Assembly (NCBI GenBank): GCA_002118135.1
Contig: BDIU01000033.1
Location: forward strand, 248,001 to 312,000
Source of the DNA: Trebouxia sp. TZW2008
Taxonomy: Eukaryota > Chlorophyta > Trebouxiophyceae > Trebouxiales > Trebouxiaceae
Length of the DNA stretch: 64,000 nucleotides
Direction: 5' to 3'
The stretch's first letter is position 1; every line of letters starts with the position of its first letter. Positions 1 to 64,000 of this stretch are shown here, piece after piece. The notes beneath the pieces are model-generated. The model saw only the letters and a list, made by a program, of their open reading frames with translations. It was not told the origin of the DNA and did not search any database. A program made the translations under genes and the position numbers.

Positions 1-128
1 TCAGTGAGTGAGGCAGCACAATGTGCTGCTGCCATACTGGGTTTATATCATCATGACCATCAGCATCATGGCTGCACAGAAGTGAGCATGCTATGTTGCG
101 GTATACAACAGTCTTCAGCTCTGACTTC

Positions 129-222
129 AACTTGCATGCAGGAGCTCCGAAACCAGTGCAATACACATTAGCACTCAGCTTTTGCTTGCATGCAGGAGCT
201 CTGGAACAATCACTGTACACAG
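129..222 (+). repeat. Two acceptor-side ghost copies of the exon starting at 250
   Basis: Copies at about 129-162 and 183-220 repeat the sequence around 243-272: a TTGCATGCAG acceptor followed by GAGCTCCGAAACCAGTG or GAGCTCTGGAACAATCACTG, against GCGCTGCGAAATCAAGTGAG in the real exon. Both lie upstream of the functional exon, as expected for duplicates of the intron-exon junction. Confidence 0.6.
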
Positions 223-249
223 GAGGACTCAGTTCTTGCTTGCTTGCAG

Positions 250-3200
250 GCGCTGCGAAATCAAGTGAGCTCAGCTCAGGCTGAGGTGAGGGACCTCAAG
301 AAGGTGCAGCTGGACCGTGAGCAGCTGAGGGACTTCAAGACTGAGCTTGAGTGCCGTACATGCCGCGCTCGCAACTCTGAGCTTCTGCACCAAGTCAAAC
401 TTGGGGCTCAGATGTTGATGCTAGAGGTCGAGCAGCAGCTTGCCCAGAAGGATGGCAAGGAAAAGGCTGAGCAGGTCAAGGTAAAAATCATCAACATCAT
501 CACCATCATCATCACCATCATCATCATCACCACCATCACTTCTTTTGTAAAACACAAGCACGGCGGCTCACATGGCGTTGAAGCATCATGACTGCAGTTT
601 TCACACAGTGACTGTGTGCTTACAGGTCAACAGCGCTGTCCACAGCCTTGTCTCCACAGCCCCGCCATGCCTCTCAGGCTATTGCAGCACCTTTTGTAGC
701 CAATATGTAGACACTCTCAGACACCCCAGTACTTCATGTCGAAACAGGTCCACACCAACAACAGTTTCCACATGCCTGCAGGTCACCATTGCTGACCACA
801 TTCCCGCCCTGCCGCTCAAGCTGGCCCCATCTGCCCTCAGCCCTAGGCCACAAGGCTCACGCCTTTACAGCTTGAGCCCAGGCACTCAAGCCTCAAGCAC
901 TCAGGCCTCAGCTGAGAAGGTCAAAGTCCTTGTAGTCAGCTCCAACCCTAGTGACTGTTCATCTTCTGCCTGTGAGGATGCTGATACCAGTGAGAGTGCT
1001 CTACCCCCAGGTAGTGGTGGGGCTGCTGAGCCTGTTGCTAATGGGCCAGCACCAAAGAATGGCACCAAGAATAAGAAGGGAAAGAAGGTATAGTGACTTT
1101 GTGTGTAATGGCTGCATTGGAACTAAGACAAGTGTCCTTGTAACAAGTTGTCTGCACTTGGCGGTACCATTGCAGTCAGACTGCAGTAAATGGGTCTCAG
1201 TCACAACCAGGAATGTCCTAATATCAATATGTCCCAATATCAACTGAAAGGAGACCTCACTGTCATGTACCCTTGACATTGCTGAGCATCTACTGTTTGT
1301 ATTCAACTAGTGGTGGGCAGCTGCACCATGCAATAATGTTGTCTGTCCTGATATCTGTATCATGCAGTACACATCACAAGACAGTCATGCCTTAGCTCTT
1401 AGTTACATTCTGAGTGTGCACAGCTGCATTCTGCAATGCGTTACCGTCAACTTTACTGATGAGTTTGTCACCACACCTGAACCAAAGCTCACTTTGGCTC
1501 AGGTTTGATGTTGTTGCAGGCCGGGACAAAAGTATCATCCTTTGCTTGACTTGTCAAAATCAGCCAATCATGTGTTGCAACCCCTGAAAAATTACAACAT
1601 CTTACCTTTGGCTCAATCTTGGTGTTACTGCAGCTTGAGGCTCCTATTGACAGCCCTGCTACTGCTAGCAAGCAGACATTCTATGAGTTCTTCTCCATCG
1701 CAAACAATGGCTCACCATGTACACCTTTTGCCCTGGAGGCTGCTGGGGTCAATGGGTGCAACATTGCCGTATTGGCTCAAACTTTCATGTCGCAGGCTGG
1801 AACCAAAGGCCTGCCTCTGCCTCCTAGTGACAGCCCTGCTGCCGCCACCAAGCAGCCTCCCTCCAAGTCCCCTGCCACCCCTGCTGAGGCCTCAACCCCC
1901 TCAGCTTCTGCCCTGGAGCCTGCTGATGTCAGTGCAAACGCCTTGAAGTCAGGCCCTGTTGCTGGCTCATCTATGCCATCTTTGTTGACTCCTGCCCTTG
2001 AGGATGCCCATGTTGGTGATGATGCCTTGGAGTTAAATCCTGCTGACGTTGCTGAGCCAGCTACTGGCGTGCCTGCACCAGCGAATGGCAGCAAGAAGCG
2101 CAAGAGCAAGAAGAAGAAGGTAAGCTACATTCTGCATTGATGGGTGCCTTGTGTCGGTTCATGGTAGCTGAGCACAGAAGCGCCAATGTGCAGCAGCCAT
2201 GTCTCAATGCTTGTGTACAGTGAGGTTCAGGTCTCAGGTGACAGTCTCTATCATATGTCGTGCACAACAATGCCCCCTGCTTGTGCATGGCTGACTTCTT
2301 ACTGGGTTCTGCAAAACAAGTAAGACATTTGCTGCTCCTGTGCAACTTCTGCTTAACCCTTGGTCTTCCTGCAGGCTGCAGCACAAGACCAGACTTTAGT
2401 CCCTACTGAGAGCCCCGCTGCGCCGACCAAGCAGGCCTCCATTTCCCCTCGTGCCCACACCAGCCCTGCCCCAGCCGCAGACACCCAACAGACCCTAGAG
2501 CGCAGCTCAGGCAGTCTAGTGGCAAAGACCAACACCCCCAAGTCCACCGAGCCAGCTCCAGCTGCCAAGGGTCCCACTGTCTCCCTCTACAGTGGACCCC
2601 TTACAGTCAGTGGAACTGCTCAGAGTGGACCTCCTGCTCCTGAGTCTGTTGCCAGCAGGCCTGTGGTCCCAGGACCCACTGACATTGGAGTTAAGGCTGC
2701 AAAGCCGCTTTCAGCATCTGATGGCGTCAGTGGTGCAGTCCAGGCGCCCCTCTCCAAGTCCCAGAAGAGGAGGCTGAAGGAGAAACAGAAAGCAGCAAAG
2801 GTGGGTTATGAGACAGTTTTTATGATATGTTTTGATGTACATGCAAGGTCATCATGTGCGTGCTTACACTTTCAATGATCAAGCATGTTTGTCTGTGCTT
2901 GAGTATATAGGTCACATGTGATTGCTGACTCTGACAGTGCTTGCATACTCCATCTGCAGTGAAAAAGCTCAACTCGATCATTTTTATGCACTTTCCTGAC
3001 AGCACCTGTCGCTTCTTATACTTGAGGGCACAATTCATGGTCACTTGCCCTCAAACACTATTTGTGGCACACTTGCAGGCAGCTGCAGCCATCAATGCAC
3101 AGCAGGAGGCTGTGCAAGCCCAACCAGCCCAATCCCCAACCCCAGCCTCATCCCCCGGCCCACCCCCTTCAACCCCATCTGAGGTGATCAACTCAGGGCG

Positions 3201-5222
3201 AGTAGACGTCAAGGCAGCTCCTTCCCATGCTGTGTCTACAACAGTGGGAGTCTCAGATGCTCCTCTGTCTAAGGAGCAGCTGAGCAAGCACCTTGCTGGC
3301 ACCCACAAGGTGTGTTCGAGGTTGCTGTTGAAAAAAGTGGCTGTAGACACTCAGAACATCACCTGGATTATTGCTTGTGCATTATCGCTTGTGACCGACA
3401 GCGGCAGCACAGCAGACAGCACAGACAGCTTCACTACAATCTCAACTGCAGACACCCTCAGATCCACTCAACTCACCAGCTGAGGCGTATATTAGCGATT
3501 TACGTCACAGCAAACAAACAAATGAGTGGCTGTGCAGGAAGGGCTCAAGTGACAGCACAAGCGGTCACTCCTTATTGCTTGTATTGCAATGCAGCTAATG
3601 TCTTGAGCTATGCCTACAAGAATTGCCTTACACGCTTCATGTCAAATCATACATGGCAGTGCAAACAACAGCTCTGTGAGCCAAGATCTAACTCATGGTA
3701 TTGGGTTTTGCTGCAGCCGAAGTCAGAGTGGTTATGCCAGAGGGCATCTCAGGCCCAAGGGCTGCGCAGGAAGGACCTGGTGGACCAGGTGCACTTTGAG
3801 GCTGTGCCTAACTGCCCTGGCTACTGCTGGCCCGCTGACCAGCTGTGGAGGGACATTGGCAGCGGTGGCCAGGCCAGCATCCACTAGTAAGCACCATCAT
3901 CCTCACCCTCTACCCACCTTGATCTACTTGCTGCTTGTGCATGCAATGGATTGACTTGCCTAGTATTGTTACGTGATGCAGTGCATATCTGCCCTGGCTA
4001 CTGCTAGCCTGCTGACCAGCTGTAGCGGAACATCGGCAGCGGTGGCCAGGCCAGCATCCATGATCAAGCTCCTTCACCTCCCTGTCGTCCTCATCTGCTT
4101 GCTATCTGTGCTTGCTTCGAGCTGGTTTGCCTTGTCACTTACACGTTGTCAGAAAATCATATTCATGGCAGTTCATCCTGTGTGTCTCTTCCAGCCTGCT
4201 GCTGCTGTGTTTGAGGATGCAAGGGGCATCTTGCTGCAGCGCCCAAGGGCAGTCAAGGTGCTGTCCTACAGCACAGCTTGCTACAGTCAAACCTTCCTAC
4301 TCACAGCAGAACCTAGCTCATAAGCCTGAATGACAATCAATATGCTGCTGCTGCTGTGCAGTGTGGAGTACTGGTTTGAGGATGCAAAGGGCGTTTTGCA
4401 GCGGCGCCCCAGGGCAGTGAAGGTGCTGCTCTACAGTACGCCCTGTCAGGTGGCGCTGGCAGACAGGGAGGCCGCCAACCTGGCTGTCCTGTCACCTCAG
4501 GGCCAGCCCTCCCCTTTTGCCCCTAAGCTGTTTGACAAGGTCATCACACTTGCCAGCTGCGGGGCGAAGCAGGCATGGCTGTATATGAGGTAAACATTAC
4601 TGCTTGGTTGATCATTTCAGTGATTGCTAAGCTGCCCTGTCACTTGAGGGACAGCCCTCCCATTTGGCCCCTTGACTGTTTGACAAAATCATTGCACCTG
4701 CCAGCTGTGGGGCCCAGCAGGCATGGCTCTATATGAGGTATGCAGATCACCCATCATCTGATTGCCTGCAGTCACTGGCATGCATCCTGCCGCAATGTTG
4801 TATCGTTGCAGCTAGGTGTTCAAGTACAGGTGCTGGCCAGTAGGCTGGGCTACAAACTGTCGAACTGTTGTCTTGTGATGCATGAAGTTCACTGGTCAAA
4901 CCTGATTTCTGCGACAAGTGTTTGACTGCATGTGCTGAATCAGCAATCAAGCCCATTTGGGCAGTCGATTGGTTTGTGCTTTGCTGCATGACCTGTCATG
5001 CCAAAGTTGCTAACTTTGAGTGCCTGGCTGCGCAGTCTGATTGAGGGTGAAGAGCTGTTGGACTACATGGGCAAGGCTCTGGAGAAAGTGAAGGGCAACA
5101 ACCTGACCCAAGTGGTGGCTCCGATGCTCAAGAGGCTGCTACAGGTATGTGCTTTGTTACTGTTCACATTTCCACAGGTTCTGCATCATGCTCTACGGTA
5201 TTACTTTGGCACCCTACAGTGA

Positions 5223-5264
<42 letters not shown>

Positions 5265-6883
5265 GTGTGTGTGTGTGTGTGTGTGCGTGTGCGTGTGCGT
5301 GTGTGCGTGTGTGTGCGCGTGTGCGCGTGCGCGTGCGTGTTTCAGGCAAGCATGGCACGTCAACATGAACTGCATATAGTCATAAGTGTCCTCCGGGAGT
5401 GAGTAAAAACATGTCAAAGCAGCCATTGCACTACACAGCAGTCAACGGGCCTGGCAGGAAATGATGCAAAGTTACTGTGCTCGCAGGCTGTGGCTACCAT
5501 GCATGGCACAGGGCAGAGGTGCTTTGGTGATCTGAAGCCCGAGAATGTGATGGTCCAGGGCAAGAAGCAGCTCACCCTTGTTGACTTCTCATCTAGCCAT
5601 GATGCCACACAAGGTACACACATATCCAGGGTGTGTCTGCCTGTGTCTGTGTCTGTACATCTTTGTGTGTCTGTCATGTTAAAGTGTCGAGGGAAACAGC
5701 AACTGACCCTTGTCGACTTCTCATCCAGCCATGATGCCACACAAGGTACATGCATATCCAGAGTGTGCCTGCGTCCGTTTCTATCTGTGTGCAGTCCAGC
5801 TGTGCAGCATACAAGGTTGACCTTTACCCTGCATCTGTCTGTATGTCTGTGTCATGCTCAAGTGTCGGGGAAAATGAAGCTGAGCAAGGTTGATTTCTCA
5901 TACAGCATTGACACCTCACAAAATACACCTTTATGCAAGCTTTGGTGCGTTTGTGTGTCTATGTATGTCTGCATCTGTGTGTGTCTGTGTCTGTGCAATG
6001 GTCAAGCGTTGTACCCTGTACCCCTTGCTGCTATGCTGCACTTCTGTGTATCATGATTGATCAAACTCATGTGTGTGGTATGCAGGGGCCATCAAGGGGG
6101 CTCCCTACACCCTTGGATACGCCGCCCCAGAGGCTATGGCAGCAGCCCTCAGTGGGGCTACTGCCCTCAGCCCTCTTGATGCCCACAAGGGTGACGTGTA
6201 TGCCATTGGAGTGATGGGGCTGCTGTGGCTGAGTGGTAAGGGCAACATGCCCTTTGGCCCTACCAAGGCGCAGGCCACAAGGATGCAGACTGCCAAGGGG
6301 GGCGAGACCAGCAAAGCACTGGAAGCAGCAGTGCTACATGTTGGCAGAATGCAGCAGGACTGGGTGAGTACAGCTCAACTTGCTTAGTGCAATGTGTGCA
6401 GGAGTGCTATGAAAGCGGTCTTTTGCCAAAACATTCAGAACTGGGTGTGTACACCTGCACTTCCTGGTGCAGTATTGGCAAGACTGCACAGAAAGCTTGG
6501 CATGTTTTGCTGACCTTGTCCCAAGACTGCATGCAACATGCATACTCTGTTGCACCTGGAACCAAGAACATTACCTAGCCATGCAGGTAATTGCTTCGCA
6601 AGATAGGCCAGCAGGGTTCTTTCTTGTGGCAAGTTAGACATCGTACAAGGTCCTATACTGACAGGGTTGCTGTGATACCTTGCAGGCTGATGCAGTCAAC
6701 AGCAAGGACAGCGATGGCGAGGCAGCACAGTGGCCAGAAAAGTTTGCTGGCGCTCTGCAAGGTGTCCTTAAAAGTGCCTCAATCAGAAGCGATGCAGAGT
6801 CGTTTTTCATGGCTTTGCTGCACCCCAACATTGCAAGAAGAGCGAATGCCATTGAGGCGTCGCAGCACTCGTTTCTCAAGTAG
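250..6883 (+). CDS. Divergent protein kinase with coiled-coil and low-complexity N-terminus (5' partial)
   Basis: Phase-consistent exons: 250-480, 782-1087, 1796-2119, 2375-2800, 3079-3309, 3717-3886, 4362-4589, 5036-5144, 5487-5613, 6086-6363 and 6686-6883 (stop), giving about 875 residues. The start lies upstream of the window. The first exon is charged and coiled-coil-like. The next four are Ala/Pro/Ser-rich with Lys-rich ends (NGSKKRKSKKKK, KRRLKEKQKAAK). The kinase fold begins at 3717. The glycine loop is IGSGGQASIH, the VAIK-type lysine is in RPRAVKVLLYS, the catalytic loop is FGDLKPENVMV (HRD changed to FGD, catalytic Asp kept), DFG is replaced by DFSSS, and the APE motif is kept in GYAAPEAM, followed by DVYAIGVMGLLW. 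It could be an active non-RD kinase or a weakly active one. I cannot name a subfamily. Most of its introns contain decayed copies of neighbouring exon edges. Confidence 0.75.
483..541 (+). repeat. ATC/CAT-type trinucleotide microsatellite
   Basis: An imperfect run of CAT/ATC triplets begins directly behind the splice donor at 481 in the first visible intron of the kinase gene. It is low-complexity intronic sequence with no coding role. Confidence 0.8.
612..670 (+). repeat. Acceptor-side ghost of the exon starting at 782
   Basis: The segment has CTTACAG followed by GTCAACAGCGCTGTCCACAG and CCCCGCCATGCC. The real exon has CCTGCAG followed by GTCACCATTGCTGACCACAT and CCCGCCCTGCC. It lies upstream of the real exon. 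Confidence 0.5.
1600..1695 (+). repeat. Acceptor-side ghost of the exon starting at 1796
   Basis: TTGGCTCAATCTTGG, an acceptor, then CCTATTGACAGCCCTGCTAC and AGCAAGCAG parallel TTGGCTCAAACTTTC, CCTAGTGACAGCCCTGCTGC and ACCAAGCAG in the real exon. A fainter third copy (GCCGGGACAAAAG after TTGCAG) is near 1490-1545. Confidence 0.6.
3990..4068 (+). repeat. Donor-side ghost of exon 3717-3886
   Basis: CTGCCCTGGCTACTGCTAGC, CTGACCAGCTGTAG and GGCAGCGGTGGCCAGGCCAG closely repeat 3814-3884, the end of the exon that encodes the kinase glycine loop. The copy carries an in-frame stop (TAG for TGG), and the GTAAGC donor has become ATGATC. It lies downstream of the functional exon. Confidence 0.85.
4190..4275 (+). 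repeat. Acceptor-side ghost of exon 4362-4589
   Basis: The copy has TTTGAGGATGCAAGGGGCAT, CTGCAGCGCCCAAGGGCAGT and AAGGTGCTGTCCTACAGCAC. The real exon has TTTGAGGATGCAAAGGGCGT, CAGCGGCGCCCCAGGGCAGT and AAGGTGCTGCTCTACAGTAC. It lies upstream of the exon and repeats the VAIK-lysine region. Confidence 0.85.
4637..4745 (+). repeat. Donor-side ghost of exon 4362-4589
   Basis: It repeats about 4487-4597, including the exon end and donor: GCATGGCTCTATATGAGGTA against GCATGGCTGTATATGAGGTA. The matching reading frame is broken by a TGA (CCTTGACTG for CCTAAGCTG). It lies downstream of the exon. Confidence 0.85.
5226..5341 (+). repeat. (GA)n-(GT)n compound microsatellite
   Basis: About 30 bp of GA repeats run directly into about 80 bp of GT/GC dinucleotides, within a kinase-gene intron. 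Long open frames on both strands here are artefacts of the dinucleotide repeat. Confidence 0.95.
5676..5935 (+). repeat. Ladder of two donor-side ghosts of the DFS-motif exon (5487-5613)
   Basis: The first copy, 5676-5765, keeps CTTGTCGACTTCTCATCCAG, CATGATGCCACACAAGGTAC and following intron sequence. The second, 5850-5935, is more decayed (AAGGTTGATTTCTCATACAG, GACACCTCACAAAATACACC). Both lie downstream of the functional exon. Confidence 0.85.
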
Positions 6884-8025
6884 TGTCAGCCACTTGCGAG
6901 GGTGGTGGTTTCATGCTGAGCTTGCTTACTGCTGCAAGTGAGCTGCAGTAGCTGTATGCTATATTATCTGCACCAAGTTGAATAGTATGAAGATGTGAAT
7001 AGCACAAGGAATTAGCATACGTTACATGAAAGATGTCAGCATCTCTCGATTGCACTACAGCAGTGACCTTAGCATCCTTCAACCATCAGAGCTTACAAGC
7101 ACGCAATGCATGTGCACAAAGATTGAACGATGCCCCTGTGGAGGAAGGCACCAGTCGACTTGTATAGAATGCTGTGCATCATGGCATAGACTATTGCAGA
7201 GCAACCGCGGGGGCTGCATCACGCTGTATAAATTGACAAAGCCCACTGGGTCCTGGGAGGTGGGCTTCTACAAATGTGCGGTGCGCAAATTATCGATCTA
7301 AACGCAAGCAGTGCAACTGAAGCTTGTCAGGCTGACCACATTGGCAGTGCGTGCTAATAAAGCATAGTCCACAACCCATGCGTGCCTATTGTACAGCATG
7401 AGCTCCAGCTGACCAGCATGAACCTCACTTATCTTGGCAAGACATCAAATCAAAGCAAAACTAATTTTGAAAACGATTTGTGCAAGCTTTTGCCGCTCAG
7501 CCAGTCAAGTTCAAACTTCCATTTCATGCAAGTGGCGATATTCCAAGGGGCACTTGCTGGTCGGTGTGAGCACGGGCATTGCCATCAGCAGCAAATCTAC
7601 ATCATGTGCTCCATGACTGCATTGCATCAGATCCCCCAATCCCATTCTGCAAAGCACGACCAAACAAGGTCAGCATCGTCAGCAGTTGCTTCAGTTGAAA
7701 CAGCACAACACAAAGTGACCACGGCAGGAGGCAGTTGTCTGCTATGGTCTGCATCTGAGAGGGTTGTGCAACATCATTAACAAGCAGGCAACTGGTGATG
7801 ACTTTGTAGCAAAAGATAGGCAAATAGAAAGCAGAAGTCGCACATGACAGGTGTCAGCTACTTGCCCAGACACCTCTTTTCAAGGCACAGATGGACTATC
7901 AAAACAAATCAATCTGATAGGACAGGTGCAAGCAAAGTCATATTCACATGAGCAACTTTACCTGCTGTGGGAGTCCTACTGGTGTTTAGGCACTAAAGCG
8001 CCATTGTCAGGCAGCGCTACAAGCT
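6884..8025. other. Convergent intergenic region
   Basis: Lies between the stop of the kinase gene and the likely 3' end of the minus-strand RAP/hypothetical gene. It should hold both 3' UTRs. I see short chance frames only and no recognisable gene, tRNA or repeat. Confidence 0.5.
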
Positions 8026-8685
8026 TCAGTCGTCTTGGACCACCATTACCAGGTCATGCTGAACATGCAGAATCTCTGCAGCATAGTCGCTTGACATGCC
8101 AAGTGCCTGCAACAGAGCAATCACAGACTGACAGCTGTGCAAGCACAATCAAATGTGCATGGGGTATCCAGGTTCATCACCTGGCAGCGGGTCACCAGTA
8201 TGCTGACTTTTGAATAGCTGCTATGGGCATGCCATGCTTGCTGGCTGAAGCAAGCCACGGCACAATAAGCTCAGATGCATGAAAGACCACAACCCTGCAG
8301 CTGGTACCCCAGCTTGCCACGGTGTGCATGCAATCCAGTTACAGAATGTTTGGCCTGGTACAAAACGTCATGCATATTGCATCAGCGCAGCAGCAATCTG
8401 CAGCAAGACCAGATGATGCATGCGCTTGCAAGACTGATGCAAGCAGCCATTGCAGCAGTACCTGCAGGCAGTGATTGAACGCCTCCAAGTCATCAGCTCA
8501 TGCACCGGGGGCAATTCTCCAATGGCGAGCAGTGCCATCAGCTGCATCAGCTTGTGTCCAAAGCAAGAGCGAGCTCAACTACCAAATGCAGTGTCCCACG
8601 CTGAAGAATCCAGCAGCCATGAAGAGAAACTCTTGTTCAAGACACTCAGGGCATCTGCCTCCAGGGTCGCTGAGTCTGCAGACAT
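8026..8685 (-). CDS. Uncertain 3' exons of the RAP gene or a separate small gene
   Basis: Coding-looking pieces on the minus strand. 8685 to about 8580 begins MSADSATLEADALSVLN and ends SAWDTAF before a GTAGTT donor. A frame reads IGELPPVHELMTWRRSIT around 8525-8465. A clear last exon, 8106-8026, reads ALGMSSDYAAEILHVQHDL and ends VMVVQDD then TGA, behind a good TTGCAG acceptor. I could not join all the phases. These may be the last exons of the RAP-domain gene or a small gene of its own. I do not recognise the protein. Confidence 0.35.
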
Positions 8686-8855
8686 TGAACCTCTTAGCTT
8701 GTGTGACGCTTGCAAATGGTTGTGCATGCCTTGCTCAAGCAATGCTGAGGGCTGAGGTCACATAATGCTAGAAAAGCCTTGAAAGCATTTTGTCACGCAA
8801 TACAAAACTCACAGCGCACATTCAAGTATGCTGCAAGTCAACATGGGGCTTAGAC

Positions 8856-8900
8856 CAAGCGCTCACCACGGTGCCATCAAAGTGGACAGCTGCTGTCCAT
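8856..8900 (-). repeat. Donor-side ghost of RAP exon 9134-8963
   Basis: On the plus strand GCTCACCACGGTGCCATCAA and GTGGACAGCTGCTG repeat GCTCACCGCAGTGCCATAAA and CTGGACAGCTGTTG at 8957-8995, including the GTGAGC donor. It lies downstream in gene sense. Confidence 0.75.
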
Positions 8901-8962
8901 AAGACACAAAGCAGTCAATGCAACATGCTGCTAATGGACTTGGGAGTGGAGAAAATGCTCAC

Positions 8963-11508
8963 CGCAGTGCCATAAAACTGGACAGCTGTTGAGCTACTTC
9001 CTGCAGCAGTGTCCAGCCACTGCCTCAGATACTCTGTCAGCTGCGTGCTGGAGGTAGCCATACTTGCAGGGACATACAACAAGCTGCCTGCCTGTGACAG
9101 CAGCTGCTGGCGCAGCATTGCACGTCCAGTCAACCTGCATGCAACACAAACGCACCTGATCTGAAAACTGGTTGATTGTGTTGCAGCATGACCCATCCGA
9201 TCAAGCTGCATGTGATATGAGCTCAGCTGATCTACACAGGTTTTGCTGGCATACATATGATGCAAGGCTTGGACTGCTGTTGAGAAATGATTATTTTGTC
9301 GTTTGAACAGGAAGTTCTAGTTTGGGTCAACTACGCAGCGATGAGAGAGCGAACGTGTGAATTCATACTGGCATGCCAGCTACCACATGTATACGATGAA
9401 TGCAATGAAACAGCCAAGTGAATGCACAACTTGGGCAGTTGGTATCGGGTTACGTTCGCTAATGAAGCTGTTTGCAGTGGGCTTTTGACAGAACCCACCT
9501 GCTGAATTGGTTGACAAAACAGACTGGTTCGTTGATGCTGATGAAGATGCAGTTGGTATGAGGATGCATTGGCTAGTGAAGCTGTTGAAAGTGGGCGTTT
9601 GACAGAACCCACCTTCTGGGCTGGTTGACAAAACAGACTGGGTCATTGATGCTGATGAAGACAGGCCTTGTGCCTTCATGTGGCTGCACAACAGCATCAA
9701 GCCAATAGCTTTTGAGCCCAACTCCACACATGTGCTGTACTCCCAATTGCCTCAGTGCGGCCGAGAGAGCGCTGGAAATTTGCCTGGCTGCGGTTTTGCC
9801 AGGGTCTGGCCGTGGCCCTAGCTCCTGAAGCGCTGCGTGTATGCACTTGCACGCATCATGATGTTGCAAGTTGCCATGTGAGGCGCTCTGCAGCTTGTCC
9901 AAGGCTTGGTACATCTGCACTAGGTTGGCTATTTGAAGTGGGGCAGAGGCTTCATACATTGCCAGAAGGCGTTGTAACAGCTGGGTATACAAATCTGGCT
10001 CAAGAACACCCACAACAGCCAGACTGTACGCTGTATTTGCAAGCGCCTGAATGCCTACTGTTCTGTCTCCGAGCAGACGATTGACGAAAAACCTGGCTTG
10101 CGCTGCTGATAGGGGAAATCTCAGCTCACCACAGGCAAGCAGAAAACTGCTGATTTCTTGGGACTTGGGTTGCTGTCCTGGGAAACTGCAGAGAACAATC
10201 ATTCTGCGTGTCATGTCCGAGGCCAGCTTAGGAGCAGGTGCATACTTAAGCTCCTGTAGAGCCCAAGCCAAGTTGGCAACACCCTGAGCAGTCGGACGTT
10301 GATCTTGAAACGGGGACAGAAGCAGCTGCTGAAACTCGTGACACAGCTCATCAAGTGTGCTGACTGTTGGCTGAGCTGCTGGTAACAAGGCTAGACTGTA
10401 GGTGATGTTGGACAGCGCTTGAGCGCTGTAATCTGACATGTCTGTATGTTGCAGATGCTGTAGAATAGCTTGTATAAGCTTTCCACTGCAATAGCCAAGA
10501 TTCAGCTCAACACACGCCAGCAAAGTGGAGGAGTGTGACTGACCAGAGGCGGTATGCATGGTCTGGATGTAACGCTCTGCTAGGCAATCAAGAGTGCCAG
10601 GCAACAGGTTATCTGGGTTGAATTTGAGCTTGGCAAAAGACCAGAAAGCATTGCTGATTGATCTGCTGTCATATTCTGACAAAACAGAGCGCAACCTCTG
10701 GAGCATTCTGCGCAGAAAAGCGCGCAGCTCGCCATAGACTTTGGAGGCTTGGCGGTGATACTGAGGATTCTGCCGAGCTGCCATCCAAATCTTCGCTGTA
10801 CCATACAAGGCTGCGCTGACATGTTTGTAATTCAGGCAGCCGTCGCTTGCCAAGAAGTGTGCATCCAGTACAGTGAAATGCGTCCTCATGAGCTCGACAA
10901 TGTCACCAGTCTCGGCAGTTGTGGCTGCAGCCTGACAATGCTTTGTGATGTTAATCCTGACGTGCGATCGATGGAAATGGTTGGTGCAAGCGGTCTGCAA
11001 GTCAGATAAGTACTCAGCTTTGCAACCTTGCCAAGAGAAGCTTAAGACATCATAGATACGCACCTGAGGTATTGCACTGCTGGCCTTCTGATGCCTCTCC
11101 AGCTGCCTAGCGTGCTGTTGCTGCTGTTGGGCCTGCAGAACAGGCATATGTTGGAACACAGCACACTTTGACTCAAAGCAAAGGTCCAAGCAGCTGCGGA
11201 AAGCGAGCACGCACCAGACCAGAAGTGCCTGGGGTTGCATCAATTGACAGAAGGGCGTTCGTGAGAAGCACGGGCTTCTGGTTTGCGCGCTGGGCCTGTA
11301 CATCTTTCGAACAGCAGGCAGGCCTGCCATGAAGAGCATACGTGTAAGCCCTTACAGGCAGGCGTTGACATTGAAAGCACTGCATTGCATCGCACCGGCA
11401 GCTCGCTGCTTTGGCGTGATTTGCGCGCAGAGGGACAAGACGGCAAGCTGGTCTGCTGATCTTTGCAGGAGCTTCAAGTCTGCGTATGAGCTTCAGCTCA
11501 ATGCGCAT
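8963..11508 (-). CDS. RAP-domain (OPR/FASTK-like) organellar RNA-binding protein
   Basis: Exons: 11508-11215, 11132-11064, 10931-9613 and 9134-8963, phase-consistent, about 618 residues to this point. The ATG at 11508 opens a basic, hydroxylated organelle-targeting-like leader (MRIELKLIRRLEAPAKISR). The large exon carries repeated helical units typical of FASTK/OPR-type proteins (for example ISNAFWSFAKLKF, GVANLAWALQELKY, ALANTAYSLAVVGV). The C-terminal RAP domain is split by an intron: PVFISINDPVCF then LTGRAMLRQQLLSQAGSLLYV, matching the family pattern of a beta strand followed by G-x-x-x-LR-x-x-LL. Such proteins bind organelle RNAs and affect their stability, processing or translation. Plastid or mitochondrial location cannot be decided here. 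The end of the gene is uncertain. Confidence 0.72.
9437..9550 (-). repeat. 114-bp donor-side ghost of the RAP exon ending at 9613
   Basis: This tandem partner of 9551-9664 has the same order of motifs: CAGTTGGTAT, AATGAAGCTGTTTGCAGTGG, GACAGAACCCACCTGCTGAA, TTGACAAAACAGACTGG and TTGATGCTGATGAAG. It contains a copy of the exon end and donor and lies downstream in gene sense. Confidence 0.9.
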
Positions 11509-12202
11509 ACTACCGGACAGCCTTTACTTTGGCTCATGCGCTTGCCGCTGATGTTGACGGTGTCTTAGGGTTGCCATGAGATCGCCTCGAGTCATACAGC
11601 TTGAACAGCTCGAAGCTTGTTGTTGATTGTGGTTTCAGAGCCAGAAGTGCTGAATCACATCAGAAAACCCATTTGATTACAGTCCCTGCCTGCATGAGTT
11701 CAGACGCTTCACACGTACACCTACTGCCAGCTGCTTTGCGGACTTTCTTGCGTGAACACTGAGCCAAGTCTGGAAATGCACATTGAAATAAGATATTGTC
11801 AGGCAACAGTTGAAGCAGGTTCAGTCTGAAATTCAAAGAACAATGAAGCACATCAGGTCGACAAGATAATGCAAATCAGGTTGCAAACGTCATTGCCTCG
11901 CCTCCTTGAAGCTACAAGCTTGCGTTCAGTCACGGATCAGAATCAGAAATTTGGTTTGTTCAGCACAAAGCAGCAAATCGACCATAGAGCTGATTGCCAC
12001 CTTTTCCAGCAGCAGCTCTAACGGCTGCAGCACACAGTGGCTATTTCAAGGCGATGCATCGTCAAGGCATTTGCCTTCTTTCCTCAGGTATGCAATCACG
12101 CACTCGCCCCATCATCAGAAATTTTACACCTGCCTGCAGTCCTGCCTTGATACACTGACGCCATATGCCAATAGCAGTACTGCAATTGCCTCCACAGCAT
12201 GT
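11509..12202. other. Intergenic region upstream of the RAP gene
   Basis: Promoter side of the RAP gene and 3' side of homoserine dehydrogenase, both on the minus strand. No convincing exon or repeat was seen. Confidence 0.4.
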
Positions 12203-15200
12203 CTATGGCGGACTGAGCATCTTGACGACATTGAGCAAGTCACCAAAGACTCCCGCTGCAGTGACTTCTGCACCAGCACCAGGTCCCCTGATGACTAAGG
12301 GGTTGTCATCATACCTTCTCGTTCTGAATGAAATGATGTTGTCGCTGCCCTCCAGATTTGCAAAAGGATGCGCAAGCGGCACTTGCTGCAATAGCACATC
12401 ATGCTTTAGTAAGTCTTCAAAGCTTTGAGGTCATGTCAGGCCATGCTAGAAAAGGACCCCATGCATCAGCAAACATTGAGAGGTTTGAGATTGGATCTGG
12501 CCGCATTGCAAATCCACATCTGTTTTGGGAGGGTGAAGGTGGTGTCTAGCCACATCTTAAATGCAGATCAGAGCACATTTTGCAGATTTGTGGAGAAAGC
12601 AGGAGTCAGGAGACGCATTGGTTTCCAATTCTAAAGCTGGAGCATGCGTGTGAAAGCAAGAACATGCACAGCTGATTGCACTACCTTCAGTTCCACAGAG
12701 CAACTCCTTTTGACCAGATCTAGGCTGCCCACATATCTCAAGGCCATTCCTTGAGCAGCAGCTGCCTGTGCCTGACCTTGCATGGCACTGTCATACTGCA
12801 GCATGACAAAAGATCTGTGTGTTGACAGCCCATATGCATTCAAACATGCCACAGCACAGCAACCTCCTTTTGCAACTCTGCTGCACACAACTTTGCTTGG
12901 CTGCACTGTGTTTCTGTGGCTCAAGCAACAAGTGCTGCTCATATTGACAAGCTGCAAAAGTCTACCCTCTGGGTGTCAACTGGTCAATTGCCAATGTGTT
13001 GTCAAGTTTGATTGCATCACAAAGCTGCTAGATGAGAGCTATGGTTGTACAGGCACAGCTTGCAGGCAAAATCACCCTGAAGTATGTGCATGCCACTTGG
13101 GGCTTATATGGGCAGGCAGATGCCACCACAGCATTACCTTAGGCAACTGAGCCATGAATTCATCAGCAGATTGGCTTTCAGCGAGCTGTGGAGGCACCAG
13201 GCTCTGCACTTTGACAGACTGCATGTCCACTGCTAGCCCACACTCTCTGCCCAGAATGATCATTTTGCGCGCCACATCAGTGCCTTCATGTCCACACAAA
13301 TGCAGTTCATTTATTGAGACTGTGTTAGCCGCGATGTGGAATTTATGTGATAAACAGTATGCCAACAGGGTCCAGTTGACTATCAGATCGCATGCAAAAT
13401 GTACCTCCAGACGATTATGTGTGAGGCATGTGTGATGAGTCGCATCTTGACTGCTATTGCATGTAGTGTACTGGACTTGAACTCAGGTATGCTACTGCAG
13501 GATGCATCTGCCTGGAGTTGCTGGCTTCTGTCCTACGCAGTTACAACAGAAACCAATACAGAATTGCTTGCTTGCACTCATTGTGCAGACTGAGCGCCTC
13601 GCAGCAAATAATGCTGCCCACAGGTTGCAGCCCAGTGACAACCCTTGAAGACACAAGAACACACGGGAAGGCTGTATGAGCCAAAGCAAGCTAGCCTTTT
13701 GTGTATGTCTCTGACGTATTTGAGGGCTGTGAGTCAGCTGGAACTGGTCGAGTAAGACTTTGACTTGCATGCGCATCTGACTCAAATGACGTGCAGGTGC
13801 ATTTGACTTAGATGCATAGTGAGCTTGAAAAGTCACCTGCAAGATCTTCCCTTGGGTCAGGTTCGGTGAAGCCCTTAGCTTTGGCCTCTGCCACAACCTG
13901 AGAGAATGTCTTGCCAGCCCCAAAGCTGTTGAAGATGAAGGACAGAGTGCCGCTGAGAATGCCCTCAATGCTGAGCAACTCATCGCCTGTGTTGAGCAGA
14001 GTCTGTAGGGTGGATATGACTGGTAAGCCAGCACCCACAGTTGCCTGCAAGCAAGTGCAGGAGGGTTGACCCTTGCACAGCAAATGACTGTGCATACCGC
14101 TTTTGTACAGCAATTTTGTGATATGCAAGGCAAGCTTTGGAGCATCAACCCTTGCAGTCTGAACTTAGACATCTTTGAGACAGCAACATGCTGCTTCAGC
14201 CAACCCTAAAGTGAATGTCTGTGAGGCAATGACATGATGCTTCATGTGATTTGGAGAAGGACATCTTGAATGGAGTGACATGCTGGTACATGTAACCCTG
14301 CTTTGCCTCAGCCTCAGTGCATACAAGCCCTGTTTGCTAAGTGAGCTCTGCATCAGCACCGCCTGCATTGCTGCTTGCAGGCTGCTTAGCATAACGCGCA
14401 TGCAGCCTTGCATAAAACAAAGCACATGTGGAGAGTGAGTCATCTGGATGCAGACTCAGAGCTTTTACCTCATACATGAAGTGGGTGTTGTACTCTCGGT
14501 GGGTGTTGCGGACCCTAGCCCATTCATCCAAGGGACCAGAACATAGCTTTTTGTTGGGGGTAACAACATGAATCCCTGCTGCCAACCATGTAGCGTAGTA
14601 TGTTGGCACTGTGGCATTTGCTGTGCAGTCTACAACGACTGTATGGCAATTGGTGAAGCCTTTCAGAAACTCAGTATATTTGTCCAGATTTGGGGGTTCC
14701 CCCTGCACAGGAGTTGGAATGAATGTCAGCAGCTTGCACTTGTAGCTTGTGGATCTGAGTTAGCATATTGCATGCTGCATACTGTATGCAAGAACACACA
14801 AGATGAATACACAGGATGTTCTGGCTTTACTACAGTAAGGGCAACAGGTGATGCTTACTCCCATTGCTATGTCAGTCTGCCAAGTTTCCAAGTCGCACCC
14901 TTTTTGATTGTAGAGGTACATGGCTCGCGTGCTGATGATGGCCACGACGTGCATGTCAATGAGCAAATCATTTTGTAAAGACCCAGCCTGCGAGGTGATA
15001 CAGGCGAGGTAATCAGCCTCGAGGCTGAAAGAGCGAAAGTGTACGACACCTAAACAGCTGATTGGTTTTGCCAAGACCGAATGTCGGCAGCTTTGCATCA
15101 ATGTTGGACTTACTTGGGCCGAAATCTGCTTGATGAGGGTGCTCCCGATCAGTCCAGGACCAACAATGCCTATCGCGACAGGAGTTTTCGCTCGTTGTGC

Positions 15201-15206
15201 CGCCAT
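12203..15206 (-). CDS. Homoserine dehydrogenase, monofunctional
   Basis: Seven phase-consistent exons: 15206-15114, 14987-14859, 14702-14469, 14044-13837, 13283-13138, 12795-12685 and 12385-12203 (stop), about 367 residues, the usual length of the catalytic region. The enzyme reduces aspartate semialdehyde to homoserine with NAD(P)H, on the way to Thr, Met and Ile. The N-terminal Rossmann motif is IGIVGPGLIGSTLI. The substrate/catalytic region has VVTPNKKLCSGP, IEGILSGTLSFIFNSF and FTEPDPREDLAGTDVARKM. The C-terminus has HPFANLEGSDNIISF and VIRGPGAGAEVTAAGVF. There is no aspartokinase domain before the Rossmann fold. The frame stays open upstream of the ATG (to a TTG at 15242), and no clear transit peptide is seen, so a further 5' exon is possible. 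Confidence 0.93.
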
Positions 15207-15558
15207 CGATGCAGGGGACACTCGTTCACTTCCGTCGATCAAGCCAGCAGCTGCATTGGGGGCTTCCTAGGTTGCGACATACGACGCAATGCATTGATGC
15301 GCTGCACGACGACAGCCCATCATGCATTGCGATCAGCGAACGACTCATCTGAAAGCTCGTGACCAAAACCACGAGCGTCAAGTTTTAGTCATTTTTTGCA
15401 GGAATCTGTTTGAGATACACCTTCAAGAGCAACAGCTTTGCAGCTTGAGGAAATGCGCGGTCAGCGATCGCAGCTGTCATGTGCAAGGCATGCTGAGTTG
15501 TGCAACAATGCGTTATGCTACGTGAGCTGCTGTTGCGGAACGCGAAGGTCACGCTGAC
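15207..15558. promoter_or_regulatory. Divergent promoter between homoserine dehydrogenase and PTPDC1-like gene
   Basis: Only 352 bp separate the two ATGs, so both 5' UTRs and both core promoters must lie here. The stretch is locally richer in CG dinucleotides than the introns. No TATA box was identified with confidence. Confidence 0.6.
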
Positions 15559-18500
15559 ATGGGAACAACCAGCTCTAAGGTCAGCGCGAGTGACCCTTCA
15601 CGAGTCTCTGCAGCAGGACGCGTTGCCTCTGCGCTGCGCCCAGATGCCTGGGCTGAGTTGGTACGTGCAGATGCTCAGCGGCATCATTCAACTCGACTGC
15701 TTCGGCAAGTTGTCTGTAGTTTTCGCAGAACTATCAGTTGTCAGGAGGCTCATATGTGCGAACACGAGAAAGGATACAGTGCATCTGTGAAGGTATGGTC
15801 AGACTGACACTTGAGCTCCCTACACTCGCGCTGTCATCATGATGTGCGGCTGCAGGCGGTCATGACTGTCATAGCGAGGATTCTAGCTATCAGCTGGGAC
15901 AGTCACCCTTTGAGGGTCTTCATGCTAGCTGGGTGACACCACAGGTGTTCATTTGGCAATCAAATTTGCATGCAGCACAGAACACGTTGGCATCATGAGA
16001 AAATGCAATTTAAAGCATTGTTCCAACAAATTCAAGCTGGCAATGAGGTAGCAGCAGTTGCTGGCTTCAACAAGCACCTTTACCTTGTGATAATTTGCTC
16101 ACAGGTGCTGGCGATGGCGCGCCCTTGGCAAGAAAACTTGCTCAACCACAAGATTCCACAGGAAATGCAAGCTGCAGGTGTTGGCATGATTTTGAATCTT
16201 CAGGTGCAATACACCACACTGCAATAGTGCTTTACATGCATTTCGCAAAGGTGTGGTCAAGACTGTTGCTTTTTGTTGCCAGTGCTGCATGTAGCACGGC
16301 TTTCTTTGGAAGTCACACAGAATGGTCATCTGAAACCTGCACAATTTGCAGGAAGCTGGGGAGCATGCACATTGTGGTCGAGGCATTTTGCCAGTCAGCG
16401 GCTTCAGCTATGACCCAGAGACTTTCATGTCTCATGGCATTGGAGTGTACAACTTCAGCTGGAGAGATATGGGTATTCCCACCTTGCACAAAATGATGGA
16501 CATTGTACAGGTCTGCACTATGACCAAGTTGTCTTTGCCTGCCTTTACATGATCAGCATTTTCTATGACAAGTGCTCTTCATGTCACAGGTCTGGCCTGC
16601 TTTGCAGCACAATGTACAGCATAGCATATGGAGAGCGCTTCCCTTTGGCTATCTGAGTCGAGAACTAGATCAAAAACATATCAAAACATATCACTCTTGC
16701 ACAAGACTGGCAGACAATAAACATTTTACATGCATGTCGCTTACTTGCCCATGCAGCCTGGCCCTTTTCACATAAACTGCATTCATGTGTACGAGAACTC
16801 ATGCGTGAGCATTTGCAGATGAGTCTGAGCGCTGCCTGCAGGTCATGGTGCATGTGACAGAAGAAGAGCATCAGAAGGTTGCTGTACATTGCCATGCTGG
16901 CCTGGGTCGAACAGGGTAAGTCTGCAGACTCAAATCGCGCATCACAGCCATCAGAAGGTTGCGTGTGCACTGATTGTGATGAAGTCAACCCGATGACAAG
17001 TGGTAGGCAGTGCTGGCAGTCATCATGTCATAAACAAGCTAAGAAGCAACTCTTGGTATTCTGATTTGAATATCACTGACGTATATGACATCAGTCACAT
17101 AAGCTGAGAAGACATGCTCTCACATATCAAACTGCATGCACTCAGCTGTTATGATTCATATGGCAGTTCTGTGTTGGACACGCTAGACAAGTGCAGTGTC
17201 TGGGCAGCCTGTTTTGTTGTGGTTGAATAAGCTAGAGGTTCGTGGCCACGCCCCTAAGTACTCTGTTGTGACGTCAGCTGAGCTTTGAATCATACAGGCT
17301 CGCTCACAAACTGTAGGGGCCATGCATAGCAAGCTACATTAGCTGATGAGCAGGAGTGTGTGGGTATGCAGGCTAGCCATAGCATGCTATCTGGTCTTTC
17401 TTGGGAACTGTGATGCTCGTGAAGCTGTGATGAAAGTACGTCAGGGCCGCCCAGGCGCGCTGCAAACTCACCAGCAGGAGCAGTTTGTGGAGATCTTTCA
17501 AGCGTACCTTGCGCATCTCAGGTATCTGTGCATCCTAGACAGTCATCTCTGCAGTTGGGGAATCCATCTCTTTTGCAATTGTACATGGATGGGGTATAGG
17601 TTATGAAATTGGTTGGACTGTATACCTCGCAGCCTATCTGTTCAGCATAGCGAATTCCACTTTCAGCTGATTGTCAAGATTAGTCATCTCATATCCAAGG
17701 GTGCATTGTTTTGGCAGTGCTTCTCATTGCTGCATTTGCTTCACTGTTGATATCTTGCTTTGTGCATGTGCCAGGTGTATTTTCCACACTTCCCAAACAT
17801 CAGAGTCTATTTCCGCAGCTGCTCCTTCAAGACTATCAGCCATGCAGCCAGCCATTCAAGCACACACAGCTAGATCCCCAAAGCCCGACTTGCATGCTGC
17901 TGTTGCTGCCCAAATCAGCGGCCAGCATGCCACTCCAGCATTGAATGCAGCCTCTGCAGCACAGCCTGCAGCCATGCCAGCCAGTGAAGCAGTCCGTACT
18001 CAGACGGCTGCACCAATGGACACAGCTGAGTCACCTCGTGCAACAGATTTGATGGGCAGCCAAAGTAGTAGATTGGCACCAGCAACAACTGCAGATGATG
18101 CATCTGCTGGCACAGGGTTGTCAAGTGCTCAGCAGCATGGCTTGTTTAGGCCACCTTGGCGGCTGGCAAGACATGGGCACCATTCAGCACAGGTTGGCCC
18201 GTTGTAGAATTGTCAGCATTTTTGAATATACTGCAGCCTTAGTTGAGCGTGTATGCACTGTGCTGTCATCAGGAGAAAAGAAACTTTTGGCCGACTGCCA
18301 GAAGCATGTTGCCCTATGGAAGTAAAATTTCAGAAGACTGTGGCAAGGTTAGCTTCATGCTGTACTTCCATGAACACATCAGACAATTTTCATGAATGGT
18401 CCTGTTCGCAGGTGCATGCCATTATGACACCCAAGCGTCCTTCAAGTAAGCCAGGCATGTTGTGGAATGAGGACGGCTTCATCAGAGCTGGGAGCTCATA

Positions 18501-20229
18501 CAGTTTGCACAAGCGGCAACCACAAAGGGCATGCCCTCCTAGTAGTCTGCAAGAAGCTCTGCTGCGGCAGAGGCGCCTGTTGCATGGAGCAGAATTGCGG
18601 CAGTATTGGGACATTCCGAAAGTAGGGCTGTGACTTGCAACTGAACTATGACTTTGGTGCCCTGTCAAGTGGTGCGAAGTTGTAATGTCTGCGCTTTTCA
18701 GATTTGCTGTTGACAAGTGTGCTGGACATGCTATGAGTCCGTGAGTCTCTCCCAGATTGCAGGCAATGCATATTATCTGAGCACCAGCGCAAGCATGCAA
18801 TCGCGCGCACAATGCATATTTGAGCTCAGTGGTAGGACATGCAGTGGTAGAAGTTGCCATGTTTCTGGAGCTGCGTGGCATTGCCATCATGTCTCCGCAC
18901 AGCAGCATGCAGACAACATGTTGACACCTTATCAACAGCTCACCAGCTGTGTGTTCTTGGCAGGTAGTGGATCTTATAGCAGCCACCCTCGAGCATGCAG
19001 CAGACCGCACAGCTGACTGCAGCCAAAAGACGGCAGGAGACTCTGCTGAAGGTAGTCAGGCAGACATGCCAAGTCAGCCCGTTCAACATGATGATGCTGC
19101 AGAATCTGTTGCAGCACAGCTTCAGGACTTTGCAGTCAACGGCTGCAGTGCGTCTTCAGAGACTGACGCCATTGTTGAGCAGGTGGGCCTTTCTGTAAAG
19201 TTAATAAAACCCCTTGCCAGGCATAAGCAATTGTGAGCCATGCCATGGTGTCACTGGCCATGCTGTGACTGATCAACATGTTGTACACATGGGTCCTCTG
19301 ATTGCATTCAGTCGGGCGCAAAGTATGTTGACCATCGAAGCCATGTTTGGGCATCAGCTCGCATGGCAATTGTAAGCTGCCTCAGATAAGCGACACAACA
19401 CGGCTTTGGTCTTGTGTCAGTCGCGTTGCACTGACATATGGATATTGTGCAGGTGAACAATGGCCAGTGGGACTCATTGAGGAGTGCAGCTCAAATCATT
19501 CTGATGCAGCTGTTGCAGCAATGGCTGCAAGGTCTAAGTGAGCCTGTCCTACCTGCCAGCCAGCTCAAGGATATCTTTGGCTCATCTGGTGATGTTACCT
19601 CAAGGCCAGGTGCTGACACTTTTGATCAGTCAGCTGCTCAGGAGGCAAATGCAGAGCAGCATGCAGCCATAGTCAGCAAGCTGACACAGCTTCAGAGAGC
19701 ACTAGTTGCCCGCTTGGTGGAGTGCTTCAGACTGGTTTCAGAGCATGCCCCTAACAAGAAGGCCCTTGAGGACTTGGTGCGCTGGTTAGCCCGAGCCCTG
19801 ACTGTAGGGCCAGGACATCATGCCTGGTCCTCAGACACAGCAGAGCAGCTGACAGCCTTGCAGTCTTTCCTAACGTGCTGTGATGTGCATCTGCTGCATG
19901 CCAAGCCAGCGTTTCAGCAAGACACAGCAGCTCCTGAGACGCAGCCAATGCAACCTGGTGCCGGAGTTGCATCCTGTCAGGTGCTGTCCAAGGCCGATGA
20001 GCATCAGACATCACAGCAGCTAGACAAGGCAGCCTGTACTCTTCCTGGTGATATCGAGCAAAGTCAAAGGCTTCCTTTGATTGAATCCAGGAAGTCTGAT
20101 ACGAGTCATGCAGATGCTTCAGAACCCATGACAGCTGAAGAGCATGGGTGTTTGTGGCTTCACATGCGCATGGCAAAACGTGCGTTCAGCGCAGCATCTG
20201 TGAAAGGCTCGGTTGTGGCACGTCATTGA
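15559..20229 (+). CDS. PTPDC1-like protein tyrosine phosphatase
   Basis: Exons: 15559-15792, 15879-15944 (acceptor tentative), 16105-16203, 16352-16510, 16842-16915, 17372-17521, 17775-18192, 18412-18621, 18964-19182 and 19453-20229, about 800 residues. The phosphatase core reads VLAMARPWQENLL, MILNLQEAGEHAHCG, YNFSWRDMGIPTL, the CX5R loop VAVHCHAGLGRTG, then LAIACYLVFLG. It is followed by EALLRQRRLLHGAELRQYWD and VVDLIAATLEHAADR. The same blocks in the same order define PTPDC1, which in animals is linked to centrosomes and cilia. Catalytic Cys and Arg are present. The linker (17775-18192) and C-terminus are Ala/Gln/Ser-rich. A role in flagellated stages of the alga is inference. Confidence 0.88.
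16945..16975 (+). repeat. Donor-side ghost of the CX5R exon (16842-16915)
   Basis: CATCAGAAGGTTGCGTGTGC repeats CATCAGAAGGTTGCTGTACA of the phosphatase-loop exon. It is short and lies just downstream of the real donor. Confidence 0.55.
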
Positions 20230-20319
20230 TAACTATGTTACCCTACCCCAGAGTGTTGAATGTCAACGGGGACTGCATTATTTTCCTTTTGCTCAAATAG
20301 GTTGCCGTTTTCAGCCCTC
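20230..20319. other. Short convergent gap
   Basis: Only 90 bp separate the PTPDC1-like stop from the CAP-D3-like stop on the other strand, so the two 3' UTRs probably overlap as antisense transcripts. Confidence 0.6.
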
Positions 20320-23300
20320 TTAGAACAAATCTGAAATTCGGCCAATTGCTGGTGCAATTGATGCCTCTTTCATTTGCGCCACTGCTTGCTTGTATAGCAT
20401 AAGGTCTTTCTTGGAATTTTCTTCAGTTTGTGCAGACTCCTGTTCTTGCACAACCTTGCGCTTCGCCTTTCTTCCCTGGACAATGTACAAAATTATTCAG
20501 CTGTGTGACATCCTGACAGACACAAATTTCCTCAAACAGAGCACACTGTCGTGCTAGCTTTCCTGATGTAACAGTCTCAACCTGTCAGCTGTATACAATC
20601 GACACAAAGCCTACCTGTTGCTTGTTGCCACTGCGTTTGAGCCTTTCCAGCATTGCCACCAGAGTCGACTGTGTTGCCCTTGTGACCTTCTTACCAGCTC
20701 CAGTCTTGCTGAGTGCATCAGACACAGCAGGCATATGACCTGCAGGAGTCAGCTCATGTTTTCCAGATGCACCACCTTGACCTTTCACAGCGACTTGCCT
20801 TGTGACAGCTGGCAGGACAAAATTCAGTCTCGAGAGGAGTGTAAGCACAGTGTGCGGTATAAGCACACCTCATTTACCTGCGAAGTTATTGACAAATCTG
20901 ATCAGCTGATCCACGATGGTGTTGCCACAGTTGCAGCTGCTCAATAATTCTGCATGCTCCTACAACATCAAGCCCTGCTCATCAGAGGCACATTGTGCCA
21001 GTGTGTGACATTATACAGCACAAATTGCTTGTGAGGTAGGCTGCACAGCGCAATGTTCTGTGTGATGCTTGTGGTGATGGGAACAGCAACTGCATCACAG
21101 CTACCGTATGGGCACGAATTAATCGCCCATAGATAATTCGATTACAGGGTGAATGGTTGGTGTCGTAACTTTTCGGAGGTGTGGGCGAAACCCGGTGAGC
21201 GAAACCATTATTATATGTTTCTGGCGAAAACCCTTTGCAATCAACTGTTTTACAGTGTATTTCCCAAAAAAATCTAAAATGAGCGTTTGTAGCTAGATTG
21301 CCTGTGCCCCTGAGCGAGATGGGTGAGCGAAACGATTTAATATCTCAGGATTTTAGGGTGGGCGGTTAATTTGTGCCCACACGGTATTCCGACTGCAGTT
21401 GCTGCTTGACATGTCAAGGACAGCACCTTTTTGTTTGCAAAGCACGCGGACACATTTACTCAGGTCAAGCCAGATCACCTGTAAATGTCTCTGTAGTGTG
21501 GTCAAATGCTTCTGAGATGGCGTCAGATGCTGTAGAAAGTCTGCAGCTGCCTCTCTGCCTTCAGTGCTTGCAGACAGCATAACCAAGCAAGCTTGCAATG
21601 CAGGGGTCACTACAGCATCTGCTTTGAGGTCCCCATCTGTCATCAGCTCTGTAACCAACACCTGTGCACAGACACGATAGGCAACTGTCAGAGTTGCAGG
21701 CCTGACCTGAAGCACTGTTTACATGTAGGCAATGAAGCCTGTGGTTGCAGATGCTGAGCGCTATCTTGCTTGTATGTGAAAGCTGCATGGGACCAATGCT
21801 ATATTGGCGCAAGACGACACATGTATGCACAATGCATAGGCCTTGCTTGCATGGGAAAGCTCCATGAGAGGAATGCTGCATTGGCATAAATAACACATGC
21901 TGTGCACCATGCATACTGCCTTGCCTTGTTGAGGTGCAGCTTCAATGAAGTAGGTGCCTGACTTTGCAAGTCCAGCAGCTGCTTGTGTCTGTGCGTTGGC
22001 TTGTTGCCTTGCATCTGCTGGAAGGCATGTTTCATCAAGGCCCGTACCTGCAGATTGAACAGGCAGATGTCATGTTGCTACCAAGCGAGCTGAGCGCTCA
22101 CAATAGAGCGGATCCCAAATGCTTGGTAGCAACACTCAGCCCAATGAAGCATATGAACCAGTCACCACATGACAGCAGATGGGTGGTTGACAATGCTGTG
22201 ATAACAGCTGAGTCATGTATTGCTGATTGTCACTGTATCACCTGCTGACAGCCCATTGCTTGTCCAGACATCAGCGTCACACCTCGTTTTCCTGCTGTTA
22301 CCCAATCAATGCTGTGACGACAGCTGAGCCATGGGTTGCTCAGTGTCAGTCTTTTATCTGCTGACACCCCGTTGCTTGACCAGACATCAGCGTCACACCT
22401 CATTTTCCTGCTGTTACCCAATCAATGCTGTGATGACAGCTGAGCCGTGGGTTGCTCAGTGCCACTGTATCACCTGCTGACAGCCCATGGCTTGTCCAGA
22501 CCACAGCGTCACACCTCATTTTCCTGCTGTTGCCCAATCAACGCTGTGATGACAGCTGAGCCATGGGTTGCTCAGTGTCAGTCGATTATCTGCTGACAGC
22601 CCGTTGCTTGACCAGACATCAGCGTCACACTTCATTTTCCTGCTGTTACCCAATCAATGCTGTGATGACAGCTGAGCCATGGGTTGCTCAGTGTCACTGT
22701 ATCACCTGCTGACAGCCCATTGCTTGTCCAGACATCAGCATCACAGCTCACCTCCCTGCTGTTGCCCAATCATGATTGTGTTGCATCTGCTAATATACTG
22801 TGTGGCACAAGCAATGTGATGAACTGAGACAAAGCAGTGGGATTGTGATGCGTCAGCACATGATGCTTTTTGCATCAGCATGGTCAATGGGGAACTGTAA
22901 GCTTGTAGTTCTGAGCGCTGTCATAGGGTGCAGCCGCTTGCCTGAGTGTCATTAGACATTATGGCTTGTGCTAGCAGACCCATTGATTGACCCCATCTAA
23001 ACCTCTCCTGAAGCATCAACCTTGCAAAGGCAACTGCCAGTGCCCTGCTGACAGATTTTGGCGCAGCTGATGGTTTGTCTGCGTCACACAAGATTGCTAA
23101 AGGTTAAACGACAACCAATGCTGATGCTAGCATTTCCAGAGTGCAGATGTCGCTGAGGAAAAGATTCCACAGCTTACAGAGATTGCTGCGATTGCTACGC
23201 ACAAGCCAGGAACGCATCGCCCACATACAACAGTCATTCAGCAACCAGCCCATACCAGGGTCATGCAAATGTTCCCCCTCAAAGCAGAAAGGTTGCACAA

Positions 23301-26178
23301 AGCAAGGACCAACAGCATAGTATGTCACGTAGAGTTGTGCTGACTGTGCGCACACCATATAACTGGTGATCAACACGCTGTAGGGACGCATGGCTGGCAT
23401 TGATTGACAGGGCAGGGCTTACGCAAAACATGCTGAAGGGCTTCTGCCAAAGAGCTGACGAGCTCAGCGTGAGCATGAGGGTAGCCTTCAATCAGTGCAA
23501 AAGCTGCTTGCACTGCAGTCACCAAGATCTCTGGCTGCCCCAAAACTGCCCTGGCTGCTGCTTTGTCAGCTGTGGTGTCTGTGGCACTGTCATGTATGGC
23601 GGAGGACTGTCTGATGCTATCAAGAGTGGTCAGTGTTGCGCCATCTGCCGGCTTGTCAGATGTGATGTTTGAGGCATTGGCATGCATGGTAGAGGGCTGT
23701 CTGATGCCGTCAAGAATATTGATGATGATTGAGCTGTATGCCAGGCTGAGCTGCTCACTCAACACAGCAAGCTTTCCCACGCTTTGTAAGGCTGCCACCT
23801 GCATGCATTGACATTTTCAAGATGCACACTGTTTGCGGTCAAAATGATTGTACCTGGAAAGATGATAACATGCAGCAAGTTGTTCACTAGATGACTGGTT
23901 AGCGGTTGTTCTCTGATGCACATAGCTACTGTTCATCGCTATCAGCTCCAGTTGCACACATGTTGCAGCTGCTTTCCGTAATCAGCTTCTGTGTCTTGAT
24001 TGGCATGATGCTCACCTTGACTGACACTGTTTGCTCAGCATGCATGTAAGCAGACCAGACACACGGTGCACTGTGCTTTCAAAGCTAGATGCAGGCCCTT
24101 TGTGAGTGTGCCGCCCACTCTGACGCACAGCGGCAGGCTTGATGCTTGGGCCAAGCCAGCAAGCATGGGCAAGTATGAGGCTGGTGCTTTCAGATTTTGT
24201 TGCTGAGTATCTTCTGGCACCGTGCTCAGCTTGACCGACGCTTGTTGTCCAGCATACATGCAAGCAGACAAGACCCATGGTGGACCTGTGCTGTTTATGG
24301 CATGATCACAAAGCCTTTGAGAACATGCTGCTTACCCTGATTTGCAGTGGAAGTTCTGATGCCTTGACCAGCCCAGCAAGCATGGGCAAGTATGAAGCTG
24401 GTGCTGACTTTTGTAGCAGCTTGTCCAAGTACTCCTGTGCCAGCAATTCCATGTGCTGCTTCTCATCCCTGGCTTGCATGTAGTCAAAGGCGTCTGCCGG
24501 TTCAGTGTGCCCCTCGTTCTCTGAGGTGCCAGAATCTGGACAGCACAGAATCATATATGGAGCCCTGTGATGCATCCAAGGTTCCATGGGATCTCAGCGC
24601 CAAACTTGTTGTGAACAAGCCAAATATTTCTTGTCCTCGTGCTTGTCAGACAGCCACAAGAATGCACTGCAGTCAAAGCTGTCTCCTGCTTCAGTGTGCT
24701 CCTCATCGTCTGCTATGCCAGGATCCAAAAAACATGGGAGGTGTCCTCAATGAGTCCATGCTTGATGCTCTACGCTTGTCTTGATAACCATCTGCAACCA
24801 CCATGGTGCTGCCACATCATCAGGTGACCTGGCTTGCATGTCACCAGAGACAATCACAAATGATTTCACAACCGTGCGCAGTCATGACAGTTCATAGCCA
24901 TGATGGATTTGCCTATCATGTCTGCATCAATGGCACATGGTGAATGCATGCTGGCGTAGTTCAGTTACGCACAAATTTGTAAGACAGCACACACCTAAGC
25001 GCTGCCGCTTGGCTGCTGTTCCAGCATTGAGGCTGTCTGGTGCAGCCCTGCTGGGCACCTTGACTCCTGCTGCTGTGCCGTGAGAGTCTTGCAGCTGCTT
25101 CAAAAAGGCGTCCTTCTCCAGTTTATAGCTTTCAGACATGCGCCCCAGCATCAGCAGATAGTTGACAGCCAAGCTCTCCACAGTGCTGCTTGTTCTGCTG
25201 TGTGAAGCGTGTGATTCTGCGCAATCATTCATGTTGTCTGTTCTGCGGGACGAATCACGAGCACCTCTGCAGTCATCCACCATGCTGTCTGTTCTTCTGC
25301 TGTTTGAGGTGGAAGGTTCTGTGTGGTCATTAGCTTGCAGCAGGCTGGCTAAGGCAGTCTCTACAAGCTTGACAGCTTTGGCTGCAGATTGCTGGGCCCT
25401 GGGCAGGCTGTATATCACCTGCATATCAGGGCATTCTGATTCACATCATGCATACAGAGGTAGTCACACAGTCATAAGTCTTGCAGCAGCAGTCTTGCAA
25501 GCACGACACATTGTGATTGGCAGTCAGGCGTTGCAGTAATCAAGCTGCGCATGCAATGACAGCTGCTGTGCGCCATCATAGCTTCTACTTACTAATATGC
25601 CTAGACGTGTAATCTAAATGCCAAGCGGGGTCTGATGCTATTCAGACAATTTGCTATCTGGCTAAGGTGAAAGCGAGGTGGCCTGTATGTGTCAGGAATT
25701 GGACTGCACTGTACTGTCAGGGTGATGCCACATCAGCATGGCTTGTTACTTGATTATGAGGTAATCACCTCAAGCCCTTGCTGGCAGACAGTAATCGGCC
25801 ATTCTGAAGCCAGCAGTACAAAGCGCTCCAGCACATATGCACCCATCATCTTTCTGCAAGCTTGTGACCCTTGCACCCTCTTTGCTGCTGTTGTAAGCGC
25901 TCGAAGACCCCATGCTAGACCCTCAGCCAGGGCTTGCAAGGTGGCTTCACTTGGTTCTGACAGCTTCTGACTGTTGTTATTGCTGACAGCTGTGCTTGCT
26001 GCAACCTGGGCTGTTTGCAACACCAAGTCAAGGGCGTCTAGAAGCAGTGCAACTTCGCCCTGAGAATCCTGCTGAGTCGCACTGACACCGCCAAGAACAT
26101 AGACCACTGCAGCACCGTGAGGCTCTCAGTGACTGTGTAGACAACAGCACCAGCAGCATCAGCAGCAGCAGCAGAGGC

Positions 26179-26214
<36 letters not shown>

Positions 26215-29200
26215 GGCGGCAGCAGCAGCAGCAGCAGCAGCAGCATCACAGCATATGCAATGCAGCTGCTGTGGTCAGTGACATGTGCTTCTGCAAGGGT
26301 CAGCTCTCAAACCGTTTTGAGCCTTGAATGTTGCTGCAACAGTTGATCGTTTGCAAGAGGGACAGTGCTGATACTGCTGAGAAGCAGCAGCAGCCAACTT
26401 AGGCCTCACCTTTCAGTGTGCCAGCAAGGGCTTCTGCCTGCTCTGCTGTGACCTGTGCTGCCTCATGACAGGGGCCATCAACAGCTCCGATGATAGCATG
26501 AAGACTCTGGTAACACTGTTGCAGCAGGTTGGCATTGCCTGAGGCTGCGGCGACCACAATATCTGCCACACTGTCCACCTGCATCCAACAAGACAGGCAG
26601 TGCACAGTGTCTTTTGCAGCGCTGTCAAAAAATACATTTTGGAAGACAACAAGCTGCAATAGCACAGGACATAGCAGCATTGTGTATGCTTTGGGCGTTG
26701 ACACAGCGTATGCTACGCAACCCACTGTGTCTGTAGGTGCTCTCAAAGTGACTCACCTGAGCTCTGGTACAGTCATCCAGGAATGTCTGCCAAGCTTCCA
26801 GAACAGGCCGCCTGCCTGCTTGAAGCCAAGCACCAAGCAGTTGAGCCCGATGCTGCCTGTTGATGCTCGTATTTGACATTCTGTGAAGCAAAGGAAAGGT
26901 GCATCTGGTGTTCTCAGCAATGACTAGCCTCACAACAGATGGCAGCTTGAGCAAGAGCCCTAGCACTGCCTGCATGGCAAAAGACGTCTGGAGGTTCACT
27001 GCCTCACATACCCAGCCAAGATGCTGCATACAGCAGGGCGACAGCAGTGTTAGTGATAGTGGAGTGGTGAGGCAGCATCGCAATCAGTGCTTCCTTGCTG
27101 TGTCATGCTGCCATGCCAACAGATGGAATAGATTGTGTGTCAAGAGTGTGCCAGGCCTGCAGGGCAATGTACACGTCTGTACAGATCTGTAAAACATTGC
27201 ACAGTACTGGGCCACATTGCATTGTTGCATGACGCATGTTTGTACAGCTCTACAATCATTAGCTTGTCAATGGGCACGTCACCCTATGGCAAGACACATA
27301 TCTGCACAGATCTGCAATCATTGCCAAGTCAAGAGCCACATCACAATCGCTGTTGCCATTACAGGCTGACCTGCTGCTGATCAGCAGAAGAAAAAAAAAA
27401 GGTTCGGGAGTCTAGAGTCCTTTTTTTCTCCTGCAGTTACTTGGGTTGGATTCATTAGAGTCTATACATTCTTTGCCCAAACGCTTCCCGCTATTGTCAC
27501 AGACATTTGAGTCATTTCCAGCAAGCTGCAAAGGGGATCTGCAAATTGCAAAAGGGCTGCCACCAGGCATTAAAGACATAGACTGACCTGTTGCTGATCA
27601 GCAGAAGAAGACAAAGCAGAGTCGGGAGTCATTGCCAGCAAGCTGCAAAGGGATTCTGCAAGCTTCATGTAGGCTGTCAAAGCATCTGCGGCAGTTGGCT
27701 GGACACTGATTGTGGCAGCTGCTTGCACAGCAGCCTGACAGATGTCCTGAGCTGCTTGCACAGCGGCCTTTCTGACCACACGTGACACATCCAAAACCCT
27801 GTCACAGCATGTAACAGGCTCTTGTTTGATGACTTGGACAACAGCGCGAGAGATGTTGTTTGATGACTTAGACATTCAGCAGGCAGGTAGCAAGAAGCGG
27901 CTTGTACTGCTGATCTGATCTGAGCAGACGGGCGCCAAAAACGCAACAGCTGTGCCACCAACAACAGGAGACCCAACATCAATGCTGTATGCTAACTTAC
28001 TCTGAGACAGCATTGCAAGAGTCACTGACTTACAATGGATGCTGTAGCCTATGTGGGTTGTTTTGCAGCAAACATTTCCCTTCAGAAAGCTCGCAATCAT
28101 TATTCAGGACTGACACAACCGTCGAACCTGGTTGTTCAGAAAGCTTACAATCAGGACTAACAACTGTCACAGACGTCACACCTGTGTGAGAGCGCCTGCA
28201 CAAGGTCTGCATGGCATCGAATGTGATTTGCTGCTATGCTTACGGTGCTGACAGCCTTAGCACGGACATGAGCATCTTTGTCCAGATTGCCTGCAGTACA
28301 GCCCTTGTTATGCAGTGATAAATGACTGAATCGCTTATAGCAACAATCAGCACAGATGTGCTTAGTCTTGTGACCATGTTTGCTGAGCACAATCAGTCAT
28401 GGCAATACTCTTGAGGTGACAGGAGGGTTCAAAAAGCTTATCTACTCCCTGAGACACAGCCAGTGGAACGTCAAAGAAAGCCTCAATCTGTTGTGACTTG
28501 TGATCTCTTGAGGTGTGATCACAATTTTGATAAGTAGTCCCGTCGTATTTCCAGCACTTCAACAGTGGAACATCTGGAAAACAGCATTCGCTTGAACTGC
28601 CATGTCTGGACAACAACAGCTTTACCTGACTTCACCACTGCAAGGGCTACTGCTAGTCTCCCGTCCTCATGAGCCTGCCTTGCTAGCTGCATGCCAGCCA
28701 GGTCCAATGCCTGCTTGCGGATGCTGATGTTGTTGCTGCATATGGCATGCTTGGCAACCTAGAAAACACAAGAAAACTTCATGCCATCGACTGTCATAGC
28801 AAGGGCCTTTGTCGATAGATGCAGCCCAGGATAGCCAGCAGAAAATTGGCCCATGAGGGGCGAGCCCGCACAGGCATTGCTAAAGGCAAGAACAAGTGTG
28901 CAAGGGGTTTGCATGTAGCAAGCAGACTTTTGCAACAGAGCTGTGTGGCAAAGCCATCTGTGTAATGCTGTCATCTGCTGCTACTTGTGCACCGCACACA
29001 AGGCAACAGCAGGAGATGGTATATCACTGTGTATACTGCTGCACAGCATTGGCATGTTGAGGCTGTGAGCATGTATTGATGCACATCAAACAGAACACAG
29101 GCAGTTTCCAAGCATTGACGCAGCATGCCACCTTGCAGAAGAACAGACCAAAGACTATCATCTGCTGGGGTTCTCCTTTGCTTGCGTACTGCAGCATTGT

Positions 29201-30691
29201 TGCCATGGCCATTCCCTGCTGTTGTGCCTTGATTGCAGTCTGCTCCTTCTGTTTGCTGGCTGTTGTAGACGGCACATCCAGTGCGTCAGCTGCAATGCAG
29301 TCAGCAACAGAGGCAAGCATAGCAATGGCTGATTTCGGAACCTCTGCCAAGGTTGCTTGTATGATATCTGCGATCAGGCTTGGCAACTGTGACTGGGTCT
29401 TGTGCAGACAAGCAGACTGCAGTTGTGTCCAGGCAGTGGAAGCTGCTGCTGAGCTTGCTTCTGCTGACAAGAATGGCTTTGCCAAAACACCTGCACATAT
29501 AGTTAGTACCTGGCTTAGCTGAGGCCCACACCAATTGCGCGAACAGATCTGTGACTGCCAAGGCTTGCATCAGGCTTGCAAAAGGTGCTGATGACAGGGG
29601 TCACAAGCAAGTGCAGCGGCAAGCAGTATGTGCATCCACTGATGTGATTCATACTTGTCATGGCATCATGCAGCGCCTGCTGCAGCTCTTGAGCCTTCTT
29701 GCCGCGAGGTGCTTGCCAGCTGGTTGTAGCCAAGTCTAGGACTATTGACCAAATCAGCTGCAGAGGCAACAAAAAGCCAAGTTTTGCTGGTTCAATGATT
29801 GGGCTTGCGCGCACACGTCCAAAGAATATGCATCATGGGTTTCAGCTATGACAGGAATATGCCAAAGACAGAAGTACCAGCAGGCCTAGGCATTGCAAAG
29901 TGCAGCAACATCAAGCGGCATGCATGAATGTCCTTCAACAGGAACGGACTGCAGGTATTAGGGGCTGGGACACAGTGCACTTGGCTGTTGCTTGACTCAC
30001 CTGACATGCAACACGCCTGTCAGCTGCAGATGGGAAAAAGCCCTTTATTGCAGCATCTTGCCAAGCAAGCAGGTCTTGTACAGCAGCAGCTTGCACCTCT
30101 GACCAGACTTTGGCAATGTCACCCTTTGCCTGCTTGCTTGTGCTTGCGGTCTTGGCAGATGCACCCTTGTCTGAAGCAGATAGCCATTGCTGCAAGCATC
30201 AAGCGCCTTTGTTGGCATCAGCTTAACCAGCAAGTAATCAATCAGCTTGTGCGCTTCATGGTCAGCACAGTACTGACATTTGTGAGGTGGAGCGTCTGGC
30301 ATGTGAAGAAGGTTGTGAGGCCCAAAGCAGCCTCCTCTGGCATGTCAGCCTGTGCATTTGCTTGGCTTTGAGGCTGATGGTAAGCAGATCCTTGAGAAGT
30401 GGCAGAGGCTCCAAGCAGGGACAAAACCCGAGCTATCGTCCGCAAGTCTGACGCGCAGGACCAGCCAGACCGCGACACCTCGAGCAGGACATGGTACGCT
30501 GCGCAGCAAAGTTCCTCGGACCAAGCTGCGTCACGATAGGAAGCCTTCTTTCCCGCACATAGCCGCAGGCTGGTCAGGTGGTCAGACTTTGAGGCAGTGC
30601 TGGCTGTGGAGAAAGCCCTTTCAGAAACGATGCCACCAGTAATAGCCGACGCCTTGAAGCCATCGAGAGCCTGAGGTATACGGAAATGCAT
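20320..30691 (-). CDS. Probable condensin II subunit CAP-D3 (HEAT-repeat protein)
   Basis: Supported exons, 5' to 3': 30691-30278, 30189-30001, 29757-29655, 29563-29510, 29490-29132, 28758-28626, 28290-28244, about 27863-27588, one exon ending near 26761 (start near 27030), 26578-26410, 26106-25769, 25418-24995, 24535-24336, 23798-23423, 21661-21479, 20939-20878, 20808-20615 and 20475-20320 (stop). Some small exons are missing, notably 28625-28291 and 23422-21662. Helical segments match CAP-D3 in order: NNISIRKQALDLAGMQLARQ, LDKDAHVRAKAVSTV, LDVSRVVRKAAVQAAQDI, LLGAWLQAGRRPVLEAWQTF, VAALQSVGKLAVLSEQLSLA and a basic Lys/Arg tail (GRKAKRKVVQEQE). CAP-D3 is a HEAT subunit that helps condensin II compact chromosomes. 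The N-terminus is weakly defined. Another long HEAT-repeat protein is possible. Confidence 0.68.
21102..21386. mobile_element. MITE: 285-bp non-autonomous TIR DNA transposon
   Basis: The left end reads TACCGTATGGGCACGAATTA. The reverse complement of the right end reads TACCGTGTGGGCACAAATTA, and the match continues to about 28 bp (ATCGCCCA against ACCGCCCA). The ends can also be read as TA plus CCG...CGG plus TA, which would fit a TA target-site duplication. There is no coding capacity. GGTGAGCGAAAC occurs twice inside (about 21194 and 21322). It lies in a CAP-D3 intron. Confidence 0.88.
22185..22780. repeat. 116-bp minisatellite, about five copies
   Basis: The landmark CCCAATCA recurs at 22301, 22417, 22533, 22649 and 22765, exactly 116 bp apart, with a diverged first unit from 22185. 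Each unit holds GACAGCTGAGCCATGGGTTG and CAGACATCAGCGTCACA-type blocks. Units differ by a few substitutions and no length changes. The array is intronic in the CAP-D3 gene. Confidence 0.95.
23533..23712 (-). repeat. In-frame 90-bp tandem duplication inside a CAP-D3 exon
   Basis: The exon encodes two successive 30-residue units: one starting IRQPSTMHANASNITSDKPA, the next IRQSSAIHDSATDTTADKAA. The duplication lies wholly in coding sequence and keeps frame, so it lengthens the protein. Confidence 0.8.
24150..24265 (-). repeat. Donor-side ghost of CAP-D3 exon 24535-24336
   Basis: GCCAGCAAGCATGGGCAAGT and ATGAGGCTGGTGCT repeat the plus-strand sequence at 24370-24410 (CCCAGCAAGCATGGGCAAGT, ATGAAGCTGGTGCT). 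It encodes a decayed APASYLPMLAGL segment and lies downstream in gene sense. Confidence 0.8.
24600..24735 (-). repeat. Acceptor-side ghost of CAP-D3 exon 24535-24336
   Basis: AGTCAAAGCTGTCTCCTGCT, TCAGTGTGCTCCTC and TGCCAGGATCC repeat AGTCAAAGGCGTCTGCCGGT, TCAGTGTGCCCCTC and TGCCAGAATCTGG at 24482-24540. It lies upstream in gene sense. Confidence 0.75.
26151..26248 (+). repeat. CAG/CTG trinucleotide repeat
   Basis: A long CAG array interrupted by AGAGGCGG and CAT triplets, in an intron just upstream of CAP-D3 exon 26106-25769. On the sense strand it is CTG, next to a polypyrimidine/acceptor region. Confidence 0.9.
27360..27560 (-). repeat. Donor-side ghosts of the CAP-D3 exon ending at 27588
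   Basis: GACCTGCTGCTGATCAGCAG with a following GTTCGGGAGTC repeats GACCTGTTGCTGATCAGCAG and AGTCGGGAGTC at 27585-27630. A second block near 27515-27545 (TTCCAGCAAGCTGCAAAGGG) repeats 27633-27655. Both lie downstream in gene sense. Confidence 0.7.
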
Positions 30692-31168
30692 GTGCGGACT
30701 TGCAACAGGCTGCAGACCTCTCTTCAGCACAGGCTGGTATGTCTGGCAGTCACTCAGTCAACAGCCGCAGCCAGCGTTTGGCCAGCTGTTGACAACGTGC
30801 TGCAGTTGCTGGACGGCTTTGAGCAATCCAAAGCTAGTGGCTGTGCTGCACAGAGTCGCCTCTGCAGTCAAGCGTCAGCAGACACAGCGCCTTGTTCAAG
30901 TTCCAAAAACACGACGCAAATGACACTGGATTGCCGCTTCAATTTTGGTGCAAAATCTGAGCACAACTGACAACATCATTGAGTGAATAAGTGAAATCAA
31001 AAGTTTATGATCAAAACCCTGCAACAGTCTCTGCCTGCATGACACTCATCGTGCCACAGAAAATGCTGGTCATCACTAAGCAGTCATTGCTTCATGCTGA
31101 GCTTCCTGGGCACACAGATTTCGTTTGTCAAGTACGATGGATCAGTAAGCATCATCACACAGATATCA
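30692..31168. other. Intergenic region or unrecognised 5' exon of the CAP-D3 gene
   Basis: Lies between the CAP-D3 start model and the LSMT-like stop, both on the minus strand. A minus-strand frame near 30880-30790 (FGLLKAVQQLQHVVNSW) looks coding and could be a missing first exon. Otherwise nothing was recognised. Confidence 0.35.
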
Positions 31169-34100
31169 TCAAGCTATGCTGTCTTTGAAAAAGTCATCCC
31201 AAGTGTTGTTGCCGTCATCATCAAGAAGTCCCAAGCCCTTCAAGCGCCGCTCTTGGTAGTACTCAAGTTGATTAAGTTTGGACATTCTGTCCTCAAAGTA
31301 GCGCATGGTGACATCAAGCGTTTCTTTTTCACCCAATCTTACCTGCACAGCAAAGCACCTGATAGATCACGAGGCTTTTGATAACGCTCCTGTGTGCACA
31401 AGCATGCAGCAAGCGCGCAGTGCATGCATCCTGCGTGAACAGCAGGGCTCATGCAAAACATGAATCAGTTTGCTTTTCAGACAGTACATTGCAATCTGCT
31501 CAGCCCTACTGTCGTCACAAACATTCAGGCAACAGCATATTACAGTGCCATGATGAGCTGTACTCCAGAAAGGAACAGACAGCAGTGCAGTACCCTGACA
31601 GCCAATTCATGTCTTGGGCTCAGTTGCTCTTCCCGCAGCAAAGCCAAGTCCTGATTGATGGAGGTTTTGTACCCCCGCAAAGCTTCCCTGCATCACACAG
31701 ATAGCCCTTGCCTACTTTCCCGTGACTTCCTGCATGGCCTTGTACAACACCTGATATGTTCCAAGGATGAACATGAAATCTACAGACGGTGATGGCTGCA
31801 GACGTATATGCTGTGCAGAGCATTTGCATGTTGTACAGGCGTTGATGCAGCCAATCAACATCATGTTGTACTTCAGCTTCAGTTCAGCAGCATTCTCAAA
31901 ACATCATGATAAGCTACAGGTTCAATTTAGCAGCATTCTCGAAACATCATGATAAGCACACCTGCAGCCGTCCACCATAGATCTGCAAACTGCTCGCTCA
32001 TTCTCTTTGCTGACAGGCATCTGCATGAAGTTCCACACCTCATTTCTGAACAGGGCCTCCATCAAAAAGGCGTCTGGACCTGCACAACAGCACCCAGCGT
32101 CTAGTGCAGAACAACGGAAAGCAAGAGAAAAGTAGAAGAGGAGAAAACAAAAACAGGAAAAGAAAGGGAGCCGGTGTCAAACAGGGGCAAAGAAGAAAAG
32201 TAGGCGGGCAAACAAGGGTCAGCATCAGAGCAAGCTATTGCTAGTAAGCCAGGAAGTGCTGAATTCCTTGACAAAGTGATTCCAGCAGCAGCGGTAGCAG
32301 CATAAAATGTATTGATGACTTAAACAATGCCTCTCGCAACATTGAAGGCAATAAAAATCTACAGCCAGAGCCATGTATTGATAGATACACCGCACAACTA
32401 ATTGCAAAGGCATAGCAAATCTGTTTGAACACAATAAAATGCAACCTGACGACCTGTATGCAGGTCATCTGCATCAGGCAATTGCACAGTGACAAGCAGA
32501 TGCAGAAAACAGTTGCTGTTCTTGCTTGCTTGCTTGCTTGATTCACTCACTCACTCACTCACTCACTCACTCACTCACTCACTCACTCACTCACTTACTC
32601 ACTCACTCACTCATTCATTCATTCATTCATTATACACGTGGGCTAAGCAGGCTCAGCAGGCCCAAGAAGGTACGTACAGAGGCAATCAAGTGTCTCCAGC
32701 CAATTTGATCACGTGCTAACCGAAACCATCTTGCTTGAAGTGTGAAGAGCAGCTTGTCATGTACCTGAAATGTTGATCAGCCTGAGGAATGCAACAAGCT
32801 CATTTGAAGGCGGTTTGTCAGGTTGCAACAGGAACTCTGAGCTCTCTTGCAGCCCATTCAGTTCTACAGTGTCTGCCTTGTCATCGTAGCATTTATCCCC
32901 GTCAGGAATTGCCAACGGGAGCAGAAAACCTGCCTGCATACATTGCCAGGTATTGGTAATACAACATTACAAGAGTATGACTATTCAAAGCACTGCCAGA
33001 GCGGAGACATCTGTCAATCATACTACTTATTGCAACTCTGTAGGTACACCGACGGCCCGACGAGCTCTTTGGCTTGGTCCTATTATGTCAAGTCGCTACA
33101 GAAACGGACCTCCAGGCGCGCAGCACAGGCAAATGCGGCAACAGGCAGGTATTATGCACAGCTCAAATGACAAGTTGCTGCTGAGCCAAGCAAGCACAAA
33201 GTCTGCACACAGCTGACACATATACAGCCAATTGCATATCTTCAATGGCAGATTGCTCCTGAGCAGACCGTGCCCAAACACTGCACACAGCTGATAGATG
33301 TGCAGCAAATTGCGTGTCTTGGGTAGCAAATTGCTCCTGAGCAATACATGCGCAAGGCCTCCACACATATGATGCCCATGTAAACAACAGGTCTCACCTT
33401 TGGGCTGCCAGTATCTAAAACGCCATAGTCCAGCAGCAACTGCCCATCTGTTCTGTCTGGACCGAAATCCATAGTTAGAGGCGTGCCTGCTGGAAGGTCA
33501 ATTGTGCTTTCAACTGTCAAACTTTGCCGCCTCCCAAAACCACCTTGCTGTAGCTTCCATTGGCTGTTGCCTTTCCGCGCATGCTGAACCTGCAAAGCAG
33601 CGCTATAGACTTACTCTGTGTAGAAGCCCGGTACCCAACACCCAATCACCTTACAAACACAGCAACTGCTTGACGCGTGTGTATTAAAGTAACATCCATG
33701 AAGATGGAACAGTATGTTGGAACCACTTTGGGCAGGCCAGGAATCTCACTAAGCATTCAAACACATTCAAACCCCAGGAAGCGTCAGTTCTTTACAACAC
33801 ATGTGTGACACTGACACACCAGCAATTGGGCTGCTTCAGTATTCTGCTCAAACATGCAGCGTACACCAGGAGGCCTTCACAGCATGCAAAGCACAATGAC
33901 TGCAGCCTGCACCAAGGTTGACCAGAATTACTTGGGGCATAACATTTCAGTAGCAAGATTGCTGCATGCAATGTAGATCTCACCAAATCTGCAAGTGGCA
34001 CCAGTGCGACTTGGCTGCCCTGTAGTGGAGGGTGCACATGCGCTCGCAGAGTTGCAGTGGCCCACAAAAAGCGCTCAAAGGAAAAGTCGTCCTCAGGAAA

Positions 34101-34865
34101 CAGGTCGGGCTTTGTGCTGAACAGGTTCTCATTCAAATCCTGCCATCTGCCTTCGAAAAAGTCCCTGCAGTGTCAACATGCCAGCAAAATTGACATGACC
34201 TGGCAGCTCTGGATGCTTGGGAGGATCTTATGTGCTGTACACACTATGCAAATATGAGTTGCCTGCTTGGCACTATCGCATGACTGCTTTGTCAGGGTTG
34301 CTGTTGGTGCTGAAGAGCACAAAGTGTGCCTGTGGGATTACCTGTATCCTTGAACAGTTGACAGCAGCTGCGTGCCCTCAAATTCATCTAGCTCGTCTTC
34401 GGTCCATAGCAACGGGACATTTGAGACGGGCGGCAAGGCATGCAAATACTGTGCCCAGTCAGAGCTGTGTTGCGAGAGACCGTAGAGGATGAATATGGCC
34501 AGCTGTAACCAAGGCTCAAGAGATGACACGGCCGAGCCGATCTCAGATCTTGCAACGACTTGCAAACTCAGCCAGGACGAGTCGGGAACGCTCAAAAGGG
34601 ACTGGCCAGATTGTGCAGCAGTCGAAGTAGCGAGGACCGCAGTCTGGTCTTGGGTGTCGACGCGACTGTTCTGTAACTGCTTCCTATGCCGGTCCGCCCA
34701 AGCTTGCAGCTGCTCGACCGGCTGCGATACAGTGACTGCAGAGGCCAAACAGTGATCAGCACGCAGCGATGTCGGTGTGCTCCTTGTGGAGAGGCGACGT
34801 GCGCAATGCGCTAGAGAAGTCTTTGAATGAAGGGGTGTGACATGCGCAAAACAGGCCAGGCTCAT
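31169..34865 (-). CDS. SET-domain Rubisco LSMT-like lysine methyltransferase, plastid-type
   Basis: Seven phase-consistent exons: 34865-34342, 34164-33984, 33589-33398, 32933-32765, 32079-31962, 31687-31594 and 31342-31169, about 483 residues. The N-terminus (MSLACFAHVTPLHSKTSLAH, then Arg/Ser/Thr-rich) looks like a chloroplast transit peptide. The SET region includes LLSVPDSSWLS, FSFERFLWATATLRAHV, VALVPLADLV and TMDFGPDRTDGQLLLDYGVL. The Rubisco LSMT substrate-binding C-terminal domain follows: PPSNELVAFLRLINISG, LRGYKTSINQDLALLREEQL, LSPRHELAVRVRLGEKETL and QLEYYQERRLKGLGLLDDD. Family members trimethylate lysines of Rubisco large subunit or plastid fructose-bisphosphate aldolase. The substrate cannot be told from sequence alone. 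The canonical NH-x-x motif at the end of SET is not obvious (LVQHARKG), which could affect activity. Confidence 0.87.
31875..31960. repeat. Direct repeat of about 40 bp in an LSMT intron
   Basis: CAGCAGCATTCTCAAAACAT then CATGATAAGC is followed at once by TAGCAGCATTCTCGAAACAT then CATGATAAGC, just upstream of the donor region of exon 32079-31962 on the plus-strand map. Confidence 0.85.
32522..32632 (+). repeat. Tetranucleotide microsatellite (CTTG)n-(CACT)n-(CATT)n
   Basis: Three tetranucleotide blocks in a row in an intron of the LSMT-like gene. Confidence 0.95.
33172..33370. repeat. Three decayed tandem copies of about 70 bp in an LSMT intron
   Basis: Recurring blocks: GCTGCTGAGC or GCTCCTGAGC, CTGCACACAGCTGA, a variant of ATACAGCCAATTGC or GTGCAGCAAATTGC, then ATCTTC or GTCTTGG. 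They lie in the intron after exon 33589-33398. Confidence 0.75.
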
Positions 34866-35700
34866 TTCGGAATCGTGCAGTACGCAGGTTGCATTGCACT
34901 CGGATCAGGAATGACCGCAAGTCGAACAGAGCGTCCCGTAACGCTCCTCACGTAACGCTCCTCGTAACGCCCAATAACGCTGCAACAATATTGCCTTGAG
35001 TTGTCTTCTACTTCGGTGAGGTCTTGGCACACACGATCAGCCTTGTTGGCGGGCCAAAGCGTGTGATCTCTGTATCCCTCATGGCCCTGGTTGTTGGCAG
35101 GCAAGCACGTTCCCGCCTGCAGACCTTTGCTGTGGGCCTAATACTGTCACATTAGTGACGATGTGACACTGTGACACTACTGGTGCAGGGCACTATCATC
35201 AACTCGCACGCGAGCAATGCTTTTGGCTCACAAGTCATCCTGCATGCATGCACTCATGAATGTAGGGCAAAAAAATTGATCAAGGTCGAAAACTTTCGGG
35301 ACGCCCTGGGCATTTGGCGGAGCAATTTAAAACCCCGTTATAAAGTTTTGCGCTTGTTTGATACCTTGCATCACTGAGCTTCACCTGCTTCATCGCCACC
35401 CTGCAATAAGCACTGCTTGTCCGCACACCCACGTCTGCTGCCCCTTGAGTAGACAGTGTCTGCTGGCACACTAGAGCGGTCAGGCTCGTCTAAGGTGCCA
35501 TCAAGTTTGACTTGTGCTCATACAGCTGAGCTCCTTGCAGCTCCAGCGATTTTTTGGAAAGTACTTGCTTGTGAGGACATTGCAATAACAGCGTGTGTGG
35601 TCAGCCAGCAAGCTTTCAGCCCGAAAACACTCAGCACTGCGACTGTCCTTTGAGCTTCACCTCATCGTGCCTTCAAATACAGCTATCAGGGCCGGCTTGT
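34866..35700. promoter_or_regulatory. Divergent promoter region between the LSMT-like gene and the 35701 gene
   Basis: About 835 bp between oppositely oriented ATGs. At 34935-34985 the motif CGTAACGCTCCT and variants (CGTAACGCCC, ATAACGCTGC) recur four to five times, a candidate bidirectional cis-element cluster. No TATA box was assigned. Confidence 0.45.
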
Positions 35701-38700
35701 ATGCCGGGCCCTGCTTGTAGTACCAGCATGGGCAAGGAACAGGTGGCTGAAACGTTCGACCAGGCCAGCGTCAACACCAGGAGCACCAAGGCATCCTTCA
35801 TGGCTGAGCTTGTGCCTGGGTCTATGGTGTATTTCAAAGCGTATGTCAGAGATTCGAATGATGACCAGCTGAGGCTTAAGTTTCCAGGTACTGTCTCAAC
35901 ACATACACCATGCATGGGCTTGTCTTGTGGACAAAATTTTGCAACTTGCTTATGCCAGCTGTCAGTTGCTTCCGGATGCTGAGCTTCTTCGCCTGGGTGT
36001 CCGCGGCAAGCGGGCGTGTTGTATGTAGCGTGTCCAGAGACCAAGAACAAGGAAGTTTCCCATTGGGTGTCAAGGCGTAGCTCTAGGATATGGCGTGGCC
36101 CGCTTGCAAAGGATGCCTGGAGCAGGGTGAGCAACATTGACGGTGCGTGGCGACCGAAGAAGAGGCAAAGAGCTGCTGGACGACCCTGCAAGAAGAAAGA
36201 CTCCAAGCTTGAGGACGGTGAGTAGTCGGTGCATGGCACAGCTTGCTATGTGTCCCTGCAATAGCAGCAAGCAGACAGCTCAAAAGCCAGTACTCCTTTG
36301 GCAGAACAACCGACAAGCAAGAAGCATTCCAAGCTCAAGGACGTTTCATACTCAGGGCATGGCAAACTTTGCTTTATGTGTCTGTGGTGACCTCATAGCA
36401 GACAGCTCAGAAGCTTATCCACTGTTCATAGCGCTGCCTGGCATCCTTGGGCATATGTAATACATGCCCAATTCTCAAGTGCATTGTACACTGTCCATTT
36501 TTCTTGCACGGCAGCAGCTTTTGAGAACAGTAATACTTTCTGTGGGTGTGAGCAGAACAGGTGGCTTGTCATGACAGCTGCTCACAATCATGTCAGCAAC
36601 AGACTGCACGACTGAACAAATTGATTGGCACATTTCTACATGCTTGCAAAACCAGTCAAGGAGCTCAGCAAGGTATGGCCAGAAGCATTGACTTACTGAC
36701 AGGCAGCTCAATGCAGTGACACTGCTGCTTTTAATGATAACAAAATGGAGCATTGAGCCCATTGCATTCCAGCTGTCCTTTTGACAATCAACATTCAAGC
36801 TGGAACTCTGCACTCCAACAACAATTGCCACTCTGCGGCAGGCAAAGCCACTGCTGTTGTCTTGCCATACGTTGACACCGCGCTGTTTTTCAGACGCTGC
36901 TTGTTGCTGACACGCTCTGACCATATGGCAAACATACAACTCAGCACAGCACAGCTTGCACTGATTTTAGCTACCCCTGAACTCAAGCGTCAAGCCCATT
37001 GATTTTGAGCTGTGCTTTTGAACACCAACAGTCAAGCTGAAAATTTGCACTCCAAGATTGACTTGCCCCCCTGCAGCAGGCAAAGTCACTGCTGCTGTTT
37101 GGCCATACATCGGCATTCTGCTGGTTCTCAGACGCTTCCTGTTGTTGATATGCTTGCAAACATTCAGCTCAGCACAGCACAGCTTGCAGTGACTTTGGCT
37201 ACCCCTAAACTCAGGTGCATCCAAGTCACTTGCAGATCCATGGGACATCAACAGACAGATGTCAGCAAGAGAAGCATCAAGTATGTCTGCTGCTCAGGTG
37301 CAAGGGCGGCATCCACAGCTGAGCAGGCAGAGGCGCCCCAGGATTGCCTTGAAGAGAGTGCTGAGTGCCCTGTGAGGAATGATGCTGATGAGGGTTCATC
37401 TCAGGTGAATAACCTCATAGCAGATCTTCTGGCATGCTCCACACTAGCATGCAGTCTTACATGCTCCACACTAGCATACGCGTTTGTATGCTCCACACCA
37501 GCGTACACTCTTACATGCTCCACACTAGCATACACTCTTGCATTGTCCACACTAGCATACGCGCTTGCATGCAGTGTCTAAAGCACGCCATCCATTGGGT
37601 TCACCGCAAAGTGCAGACGATGATGTTGTTAGTGCGCTCTGGGACTGCACACTTGGAGCTGGCTCACACCCATCAGATCATTTCATGTTTTCGGCCTCAG
37701 CAGCCATGACATCAACTTCTTGTTCAACAGGACCGCTTGCATATGCTTATGTGTTTTGCATTACAGCGACCAATGCAGGCTTTTGGATCAAGGACCTTGC
37801 AATCTGCCGAGGTACAGTCTGCAAGCTGTGCAATCTTAATACTGCCTGGTGTGCTGGAACAGGAGGAGACCATTGTATGGCATGACCTTCCAGATGACAA
37901 CATAGTTGCGTGGCTCTACAAACACACAGACGCATTGGAAGTGGCATCAGAGCCTGCAGCCATTCCTGTTCCCTCTCATGCTGGTAAGCCGAGGTTGATT
38001 GCCTTGCCATCTAACTGCACTTTGACTCAAGCACGGTGCAATATTGGCCTTCGTTGCTGTTGACCTCTTTGAGCTTCTCATGGCTGGACACTCCAGGTCT
38101 GAAAGTACATTTTCAGAGAGGACATCTCAGCACGCCATACTGAAACATGGTCTCACACTTTGTACATTCAATTTTGCGGCAATGGGTGCATGCAAGCAGC
38201 AGCTGTGCTCAGACAGCGTATCTGTGCAGCACTCTATGCTGTCGTCAAGTCCGCGCCTTCTGGCAACAGTCTTGCCTTGGCACTCAGTCAAGGTCTAAAC
38301 ACTGCACAAGCAGTCAGGGGCAGCAGTATGTCTAGATTTTCGCTGACAATGCAGACATGCTCAGGTGGTCTGCTGTCCGAGATATGCTCTTATGTGAGCA
38401 AGTTGAGCTTGACTTAATGCTGCTGCTGTCACTCAAATGCACTCAGTGTCCATGCAGGCTGTGAGGTAGAGTTGAAGGTGATGAAGGTGAAGCATGCAGG
38501 CAAGCCAGCTCATGCCAAGTCTGGACTGGAGAGAGATGACTCTGCAATGGAAGAAACACTGGTATGTATGAAAGCTGTCCCATACACTGCATGTGCACTG
38601 ACAGCCTGACACCTCAGTGTACCTGAATTGCGACTGTGTAAATGAGTGTGTCAGCATCAGACATTCAAGTTGCAATTCAGCATGAAAAGCATGCAATTCA

Positions 38701-38947
38701 CGCCTCGGCATGGTATTCTCGAAGTTGCGTGTGAGATGCTGTTTGAGCTGACTTGTCATTTGAGGCATATGCATTGCATTTTGCTGTTGTCATGCTGCAT
38801 TCAAGGCAGGAATGAGGTCTTGACAAAGTCGTTGTGATGCAGAGTCATGGCATGCAGAGCAACAGTGTCTCAAGGCCAGGTGGCAAAACAAAGCAGCCCA
38901 GCCCTGTCATCTCCTCACCTGTGCCCGCCAGAGTGGTCAAGGCGTAG
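35701..38947 (+). CDS. Unrecognised basic, nuclear-type protein with Tudor/agenet-like N-terminal module
   Basis: Supported exons: 35701-35887 (ATG 35701 or 35728), 36038-36217, 37769-37983, 38457-38561 and 38843-38947 (stop), with agreeing phases at the 35887/36038, 37983/38457 and 38561/38843 joins. Between 36217 and 37769 at least one more exon is likely (a coding-looking stretch near 37240-37405), but I could not fix its borders. The N-terminus reads ELVPGSMVYFKAYVRDSNDD, then LRLKFPG, EVSHWVSRRSSRIWRGPL and GAWRPKKRQRAAGRPCKKKD: a beta-rich, acidic-aromatic stretch running into a basic tail, reminiscent of Tudor/agenet chromatin readers. Later parts include EETIVWHDLPDDNIVAWLYK and the Ser/Pro-rich C-terminus SHGMQSNSVSRPGGKTKQPS. 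No family name can be given. Confidence 0.55.
36320..36420 (+). repeat. Donor-side ghost of exon 36038-36217
   Basis: TCCAAGCTCAAGGACG, CTCAGGGCATGGCA, TTTATGTGTC and GCAGACAGCTCAGAAGC repeat TCCAAGCTTGAGGACG, GTCGGTGCATGGCA, GCTATGTGTC and GCAGACAGCTCAAAAGC at 36201-36285. It lies downstream of the real exon. Confidence 0.8.
36756..37225 (+). repeat. Tandem duplication of about 237 bp
   Basis: Copies at 36756-36992 and 36993-37225 share GCAGGCAAAG(C/T)CACTGCTG, CTCAGCACAGCACAGCTTGCA and CTACCCCTAAACTCA-type blocks in the same order, at about 80% identity by eye. They are intronic or intergenic to the unrecognised exons of the 35701 gene. Confidence 0.9.
37433..37578 (+). repeat. Minisatellite of about 30 bp, five copies
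   Basis: The unit CATGCTCCACACTAGCATAC plus a variable CGCGTTTG/ACTCTTA tail is repeated about five times. Confidence 0.9.
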
Positions 38948-39840
38948 TCAGTGCCTTGCAGTTACTGTTTTGGAAGTCAAAAGGCATGCATACATGATCT
39001 GTCATCTACAGCATTGTCATACATGCTGTCACCCTCAGAATGACAAAAGGCATGCAGTACATGCTGAAATGTAGGCCCTGTCCAGAAATGTCAGTACAGT
39101 CTGCTTGATCTTGTGTTGTGCTCTCTGCTCTGGCACAGACGGTGCCCCATAGCCTGTATGTATATGGCAAGTTCTGAGCTTTAGCCTCGAGAGTCTTTTT
39201 TTGCTTACAGCAATTCGCAATCCCAGTCAACGAATGAGCTGGTCCATACATATACACTGTCTGTACACTGACTGCACAGTAAGTCGCTACACGCACAACG
39301 AGCTGCATCACAGTGGCATGCGACCGAAGACTCCCAATTGCATCTTTCATGCAGGTTGAAGATGTTACAGATTACAAGAGCTGTCTGCAATGCATGCGCA
39401 ATCATCACAAGATAATCATTTTGAGTGGTCATTGTCATCATGCCTTCTGAGCTAAAATGGCATTGCTTGTGCCTAACAGCAGCTGAGCAGCTGTGTAACC
39501 CTTTGCGAGATTGGAAAGTATCGCTCGCAGATGGGACTTGTGCTGACGCCTGTGAGCAAGTAGCAGGTCACAATCAAAAGCTATGAATCGATGATCAATG
39601 ATTGATGAATTAGCGATCTAGGAATCAGTCATGAAGCACATGCATGCAGCGTCTGGCTGCCATACTCTGGCACGGCATTGACGTTCAAGCAAAGGGCAGC
39701 TTTTGTAGAGCAGCAGTGCCTTGACCCAAGACGTGACAAGGCCGCTACGCAGTTTTCCTTGTTTCGAACACTCAGGCAGAGCCGAGCGAAGTTGCAGGCA
39801 GCAGGCCGTAGCAGATCACGACTTTCCGCGACAGCGCTTC
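38948..39840. other. Intergenic region and ABC1K1 promoter side
   Basis: Lies between the stop at 38947 and the ABC1K1 start model. From 39609 onward a frame is open but has no ATG, so it is treated as 5' UTR. No other gene was recognised. Confidence 0.45.
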
Positions 39841-42800
39841 ATGCAGTGTCATTGCCAGCTACCCACAAGGCACAGTCTTTGTGGACAGAGAGTGTTCCAG
39901 CCAGCTACTCGGAGATGCACGCGGCGGAGGGCCGTGCCTATTCACGCAGCAGCAGTAACACAAATACCTACTAGCCTGTCTACGTCGCGGTATGCTTTAT
40001 ACTCCTCATCCACAGTCAGCCTGCGAATCAGTCTGCAGAGATTGACGCATCGCGCTGTGGGGACTTTGTTCACCTGCTCACACCCTGCAGAGTATGGGAG
40101 GCAGCATACGAACAGCTGCAAATGGAGAAGGGTGTTTGCAACCTTGTACAGAAGTACTCACCAGAGGCTGTCAGGGAGCAGGCTCTCAGCAGCCCTGCAT
40201 CATTCCTGCAAATTCTGGTCAGTTGCTGCATCATTGTCAAGCTTCTGTCAAGCTCCTGCTTTTGCTGCTGCTTCTGGTGTGAAATATAGTGTTCGACTAA
40301 CATAAATTGTGTTGTGTGGCAGTTGCGGGGCTTCACAATGACAAGTGTCATGGGTCGCTTTGCCTTGAGCCTTGCATGGGATCGCTTCAGTGGCCAAGCC
40401 GAGAGCCCTGGCAGAGTGCAGTATAGAGCAGCGCAGCTCAGGTAGTGTCTGCTTGCAGCCTTGTTGAACTGGCAATGCAGCAACAAAGCTGTAGCATGAC
40501 TCTTGACGCCAAAGTTGGTCTTAGTGCTTGACACATGTGCTGTCATGCAAAGCTTGCCGTGCTTTGCCTGTGCAGCTGCCAGACATGCAACGAAGTGCGC
40601 AAAAAATGCACTGCTTGGCACATTACCTGCATTGGATCATGCTAATGATGCAGCAAGCTGTGGACGTCAATGCATGAGTCAATGCATCACACGGACTCTC
40701 AGCTTCTGCATGCACCCAGCAGTGATATGCAAGCTCACCAGCAAGCATCAAGAAGAATGCATGATGAGCCAGAGCGGTCAGGCGTATGCCAGGGAAAAAC
40801 AGAGACAAACGTCTCCATCACAGTGAAGGCAGCAAGCAGCTTAATTGTCCGTTCTTTGTGTTCAGGCTGGTCATTGTGCTGTTGCAGGGAAGTTCTGACA
40901 TCCCTGGGCCCATCATTTGTGAAAGCAGGCCAAGTGCTGGCCAGCAGACCTGACATTGTCAGGGAGGACTACATGAATGAGCTTTGTACGCTGCAAGATG
41001 ATGTGCCATCTTTCCCTGATGACCAGGTCACTTCTACGGCTTTCTCATTGCTCCCCCTGCATGCGCAGCCTTTTCTTTTTGCTTTTTGTGGACATAATCA
41101 GCTGAAGCCTGCATGGGGCACGTCAATGCGCATGAGGCAAATGCTCAGTATGTGGTCATGCAAGCTCTTGCAGCTGTGTGCGCGCAAGCTGAAGGGTATG
41201 AAGGGCCTTGGGGTGCTGCATGCTTGGTGTGCATAGCAGGCTAAAACTGCTCTCATCAGTGCAGGCATTTGGTATTCTTCAAGAGGAACTAGGCCGGCCC
41301 ATAGCTGAGGTGTTCAGCAGCATTTCTGAGAAGCCCATTGCGGCAGCCTCATTAGGGCAGGTGTATAAGGCAGTGCTAAGGGAAACAGGGCAGGAGGTGG
41401 CTGTCAAGGTGCAGCGGCCGGGTGTGGAGCCCATCATCTATAGGGACCTGTTTATCTTTAGAGCCCTTGCCCGCCTTGTCAACAGGTACATAGCCTTGTG
41501 GCGCCGGTGTACAGGAACAGCACAACGCAACAGATAACAAATCAGTCTATGCCATCAGACGTCACCGTAGGTGCTGCTGTGAGTAGAAGCAGCTCAAGAG
41601 TACTGCTCTTGGAGCAGGAACTAATGGCTTCACTGCAAATGTGATCATCACAGATTTGATTACCCACTGTCTATGTACCATAGCACCACGTGTGGCAATT
41701 GTGCTATGTGGGGGCTGTGCTGCACATCGTAATTGTGCTTTGTGCACAATACATCATATACAGCATCTGATTGTGCTCACGATTCAGCTTGCACACCAAC
41801 CATGCGCAGCATCGGCTGCAATCATAGAGTCTGCTGACTTGTCACCCAATCATTGTGCTTCTTGGATTGAACCTTGGCTGATTTAGGAGTGGCTCTGTAT
41901 GTTGAATTTTAGCTTTCAGGCTTGCTGACATGCCATTGACGGCTGTCTGTATGGCTGCTGCATGAAGCTGCTAGCCTTCAGCCAACCTGTAGTCATGATA
42001 GCTACAGGTTAGCTGAAAACCAGCAGCTCTGTGCAGCAGCCTTACGTGCTTGCTGGTGTTTGGTATGCTGTTGCTTGCAAGTATGTGTACATGTGCATCT
42101 GTGTGGTAAGAGTGTGCTGAGATTGTTAACATTGCTGTTTGACTTGGCTGCTGCTGATATGCAGTACGTCCAAGAAGAAATTGGGTTGCAATGCTCAGCT
42201 GATTGTGGATGAGTTTGGTGAGAAGCTGCTGGAAGAGTTGGACTACCTGCAAGAGGCGCGAAACATACAGGTAATGCCACGATGCTTGTACACTGCCAGC
42301 AATGCTTCTTCACTGTCAAATTGTGCTTTATACCAGCACTGACATTGCTGCCATCATGCAGCATGGTCTTGAGCTCTTTCAAATGTTTGCATCAGGTTCT
42401 TGGACTCAGCTGAATTTCTACTTGCTGCTGTTTACATGATTTGTGGAAGTACATGCTTAGTGTTACAGCTTTTGCTTCAGTCAGGCAATTCAGACAGATT
42501 TCGAGCTGCTTTGGTCCTCACCAGACGCATACATCTCATGTGATGGCATATATCAAAATCGTGAGGTTGTGGCTTGATTGCAGGACTTCCACAGGAATTT
42601 CAGCAACGACCCAAAAGTCAAGATTCCCTGGGTGAGGCGTGACCTGAGTGGCCCCCGCGTGCTGACCATGGAATGGATAGACGGCATTAGGTGCACTGAC
42701 CCGGCAGCCATCAGGCAGTCAGGAATGGACGTGGCCGAGTTCATCCGATGTGGCGTCGTCACAGGCTTGAGGCAGCTCTTGGAGGTACCCTCCTTTTCTT

Positions 42801-45800
42801 CATGTGTCAACTGTTTGTGGTCCTTCAAGATACGTTTTCATTCTTTGAGCATAAAATTGCTGCAGTCAGAACGCGGTGCTGATCTGCTGTGGCGTCTTCA
42901 GAAGTTTGAGGCAGCTCTTGGACGTGTGCCATACTGCTGGAGACATGTCTGTATAGTGTAGAGCAGTACAGGTGGAGATTGCGTCACAAGCCATGTTTAC
43001 TGCGCGCATCACTCTGCTGTTTGGTTGATTGGCACAAGATGTGCTGAGTATGGAATGGATAGACGGCATCAGGTGCAACGAACCAGTTGCCATCACTGTA
43101 ACCCACAATCAGGTGACAACTAAGCCGTTCCCAACGGTCGCATGCAGCACGGTACTTTGGGCACGCGCACCAGTATCACAAACTGTGCTGAGGCTTGTGT
43201 GGTTTCTGCTGCAGTTTGGGCTTTTCCATGGTGATCCACACCCAGGCAACATCTTTGCCATGCCCGATGGCCGCATTGCATATGTGGACTTCGGCAACGT
43301 GGCAGAACTGAGCCAAGCTAACAAGCAAGTCCTCATTGATGCCATTGTGCATGCTGTCAATGAGGACTATGAAGGCATGGCGGATGATTTCATCAAGCTG
43401 GTGAGTTGCACTTGCTTGTCCTTTCAGCATTGCCTCCTGCCTGCACGAGCTCAGGAAAGCGTCAACGCAATACATGTACAGGGGTCAGCATTGCACCCAG
43501 CCTGCACGAGCCCAGGAAAGCGTCAACGCAACACATGTACAGGGGTTTAGCTTAGGGACTTAATGTGCCCACGTCACTGTGTCTGTACAGAAATTTAGCT
43601 TAGGGACTTGATGTGCCCACGTCACTGTGTGTATAAAGCCATCTGAAGTGACACAAGCTGGTATACAAACTTCATGCACAACATCATGTAGAGACAAGTT
43701 GCACGTGAATATGCAGAGTAGCTTGAGTGGGTCTATCAACAAGACAGTGTTTGACCCTCAACGAGACTTGCTTTGGAACAAGCAAAGCAGTTTGAGCATC
43801 TTCATTAGCAGGACAGTCACCAGTCCCTAAGAAGACCTGCTTTAGACAAGGTGGCTCTCCGGCTAAAGAGTCGCGTTGGCACCTGTCTTGTTGGCAAAAC
43901 TCAACGTGACATCCCAGCTGGCGAGCTGCTTTGTCTATTGCAAGCTTCTCAAGGTTTTGGTTACTGTCTTGTTGACAGGAGCGCTCAATCTACCTTTCTT
44001 TCTTAACTGTTTTGAGTCATCTCGTTGTTGAGCCCAGTGTTGTGAGCAAAGCTCAGCGCAACATCATGGCTGTCAAGCTGCGTCGTCCAACGCAAGCATC
44101 TCTTTCATTATTCTTCTCTCCTTCATGTGCTTTTCTCTTCTTCCTCTTTCTAAGCTTTTCAAGAGCTGGGCGACTGGCTTGTTGACAAGAAGGTCAAGGT
44201 GCTTTGTTTTGTTGACAGGTTTGAGCGACCTTTTGCTGAATCCGGTGCTGTGGCAGTCATGCAACAGCACTGTGGCCTCTTCAATGTAGAATCAGTAGCT
44301 CAAGCTGCTCATTCTTGCTAATATTGAACAGGCCACAGCGCTGTCAACAACATAATTGCACAGCACTATGCCTTTCCGGCAATTGTACTACGCTGGCAAT
44401 TGTCTCGTTGGCAATGTTCAACATGACACCGTAAGTTGCAAGCTGCCTTGTGCATCGTAAGCTTCTACTCCATCGACTTACACCTCTTCCTCTCCAGTTA
44501 CAATATGGTCAAATCAGTTCGAGACATGTGGAAGAATGCTTGACTTGACTTGACTTGACTTGCCTTGACCTCACCTGACGTGACTTGACTTCACCTCACC
44601 TGACGTGACTTGACTTGACTCTACCTCACCTGACTTGACGTGACTTGACTTGACTTCACCTCACCTGACATCACTTCACTCCACTCTTTTTGCCTTGACT
44701 TCACTTCACTTCACTTCACTTCACTTCACTTCACTTCACTTCACTTCACTTCACTTCACTTCACTTCACTTCACTTCCCTTCACTTCACTTCACTTGACT
44801 TCACTTTTTTTGCCTTGACTGGACTTGCCTTGCCTTGCCTTGCCTTGACTTGCCTTGACTTGACTTGACTTGACTTAACTTCATCGGAAAGCAGTGCATC
44901 CTTTCTTGTGCAGGGCGTTCTGGAACCAGGCACAGATGCGACTCCAATTGCTTCAGCTCTACAGGAGATCCGGCAACATAGCTTGGGCCTGTTCCAAGCC
45001 CTCGTACAATTGCAACATGCTCAAATGATCTGGATGCTGTGTAAGACTTGACTGGAAGCTGTTTGGTCTGCAGGGCGTGTTGTCACCAGGTACACTATCA
45101 GCTTTCAAGTGTCTCTATGGTGACCTTGGCAAACCCATAGCCTGCAATCTCAATACGCTCACTACAAGTTGCTTCTGCAGGGCTTTCTGGCACCAGGCAC
45201 AGATGTGACTCCAATTGCCCCAGCTCTGCAGGAGATTTGGCAAGATAGCATGGGCCGCAGTCTGGCTGACTTCAACTTCAGGACTGTAACCTCCAAGTTT
45301 AATGACTTGGTGTACCAATACCCAATCCGCATCCCAGAGCGATACTCGCTTGTTATCAGGTAGCCTCATTGTGCATGGCATTGAGTTCTGTCTTTGAGCA
45401 TTGCATCAGTTTTGCAAGAGAGCCAAAGCGCTATCCAATATGTGATGCATGGCTGGGATTGTAGAGGTCAACTGCTGACATGTACACAAGCAGCCTAGCT
45501 GCATTTGCACTTTGACTTGTAGACATCACAGCCCCTTCAGTACGCAGAGTATTGACGTTTTGTTCAGAAGCCAATCATACACATGGCTGAACAATGGTGC
45601 TGTGTATGCCAGCACCTCCTCGAGACTGTCAACAGATCATTGTCACGCCCTGTGGCATCTTAGATATTGTATTGATTTCCTGCTGTCTGGCAGCGGCTTA
45701 GCTGAGATGTGTGGTGTTTACAGGTCATTGCTCACTCAGGAGGGCATTTGCCTTACACTGTCACCAGAGTTCCACTTTTTGGAAGTAGCGTATCCCTATG

Positions 45801-47138
45801 TGGCAAGGCGTTTGCTAACAGCAGAAGACCCCATTTTGAGAGAGCGGCTTTTCCAGGTGCGTCAGCTGCATTGCAGCATTCATTTTGGTACCTGATGTCA
45901 CTCGTGTGTAATTTGGGTTTTTTGGTTGGCATAGCAGTTGCTGAGATCAAATGCTATTGTGCTGTCAAGTTCAGGGTGTTGATCTCCTGTCCGGCCTGAC
46001 GGAAATCCATGCCTTGTTGCTGCTCATTCCTGCTCATGGTCCAACGCAATACATCTGGCTGTTTGACAAGCCTGTTTCTGCATCTGTTGTGTTTCTGAAG
46101 ATAAGTATGCCTGTCGACATCTGTCGACAAACACAGCAGCTTTGTGGACATGTCCCCCCCCCCCCTCTTTTCACTCACCACCATTCATGGGCCTGATACA
46201 AGCCTGGTACAATGCTTGGCTTTGCTCCAACTGACGCCAGTCTGTGAAGGAGTTTTGTGTTGTGACAGTGCGGCTCTCAAAGCTGATGGCACAAGGCTGC
46301 TGCTGGTCCAGATTTTGTTTCAGAACGGCAAATTTCAGTGAAAGCAAGCAAAGAAGCTGCTTGGGCTGGCTAAAGAGGGCAGTGGGGGACTACACATCAC
46401 CAGCACTGCTAGGCCTCCCAAATCTTTGGTCATACTGCAACAAAAGGCTGCTTCTGCTCCAGGTCTTGTTCCAGAATGGAAAGTTCCAATGGAAGCGGGC
46501 AGAGAAGCTGCTTGGGCTTGCTAAAGAGGGCAGTGGGGGCTTAGACATCACCAGCACTGTGAGGGACGCTGTCAAGGTGGTGCTGCTAGATGACAAGCTC
46601 AGAATGCAGCTGGTCAATGCTTTCACAGAAGACAACAAGCTTCATATAGAGGTGAGCAGGCAGCGAATTTGCTATCAAAAGGTCCAGCAGAATATTTTGG
46701 GGTAGCTTTGAAGGCAGCATCATTGTCTGTGCTGGAAGTTGCTGTTCAGAAGCTCTTTGAGCTTTGGCTCATTCTCAAAGCCCTGCAAATGTGCATAAGC
46801 CATCAGCAATGAGGGATGTTTGTTGTGTTTGAAGCTTGACAGCCATGACCCAATAAAAGTCAGACGTGAATGAGCATCACTAACCAGTAGACTCAAAGCA
46901 CATTCTGCAATGTATCTCTGTAACAAGTATGTAAGTGAAGCACATCTCGCAAGGGATTCCTTCATCAAGTACACTTATATTCACATGGCTGCCTGTTGTA
47001 CAGGAGGTCAGAAGCGTGCTTGACCAAGTCCAAGGAGAAATAAACCCTCAGCAGCTTTTGAGACAGACTTTGACAGACCTTCCTGCTTTGTCCAGACAGT
47101 TCATGCTGAGCTGGTCTGACAAGATTTTGTCCCGTTGA
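39841..47138 (+). CDS. ABC1K1: Plastid ABC1-type atypical kinase, PGR6/ABC1K1 type
   Basis: Twelve phase-consistent exons: 39841-39989, 40091-40217, 40323-40441, 40887-41025, 41265-41485, 42165-42270, 42584-42784, 43215-43400, 45181-45359, 45724-45856, 46463-46651 and 47004-47138, about 627 residues. The first 50 residues are Arg/Ser-rich, as in a transit peptide. ABC1 signatures: KxGQ in FVKAGQVLASRPD, the Ala-rich loop AAASLGQVYK, VAVKVQRPG, LLEELDYLQEARNI, HGDPHPGNIF and YVDFGNVAELS. The C-terminus (PIRIPERYSLVIRSLLTQEG, EVAYPY, VLFQNGKFQWKR) matches Arabidopsis ABC1K1/PGR6 from memory. That kinase sits in plastoglobules and affects plastoquinone/prenyl-quinone handling under light stress. 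Starting at 39841 is a choice: it gives an ATG, a presequence and the right phase. Several introns hold ghost exons. Confidence 0.92.
42866..43100 (+). repeat. Two donor-side ghosts of ABC1K1 exon 42584-42784
   Basis: 42866-42935 (CAGTCAGAACGCGGTGCTGA, GTTTGAGGCAGCTCTTGGAC) repeats 42715-42790. 43029-43100 (GTGCTGAGTATGGAATGGAT, AGACGGCATCAGGTGCAACG) repeats 42658-42715. Both lie downstream of the real exon. Confidence 0.85.
43435..43640 (+). repeat. Two adjacent short tandem duplications
   Basis: GCCTGCACGAGCTCAGGAAA with CGTCAACGCAATACATGTAC recurs 62 bp later. TTTAGCTTAGGGACTTAATG with GCCCACGTCACTGTGT recurs 47 bp later. They lie in the intron after ABC1K1 exon 43215-43400. Confidence 0.9.
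44538..44882 (+). repeat. Pentanucleotide array (ACTTG/ACTTC)n
   Basis: About 340 bp of 5-bp units drifting between TTGAC and TTCAC types with CTTGC interruptions, in an ABC1K1 intron. It creates a spurious Thr/Ser/Leu/His-type open frame. Confidence 0.95.
44910..45105 (+). repeat. Two acceptor-side ghosts of ABC1K1 exon 45181-45359
   Basis: 44910-45000 has GCAGGGCGTTCTGGAACCAG, GCACAGATGCGACTCCAATT and CAGGAGATCCGGCAACATAG. The real exon has GCAGGGCTTTCTGGCACCAG, GCACAGATGTGACTCCAATT and CAGGAGATTTGGCAAGATAG. A shorter copy (GCAGGGCGTGTTGTCACCAG) is at 45070-45100. Both lie upstream of the exon. Confidence 0.9.
46290..46420 (+). repeat. Acceptor-side ghost of ABC1K1 exon 46463-46651
   Basis: GGCTGCTGCTGGTCCAG followed by ATTTTGTTTCAGAACGGCAA and AAGCTGCTTGGGCTGGCTAA repeats GGCTGCTTCTGCTCCAG, GTCTTGTTCCAGAATGGAAA and AAGCTGCTTGGGCTTGCTAA. 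The copy carries an in-frame TGA (CAGTGA for CAATGG). It lies upstream of the exon. Confidence 0.9.
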
Positions 47139-47738
47139 GACACCAGTGTTGTCTTGCAAGCATTTTGTTACAGCTTGCAGGCTACTGGACCTGACATGTG
47201 TATGTTTATGACTGACTGCCGACTGCTGAATGCTATCTTTTTGACGACCACTTTGATGCAAAAGCTCAAATGCAGTAGTGGGTTTGGTTATTGATTTGTG
47301 TGTGTCCAGGCTTTGACCAGCTTAGCTATGAGCGAGTGATATGTAGTGTGTGTGAATGCAAATTGCCATTTCGCCTGAGGGCACACGTGCCACTATTGCT
47401 GCTTCTGTTGTCGACTGCCGTTGTACATCATCCGATGATCAGGCAAGCAATGCTCTCAGTGGACTGGTTTCCCTCATGCAATGATCTCGTCCAATTTATG
47501 CATACCAAGTACAGAGCCAGCGTAACAACTCTGCTGCTGCTGCTGTCGTGTTGTCCCCTAATGATTCTGCACATTTTATAAAGAATGATGGGCAAGAAAT
47601 GGCCTTTGAGATTGAGATCGTCATACCGAGTCCACTTCAAAACAAGGTGCTCAGCTTGCTAGGGTGGGGCAACCCTGACACAAGTTGCCTGGTCGTTCAA
47701 AATCGAGCAATCAATCGCTGGGTAAGTCACGAAATCGA
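47139..47738. other. ABC1K1 3' flank
   Basis: Presumed 3' UTR of ABC1K1 and upstream region of the next possible gene. No convincing exon was seen. Confidence 0.4.
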
Positions 47739-48609
47739 ATGGCCGTAGGCGGGGAGTCTATTGTGTCGCGCAAGGCGGAGGGCAGTGACGACATCATGAT
47801 CTGCGACCGAGATCATGCAGCGGGTATTTCAGGCCGCAGGGATTTTTTATCAAAGACCAACCGGGGGGGTCCCGCTGCATGCAAAGACAATCAGACACCC
47901 GCGCCCCTCCAAAACAAAAGGTACGTGTGGCGAGCTCATCTGGTGTTACGTCGATACTGATTTGGTGTATGCATTCATTGAGTCTGATCCGTGAGTCGTC
48001 ATATGGATGTCTCTAGCTTGACACCTTGCGCCCAGTCCAATCCTGCCTGAGTCGCGGTTCCGCCGCGTACCTGAACGCGACTGTGCGTTAGCAATCTGCA
48101 ACTATTTTACAGTCTTCATTACAATGTCACAAGCTCAACAGCAGATCTTCACGGCAAGTGATTATCAAAATCGCAAAAGCTTTACAGCTGGTACACAAGC
48201 TTGTAACCACTCATGATGGATGCAATGAAGCTCGTCCAGTGAGCAAATCGGGCACACCCTGAATTGATGTTGTCGTCACTCCTCGTCTGTGCCTGCTACC
48301 TTGCTTTCAGCAAAGCTTGGCGTGTCTACTTGCCTGTTTATTTCAGCGTGACCCATGCTGTGACACTGCAACCAGCATTTGTCTTTGACATTCTGTGCAA
48401 CATTGAGACTGATGAGTCAGATGATCTTGCTATTGCACATCTTTCAGCTGCTGCATGGCAAGGTCATACAACTGTACATTGTCACCTGTGCCTCTGTGCC
48501 TCCAGATTTGCGGTCTCAATCAAGGAAAGTCGGTGTATGTGGTAGCATACGCTTGCACCAGCTTGTAGACGCAGTCAATGGCCACTCACGTCACAGCTTG
48601 CATGTATAA
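47739..48609 (+). CDS. Possible small uncharacterised protein gene (133 residues)
   Basis: Three exons with agreeing phases: 47739-47920 (ATG, MAVGGESIVSRKAEGSDD, donor GTACGT), 48347-48462 (FVFDILCNIETDESDDLAIA) and 48506-48609 (RSQSRKVGVCGSIRLHQLVD, stop). The second intron would be only 43 bp, which is short for this genome. The protein is not recognised. Phase agreement at both joins is the only positive evidence. Confidence 0.35.
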
Positions 48610-49287
48610 CAAGTGTTGCGAGTCATGTGTGAATGATTCCAGTCTGTAGAATGGCATGCAGTTTCATGTCTATGGAAAGTTTTCAAGCTTGCTGGTCTCA
48701 AACGTCAGCTCTGCAGAAGCACCAACGTTCCTATTCCCGTTGCCATGCAATTGTACTTTGTAACACCAATGCCTGGACAAGATCAGTCTGCCATAATTGG
48801 TTCCCAGCACTCGGACCTGTGGTGGCACCAGCATCTGCTTCATCAAGTCCCCTGGTTGCTGCGATTGTTGAAAATCATGGACAGCTCTTGCATGGCAACT
48901 TCCTGACAGCCAAGAAGCACTTCGCAAGCGGCCGTCCCGATTGAGTGCCCTCCTCTTTTGATGTGCATACTGTGCATGCTTGTGAGCGGAAGCAGCAGGA
49001 AGGGAAGCTTTACTAGGCTGAATGGGTTGCCTGCCACTGTGCTGATGCTCTTCTTCGCAACTCTCAAGCAGAGGCAGCACTGACACTTCAGGGCCGAGCA
49101 ATTCAGCGAGCTCGCACGTCCCAGTCAATAACGTGACTCTCTCGTCCCGCAACAGCTCCAGAATGACGCTCCGTGTATGTGAACAGACACATATTGCCCC
49201 CTTCGCTTGGCTGCAGTCTGCAGAACATGCTGCACCTTTGTAGCCAACTGAGTAGCCCCTGAGACAAAGGTGGTACAATCGGATACC
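48610..49287. other. Upstream region of the FAF2-like gene
   Basis: Contains a 705-nt minus-strand open frame (49374-48670) that runs into FAF2 exon 1 antisense. No family features are seen, so it is left unannotated. Otherwise promoter-type sequence. Confidence 0.4.
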
Positions 49288-52200
49288 ATGGATCGCAGCG
49301 ATGTCATCGCTCAATTCGTCTCCCTCACTAATGGCAGTGACGCTGAAGCTGCCTTCTATCTTGAAGCAGCTCACTATGATCTAGATCGTGCTGTGGCTAT
49401 GTTTTACGGTGGGTGCTGTCTATGGTTGAACTCAGACATTGGTCACACGCTCTTGCGATCTGCAACGCATGTGGCAGCATGTCTGCATCATCAAACCTGC
49501 TAAAGTATGCTTGCTGCAGATCAAGCCCCATCTGGCCTGCAGCATAGAGCCTCAGCATCAGCTGCTTCGAGGCTTCCTGAAGCGACTGCCCCTCCACAAG
49601 CAGCTACGCACAGACCAAGACGTCAGAGACCAGGTCTCTTCCAGAGAATGGTTCGCCTACCACTTTTGGCAGTGGGTGCTAGCGTCAGGATTGTAACTGA
49701 GATTGTTCGGTTTGGATACGCCTGCACAACAGCAGTTGGGAGCAGAGTCTTGCCGCATTCCATAGTTTCCGCACTGCAAGGTAACGACGTGCACATAGAC
49801 TTCATGCAGGTCAACGTGTAGCCATGCATACATACAAAAGCTGTGCACGGACTGCTCACACATATACAGCCTTGTGCACGATAACTCCCTGGGCATCAAG
49901 ACAGCTCAGATGGATATGCAGGACAGCTTTCACAAACACAGCACCTATAAGCATACTCAGACCAATATTGGAGATGACACTGCAAGTTTGAGTTTGTCAC
50001 GTGCATCCATGCCAACAAAGTATTTACTGATTGAATTGCTGTCTCCTCCCTCCCTTCTACATGACATGCCTTTTGCATGACATGCATGTAGAATTGATTG
50101 GCTGTTCACACTCAAGCAGGCTGATTGTTGCTCCACACGGTCAAGCAGCCTCTATTTGGCAGTGCTACAGTAACCTCTTTGTCACGATTGCTTTGGTATC
50201 AAGAAGGACGTCTATATCAAATTGTCTGTACTCAGAGGTATCACTGCAGTCAGAACTGTACTGATGAACTCGAATTACACTGTCCTTACATCAAGAATGT
50301 CCTTACATTGGGTGTTCTCATGAGGAGTACTTTACAGGAGCTACACAAGCACTTCTTCGAGGCAACAGATATGAAGACCCACCTCAGTCTGCTGCTTCCT
50401 TCAAGCAGCTTATGCAGCAGCGCTATGGCCTGCAGTGCCCAGACTTTCAAGAAACCAGCTGGCAAGATGCAGCCATTCAAGCGCACAGGCAGTTCAAGTT
50501 TTTGTTTGTCTACCTACATTCGCCAGACCATGAGGTCAGCTCCTTCAGAACTGCAAGCCTGTTCTGCAGCATCAACTGCAAGCCTGTTTGCATCACAAAA
50601 TGCAGGCCTACTTGCAGCTACAAAGCTATCTTGTGAACTTGTATGCAAGCATGGTGCATCACTTGCTACACTGTGACGCAGCATGTGAGTGGCTGTCTGT
50701 GCTTGCAGCTGTGATGCAACTGCCGCATGACCATAAGTGCACTCAGCACTGTGCCTTGCAGCCATGAGCAGGAAAAATTGCCGTAGCCATTGATGCTATA
50801 ATCAGTCAAAAAGCTGCAAACCCAAAAATCTGATCAAACAAGAAAGCTGTACTGTGCTTATGCTTGCAGGATGCAGATAGATTTTGTCAGCAGACGCTGT
50901 GCAACCCAGAGTTTGTTCACTATGTCAACTCAACCTTCCTTTGCTGGGGGGGTGATGTCCACAAAAGCGATCCTTTCATGGTGGGACATGACAAAAGCCT
51001 TGTGCCTGCATGCGCTATCAATGCAAGACATGCCTACTGTGCCATATCATGTCCACAAAAGCGATCATTTCATGGTGGTACCTTTCAGTGCATGCATGCT
51101 TTGTCAATGCGGAACATACTTGGTGTGCCATGCAAACGGCTTCTTCAAGGTTCTTTTGGCTTTGGCCCCATCAGTAGCGGTCTTGGGATTCATACCCTGC
51201 TCTGCTAGGAGTGTGAGTTCTCTGTGCTGTATACCAGACCTAGGTAAAATGTGTCGATGATGCTTGGCCATGTGTCATCTTGTGTGTGGCTCCTTGTGAC
51301 ACTGTATCAACAACTTTGGGGCTGTGTTAGCTTGGAAACCCGTCGCATGTGCTGTTGTGACAGCATGCACACACAATTGCACCTGTTCTTGCTGTCGTTT
51401 GTGTTGGCCTCAAGATGCAGCAGGCGTAGGCACACAATCTTCTTATCATTGGAATCCTGTTTGAGCAGCCATTTCATGTGTTTGCTTTTCCAGAAAGCAG
51501 CATTGGCCAAGCAGCAGGCTGAGCAGGAGGCAGCTGCATTAGCCAAGCGGCAAGCTCAGCCCGCTGCTTTGTTAGGGCAGCTGCCTCCTGCTAAGCCTGC
51601 TGCTTGGCTAATGCTGGTGCTTCCTGATGTAGTTTGTTGCTTGGCTCATGCTGCACTCATGCCCCAAATTTGCGTGAAGTCTCAATCATCACACAACGGT
51701 GGTAGTGTCTTGCAAAGCTAGCAGTTAAGCAGCTTGCTGCATCAATGCTGCCCTCGATTTCATGCTAAACAAAAGAGCTCAGGCAATGACGGCCTGTCAG
51801 GGTCTCAGATTGGACATGTGAACAGACATGTGGACAACATATAGTCAGCAGCTGTGCTAGAATGTGTGACACACTATGATTTCTTGTAGATATCATTATC
51901 ACCATCACGACTTTTGTGAACATTGATATCATCATTGCCTTCATTCATTGTTGTCATGAAACCAGACATGTCTGCTATGCACTTCAGCAGCCAATTGCAC
52001 ATTGCACATTGCACCCCTACATAGCCTTGCTGTCTGGATCAAGGTGTCAGTAAGTGTCATTTCATGCCACAAATACCAAGAGACAAAGGCAATTCTGCAG
52101 CTTTTCAAGGCTAGTCTGCAAAGATCTGTCTGGTGGACAGTTCAGCAGCCAGCTGCATGTGGCGCAGTACTCCTGCATAGCCTTCCTGTCTGGAAGAACA

Positions 52201-54970
52201 CTCAATCAGTATTTCATGCAACAGATATCAGAAGACAAAGACAACTCTGCAAGTTCTCCAGGCTAGTCCTGCAGACATTTGTCTGATGTGCAAGTCAGCA
52301 GCCAGCTGCATGTTGCACATTAGCCTTATATAGCTTCTGTGTCTGGGTTTGCACTGGAGAGTATGACGATCACTTTTCTAGTGTGCAGTTCAGCAGCCAA
52401 TTGCATGTGGCGCACTACCCCTACATAGCCTTGCTATCTGGGTCAGGCCAGAGAACAAGGAAGGTAGCCAGCTGCGAGGGCTTTGCTTCACCTAGTGAGC
52501 TCATGCAGACGCTACAGCCAGCTGTTGAAGAGCATGGAGCCCAATTTGTTGCTGATCAGGCAGATCACAATGAGCGGGTGAGCTGATATGTTGATTGTTG
52601 TCAGCCCGCATGTTGGCATGATTGTGTGTTGTCATGAATTTTTTTTTGGCCAGGGAGAGCATGCAGACGCTACTGCCAAGTCTTAGCAGCTTGTGAGCTT
52701 GCATAATGGGATGCCTGCATCAGGTCATGCTTAGTGAGCTCATGCAAAAGCTGCAGCTTACTGTTGGAGAGTGCGGAGTCCAGTTTGTTGTCAGCTTGCT
52801 TGCATGCAGATTGTGGTCTGTCTGATCTGCATGCTGGCATGCAAGCATCAGGTCATGCTTTGCTTCAGCTAGCAAGCTTGTGCAGACTCTCAGTGTCTTG
52901 ACACTACAGTCTGCTGTTGAGGAGCATGAGGCCCACTTTGTTGCACATCACGCACATCAATGAGCGGGTGAGCATGCCTATTGGCAGTGTTCCCCTCTCT
53001 GAGATATGCAGATCGCCAATGCTTCACAATCTGGCATGTTGTGAGCAAATTTGCCAATTTGCGCATGGTGAGAACCTGGCCTATACACCTTACACTGTAA
53101 ACAACCAACAGACAAGACCTCAAGTTTGAACAGGGTGTTGGCACGTCTGTAAATGGTCATGACTTGCCTACACACAGCACTGCGTTCCCATGCTGTCGTG
53201 CACATATGAATGACGCATGTGAGCCCAATTGATCCAATCATGCAGTACTATATGTACATGTCAGATGCTGAGGGCTTCATATTTCAGGCACCTTTGGCCA
53301 TGGCTGCACTCGTGGTGCTCAAGCTCATGTTGAGCACTGAAGTAATACTTACAGCTCAGCGCAGCATTGCAGCTGAATTTGCTGCATTCCAGTATGCGAG
53401 GCCTGTTCTCGACTTAACGCATGGCTGTTGCATGGCTTGCAGAGAGCTGGTAGCAGGTGTGTTCTGCAGCAACTCAGGGGCTTTTGGAGATCAGGCACAG
53501 TAGTAGTCAGGAGCCCACAGTCTGCTTTGCTTGCTGCAGCTGGACCAGCAACTGAGGCAGGAGAAGGGTGTGGAGCTCTTTGCTAATTGTGCTGTTGCAA
53601 CCATAACAATTTGGCAAGCCCCAACTGACAGCATGGTGTTTTGCAGCAACTAAATCGGCGGCTGAGGGAGGAGCAGGATGCCGAGTACCAGCGCAGCCTG
53701 TTGGCCGACCAGGAGCGTGAGAAGCAACAAGCTGCTGAGAGGGCAGCACAGCAGCAGCAGCAGCGCGCCGCACAGCAAGCGCAAGATGCTGAAAGGTAAG
53801 CTGCTGTTGTCAGTTGTGCATGTGGTGTACTCTCCCAGCAGTGCCTTGTGAGGGTCAAGATAAGTTGACAGCGCGTCTTGATATAATGCACAGCAAGCGC
53901 AGAATGGTGAGAGGTCAGCTGCTGTTGTCACTTGTGCATGCAGTGTGATTCTTCCGCAGTACCTCGTGAGAGTCGCCATAAACTGCCTCAGGGCATGCAC
54001 TTAATGTGCTCGCAAATGGGCATCAATCACATCTTGCAGCAGATGCATCAAAGATTGGCTTGACACCTTTTTGGCAGCCAGCATGCACAGCAAGGTGAAA
54101 TTGTCTTCTGTTCAAGATGGCGATGCTGTGCAGCATCTAGAAGAGATCACAATTTGACCTTGCTGTGCATGCTGCTTCCTTTCAAGGACAACATCGAAGT
54201 CTGTCATAAAGGCACGTCCTGTGGCGTTGTTTATTTGCTTCCCACTGGGCACTTGAGCTCTTAGCGCTGATGCAGGGCAGAAAAAGAAGCAGCAGAGAAG
54301 AAGAGGACTGACCGGGCAACAGCCCTGCAGCAACGAAGGGCTAACAAAAGGGTCCTTCTGCCTGCAGAGCCCCCAGTGGGGACTCCCAGCACAGCTGCCA
54401 TTCGTATCAGACTGCCTGATGGCTCCTCTGCCCAGCGCAGATTCTCATCTGATCAGCCACTTCAGGTACTGTCACTAAACAAATTCGTCTAAGCCAGATG
54501 CAAAGTTACACAGCAGCAACTTGCAGCGCTGCTTTGATGTACCGGATTCAGCTCATGGCAGTGAAGAGTTGAGCAAGGTGGCGAGCAAAATGAAGTAGTC
54601 TATGTAGCGTTCTGGACGCATCCAGAAGTTGCTAGATGGCAATGGTTTCCATGCAGAATGTGTGATAGAGTTGAAGCTCATGATCAGTTCTGCTGCAGGC
54701 ACAGGCTTGTGCATAGTGGCCTGCATGCAACGTGGGTGACGCTACTGTCAGACATGCGCTTGCAGTACTTTGTCGTACAAAATCTGCTTTCTGCTGCAGG
54801 CTGTGTATGACTTTGTTGATTCTCTGGAGGGGCTACAAAGCTTAAGCTACAGCCTAGCAACAACCTTCCCCAAAGTCATTTACAGCTCTGACAAGCTTCA
54901 GCAAACAATTCAGCAGCTAGGTCTTGCGCCACAAGCAGCCATGCTTGTTCAGAATCATGATGATGACTGA
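49288..54970 (+). CDS. FAF2/UBXD8/PUX10-type UBA-UAS-UBX protein
   Basis: Eight phase-consistent exons: 49288-49408, 49520-49780, 50362-50534, 50870-50980, 52389-52577, 53647-53795, 54276-54465 and 54800-54970, giving 454 residues, close to animal FAF2. Domains: N-terminal UBA (FVSLTNGSDAEAAFYLEAA), then a hydrophobic hairpin (LPLLAVGASVRIVTEIVRFG, followed by YACTTAVG) that in this family inserts into ER and lipid-droplet membranes. A thioredoxin-like UAS domain follows (FKFLFVYLHSPDHE, FCQQTLCNPEFVHYVN, CWGGDVHKSD), then a long charged helix (LNRRLREEQDAEYQRSLLAD). The C-terminal UBX domain (IRIRLPDGSSAQRRFSSDQP, then DFVDSLEG) binds Cdc48/p97. The protein is expected to recruit Cdc48 for ER or lipid-droplet protein degradation. 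Introns are packed with ghost exons. Confidence 0.93.
51040..51095 (+). repeat. Donor-side ghost of FAF2 exon 50870-50980
   Basis: TGTCCACAAAAGCGATCATT and TCATGGTGGTAC repeat TGTCCACAAAAGCGATCCTT and TCATGGTGGGAC at 50957-50988, with the exon end and donor. It lies downstream of the exon. Confidence 0.85.
51965..52345 (+). repeat. Three acceptor-side ghosts of FAF2 exon 52389-52577
   Basis: Copies near 51980-52050, 52135-52200 and 52283-52345 share CTTCAGCAGCCAATTGCA or GTTCAGCAGCCAGCTGCATG, then a CAC.TACCCCTACATAGCC-like block and CTGTCTGG. The real exon start is TTCAGCAGCCAATTGCATGT, CCCTACATAGCC, CTATCTGG. All three lie upstream. Confidence 0.9.
52645..52975 (+). repeat. Three donor-side ghosts of FAF2 exon 52389-52577
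   Basis: Copies near 52650-52690, 52730-52800 and 52855-52975. The last is the fullest: GCTTTGCTTCAGCTAGCAAG, CTGCTGTTGAGGAGCATGAG, CCCACTTTGTTGCACATCAC and AATGAGCGGGTGAGC, still with an intact donor. All lie downstream of the exon. Confidence 0.9.
53530..53590 (+). repeat. Acceptor-side ghost of FAF2 exon 53647-53795
   Basis: GCAGCTGGACCAGCAACTGA, GGCAGGAGAAGGGTGTGGAG repeats GCAGCAACTAAATCGGCGGC, TGAGGGAGGAGCAGGATGCC. It lies upstream of the exon. Confidence 0.7.
53880..53940 (+). repeat. Donor-side ghost of FAF2 exon 53647-53795
   Basis: CACAGCAAGCGCAGAATGGT, GAGAGGTCAGCTGCTGTTGT repeats CACAGCAAGCGCAAGATGCT, GAAAGGTAAGCTGCTGTTGT. It lies downstream of the exon and includes a modified donor. 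Confidence 0.88.
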
Positions 54971-55443
54971 TTTGCAGAAGATCACTCAGCTGCATGCAGA
55001 TAATGCTCTGACCGTTGATTTGGCATTTAACAGAAGAGTGCAATGCCAGCAGCTGCAAACTGCACTGCCTCAAGCTCAGCAATGATTTTCTGATGCACCT
55101 CAGCTTGTGCAAGTGCCAAAAGTGTTTCTGCTCTTGCTTGAGCAGGCTTTCTGGCTCATATGAGACAATGCATTGTCTGTTCCTTTACCAGCATTTGCAT
55201 ACAGCTCCTCCGTACTTTGCTGTGGCTCGATTCAATCACGCTTTCATGCATCAGGCTGGACTGCTAGACAAGACCTTTCAAGAATGCTTACATTCACTGC
55301 GCACTGACTTACAATGATCAAATCAGCCGCTATGCAAAGCTCATGTGTACAACAAGAAACGCGTTGAATTGTCATGTCTAATGCTGTCAAGAGCCAGCAT
55401 CGTAAGATTGGAACACATGACGTCTAATTGATTGCTAGAACGC
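54971..55443. other. Convergent intergenic region
   Basis: Holds the 3' flanks of the FAF2-like gene and the minus-strand membrane-protein gene. No gene was recognised. Confidence 0.5.
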
Positions 55444-58400
55444 TCAGAGACCAGTCTGGTGGCCTGCGGCGGTGGTGGATGCGTTCCTAGTAAAGCTAGG
55501 GCTGCTGATCATCTCCTCCAGGCCGGTAGGCTTGCCAGCAGCGGCCAGGGAAGCAGGGTGAGTGACGGCACCAGAAGTGAAGGCGCCTGACTTTCTGCGG
55601 ACCTTGGAGCCGACCGGTGCCAGCCCGCCCATGTAGCCAGTGGGGGTGCCGACCGCACTTCCAGGGGAGTTCACAGCCGATGCATTGATAGACGTGATCT
55701 TACCCGCGCCTGCCTTGCCTGTGCCAGGAGCCCCGCCCAGGTTGGGAGTCTGAGGGTTGTACACCACTTCGCTACCCTGCAGCAGCACAAAAGCACTGTT
55801 TAGCCCTGTGCACTTCACCTGGAGCTTACATGCATCTCGTGTGGATGTAGCAGCATCTGACAGGACTACTTTGTGACACATATACAGCTACGCAAACCAA
55901 AGCTCGTTCTTCGATGTCGTTTGGAGCATTTGCTTCCAGATCACCAACTCGATACAGCGCTGTGATGCAGAACGAATCAACAAGAAGCAGAACAAAATTC
56001 TGAAGAAAATTGTTGCTTACCCTGAGAAGATGGGCGCCGTGCAAGTCTCTGAGCAACAAGGCCAATGCTGCAACACAGAGGATGCCGACAATACCACCAG
56101 CAATGACGCCCCTCACTCCAGCTGAAGACAGGTGCTTGTGCTTGTCTGCAACAGCACGTGAAGCATCATCACCAAGTGTTGTCAGGAAACAGGTGGACAC
56201 AGTGCATGCACATGGCATGAGACAAGCATACTGTCAGCTAGACTTTGCTCTACTTGCATTCACAGCAGTGTTGCCATCCAGACTGCATCAGCCTAGTGAA
56301 GCACATGCAGCTTGGAGTAGCATGGTTTGGAAAAGCTACGAAGTCACGTATGCATAGCAGTCTGCACTGCGCTTTAGCAAAATCATGCCGCAGCAAGCAA
56401 ATGGAATAACAGCAGAAAGAATTGCAGCGTATGGTGTGCACGATGGCTGCTGCTGCACCCCTTCAAGGCCAAAGCAACCCTGGAAGCTGTTGACCTGCTA
56501 ATGCAAAGGAACAAGGAAATTATTAATGCAGACAGAGGAAAAGTCTACACTGTGAGTCTTTGTATCAAAAGTCACTGTGTGCAGAAGCAGCCCTGGACTA
56601 GTGAATATGTCGTGAGCACTATGATGTGTGCTGATGCAAGCACTGCGGCAGCGTTTGATGTAGGACTCACCCAGACACCAGTGGCCAAACTTGTCCCGGC
56701 AGTAGTCCTTGACAGTGGCGTTGATGCCGCCAGGAGTAGTGACATTGTAGTACATCAGCTGTACGCCCCAGCCCACTCCAGAGGTGTTCAGCTGGTTCTG
56801 CACTCAACACAAAACAGCTCAGAGACAGCACAGTCTGGTTGACAACTGTGCTTTTGACTATTTAGCCCTTGAGCAGCAGCTTGATTGGTGCGCACTTCAG
56901 CAATATTCAGCTGTTGCTGCACGCAGCACCAAACAGCTCAGACATTGCATTGACTTCATCATTGGGTCATGGCTACAGACAATCTGTTAACCAAGACATG
57001 AACACAGCTCAGACAGTGCTGTGGCTGTGTTGTGATGCATTTGACCATTTAGCCCTTGAGCAGCCAGTCTGTCAGCAGCAGCTTGCATTCTGGCGACACT
57101 GTAGCTTTGAGTGATATGAACAGATCTGACAAGCATTGTGCAGGTCATGATGAGGCTGTAAGGCTGTGGTTTTGTGATCCTAGCTGGACACATAGGATGA
57201 CTTGACCTTGCCTCGACTCTGTGCTGAAGCATGCCTCATGAGCAGCCATACACTTTTGCTGCTAATCTTGTGCAGCAGCTGTGCAATAAGCGTAAGTCAA
57301 TGCATGGCAGCTACACGTCCAGTGCATAGCTGCGGCCGGCATCATGTTCTGATGTTCACCCACAAACAGATGTCACACAAGACTTCTTGCCAAGCTTAAT
57401 CTTACTGTTAAGGCCGCATGCATAGGGATGTATGTCTGGCAGTAATGCGCAACCAATACATTCACAGCGAGACAAAAAGCACTGTCATGACAATGCTGGT
57501 ACCTCCAAGGTGTAGTTAGTAATGGAGTACTGAAGCTCCTGAAGAACAGAAGGCACTACAGATGCGCTGCTGGCCACCATCTCCACCGTCACATCAGCCA
57601 CATTGTTATCAGCCGATGCCAACAGAGCACGCCTGGGCCCATAGAAGTATTCCTGCATGACAATGATCGCATGTTTTGTGTCCAATGACTCACAACCTCG
57701 TATTGGGTATGCGGGGGTTTGTTACTTTTGTGCTGGCACCTCAAATGGGCGCCATTGTCTGAAGTTTGCTGTGCTGACATGGCCCGTTTGTGACAAAGAG
57801 TGCTGTACCTGCACTAAATTCTGGCAAATCAGACTGAAAGAGCCACAATGGATGCCATCCTAACTCAGCAACGCTTGCAGACTGCATGGATGTCATGGCA
57901 ACATCAACTACAATATGCCAAGCGCACAGCAACTGTGTAGTGTGTCTGGTTACAAATCTGTGTTCTGAAGAGCTCTGACATCATGTTTGCTGCAATGCAG
58001 TTGACTGACCATCGTCCCGCGAGATGTGCCTGCACCAATGTACTTTGTATCACGAGATGAAATGGAGAGGGTCCTGCTCTACTTGCATTTTGTCATGCTG
58101 CGGGAACCAGAGGTTTGAAAGCATACCTGCTGCATGCTGTTGTCCATGAGCAGGCTTCTCCTCCGCCTGGATGAGTAGACCTGGTTCACATCACTAATGG
58201 ACATGTCATCAAAGTCCACAGTGCTGATGACTTGAAACAAGGCCAGCAGAAATGTAGTCTGACGCGCCCTGTTGAAGGGAGTCACACCATTCCCACTGAC
58301 TCGCAACACAGAGTACAAAGCGTTGTCCCCAGAGCTAGTGCTGTTGGAAGTGGTGCTGTTGTCAGTGTCCATGACAGTGACTGGGGCGTAAGTCCTGACT

Positions 58401-59327
58401 GTGGGCTCAGGGGTGGGGGCTGGGGTGGGGGTTGGGGTAGCAATTGAGCTAACCCTAGCCGCCGGCTTGGTACCCGCAGTTGTTGCTGCCGGCAGTGCTG
58501 GGGCCTTTGTAGCCACTGGGGCTGATGTACCCACTGGTGCTGTTGTAGTCACTGGGGCTTTTGTGGCCTCTGGGTCGGTTGTGGCAGCCGGTGTGGGCAC
58601 TGAAGGGGCAGCTTGTGTCGCTAGTGGCACTGCGGCATTGTTTGTTGCCCCAGCATCTGTTGCGGCTGCCTTTGCATCAAACTCTGCAGCATCAGCACAA
58701 AGCAGGTTGAATCGTGCTGCAAGCAATCACTAAGCACGAGCAAGTCACAGAAAAGGCATTTTGCAGAAGGGAAAACTTAGGCACTGAGCAGGTGATTGCA
58801 TGCTCAAGCTGAGCAACAGGAGGAAGGCAACTTTTTGAGGCCCAGGGTAGCAATGTGAAGGCATTTGCATTCTAGGCATCTTGCAGAACGTTTTCTGCAC
58901 TCAAGACTGAACCATTGCAGGGCCACACAGCCTGTGCTCTGTACAGCCCTATGTTTGCAATGCCTCAATTGTGCTAGCTACACCTGAGTCACCTTCGGCA
59001 GCACTGGCAGAACATTATGCACAGATACATAACTTGGAGCATCGATGCGCCTTGTGTTCAAATACATGCCCCATGCAAGCTGGTCAGCATAAGTTTCACT
59101 GTTGGGGGCTGCAAGGCATGCTGTCCTAATCATGTACCATCAGGACATGACACATGCTATTTGCAACATGAGGCAGCAGGATTTGACATTGTGTTACAGT
59201 ATATCTTGTGCTTACGCTGGGCTGAGGCCGTTCTTGAGATGACATACTGGCCAGCAAGGGGCTGTGGGCTGCAAATGGCCAGGGCAAATATAAGCGCCGC
59301 AAAGGCACATGCTCTGCTGGAAAGCAT
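55444..59327 (-). CDS. Algal type I membrane glycoprotein with Ser/Thr/Pro/Ala-rich ectodomain
   Basis: Six phase-consistent exons: 59327-59216, 58716-58127, 57652-57503, 56797-56671, 56145-56021 and 55776-55444, about 478 residues. A clear signal peptide starts at the ATG (MLSSRACAFAALIFALAICS). Next is a long Ala/Thr/Pro mucin-like stretch (ATTDPEATKAPVTTTAPVGT, PTPTPAPTPEP). A folded ectodomain follows, with VLRVSGNGVTPFNRARQTTF, an Arg cluster SSRRRRSLLMDNS, GPRRALLASADN, VTVEMVASSASVVPSVLQEL and a two-cysteine segment (YCRDKFGHWCLG). One transmembrane helix (GVIAGGIVGILCVAALALLL) leads to a Gly/Pro/Ser cytosolic tail. Several N-glycosylation sequons are visible (for example NTSG, NVTT, NATV). 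It is a surface or wall protein of unknown role. Confidence 0.75.
56840..57075 (-). repeat. Two acceptor-side ghosts of membrane-protein exon 56797-56671
   Basis: Blocks CAACACAAAACAGCTCAGA, TTTGACTATTTAGCCCTTGA and GCAGCAGCTTG recur as CAGCACCAAACAGCTCAGAC near 56925 and as CATGAACACAGCTCAGAC and TTTGACCATTTAGCCCTTGA near 56995-57060. They lie upstream in gene sense of the acceptor at 56798. Confidence 0.7.
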
Positions 59328-60233
59328 TTTCTTGCCACCAAGCAACCGGCCGTACGTGGACCTGCAAGTCAGTGCAGGCTGATTTGGTTCACAAGCATCA
59401 GTGCCTGCGTAGTGAAAGCTGACACAAACCTATTCCTGTTCACATCAACTTGAGTTTATATGCGCCACAGGACCTACAACTGGCAGAGCAATGTTTGCAC
59501 AGGCACCAAGCAAAGTTTCTTGAAGCACATCGATGTTGCACAGGTGAGCGAACAGCAAAATTTGCAAAGCTGTAAGAATGCTATGGGTGCGGCGATGTAG
59601 CTGCACTCGTGCTATGGCACGGCTCAGACCCAAGGCTTTATATCATTGCATTCGCAAGCAAAGGACTGCCGCAAGCAAAAAGGCGAGTGCGCATCACCAA
59701 AGGCGGTTAATGCAAGAGACGGACGAAATACGAGCGGCCTCTGCAGTAGGTCAGCTTTGGCAAGCAGCGAAAGCTATGGTTTAAGCTTTCAGCAAATTCC
59801 TCGCACGGAAAGCATCCGGTGAGCAGCTCGAACGTACCAAGTTGCTTCAAGTCTGCCTGCAGGCCGCTCACACACGCATGTTCGGCTCTGCCTGCCTCGG
59901 TGCAACCCGCTCGCCACTTGCTGAACAGATGCCACTGGCAGGTCTTGCTCTGAACTGAACCTTGGACAGGCCGCAGACACGTTCAAAACAATGGGCGTCT
60001 TGTAATCAGTCAAACGCTTGTCGCCGGCTGCCACAGAGGCTCCTTACAGCGCACCCTGGAGCCTCGCAACTTGCGACTTGCGAGGGATAGTAAACACGCT
60101 TTCCCGCAGCTGACCGCCGCTGCTAGGCCTCATGCCGTCTCTCGTTAACAGCAGGCTTGTTCAACCTAAAGCTTGAAAGGCGCAGAAGTGCACATAAGCG
60201 AGAAAGTCGGCAGCGAGCCTCAATTCTTTGTAG
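59328..60233. other. Intergenic region with one possible small ORF
   Basis: Lies between the membrane-protein ATG and the dihydroorotate dehydrogenase stop, both on the minus strand. A plus-strand frame at 59578-59784 (68 residues) and a minus-strand frame at 60034-59789 both look mildly coding. Only the first is listed separately. Confidence 0.4.
59578..59784 (+). CDS. Possible small basic protein (68 residues)
   Basis: ATG to TAA, uninterrupted. An inner start gives MARLRPKALYHCIRKQRTAA then SKKASAHHQRR, a basic helix-like composition with a helical C-terminus (EIRAASAVGQLWQAAKAMV). No family is recognised and no splice evidence supports it. It could be chance. Confidence 0.25.
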   Translation: MLWVRRCSCTRAMARLRPKALYHCIRKQRTAASKKASAHHQRRLMQETDEIRAASAVGQLWQAAKAMV

Positions 60234-63200
60234 CTAGCTATGCTTTACAAAATGATCAACTCCAATAGCTTCCTGAACAGAGCTGAAGCCGTCTGCTTCT
60301 AGGCAAGCTGCAAGCTGTTGCTTCATCTTTGGCACAATTGAAGGGCCCTCGTACGCCAGCGCTGTATAAAGCTGGACCAAGGTTGCACCTGAACACATAC
60401 GGACCTGTGACCTGTCCTGGTATGACAAGTGATAAACTGCACAGCAATCTTTATGGTGTACATTCACGCTAACCTCTGTTCCATGCAAGCAATGCCAAGG
60501 CGTGATGGTCACATCACACACGACAGCGCTTGAACTCTCCCACAGTATGCAAACTAGTCTGCTGTTGGGATTTGTGCCATATTATGCTGGGAGCAGCACC
60601 ACAAGTCATGGCGCATTGTAGAACGTCACAGTGGCTGAGCTCAAATGGTAACGCAGGCAAAGAAGGCTTTTGAAAAGGGGCCAGTGCACAGTGTGTGATT
60701 GTGGCAATGCACTGCATGTGTCTGCTCTGCCTGGCTCTTTTTTGGTCTGCTGGCCAGCTTGCGACTGAGTCCACTGGACAATCTGTGCTTGAGCTGCTGC
60801 GAGCTTTGCTCTGAAGCTGTGCAATGTGTCAGGCAACATGGGGATACCCCACAGCCTGACTGACGGTACAGCAAAACAGCAAAGCTGGGCAATCAGTCAG
60901 GCAGAGGGTGCCAAGCACAAGCAAGTAATTGGACATACAGCTGTTACACTGTTGACGCCTGCAGTGCATTTCTTCTGCCCCAATCAAGTCTCACACATTG
61001 CCCAAGATTGCCGAAAGTTTACAGCCGTCTACAGAGCGTATGTCAATGGAGACATGTAGCCAGGCCCTGAACACAAGGTGAAAGCCTCTGGTGATGGTAT
61101 GAATGCTGTGAGATGCAGACAAAACACAGCTGATGTCGCACCTGCCCTGATTTTGCGGTACGCGTCCTCTCCACTGCTGACGCCTCCGCATCCAATGATG
61201 GGCAGCTTGCCCTTTGTCAGGCGGTACATGTCTGACAGGGCAGCCGTTGACAGGTCAAAAAGCGGCTTGCCACTCAAGCCTCCCACCTGCATAGCAAGAG
61301 TCATGTTGCAGCATGAATCAAGACCGTCCACAGCTTCAGCAATGCCCTTCTGATTCAGTTGATGCTTGGCAGCAGCATGTGGTTCCATTTGTACAGTAAG
61401 AGCAGAATTGGCTGTGCATACGGCCAGCGACAAGTTTGGAATAGCCCTCTTGGGCAATCAGCCACAGCGTTTGGCCATGTGATTCTTGGCTTGCAAATTA
61501 TTCTATACATCAGCAGTCGTCAGCTTGAAACAGTATCTCTGAGCCCGTAGGGTGCTCAGCAGTATCCCCTGCCTGCATGATGATTGTGTTGCTGCCCATG
61601 GGTACCAGCAATCACAGGCTCACAAACAACAACACCTCCCGCCATCATGGGATGGTCAGCCACAACACTTGAGCTTGTGAAGCAGCATGGTCTGAATAAG
61701 TCGAAGATTTGCAGGATGCTAGCAACCACAAAGTACCTCTGAGCCAATGGGACGGTCAGCAACAGCACAGAGTTTAAGAATGAAGAGAATGACCTACTAG
61801 AGTGCAGTATCAACAGACACAGGGTCAAAGCCAGTACCTCTGAGCCAGTAGGGTGATCAGCAACAGCCCCTGGCCGTGTGATTGTGGTATTGCTAATCAC
61901 AAGCCCATCTACTCCTAGCCTGAGGCACACTGTGGCTATATCTGACTTGTCTGCATCTGTCAGGTCTGGGGCTAGCTTGATGAGCAGGGGGGGCGGCCCC
62001 CTTGGCCCCCACTGCATCTGGTCCCGGGTGTTCTTCACCCTCTTGACTAGCTTCTCAAGCTCCTTGCGGCCCTGTAGCGCTCTCAGGCCTGAAATGCAAT
62101 GACAGCTGATGACCAGAATTGCAACGCGCGCCAAATGAATGTTACCTTGGCCCGAATCCTTTCTCACCAAGCCAGCTTGAAGTGTGCACTACAATTGTGT
62201 GACACACAAACATTAAAAGGCAGTTATGAAAGTGTGCAATGATGCCTTCATGACACTGCGCTTGTCAAGGCTGTTCACAACTGCTGTGTCAAGCGATTTC
62301 CGAAGCGCAGTTGCCCCTCAGTTGACAAAACAGCTTGCACTCTTCCGCTGTTGGGGTCGCTGCAAGGGACTCTGGGGTCAAAGGCAGGTTGAGGAATAGG
62401 TCAGACCATGTAAGGCATCATGCAAAACGCAGAGTGGTTGCTGGTGAAGCATGAAGCATCTTGCAAGACACTGGCATGTGGAGGGTAGTAGGACGGAGCG
62501 CATCAAACCCAAAATTTGCCAAAGGGTCAGGAAAGAATTTTGAGGTGCGCATTCTGTCATGACTTTGTGCTTGCAGATGCATAATTCATGCATTTTGCAG
62601 CAGCAAGAGCCGACAGTCAACAGACCTGGTGTGTTTGGGGAGGAGATGTTAATGACCAGGTAGTCAGCAAACTGCCCCAGTTTTGAGACGCCTATGGAGT
62701 AGTCAGCGCCTGCATCCTCGCTGGTCTTGTTCTTGCCAAGATTGACGCCTATGAGGCCGCGAGGCACCTCTGGTGTGGCAGGGCCAACAATGCCCTGCTG
62801 TCTGATGGTATCAAGCCGTTGGGACACTGCATCTACACCTTGGCTGTTGAATCCATATCTGTTTATCACTCCTCTGCAAGCGCCCACAGCAGCCTGAGCT
62901 GGCACGTCATCTCACATGGTTTGGACAGTGCTAATTTGAGACGATTGTTATTTCAGACAGTGACAGTGACCACACTTTAAGTAACAACATCTGCAATTTC
63001 ACAATCAATGAAGTAGCATGCATTGCCCTTTGCCACAAGATGGGCAGAGCGTCTTCTGTATGTGTCATCACGCACACTCTCACAGACAGAACATCGTGCC
63101 TTGCTGACTCACCCCAGTTCAGGCAGCCTGAAAGACCTCGGCTTTGGATTCCCAGGCTGAGGAAGTGGCGTTATGGTCCCTAGACAGCAGAAGCAAAGTG

Positions 63201-63974
63201 TTGTGAAGTTTTGTTGAATTGCAGATAACAAGAGTTGTTGGAGCCAAGCCAGTCAGCAGCTTGAGCCAGTGAAAGTGCATATCCTGCTGGCAACACGCTT
63301 ACCAACTTCTACAAACCCAAACCCAAGGCCAAGAAGGCCCTTGACCGCAGCAGCATCCTTGTCAAAGCCTGCTGCCAGACCTGCAGCACATTCATAAGTT
63401 TGGGCTGATGCATCAACAGACTGTTTGCATGTTACCCTGTTTTGCGGCATGGACACAGCAAGTTTGGTTGTACATTATTACTGATTTCACACTGACACTA
63501 TCTGTGTGGCCACCTGCTGGGTCCCCAAGACAATCATGTTGGTAGTAGATTTTGACTGACCAAGGCATTACAGCAGGGATGCAAGCGTACCTATGGGATT
63601 TGGGAAGTCCCTGCCCCAGACTGACACACCAAGGCATGAGCTGTCTGGCCTGTGTTCCCGAGGTACAATGCCGTGTTTTGCTGTCCAGATGGCTACATCA
63701 TGAGAGGTTTCTGCGTCTAAGAGCCGTAGGAAGGGGCCAAGCGCGCTGAAGGCGTCAAACTCAAGCTGAGTCAAATCGTTTCTATATGCTGCCACCACGC
63801 CTGCTGCTGTTGCTGTGCCAACTATCAAGAAACGTTTCTGTAGAGCATGCCAAGCATGGTTCAAGGGGTCATGCTGGACGGGACTGCAGGCCTAGTAGGC
63901 AGCAGTGTGCATCAAAGACTGCATACCGCATAGGTGCGTAGCTGACTCCGGACTGATCCGTGAATCCAAGACAT
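60234..63974 (-). CDS. DHODH: Mitochondrial class 2 dihydroorotate dehydrogenase
   Basis: Eight phase-consistent exons: 63974-63927, 63837-63591, 63380-63303, 63179-63113, 62873-62626, 62088-61838, 61286-61142 and 60388-60234, giving about 412 residues. It catalyses the quinone-linked oxidation of dihydroorotate to orotate in pyrimidine synthesis at the inner mitochondrial membrane. The short first exon ([16 protein letters not shown]) looks like a presequence and is followed by an anchor helix ([17 protein letters not shown]). Core motifs: [74 protein letters not shown] (catalytic Ser of class 2), [59 protein letters not shown] and [13 protein letters not shown]. The FMN- and orotate-binding Lys and Asn are present. 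The first exon is the least certain part. Confidence 0.93.
61530..61770 (-). repeat. Donor-side ghosts of DHODH exon 62088-61838
   Basis: On the plus strand GTACCTCTGAGCCAATGGGA with GGTCAGCAACAGC (61734-61767) and GTATCTCTGAGCCCGTAGGG with TGCTCAGCAGTATCCCCTG (61532-61575) repeat GTACCTCTGAGCCAGTAGGG and TGATCAGCAACAGCCCCTG at 61834-61872. A fragment at 61640-61680 (GGGATGGTCAGCCACAACAC) may be a third. All lie downstream in gene sense. Confidence 0.85.
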
Positions 63975-64000
63975 TCACTAACCAGATATGGCGAGGTGTT

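Follow-up and report, generated by a model that had tools for sequence, protein, structure and literature searches.

Exon-edge copies in the window

The window is a stretch of 64,000 nucleotides on contig BDIU01000033.1 of Trebouxia sp. TZW2008, and it is included in a 250-kb sample of the 68.5-Mb genome. The gene models are ab initio predictions, on which the status of exons and introns rests, and in the window they fuse neighbouring genes. By eye, about seven protein units can be distinguished in the models that carry the copies listed below: a kinase, a helical-repeat protein, a HEAT-like protein, ABC1K, UBX, DHODH and one membrane-like protein. Against the models, 24 copy pairs have one exonic and one intronic partner, and for one more (44902-44989) the gene finder predicted an exon; the original prediction of at least 25 decayed copies of exon edges in introns, here called ghosts, was thus about right. 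Their assignment to at least nine genes could not be confirmed, the 24 copies being placed in five models. In the following list, acceptor-type ghosts copy the 5' edge and donor-type ghosts the 3' edge of an exon.

3974-4080, + strand: donor-type ghost downstream of exon 3717-3886 (source 3797-3904); 84.3% identity; spacer resembles predicted flank, z 3.4
4209-4274, + strand: 5'-part ghost upstream of exon 4362-4589 (source 4374-4439), alignment begins 12 bp into exon; 84.8% identity
4631-4740, + strand: donor-type ghost downstream of exon 4362-4589 (source 4483-4592), in-frame TGA by eye; 83.6% identity; spacer unsupportive, z -0.5
5686-5788, + strand: donor-type ghost downstream of exon 5487-5613 (source 5553-5656); 82.7% identity; spacer unsupportive, z -0.3
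5889-5988, + strand: another donor-type ghost of exon 5487-5613, further diverged than the first; 71.6% identity
8861-8895, - strand: donor-type ghost downstream of exon 8963-9134; 85.7% identity over 35 bp
9435-9547, - strand: donor-type ghost of exon 9613-10994, adjacent to its source 9549-9661 (1-bp gap); 85.0% identity
24001-24188, - strand: donor-type ghost downstream of exon 24336-24535; 73.3% identity
24663-24725, - strand: acceptor-type ghost upstream of exon 24336-24535; 76.2% identity
27363-27412, - strand: donor-type ghost downstream of exon 27588-27798; 84.3% identity
27509-27544, - strand: inner-part copy downstream of exon 27588-27798; 91.7% identity over 36 bp
42882-42925, + strand: donor-type ghost downstream of ABC1K exon 42584-42784; 84.1% identity
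43041-43095, + strand: inner-part copy downstream of ABC1K exon 42584-42784; 83.6% identity
44902-44989, + strand: acceptor-type ghost upstream of ABC1K exon 45181-45359 (source 45169-45256), frame open, called exon by the gene finder; 86.4% identity
46290-46408, + strand: acceptor-type ghost upstream of ABC1K exon 46463-46651 (source 46441-46559), in-frame TGA by eye; 84.0% identity; spacer unsupportive, z 0.1
51978-52041, + strand: acceptor-type ghost upstream of exon 52389-52577; 84.4% identity
52129-52193, + strand: acceptor-type ghost upstream of exon 52389-52577; 84.6% identity
52276-52348, + strand: acceptor-type ghost upstream of exon 52389-52577; 74.0% identity
52732-52790, + strand: inner 3'-part copy downstream of exon 52389-52577; 79.7% identity
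52857-52887, + strand: short inner-part copy downstream of exon 52389-52577; 83.9% identity over 31 bp, 34.6 bits, close to threshold
52900-52973, + strand: donor-type ghost downstream of exon 52389-52577; 82.9% identity
53888-53974, + strand: donor-type ghost downstream of exon 53647-53795 (source 53770-53856); 83.0% identity
56890-56942, - strand: acceptor-type ghost upstream of exon 56671-56797; 79.2% identity
61531-61593, - strand: donor-type ghost downstream of DHODH exon 61838-62088; 77.8% identity
61732-61766, - strand: donor-type ghost downstream of DHODH exon 61838-62088; 85.7% identity over 35 bp

Side and orientation of the copies

All 19 junction copies in the window lie on the predicted side, with acceptor-type copies upstream (6/6) and donor-type copies downstream (13/13), while five other copies, one upstream and four downstream, have alignments that end before the splice site. 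According to the ab initio models of the 250 kb, 29 of 30 events with a 5'-edge copy have it upstream and 45 of 47 with a 3'-edge copy have it downstream, placing the broken copy on the intron side in 74 of 77 cases. The three wrong-side copies fall on a 40-bp predicted exon, on a tandem array and on a 27-bp match. The 77 events belong to a total of 246, from which 16 inner, 4 whole, 93 intron-only, 55 both-exon and 1 multi-exon events were excluded. The both-exon events consist of 18 same-exon, 13 array, 4 multi and 20 classified events, the last being 14 acceptor-type upstream, 2 donor-type downstream, 3 inner and 1 whole. Where ghosts were themselves called as exons, 16 of 16 junction-type pairs obey the pattern if the longer exon is taken as the host.

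A model-free test was based on whole-genome Pfam matches (at least 589 listed matches in seven families), with Pkinase and kinesin among the matches listed; mitochondrial-carrier matches were not counted for polarity, this domain being repetitive in itself. Among the matches listed, 33 of 37 nested pairs were classifiable, the four ambiguous ones being left out, and 32 of the 33 obey the pattern, although several pairs come from single loci (C222, C15), three are ghost-ghost pairs (two in C222 scored for the pattern, one in C15 scored as an exception) and possible read-through from neighbouring exons (C184, C275, C329) would bias the count toward the pattern. A hand count without ghost-ghost pairs and possible read-through gave 21 of 21 loci, two of which fall within regions already covered by the gene models. 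The side pattern is thus confirmed as a real observation. It is not an independent rule: it is the geometry of tandem duplication combined with selection that keeps one exon intact. When one breakpoint of a tandem duplication falls within an exon, no more than one exon can come out intact, and the broken copy must therefore sit on the intron side.

The separated local repeats in the 250 kb (at least 32 bits, counted before merging) are close-range and predominantly in the same orientation, 275 being same-strand and 16 inverted. In the window, BLASTN self-comparison identified 43 same-strand pairs and 1 inverted pair at most 2 kb apart, versus none of either kind in a single dinucleotide shuffle. 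Across three regions, 127 of 132 same-strand pairs are separated by at most 2 kb, a locality that argues against mobile elements or introners bearing exon edges. The spacers between copies match distant loci in the 250-kb sample at the rate of random pieces (11/90 vs 12/90), which is not what introners would show; their more frequent other local matches (30/90 vs 13/90 random intron pieces) are explained by repeated local duplication, and no point in favour of mobile elements or of assembly error was found. Errors of assembly are moreover incompatible with 10-30% divergence and frame damage, and we give this group of explanations virtually no chance.

Palindromes, that is, inverted copies without a spacer, were overlooked in the original prediction; 15 were found at 45 bits or more in the 250 kb (two shuffles gave 0 and 1), and one overlaps a predicted exon across 120 bp. 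One stretch (C1) is nearly free of ghosts, with 1 of 42 exons affected versus 58 of 336 elsewhere (P = 0.011). Like the palindromes, this stretch weighs against the tandem explanation given below.

Decay and origin of the copies

Mismatches at codon positions 1, 2 and 3 amount to.148,.123 and.251, a pattern that suits one copy decaying freely beside a constrained one and would also suit two weakly constrained copies. The frame is shifted by 24 of 28 indels, and 10 stops occur in 1108 codons. The copies decay as if neutral, as had been proposed for copies displaced into introns. Shifts by multiples of three are not in excess in junction ghosts (19/74) and are in excess in repeats within one exon (17/30).

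Selectively maintained copies would be expected if they were working alternative or mutually exclusive exons. Some retain good splice sites and an uninterrupted reading frame, some were called exons by the gene finder, and AG is retained in 18 of 21 ghosts, where 14.0 would be expected from identity. However, the copies are half-exons, of which 13 of 56 are frameshifted and 9 of 56 carry stops, so that the two copies are not both whole, and the roughly twofold third-position excess is below that due for two well-constrained copies. The in-frame ABC1K ghost at 44902-44989 is missing from proteins P0001, P0003 and P0005, and from relatives at 97, 88 and 81% identity; among 120 relatives' proteins, 112 lack this segment and the other eight are ambiguous. 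Working exons are thus a very improbable explanation, rejected for their half-exon frame damage, and gene finders are liable to mistake ghosts for exons, as happened here.

The copies are, in all probability, products of short head-to-tail duplications, mostly of 80-270 bp, that occur throughout genes and, where they cross a junction, leave a whole exon and a decaying truncated copy. The spacer between the copies should then be the decayed remainder of the duplicated unit. An indel-tolerant test gave a mean z of 1.29 to the tandem-predicted flank and of -0.05 to the opposite flank (n = 44, Wilcoxon P = 5e-5); the relationship holds for the spacers as a group and case by case for few, z exceeding 2 individually in just 13 of 44. 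Five inner-exon pairs point the other way (z 0.44 predicted vs 0.97 opposite). Under a strict test, 17% of 96 pairs showed resemblance to a flank, on whichever side, where 10% would be expected, and a non-tandem reading from strict end extension of the spacers was dropped after the indel-tolerant test with its opposite-flank control. Branch-point motifs gave too weak a signal to indicate the original side.

Alternatively, break repair could copy a nearby segment into a site 20-200 bp away in the same orientation, the original sequence staying in between. The polarity would then result from short-range insertions, with those in exons purged by selection, and there would be no tandem unit. Many pairs do have sharp edges and unmatched spacers, a symmetric version of this model already places about 85% of copies on the expected side, and non-tandem duplications in rice stem from within 200 bp of breaks according to the accessible part of a review (PMC7407515). 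The model nevertheless predicts, for introns assumed to be 350 bp, 11.8 wrong-side copies of 77, where 3 were seen (P = 0.001), or 9.7 of 59 when counted by exon (P = 0.006). Its null puts inner plus whole copies at.111 and junction copies at.133, whereas 20 and 77 were seen, and the spacers resemble, at group level, the tandem-predicted side only. Templated insertion is therefore an unlikely source of the copies in general. Some of them may still be such insertions, because most exon-edge pairs do not adjoin (among 46 simple pairs of at least 60 bp, gaps are 19-195 bp in 34 and at most 7 in 10) and spacer resemblance is weak case by case. In favour of tandem duplication, intron-only simple pairs of at least 60 bp mostly adjoin, with gaps of at most 7 in 7 of 11 by hand count.

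The proposed tandem duplication across a splice junction agrees with the orientation, the closeness, the side, the decay pattern and, as a group, the spacers. Such a duplication would produce a truncated copy next to a whole exon whose splice sites still work. If the acceptor were crossed, the truncated copy would come first, upstream of the whole exon; if the donor were crossed, the whole exon would come first and the truncated copy would lie downstream. The truncated copy, with a single splice site lacking a partner, would be removed with the intron and decay, presumably unused in mRNA. The trigger may lie at the DNA level; staggered breaks repaired by end-joining, a route suggested for insertions in rice, are one possibility. 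The breakpoints look too decayed to show a signature of microhomology or filler.

The claim that introns hold decoy splice sites was borne out by the retained AG and by GT, which is kept in 22 of 31 ghosts (20.3 expected from identity). Whole-exon ghosts number 5 versus about 16 expected. Ghost sites kept at or above the identity expectation, together with this scarcity, would fit an exon recognition in which splice sites are paired across the exon, so that half-exons would be harmless.

Share of introns and relation to known systems

The original interpretation stands for junction-crossing head-to-tail duplication, neutral-like decay and decoy splice sites, but not for introns being largely derived from exons: visible ghosts make up 4.6% of intron bases, a figure from which older copies would escape, and all duplicates 12.7%. 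Junction-spanning duplications are about as frequent as under random placement, or at most somewhat commoner (50 to 60 intron-only, ratio 0.65 expected), and half-constrained pairs staying more visible can explain the slight surplus. A bolder and rather doubtful proposal is that tandem duplication is a main engine of intron DNA in this lineage, at a pace that renews introns, and that half-exons with near-authentic sites are tolerated through site pairing across exons. If so, the ghosts would form a natural collection of failed splice decoys that could be dated, and would serve to time the growth of introns. Intron lengthening without mobile elements is seldom visible; here, each event is an oriented scar beside a still-constrained source, and one genome could give the rate, size and fate of duplications. 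The scars also raise the question why strong decoy splice sites cause no trouble.

This kind of duplication is already known, and the interest is in its scale and in the unpurged decoys. Internal gene duplications were reportedly treated by Gao and Lynch in 2009. Within 5 kb, 5.3% of predicted coding bases have a same-strand copy of at least 80% identity outside predicted exons (0.13% on the other strand), which looks unusual beside the shares of exonic bases given, by another method, for fly (0.08%), worm (0.06%) and human (about 2%) in work on tandem exon duplications (PMC9013439, accessible part). In the accessible text on Exonize, which covers 20 genomes, more genes have events of the partial, inter-boundary and intronic kinds than duplications of full exons, and events are generally fewer in lower eukaryotes (PMC12343006). 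Its "inter-boundary" and "intronic" classes, exon-sequence copies lying in the same gene's introns and in part degenerate or lacking annotation, include what is seen here. As far as their accessible text goes, both studies, alongside which Letunic et al. 2002 is cited for exon duplication, focus on full exons and on alternative splicing as a possible outcome, in contrast to the half-exons of the alga, and a rule on side or breakpoint class was not found in them. Nor was the side rule found stated in the accessible text of the open-access literature, including that specific to Trebouxia, among the matches listed.

Mutually exclusive tandem exon duplications, as described in the accessible part of PMC9013439, share with the alga adjacent exon copies that bear splice sites, but they are whole exons in use, whereas those in the alga are half-exons, a good part of them with stops or frameshifts. 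Natural insertions in rice that arose by tandem duplication (Vaughn and Bennetzen 2014, as summarized in the accessible part of PMC7407515) are attributed to inaccurate break repair and are, similar to the copies in the alga, local and tandem or partly so, with sizes of 10-1000 bp; unlike the ghosts, they are not discussed there with regard to exon edges, the lengthening of introns or decoy splice sites. Intron gain by tandem genomic duplication (PMC3443670; in Drosophila, PMC2891723) likewise involves a partial, exon-touching duplication of which one copy becomes intronic. In the accessible text of these papers, duplication of an exonic AGGT creates a new intron, whereas in the alga an existing junction was apparently duplicated and an existing intron lengthened, and the source exons keep their own splice sites as predicted by the ab initio models.

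Gene models and local repeats

The genome holding the window comprises 68.5 Mb in 527 contigs. Gene models were predicted in a 250 kb sample, consisting of the window with 30 kb of flank at either end, 97.5 kb of contig C20 and 28.6 kb of contig C1, on which a small ab initio gene finder was trained. The models, which are without RNA basis and in some cases join adjacent genes into one, contain 378 exons and have a median intron length of approximately 360-400 bp; the donor learned was CAG/GTRAGY-like and the acceptor TGCAG/G. Parts of seven predicted proteins matched families: chalcone isomerase, kinase, homoserine dehydrogenase, dual-specificity phosphatase, Rubisco LSMT substrate-binding, UBX and DHODH. 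The ABC1K protein predicted from the window is 90 and 89% identical to its best two relatives (duplicate segment included), followed by an Astpho2-labelled sequence (82%), which we take to be Asterochloris, and by Myrmecia bisecta and others (74-76%). The source would accordingly be a trebouxiophyte alga of lichens, probably Trebouxia. Aligned to a relative, the model is 97% identical over 451 residues, and the single structural difference, an extra segment of 30 residues in the model, is a ghost, i.e., a decayed same-strand copy of part of an exon inside an intron of the same gene.

Same-strand repeats within less than 2 kb far outnumbered separated inverted ones in BLASTN searches (43 vs 1 in the window, 82 vs 1 in C20, 2 vs 0 in C1), with one match overall in a control of one shuffle per region, and a finer scan (at least 32 bits, unmerged) of the 250 kb gave 275 vs 16. 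The 246 merged same-strand events comprised 97 exon-to-intron, 93 intron-only and 55 exon-to-exon copies, and one across more exons. The shift to the nearest copy had a median of 140 bp, and 80% of the 156 pairs fell within 80-267 bp. The stretch C1:100001-128643 (L002-L004) is gene-rich with similar introns, and duplications are almost absent from it; one of its 42 exons bears a ghost, compared to 58 of 336 elsewhere (P=0.011).

Imperfect palindromes without a spacer, i.e., inverted self-copies, of at least 45 bits are another type of local duplication, less common than the same-strand repeats, with 15 in the 250 kb vs 0 and 1 in two shuffles. Those in the window are:

41949-42045, palindrome
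44264-44344, palindrome
51497-51654, palindrome, overlapping a predicted exon by 120 bp and resembling an inverted counterpart of the ghosts
54079-54174, palindrome

The window also contains approximately five tandem copies of a 116-bp unit within a predicted intron (22191-22772), a long GA, then GT, simple repeat in an intron predicted for the kinase gene (5218-5343), and a coding repeat in a predicted exon with a shift of 81 bp, a multiple of three (37433-37572). At 782-2800, short parts of three adjacent exons of a coiled-coil/kinase model are mutually alike (71-73% over 64 and 82 bp), as though local duplication had enlarged the coding sequence as well.

Polarity and origin of the exon copies

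Among the 97 ghosts, those with the 5' edge of an exon and its acceptor lay upstream of that exon in 29 of 30 cases, and those with the 3' edge and its donor lay downstream in 45 of 47; the others were 16 inner (eight upstream, eight downstream) and four whole-exon copies. Of the three rule-breakers, one is a predicted exon of 40 bp within a stretch of several copies, another a tandem array with a period of 181 bp, and the third a match of 27 bp. In 20 classified pairs the gene finder had called both partners exons; 16 of these were junction-type, and all 16 kept the rule. A model-free check used only the coordinates of whole-genome Pfam matches (AAA, Pkinase, DEAD, kinesin, SNF2, sugar transporter and p450). 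The 589 matches listed included 37 nested pairs within 1 kb, four of them ambiguous, in which N-terminal parts lay upstream in 20 and downstream in one, and C-terminal parts downstream in 12 and upstream in none. A hand count per locus among these listed matches, omitting ghost-ghost and possible read-through cases, gave 14 N-terminal and seven C-terminal loci with none contrary; two of the 21 overlap the stretches with gene models. The side preference put forward in the original prediction therefore holds, but not without exception (3 of 77), nor as an independent rule, since the polarity is the geometry of tandem duplication: a duplication with one end in an exon leaves a single intact exon, and the only place for the broken copy is towards the intron.

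Under symmetric short-range insertion, most copies would likewise fall on the expected side, but our model of it yields 11.8 wrong-side copies of 77, compared to the three seen (P=0.001), or 9.7 of 59 when counted by exon (P=0.006). The polarity is thus a pointer to a tandem origin more than a stand-alone rule. Consistent with insertion, the spacer between ghost and source exon appears unlike its surroundings in many pairs, and a strict test of 96 pairs gave spacer-flank likeness in 17% of them vs 10% by chance, i.e., little excess. However, alignment tolerant of indels gave a mean z of 1.29 to the flank predicted by a head-to-tail arrangement (13 of 44 above 2) vs -0.05 to the opposite flank as a control (3 of 44; P=5e-5). 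The values were 1.17 vs -0.25 for acceptor-type (n=16) and 1.57 vs -0.12 for donor-type (n=23) pairs, while inner copies showed the opposite trend (0.44 vs 0.97, n=5). The strongest cases are long matches interrupted by many small indels. The gap was 19-195 bp in 34 and at most 7 bp in 10 of the 46 simple pairs of at least 60 bp; intron-only simple pairs adjoin (gap at most 7 bp) in 7 of 11 by hand count. We take the spacer to be the intron half of the duplicated unit; in this half both copies would decay, and in the exon half only one. True insertions may account for a minority of the pairs.

Decay, splice decoys and share of introns

Mismatches were counted by codon position over 56 cases, with a single case taken for each exon and type, and amounted to 170/1147 at position 1, 141/1147 at position 2 and 287/1142 at position 3, as would result from a free copy contributing approximately 0.13 at every position and the exon adding approximately 0.12 at the third. 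Frameshifts arose from 24 of 28 indels, and there were 10 stops in 1108 codons. Shifts by multiples of three were preferred in within-exon repeats (17/30, P=0.011), with no preference in junction ghosts (19/74).

The expectation that introns contain decoy splice sites was borne out: AG was retained in 18 of 21 ghost acceptors and GT in 22 of 31 ghost donors (14.0 and 20.3 expected from identity), with median site scores of 5.9 vs 6.7 at real acceptors and 4.2 vs 5.3 at real donors. Since retention is at or above expectation, the decoys show no visible purging. Whole-exon copies were scarce, with five vs approximately 16 expected (P=0.001), although whole copies in partial decay may fall into other classes. 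Both features fit paired-site recognition across the exon, a step that we infer.

Random placement of units of the observed lengths would be 46% intron-only, 15% acceptor, 15% donor and 5% whole-exon. The nearest-copy pairs included 60 intron-only and 50 junction pairs (21 acceptor, 29 donor), a ratio somewhat higher than the 0.65 expected at random, which agrees with half-constrained pairs being easier to see. Ghosts touch 59 of the 378 exons in the 250 kb. The suggestion that introns are largely derived from exons was not upheld, as visible ghosts make up only 4.6% of the bases in introns, and visible copies of every kind 12.7% (4.1 and 11.6% in the window), with older copies escaping detection.

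Comparison with other genomes

Tandem duplication is an established source of new introns (PMC3443670, PMC2891723, in the portions available), and the accessible text of PMC7407515 describes insertions in rice, tandem or nearly so, that arise from break repair. Degenerate copies of exons within introns have been recognised as a class, and in 20 genomes partial, inter-boundary and intronic events outnumber full-exon events (PMC12343006, available sections). Neither the side rule nor junction duplication as a route of intron growth is stated in those passages. Asterochloris glomerata has a mean of 9 introns per gene (PMC6652019, excerpt). In our sample, a same-strand copy of at least 80% identity lies within 5 kb, outside predicted exons, for 5.3% of predicted coding bases, compared to 0.13% with such a copy on the other strand. 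Exonic bases copied at 80% amount to about 2% in human, 0.08% in fly and 0.06% in worm according to the available part of PMC9013439, a scan with a different aligner and full annotations that allows comparison to an order of magnitude, at which the human level is not far off that of this alga.
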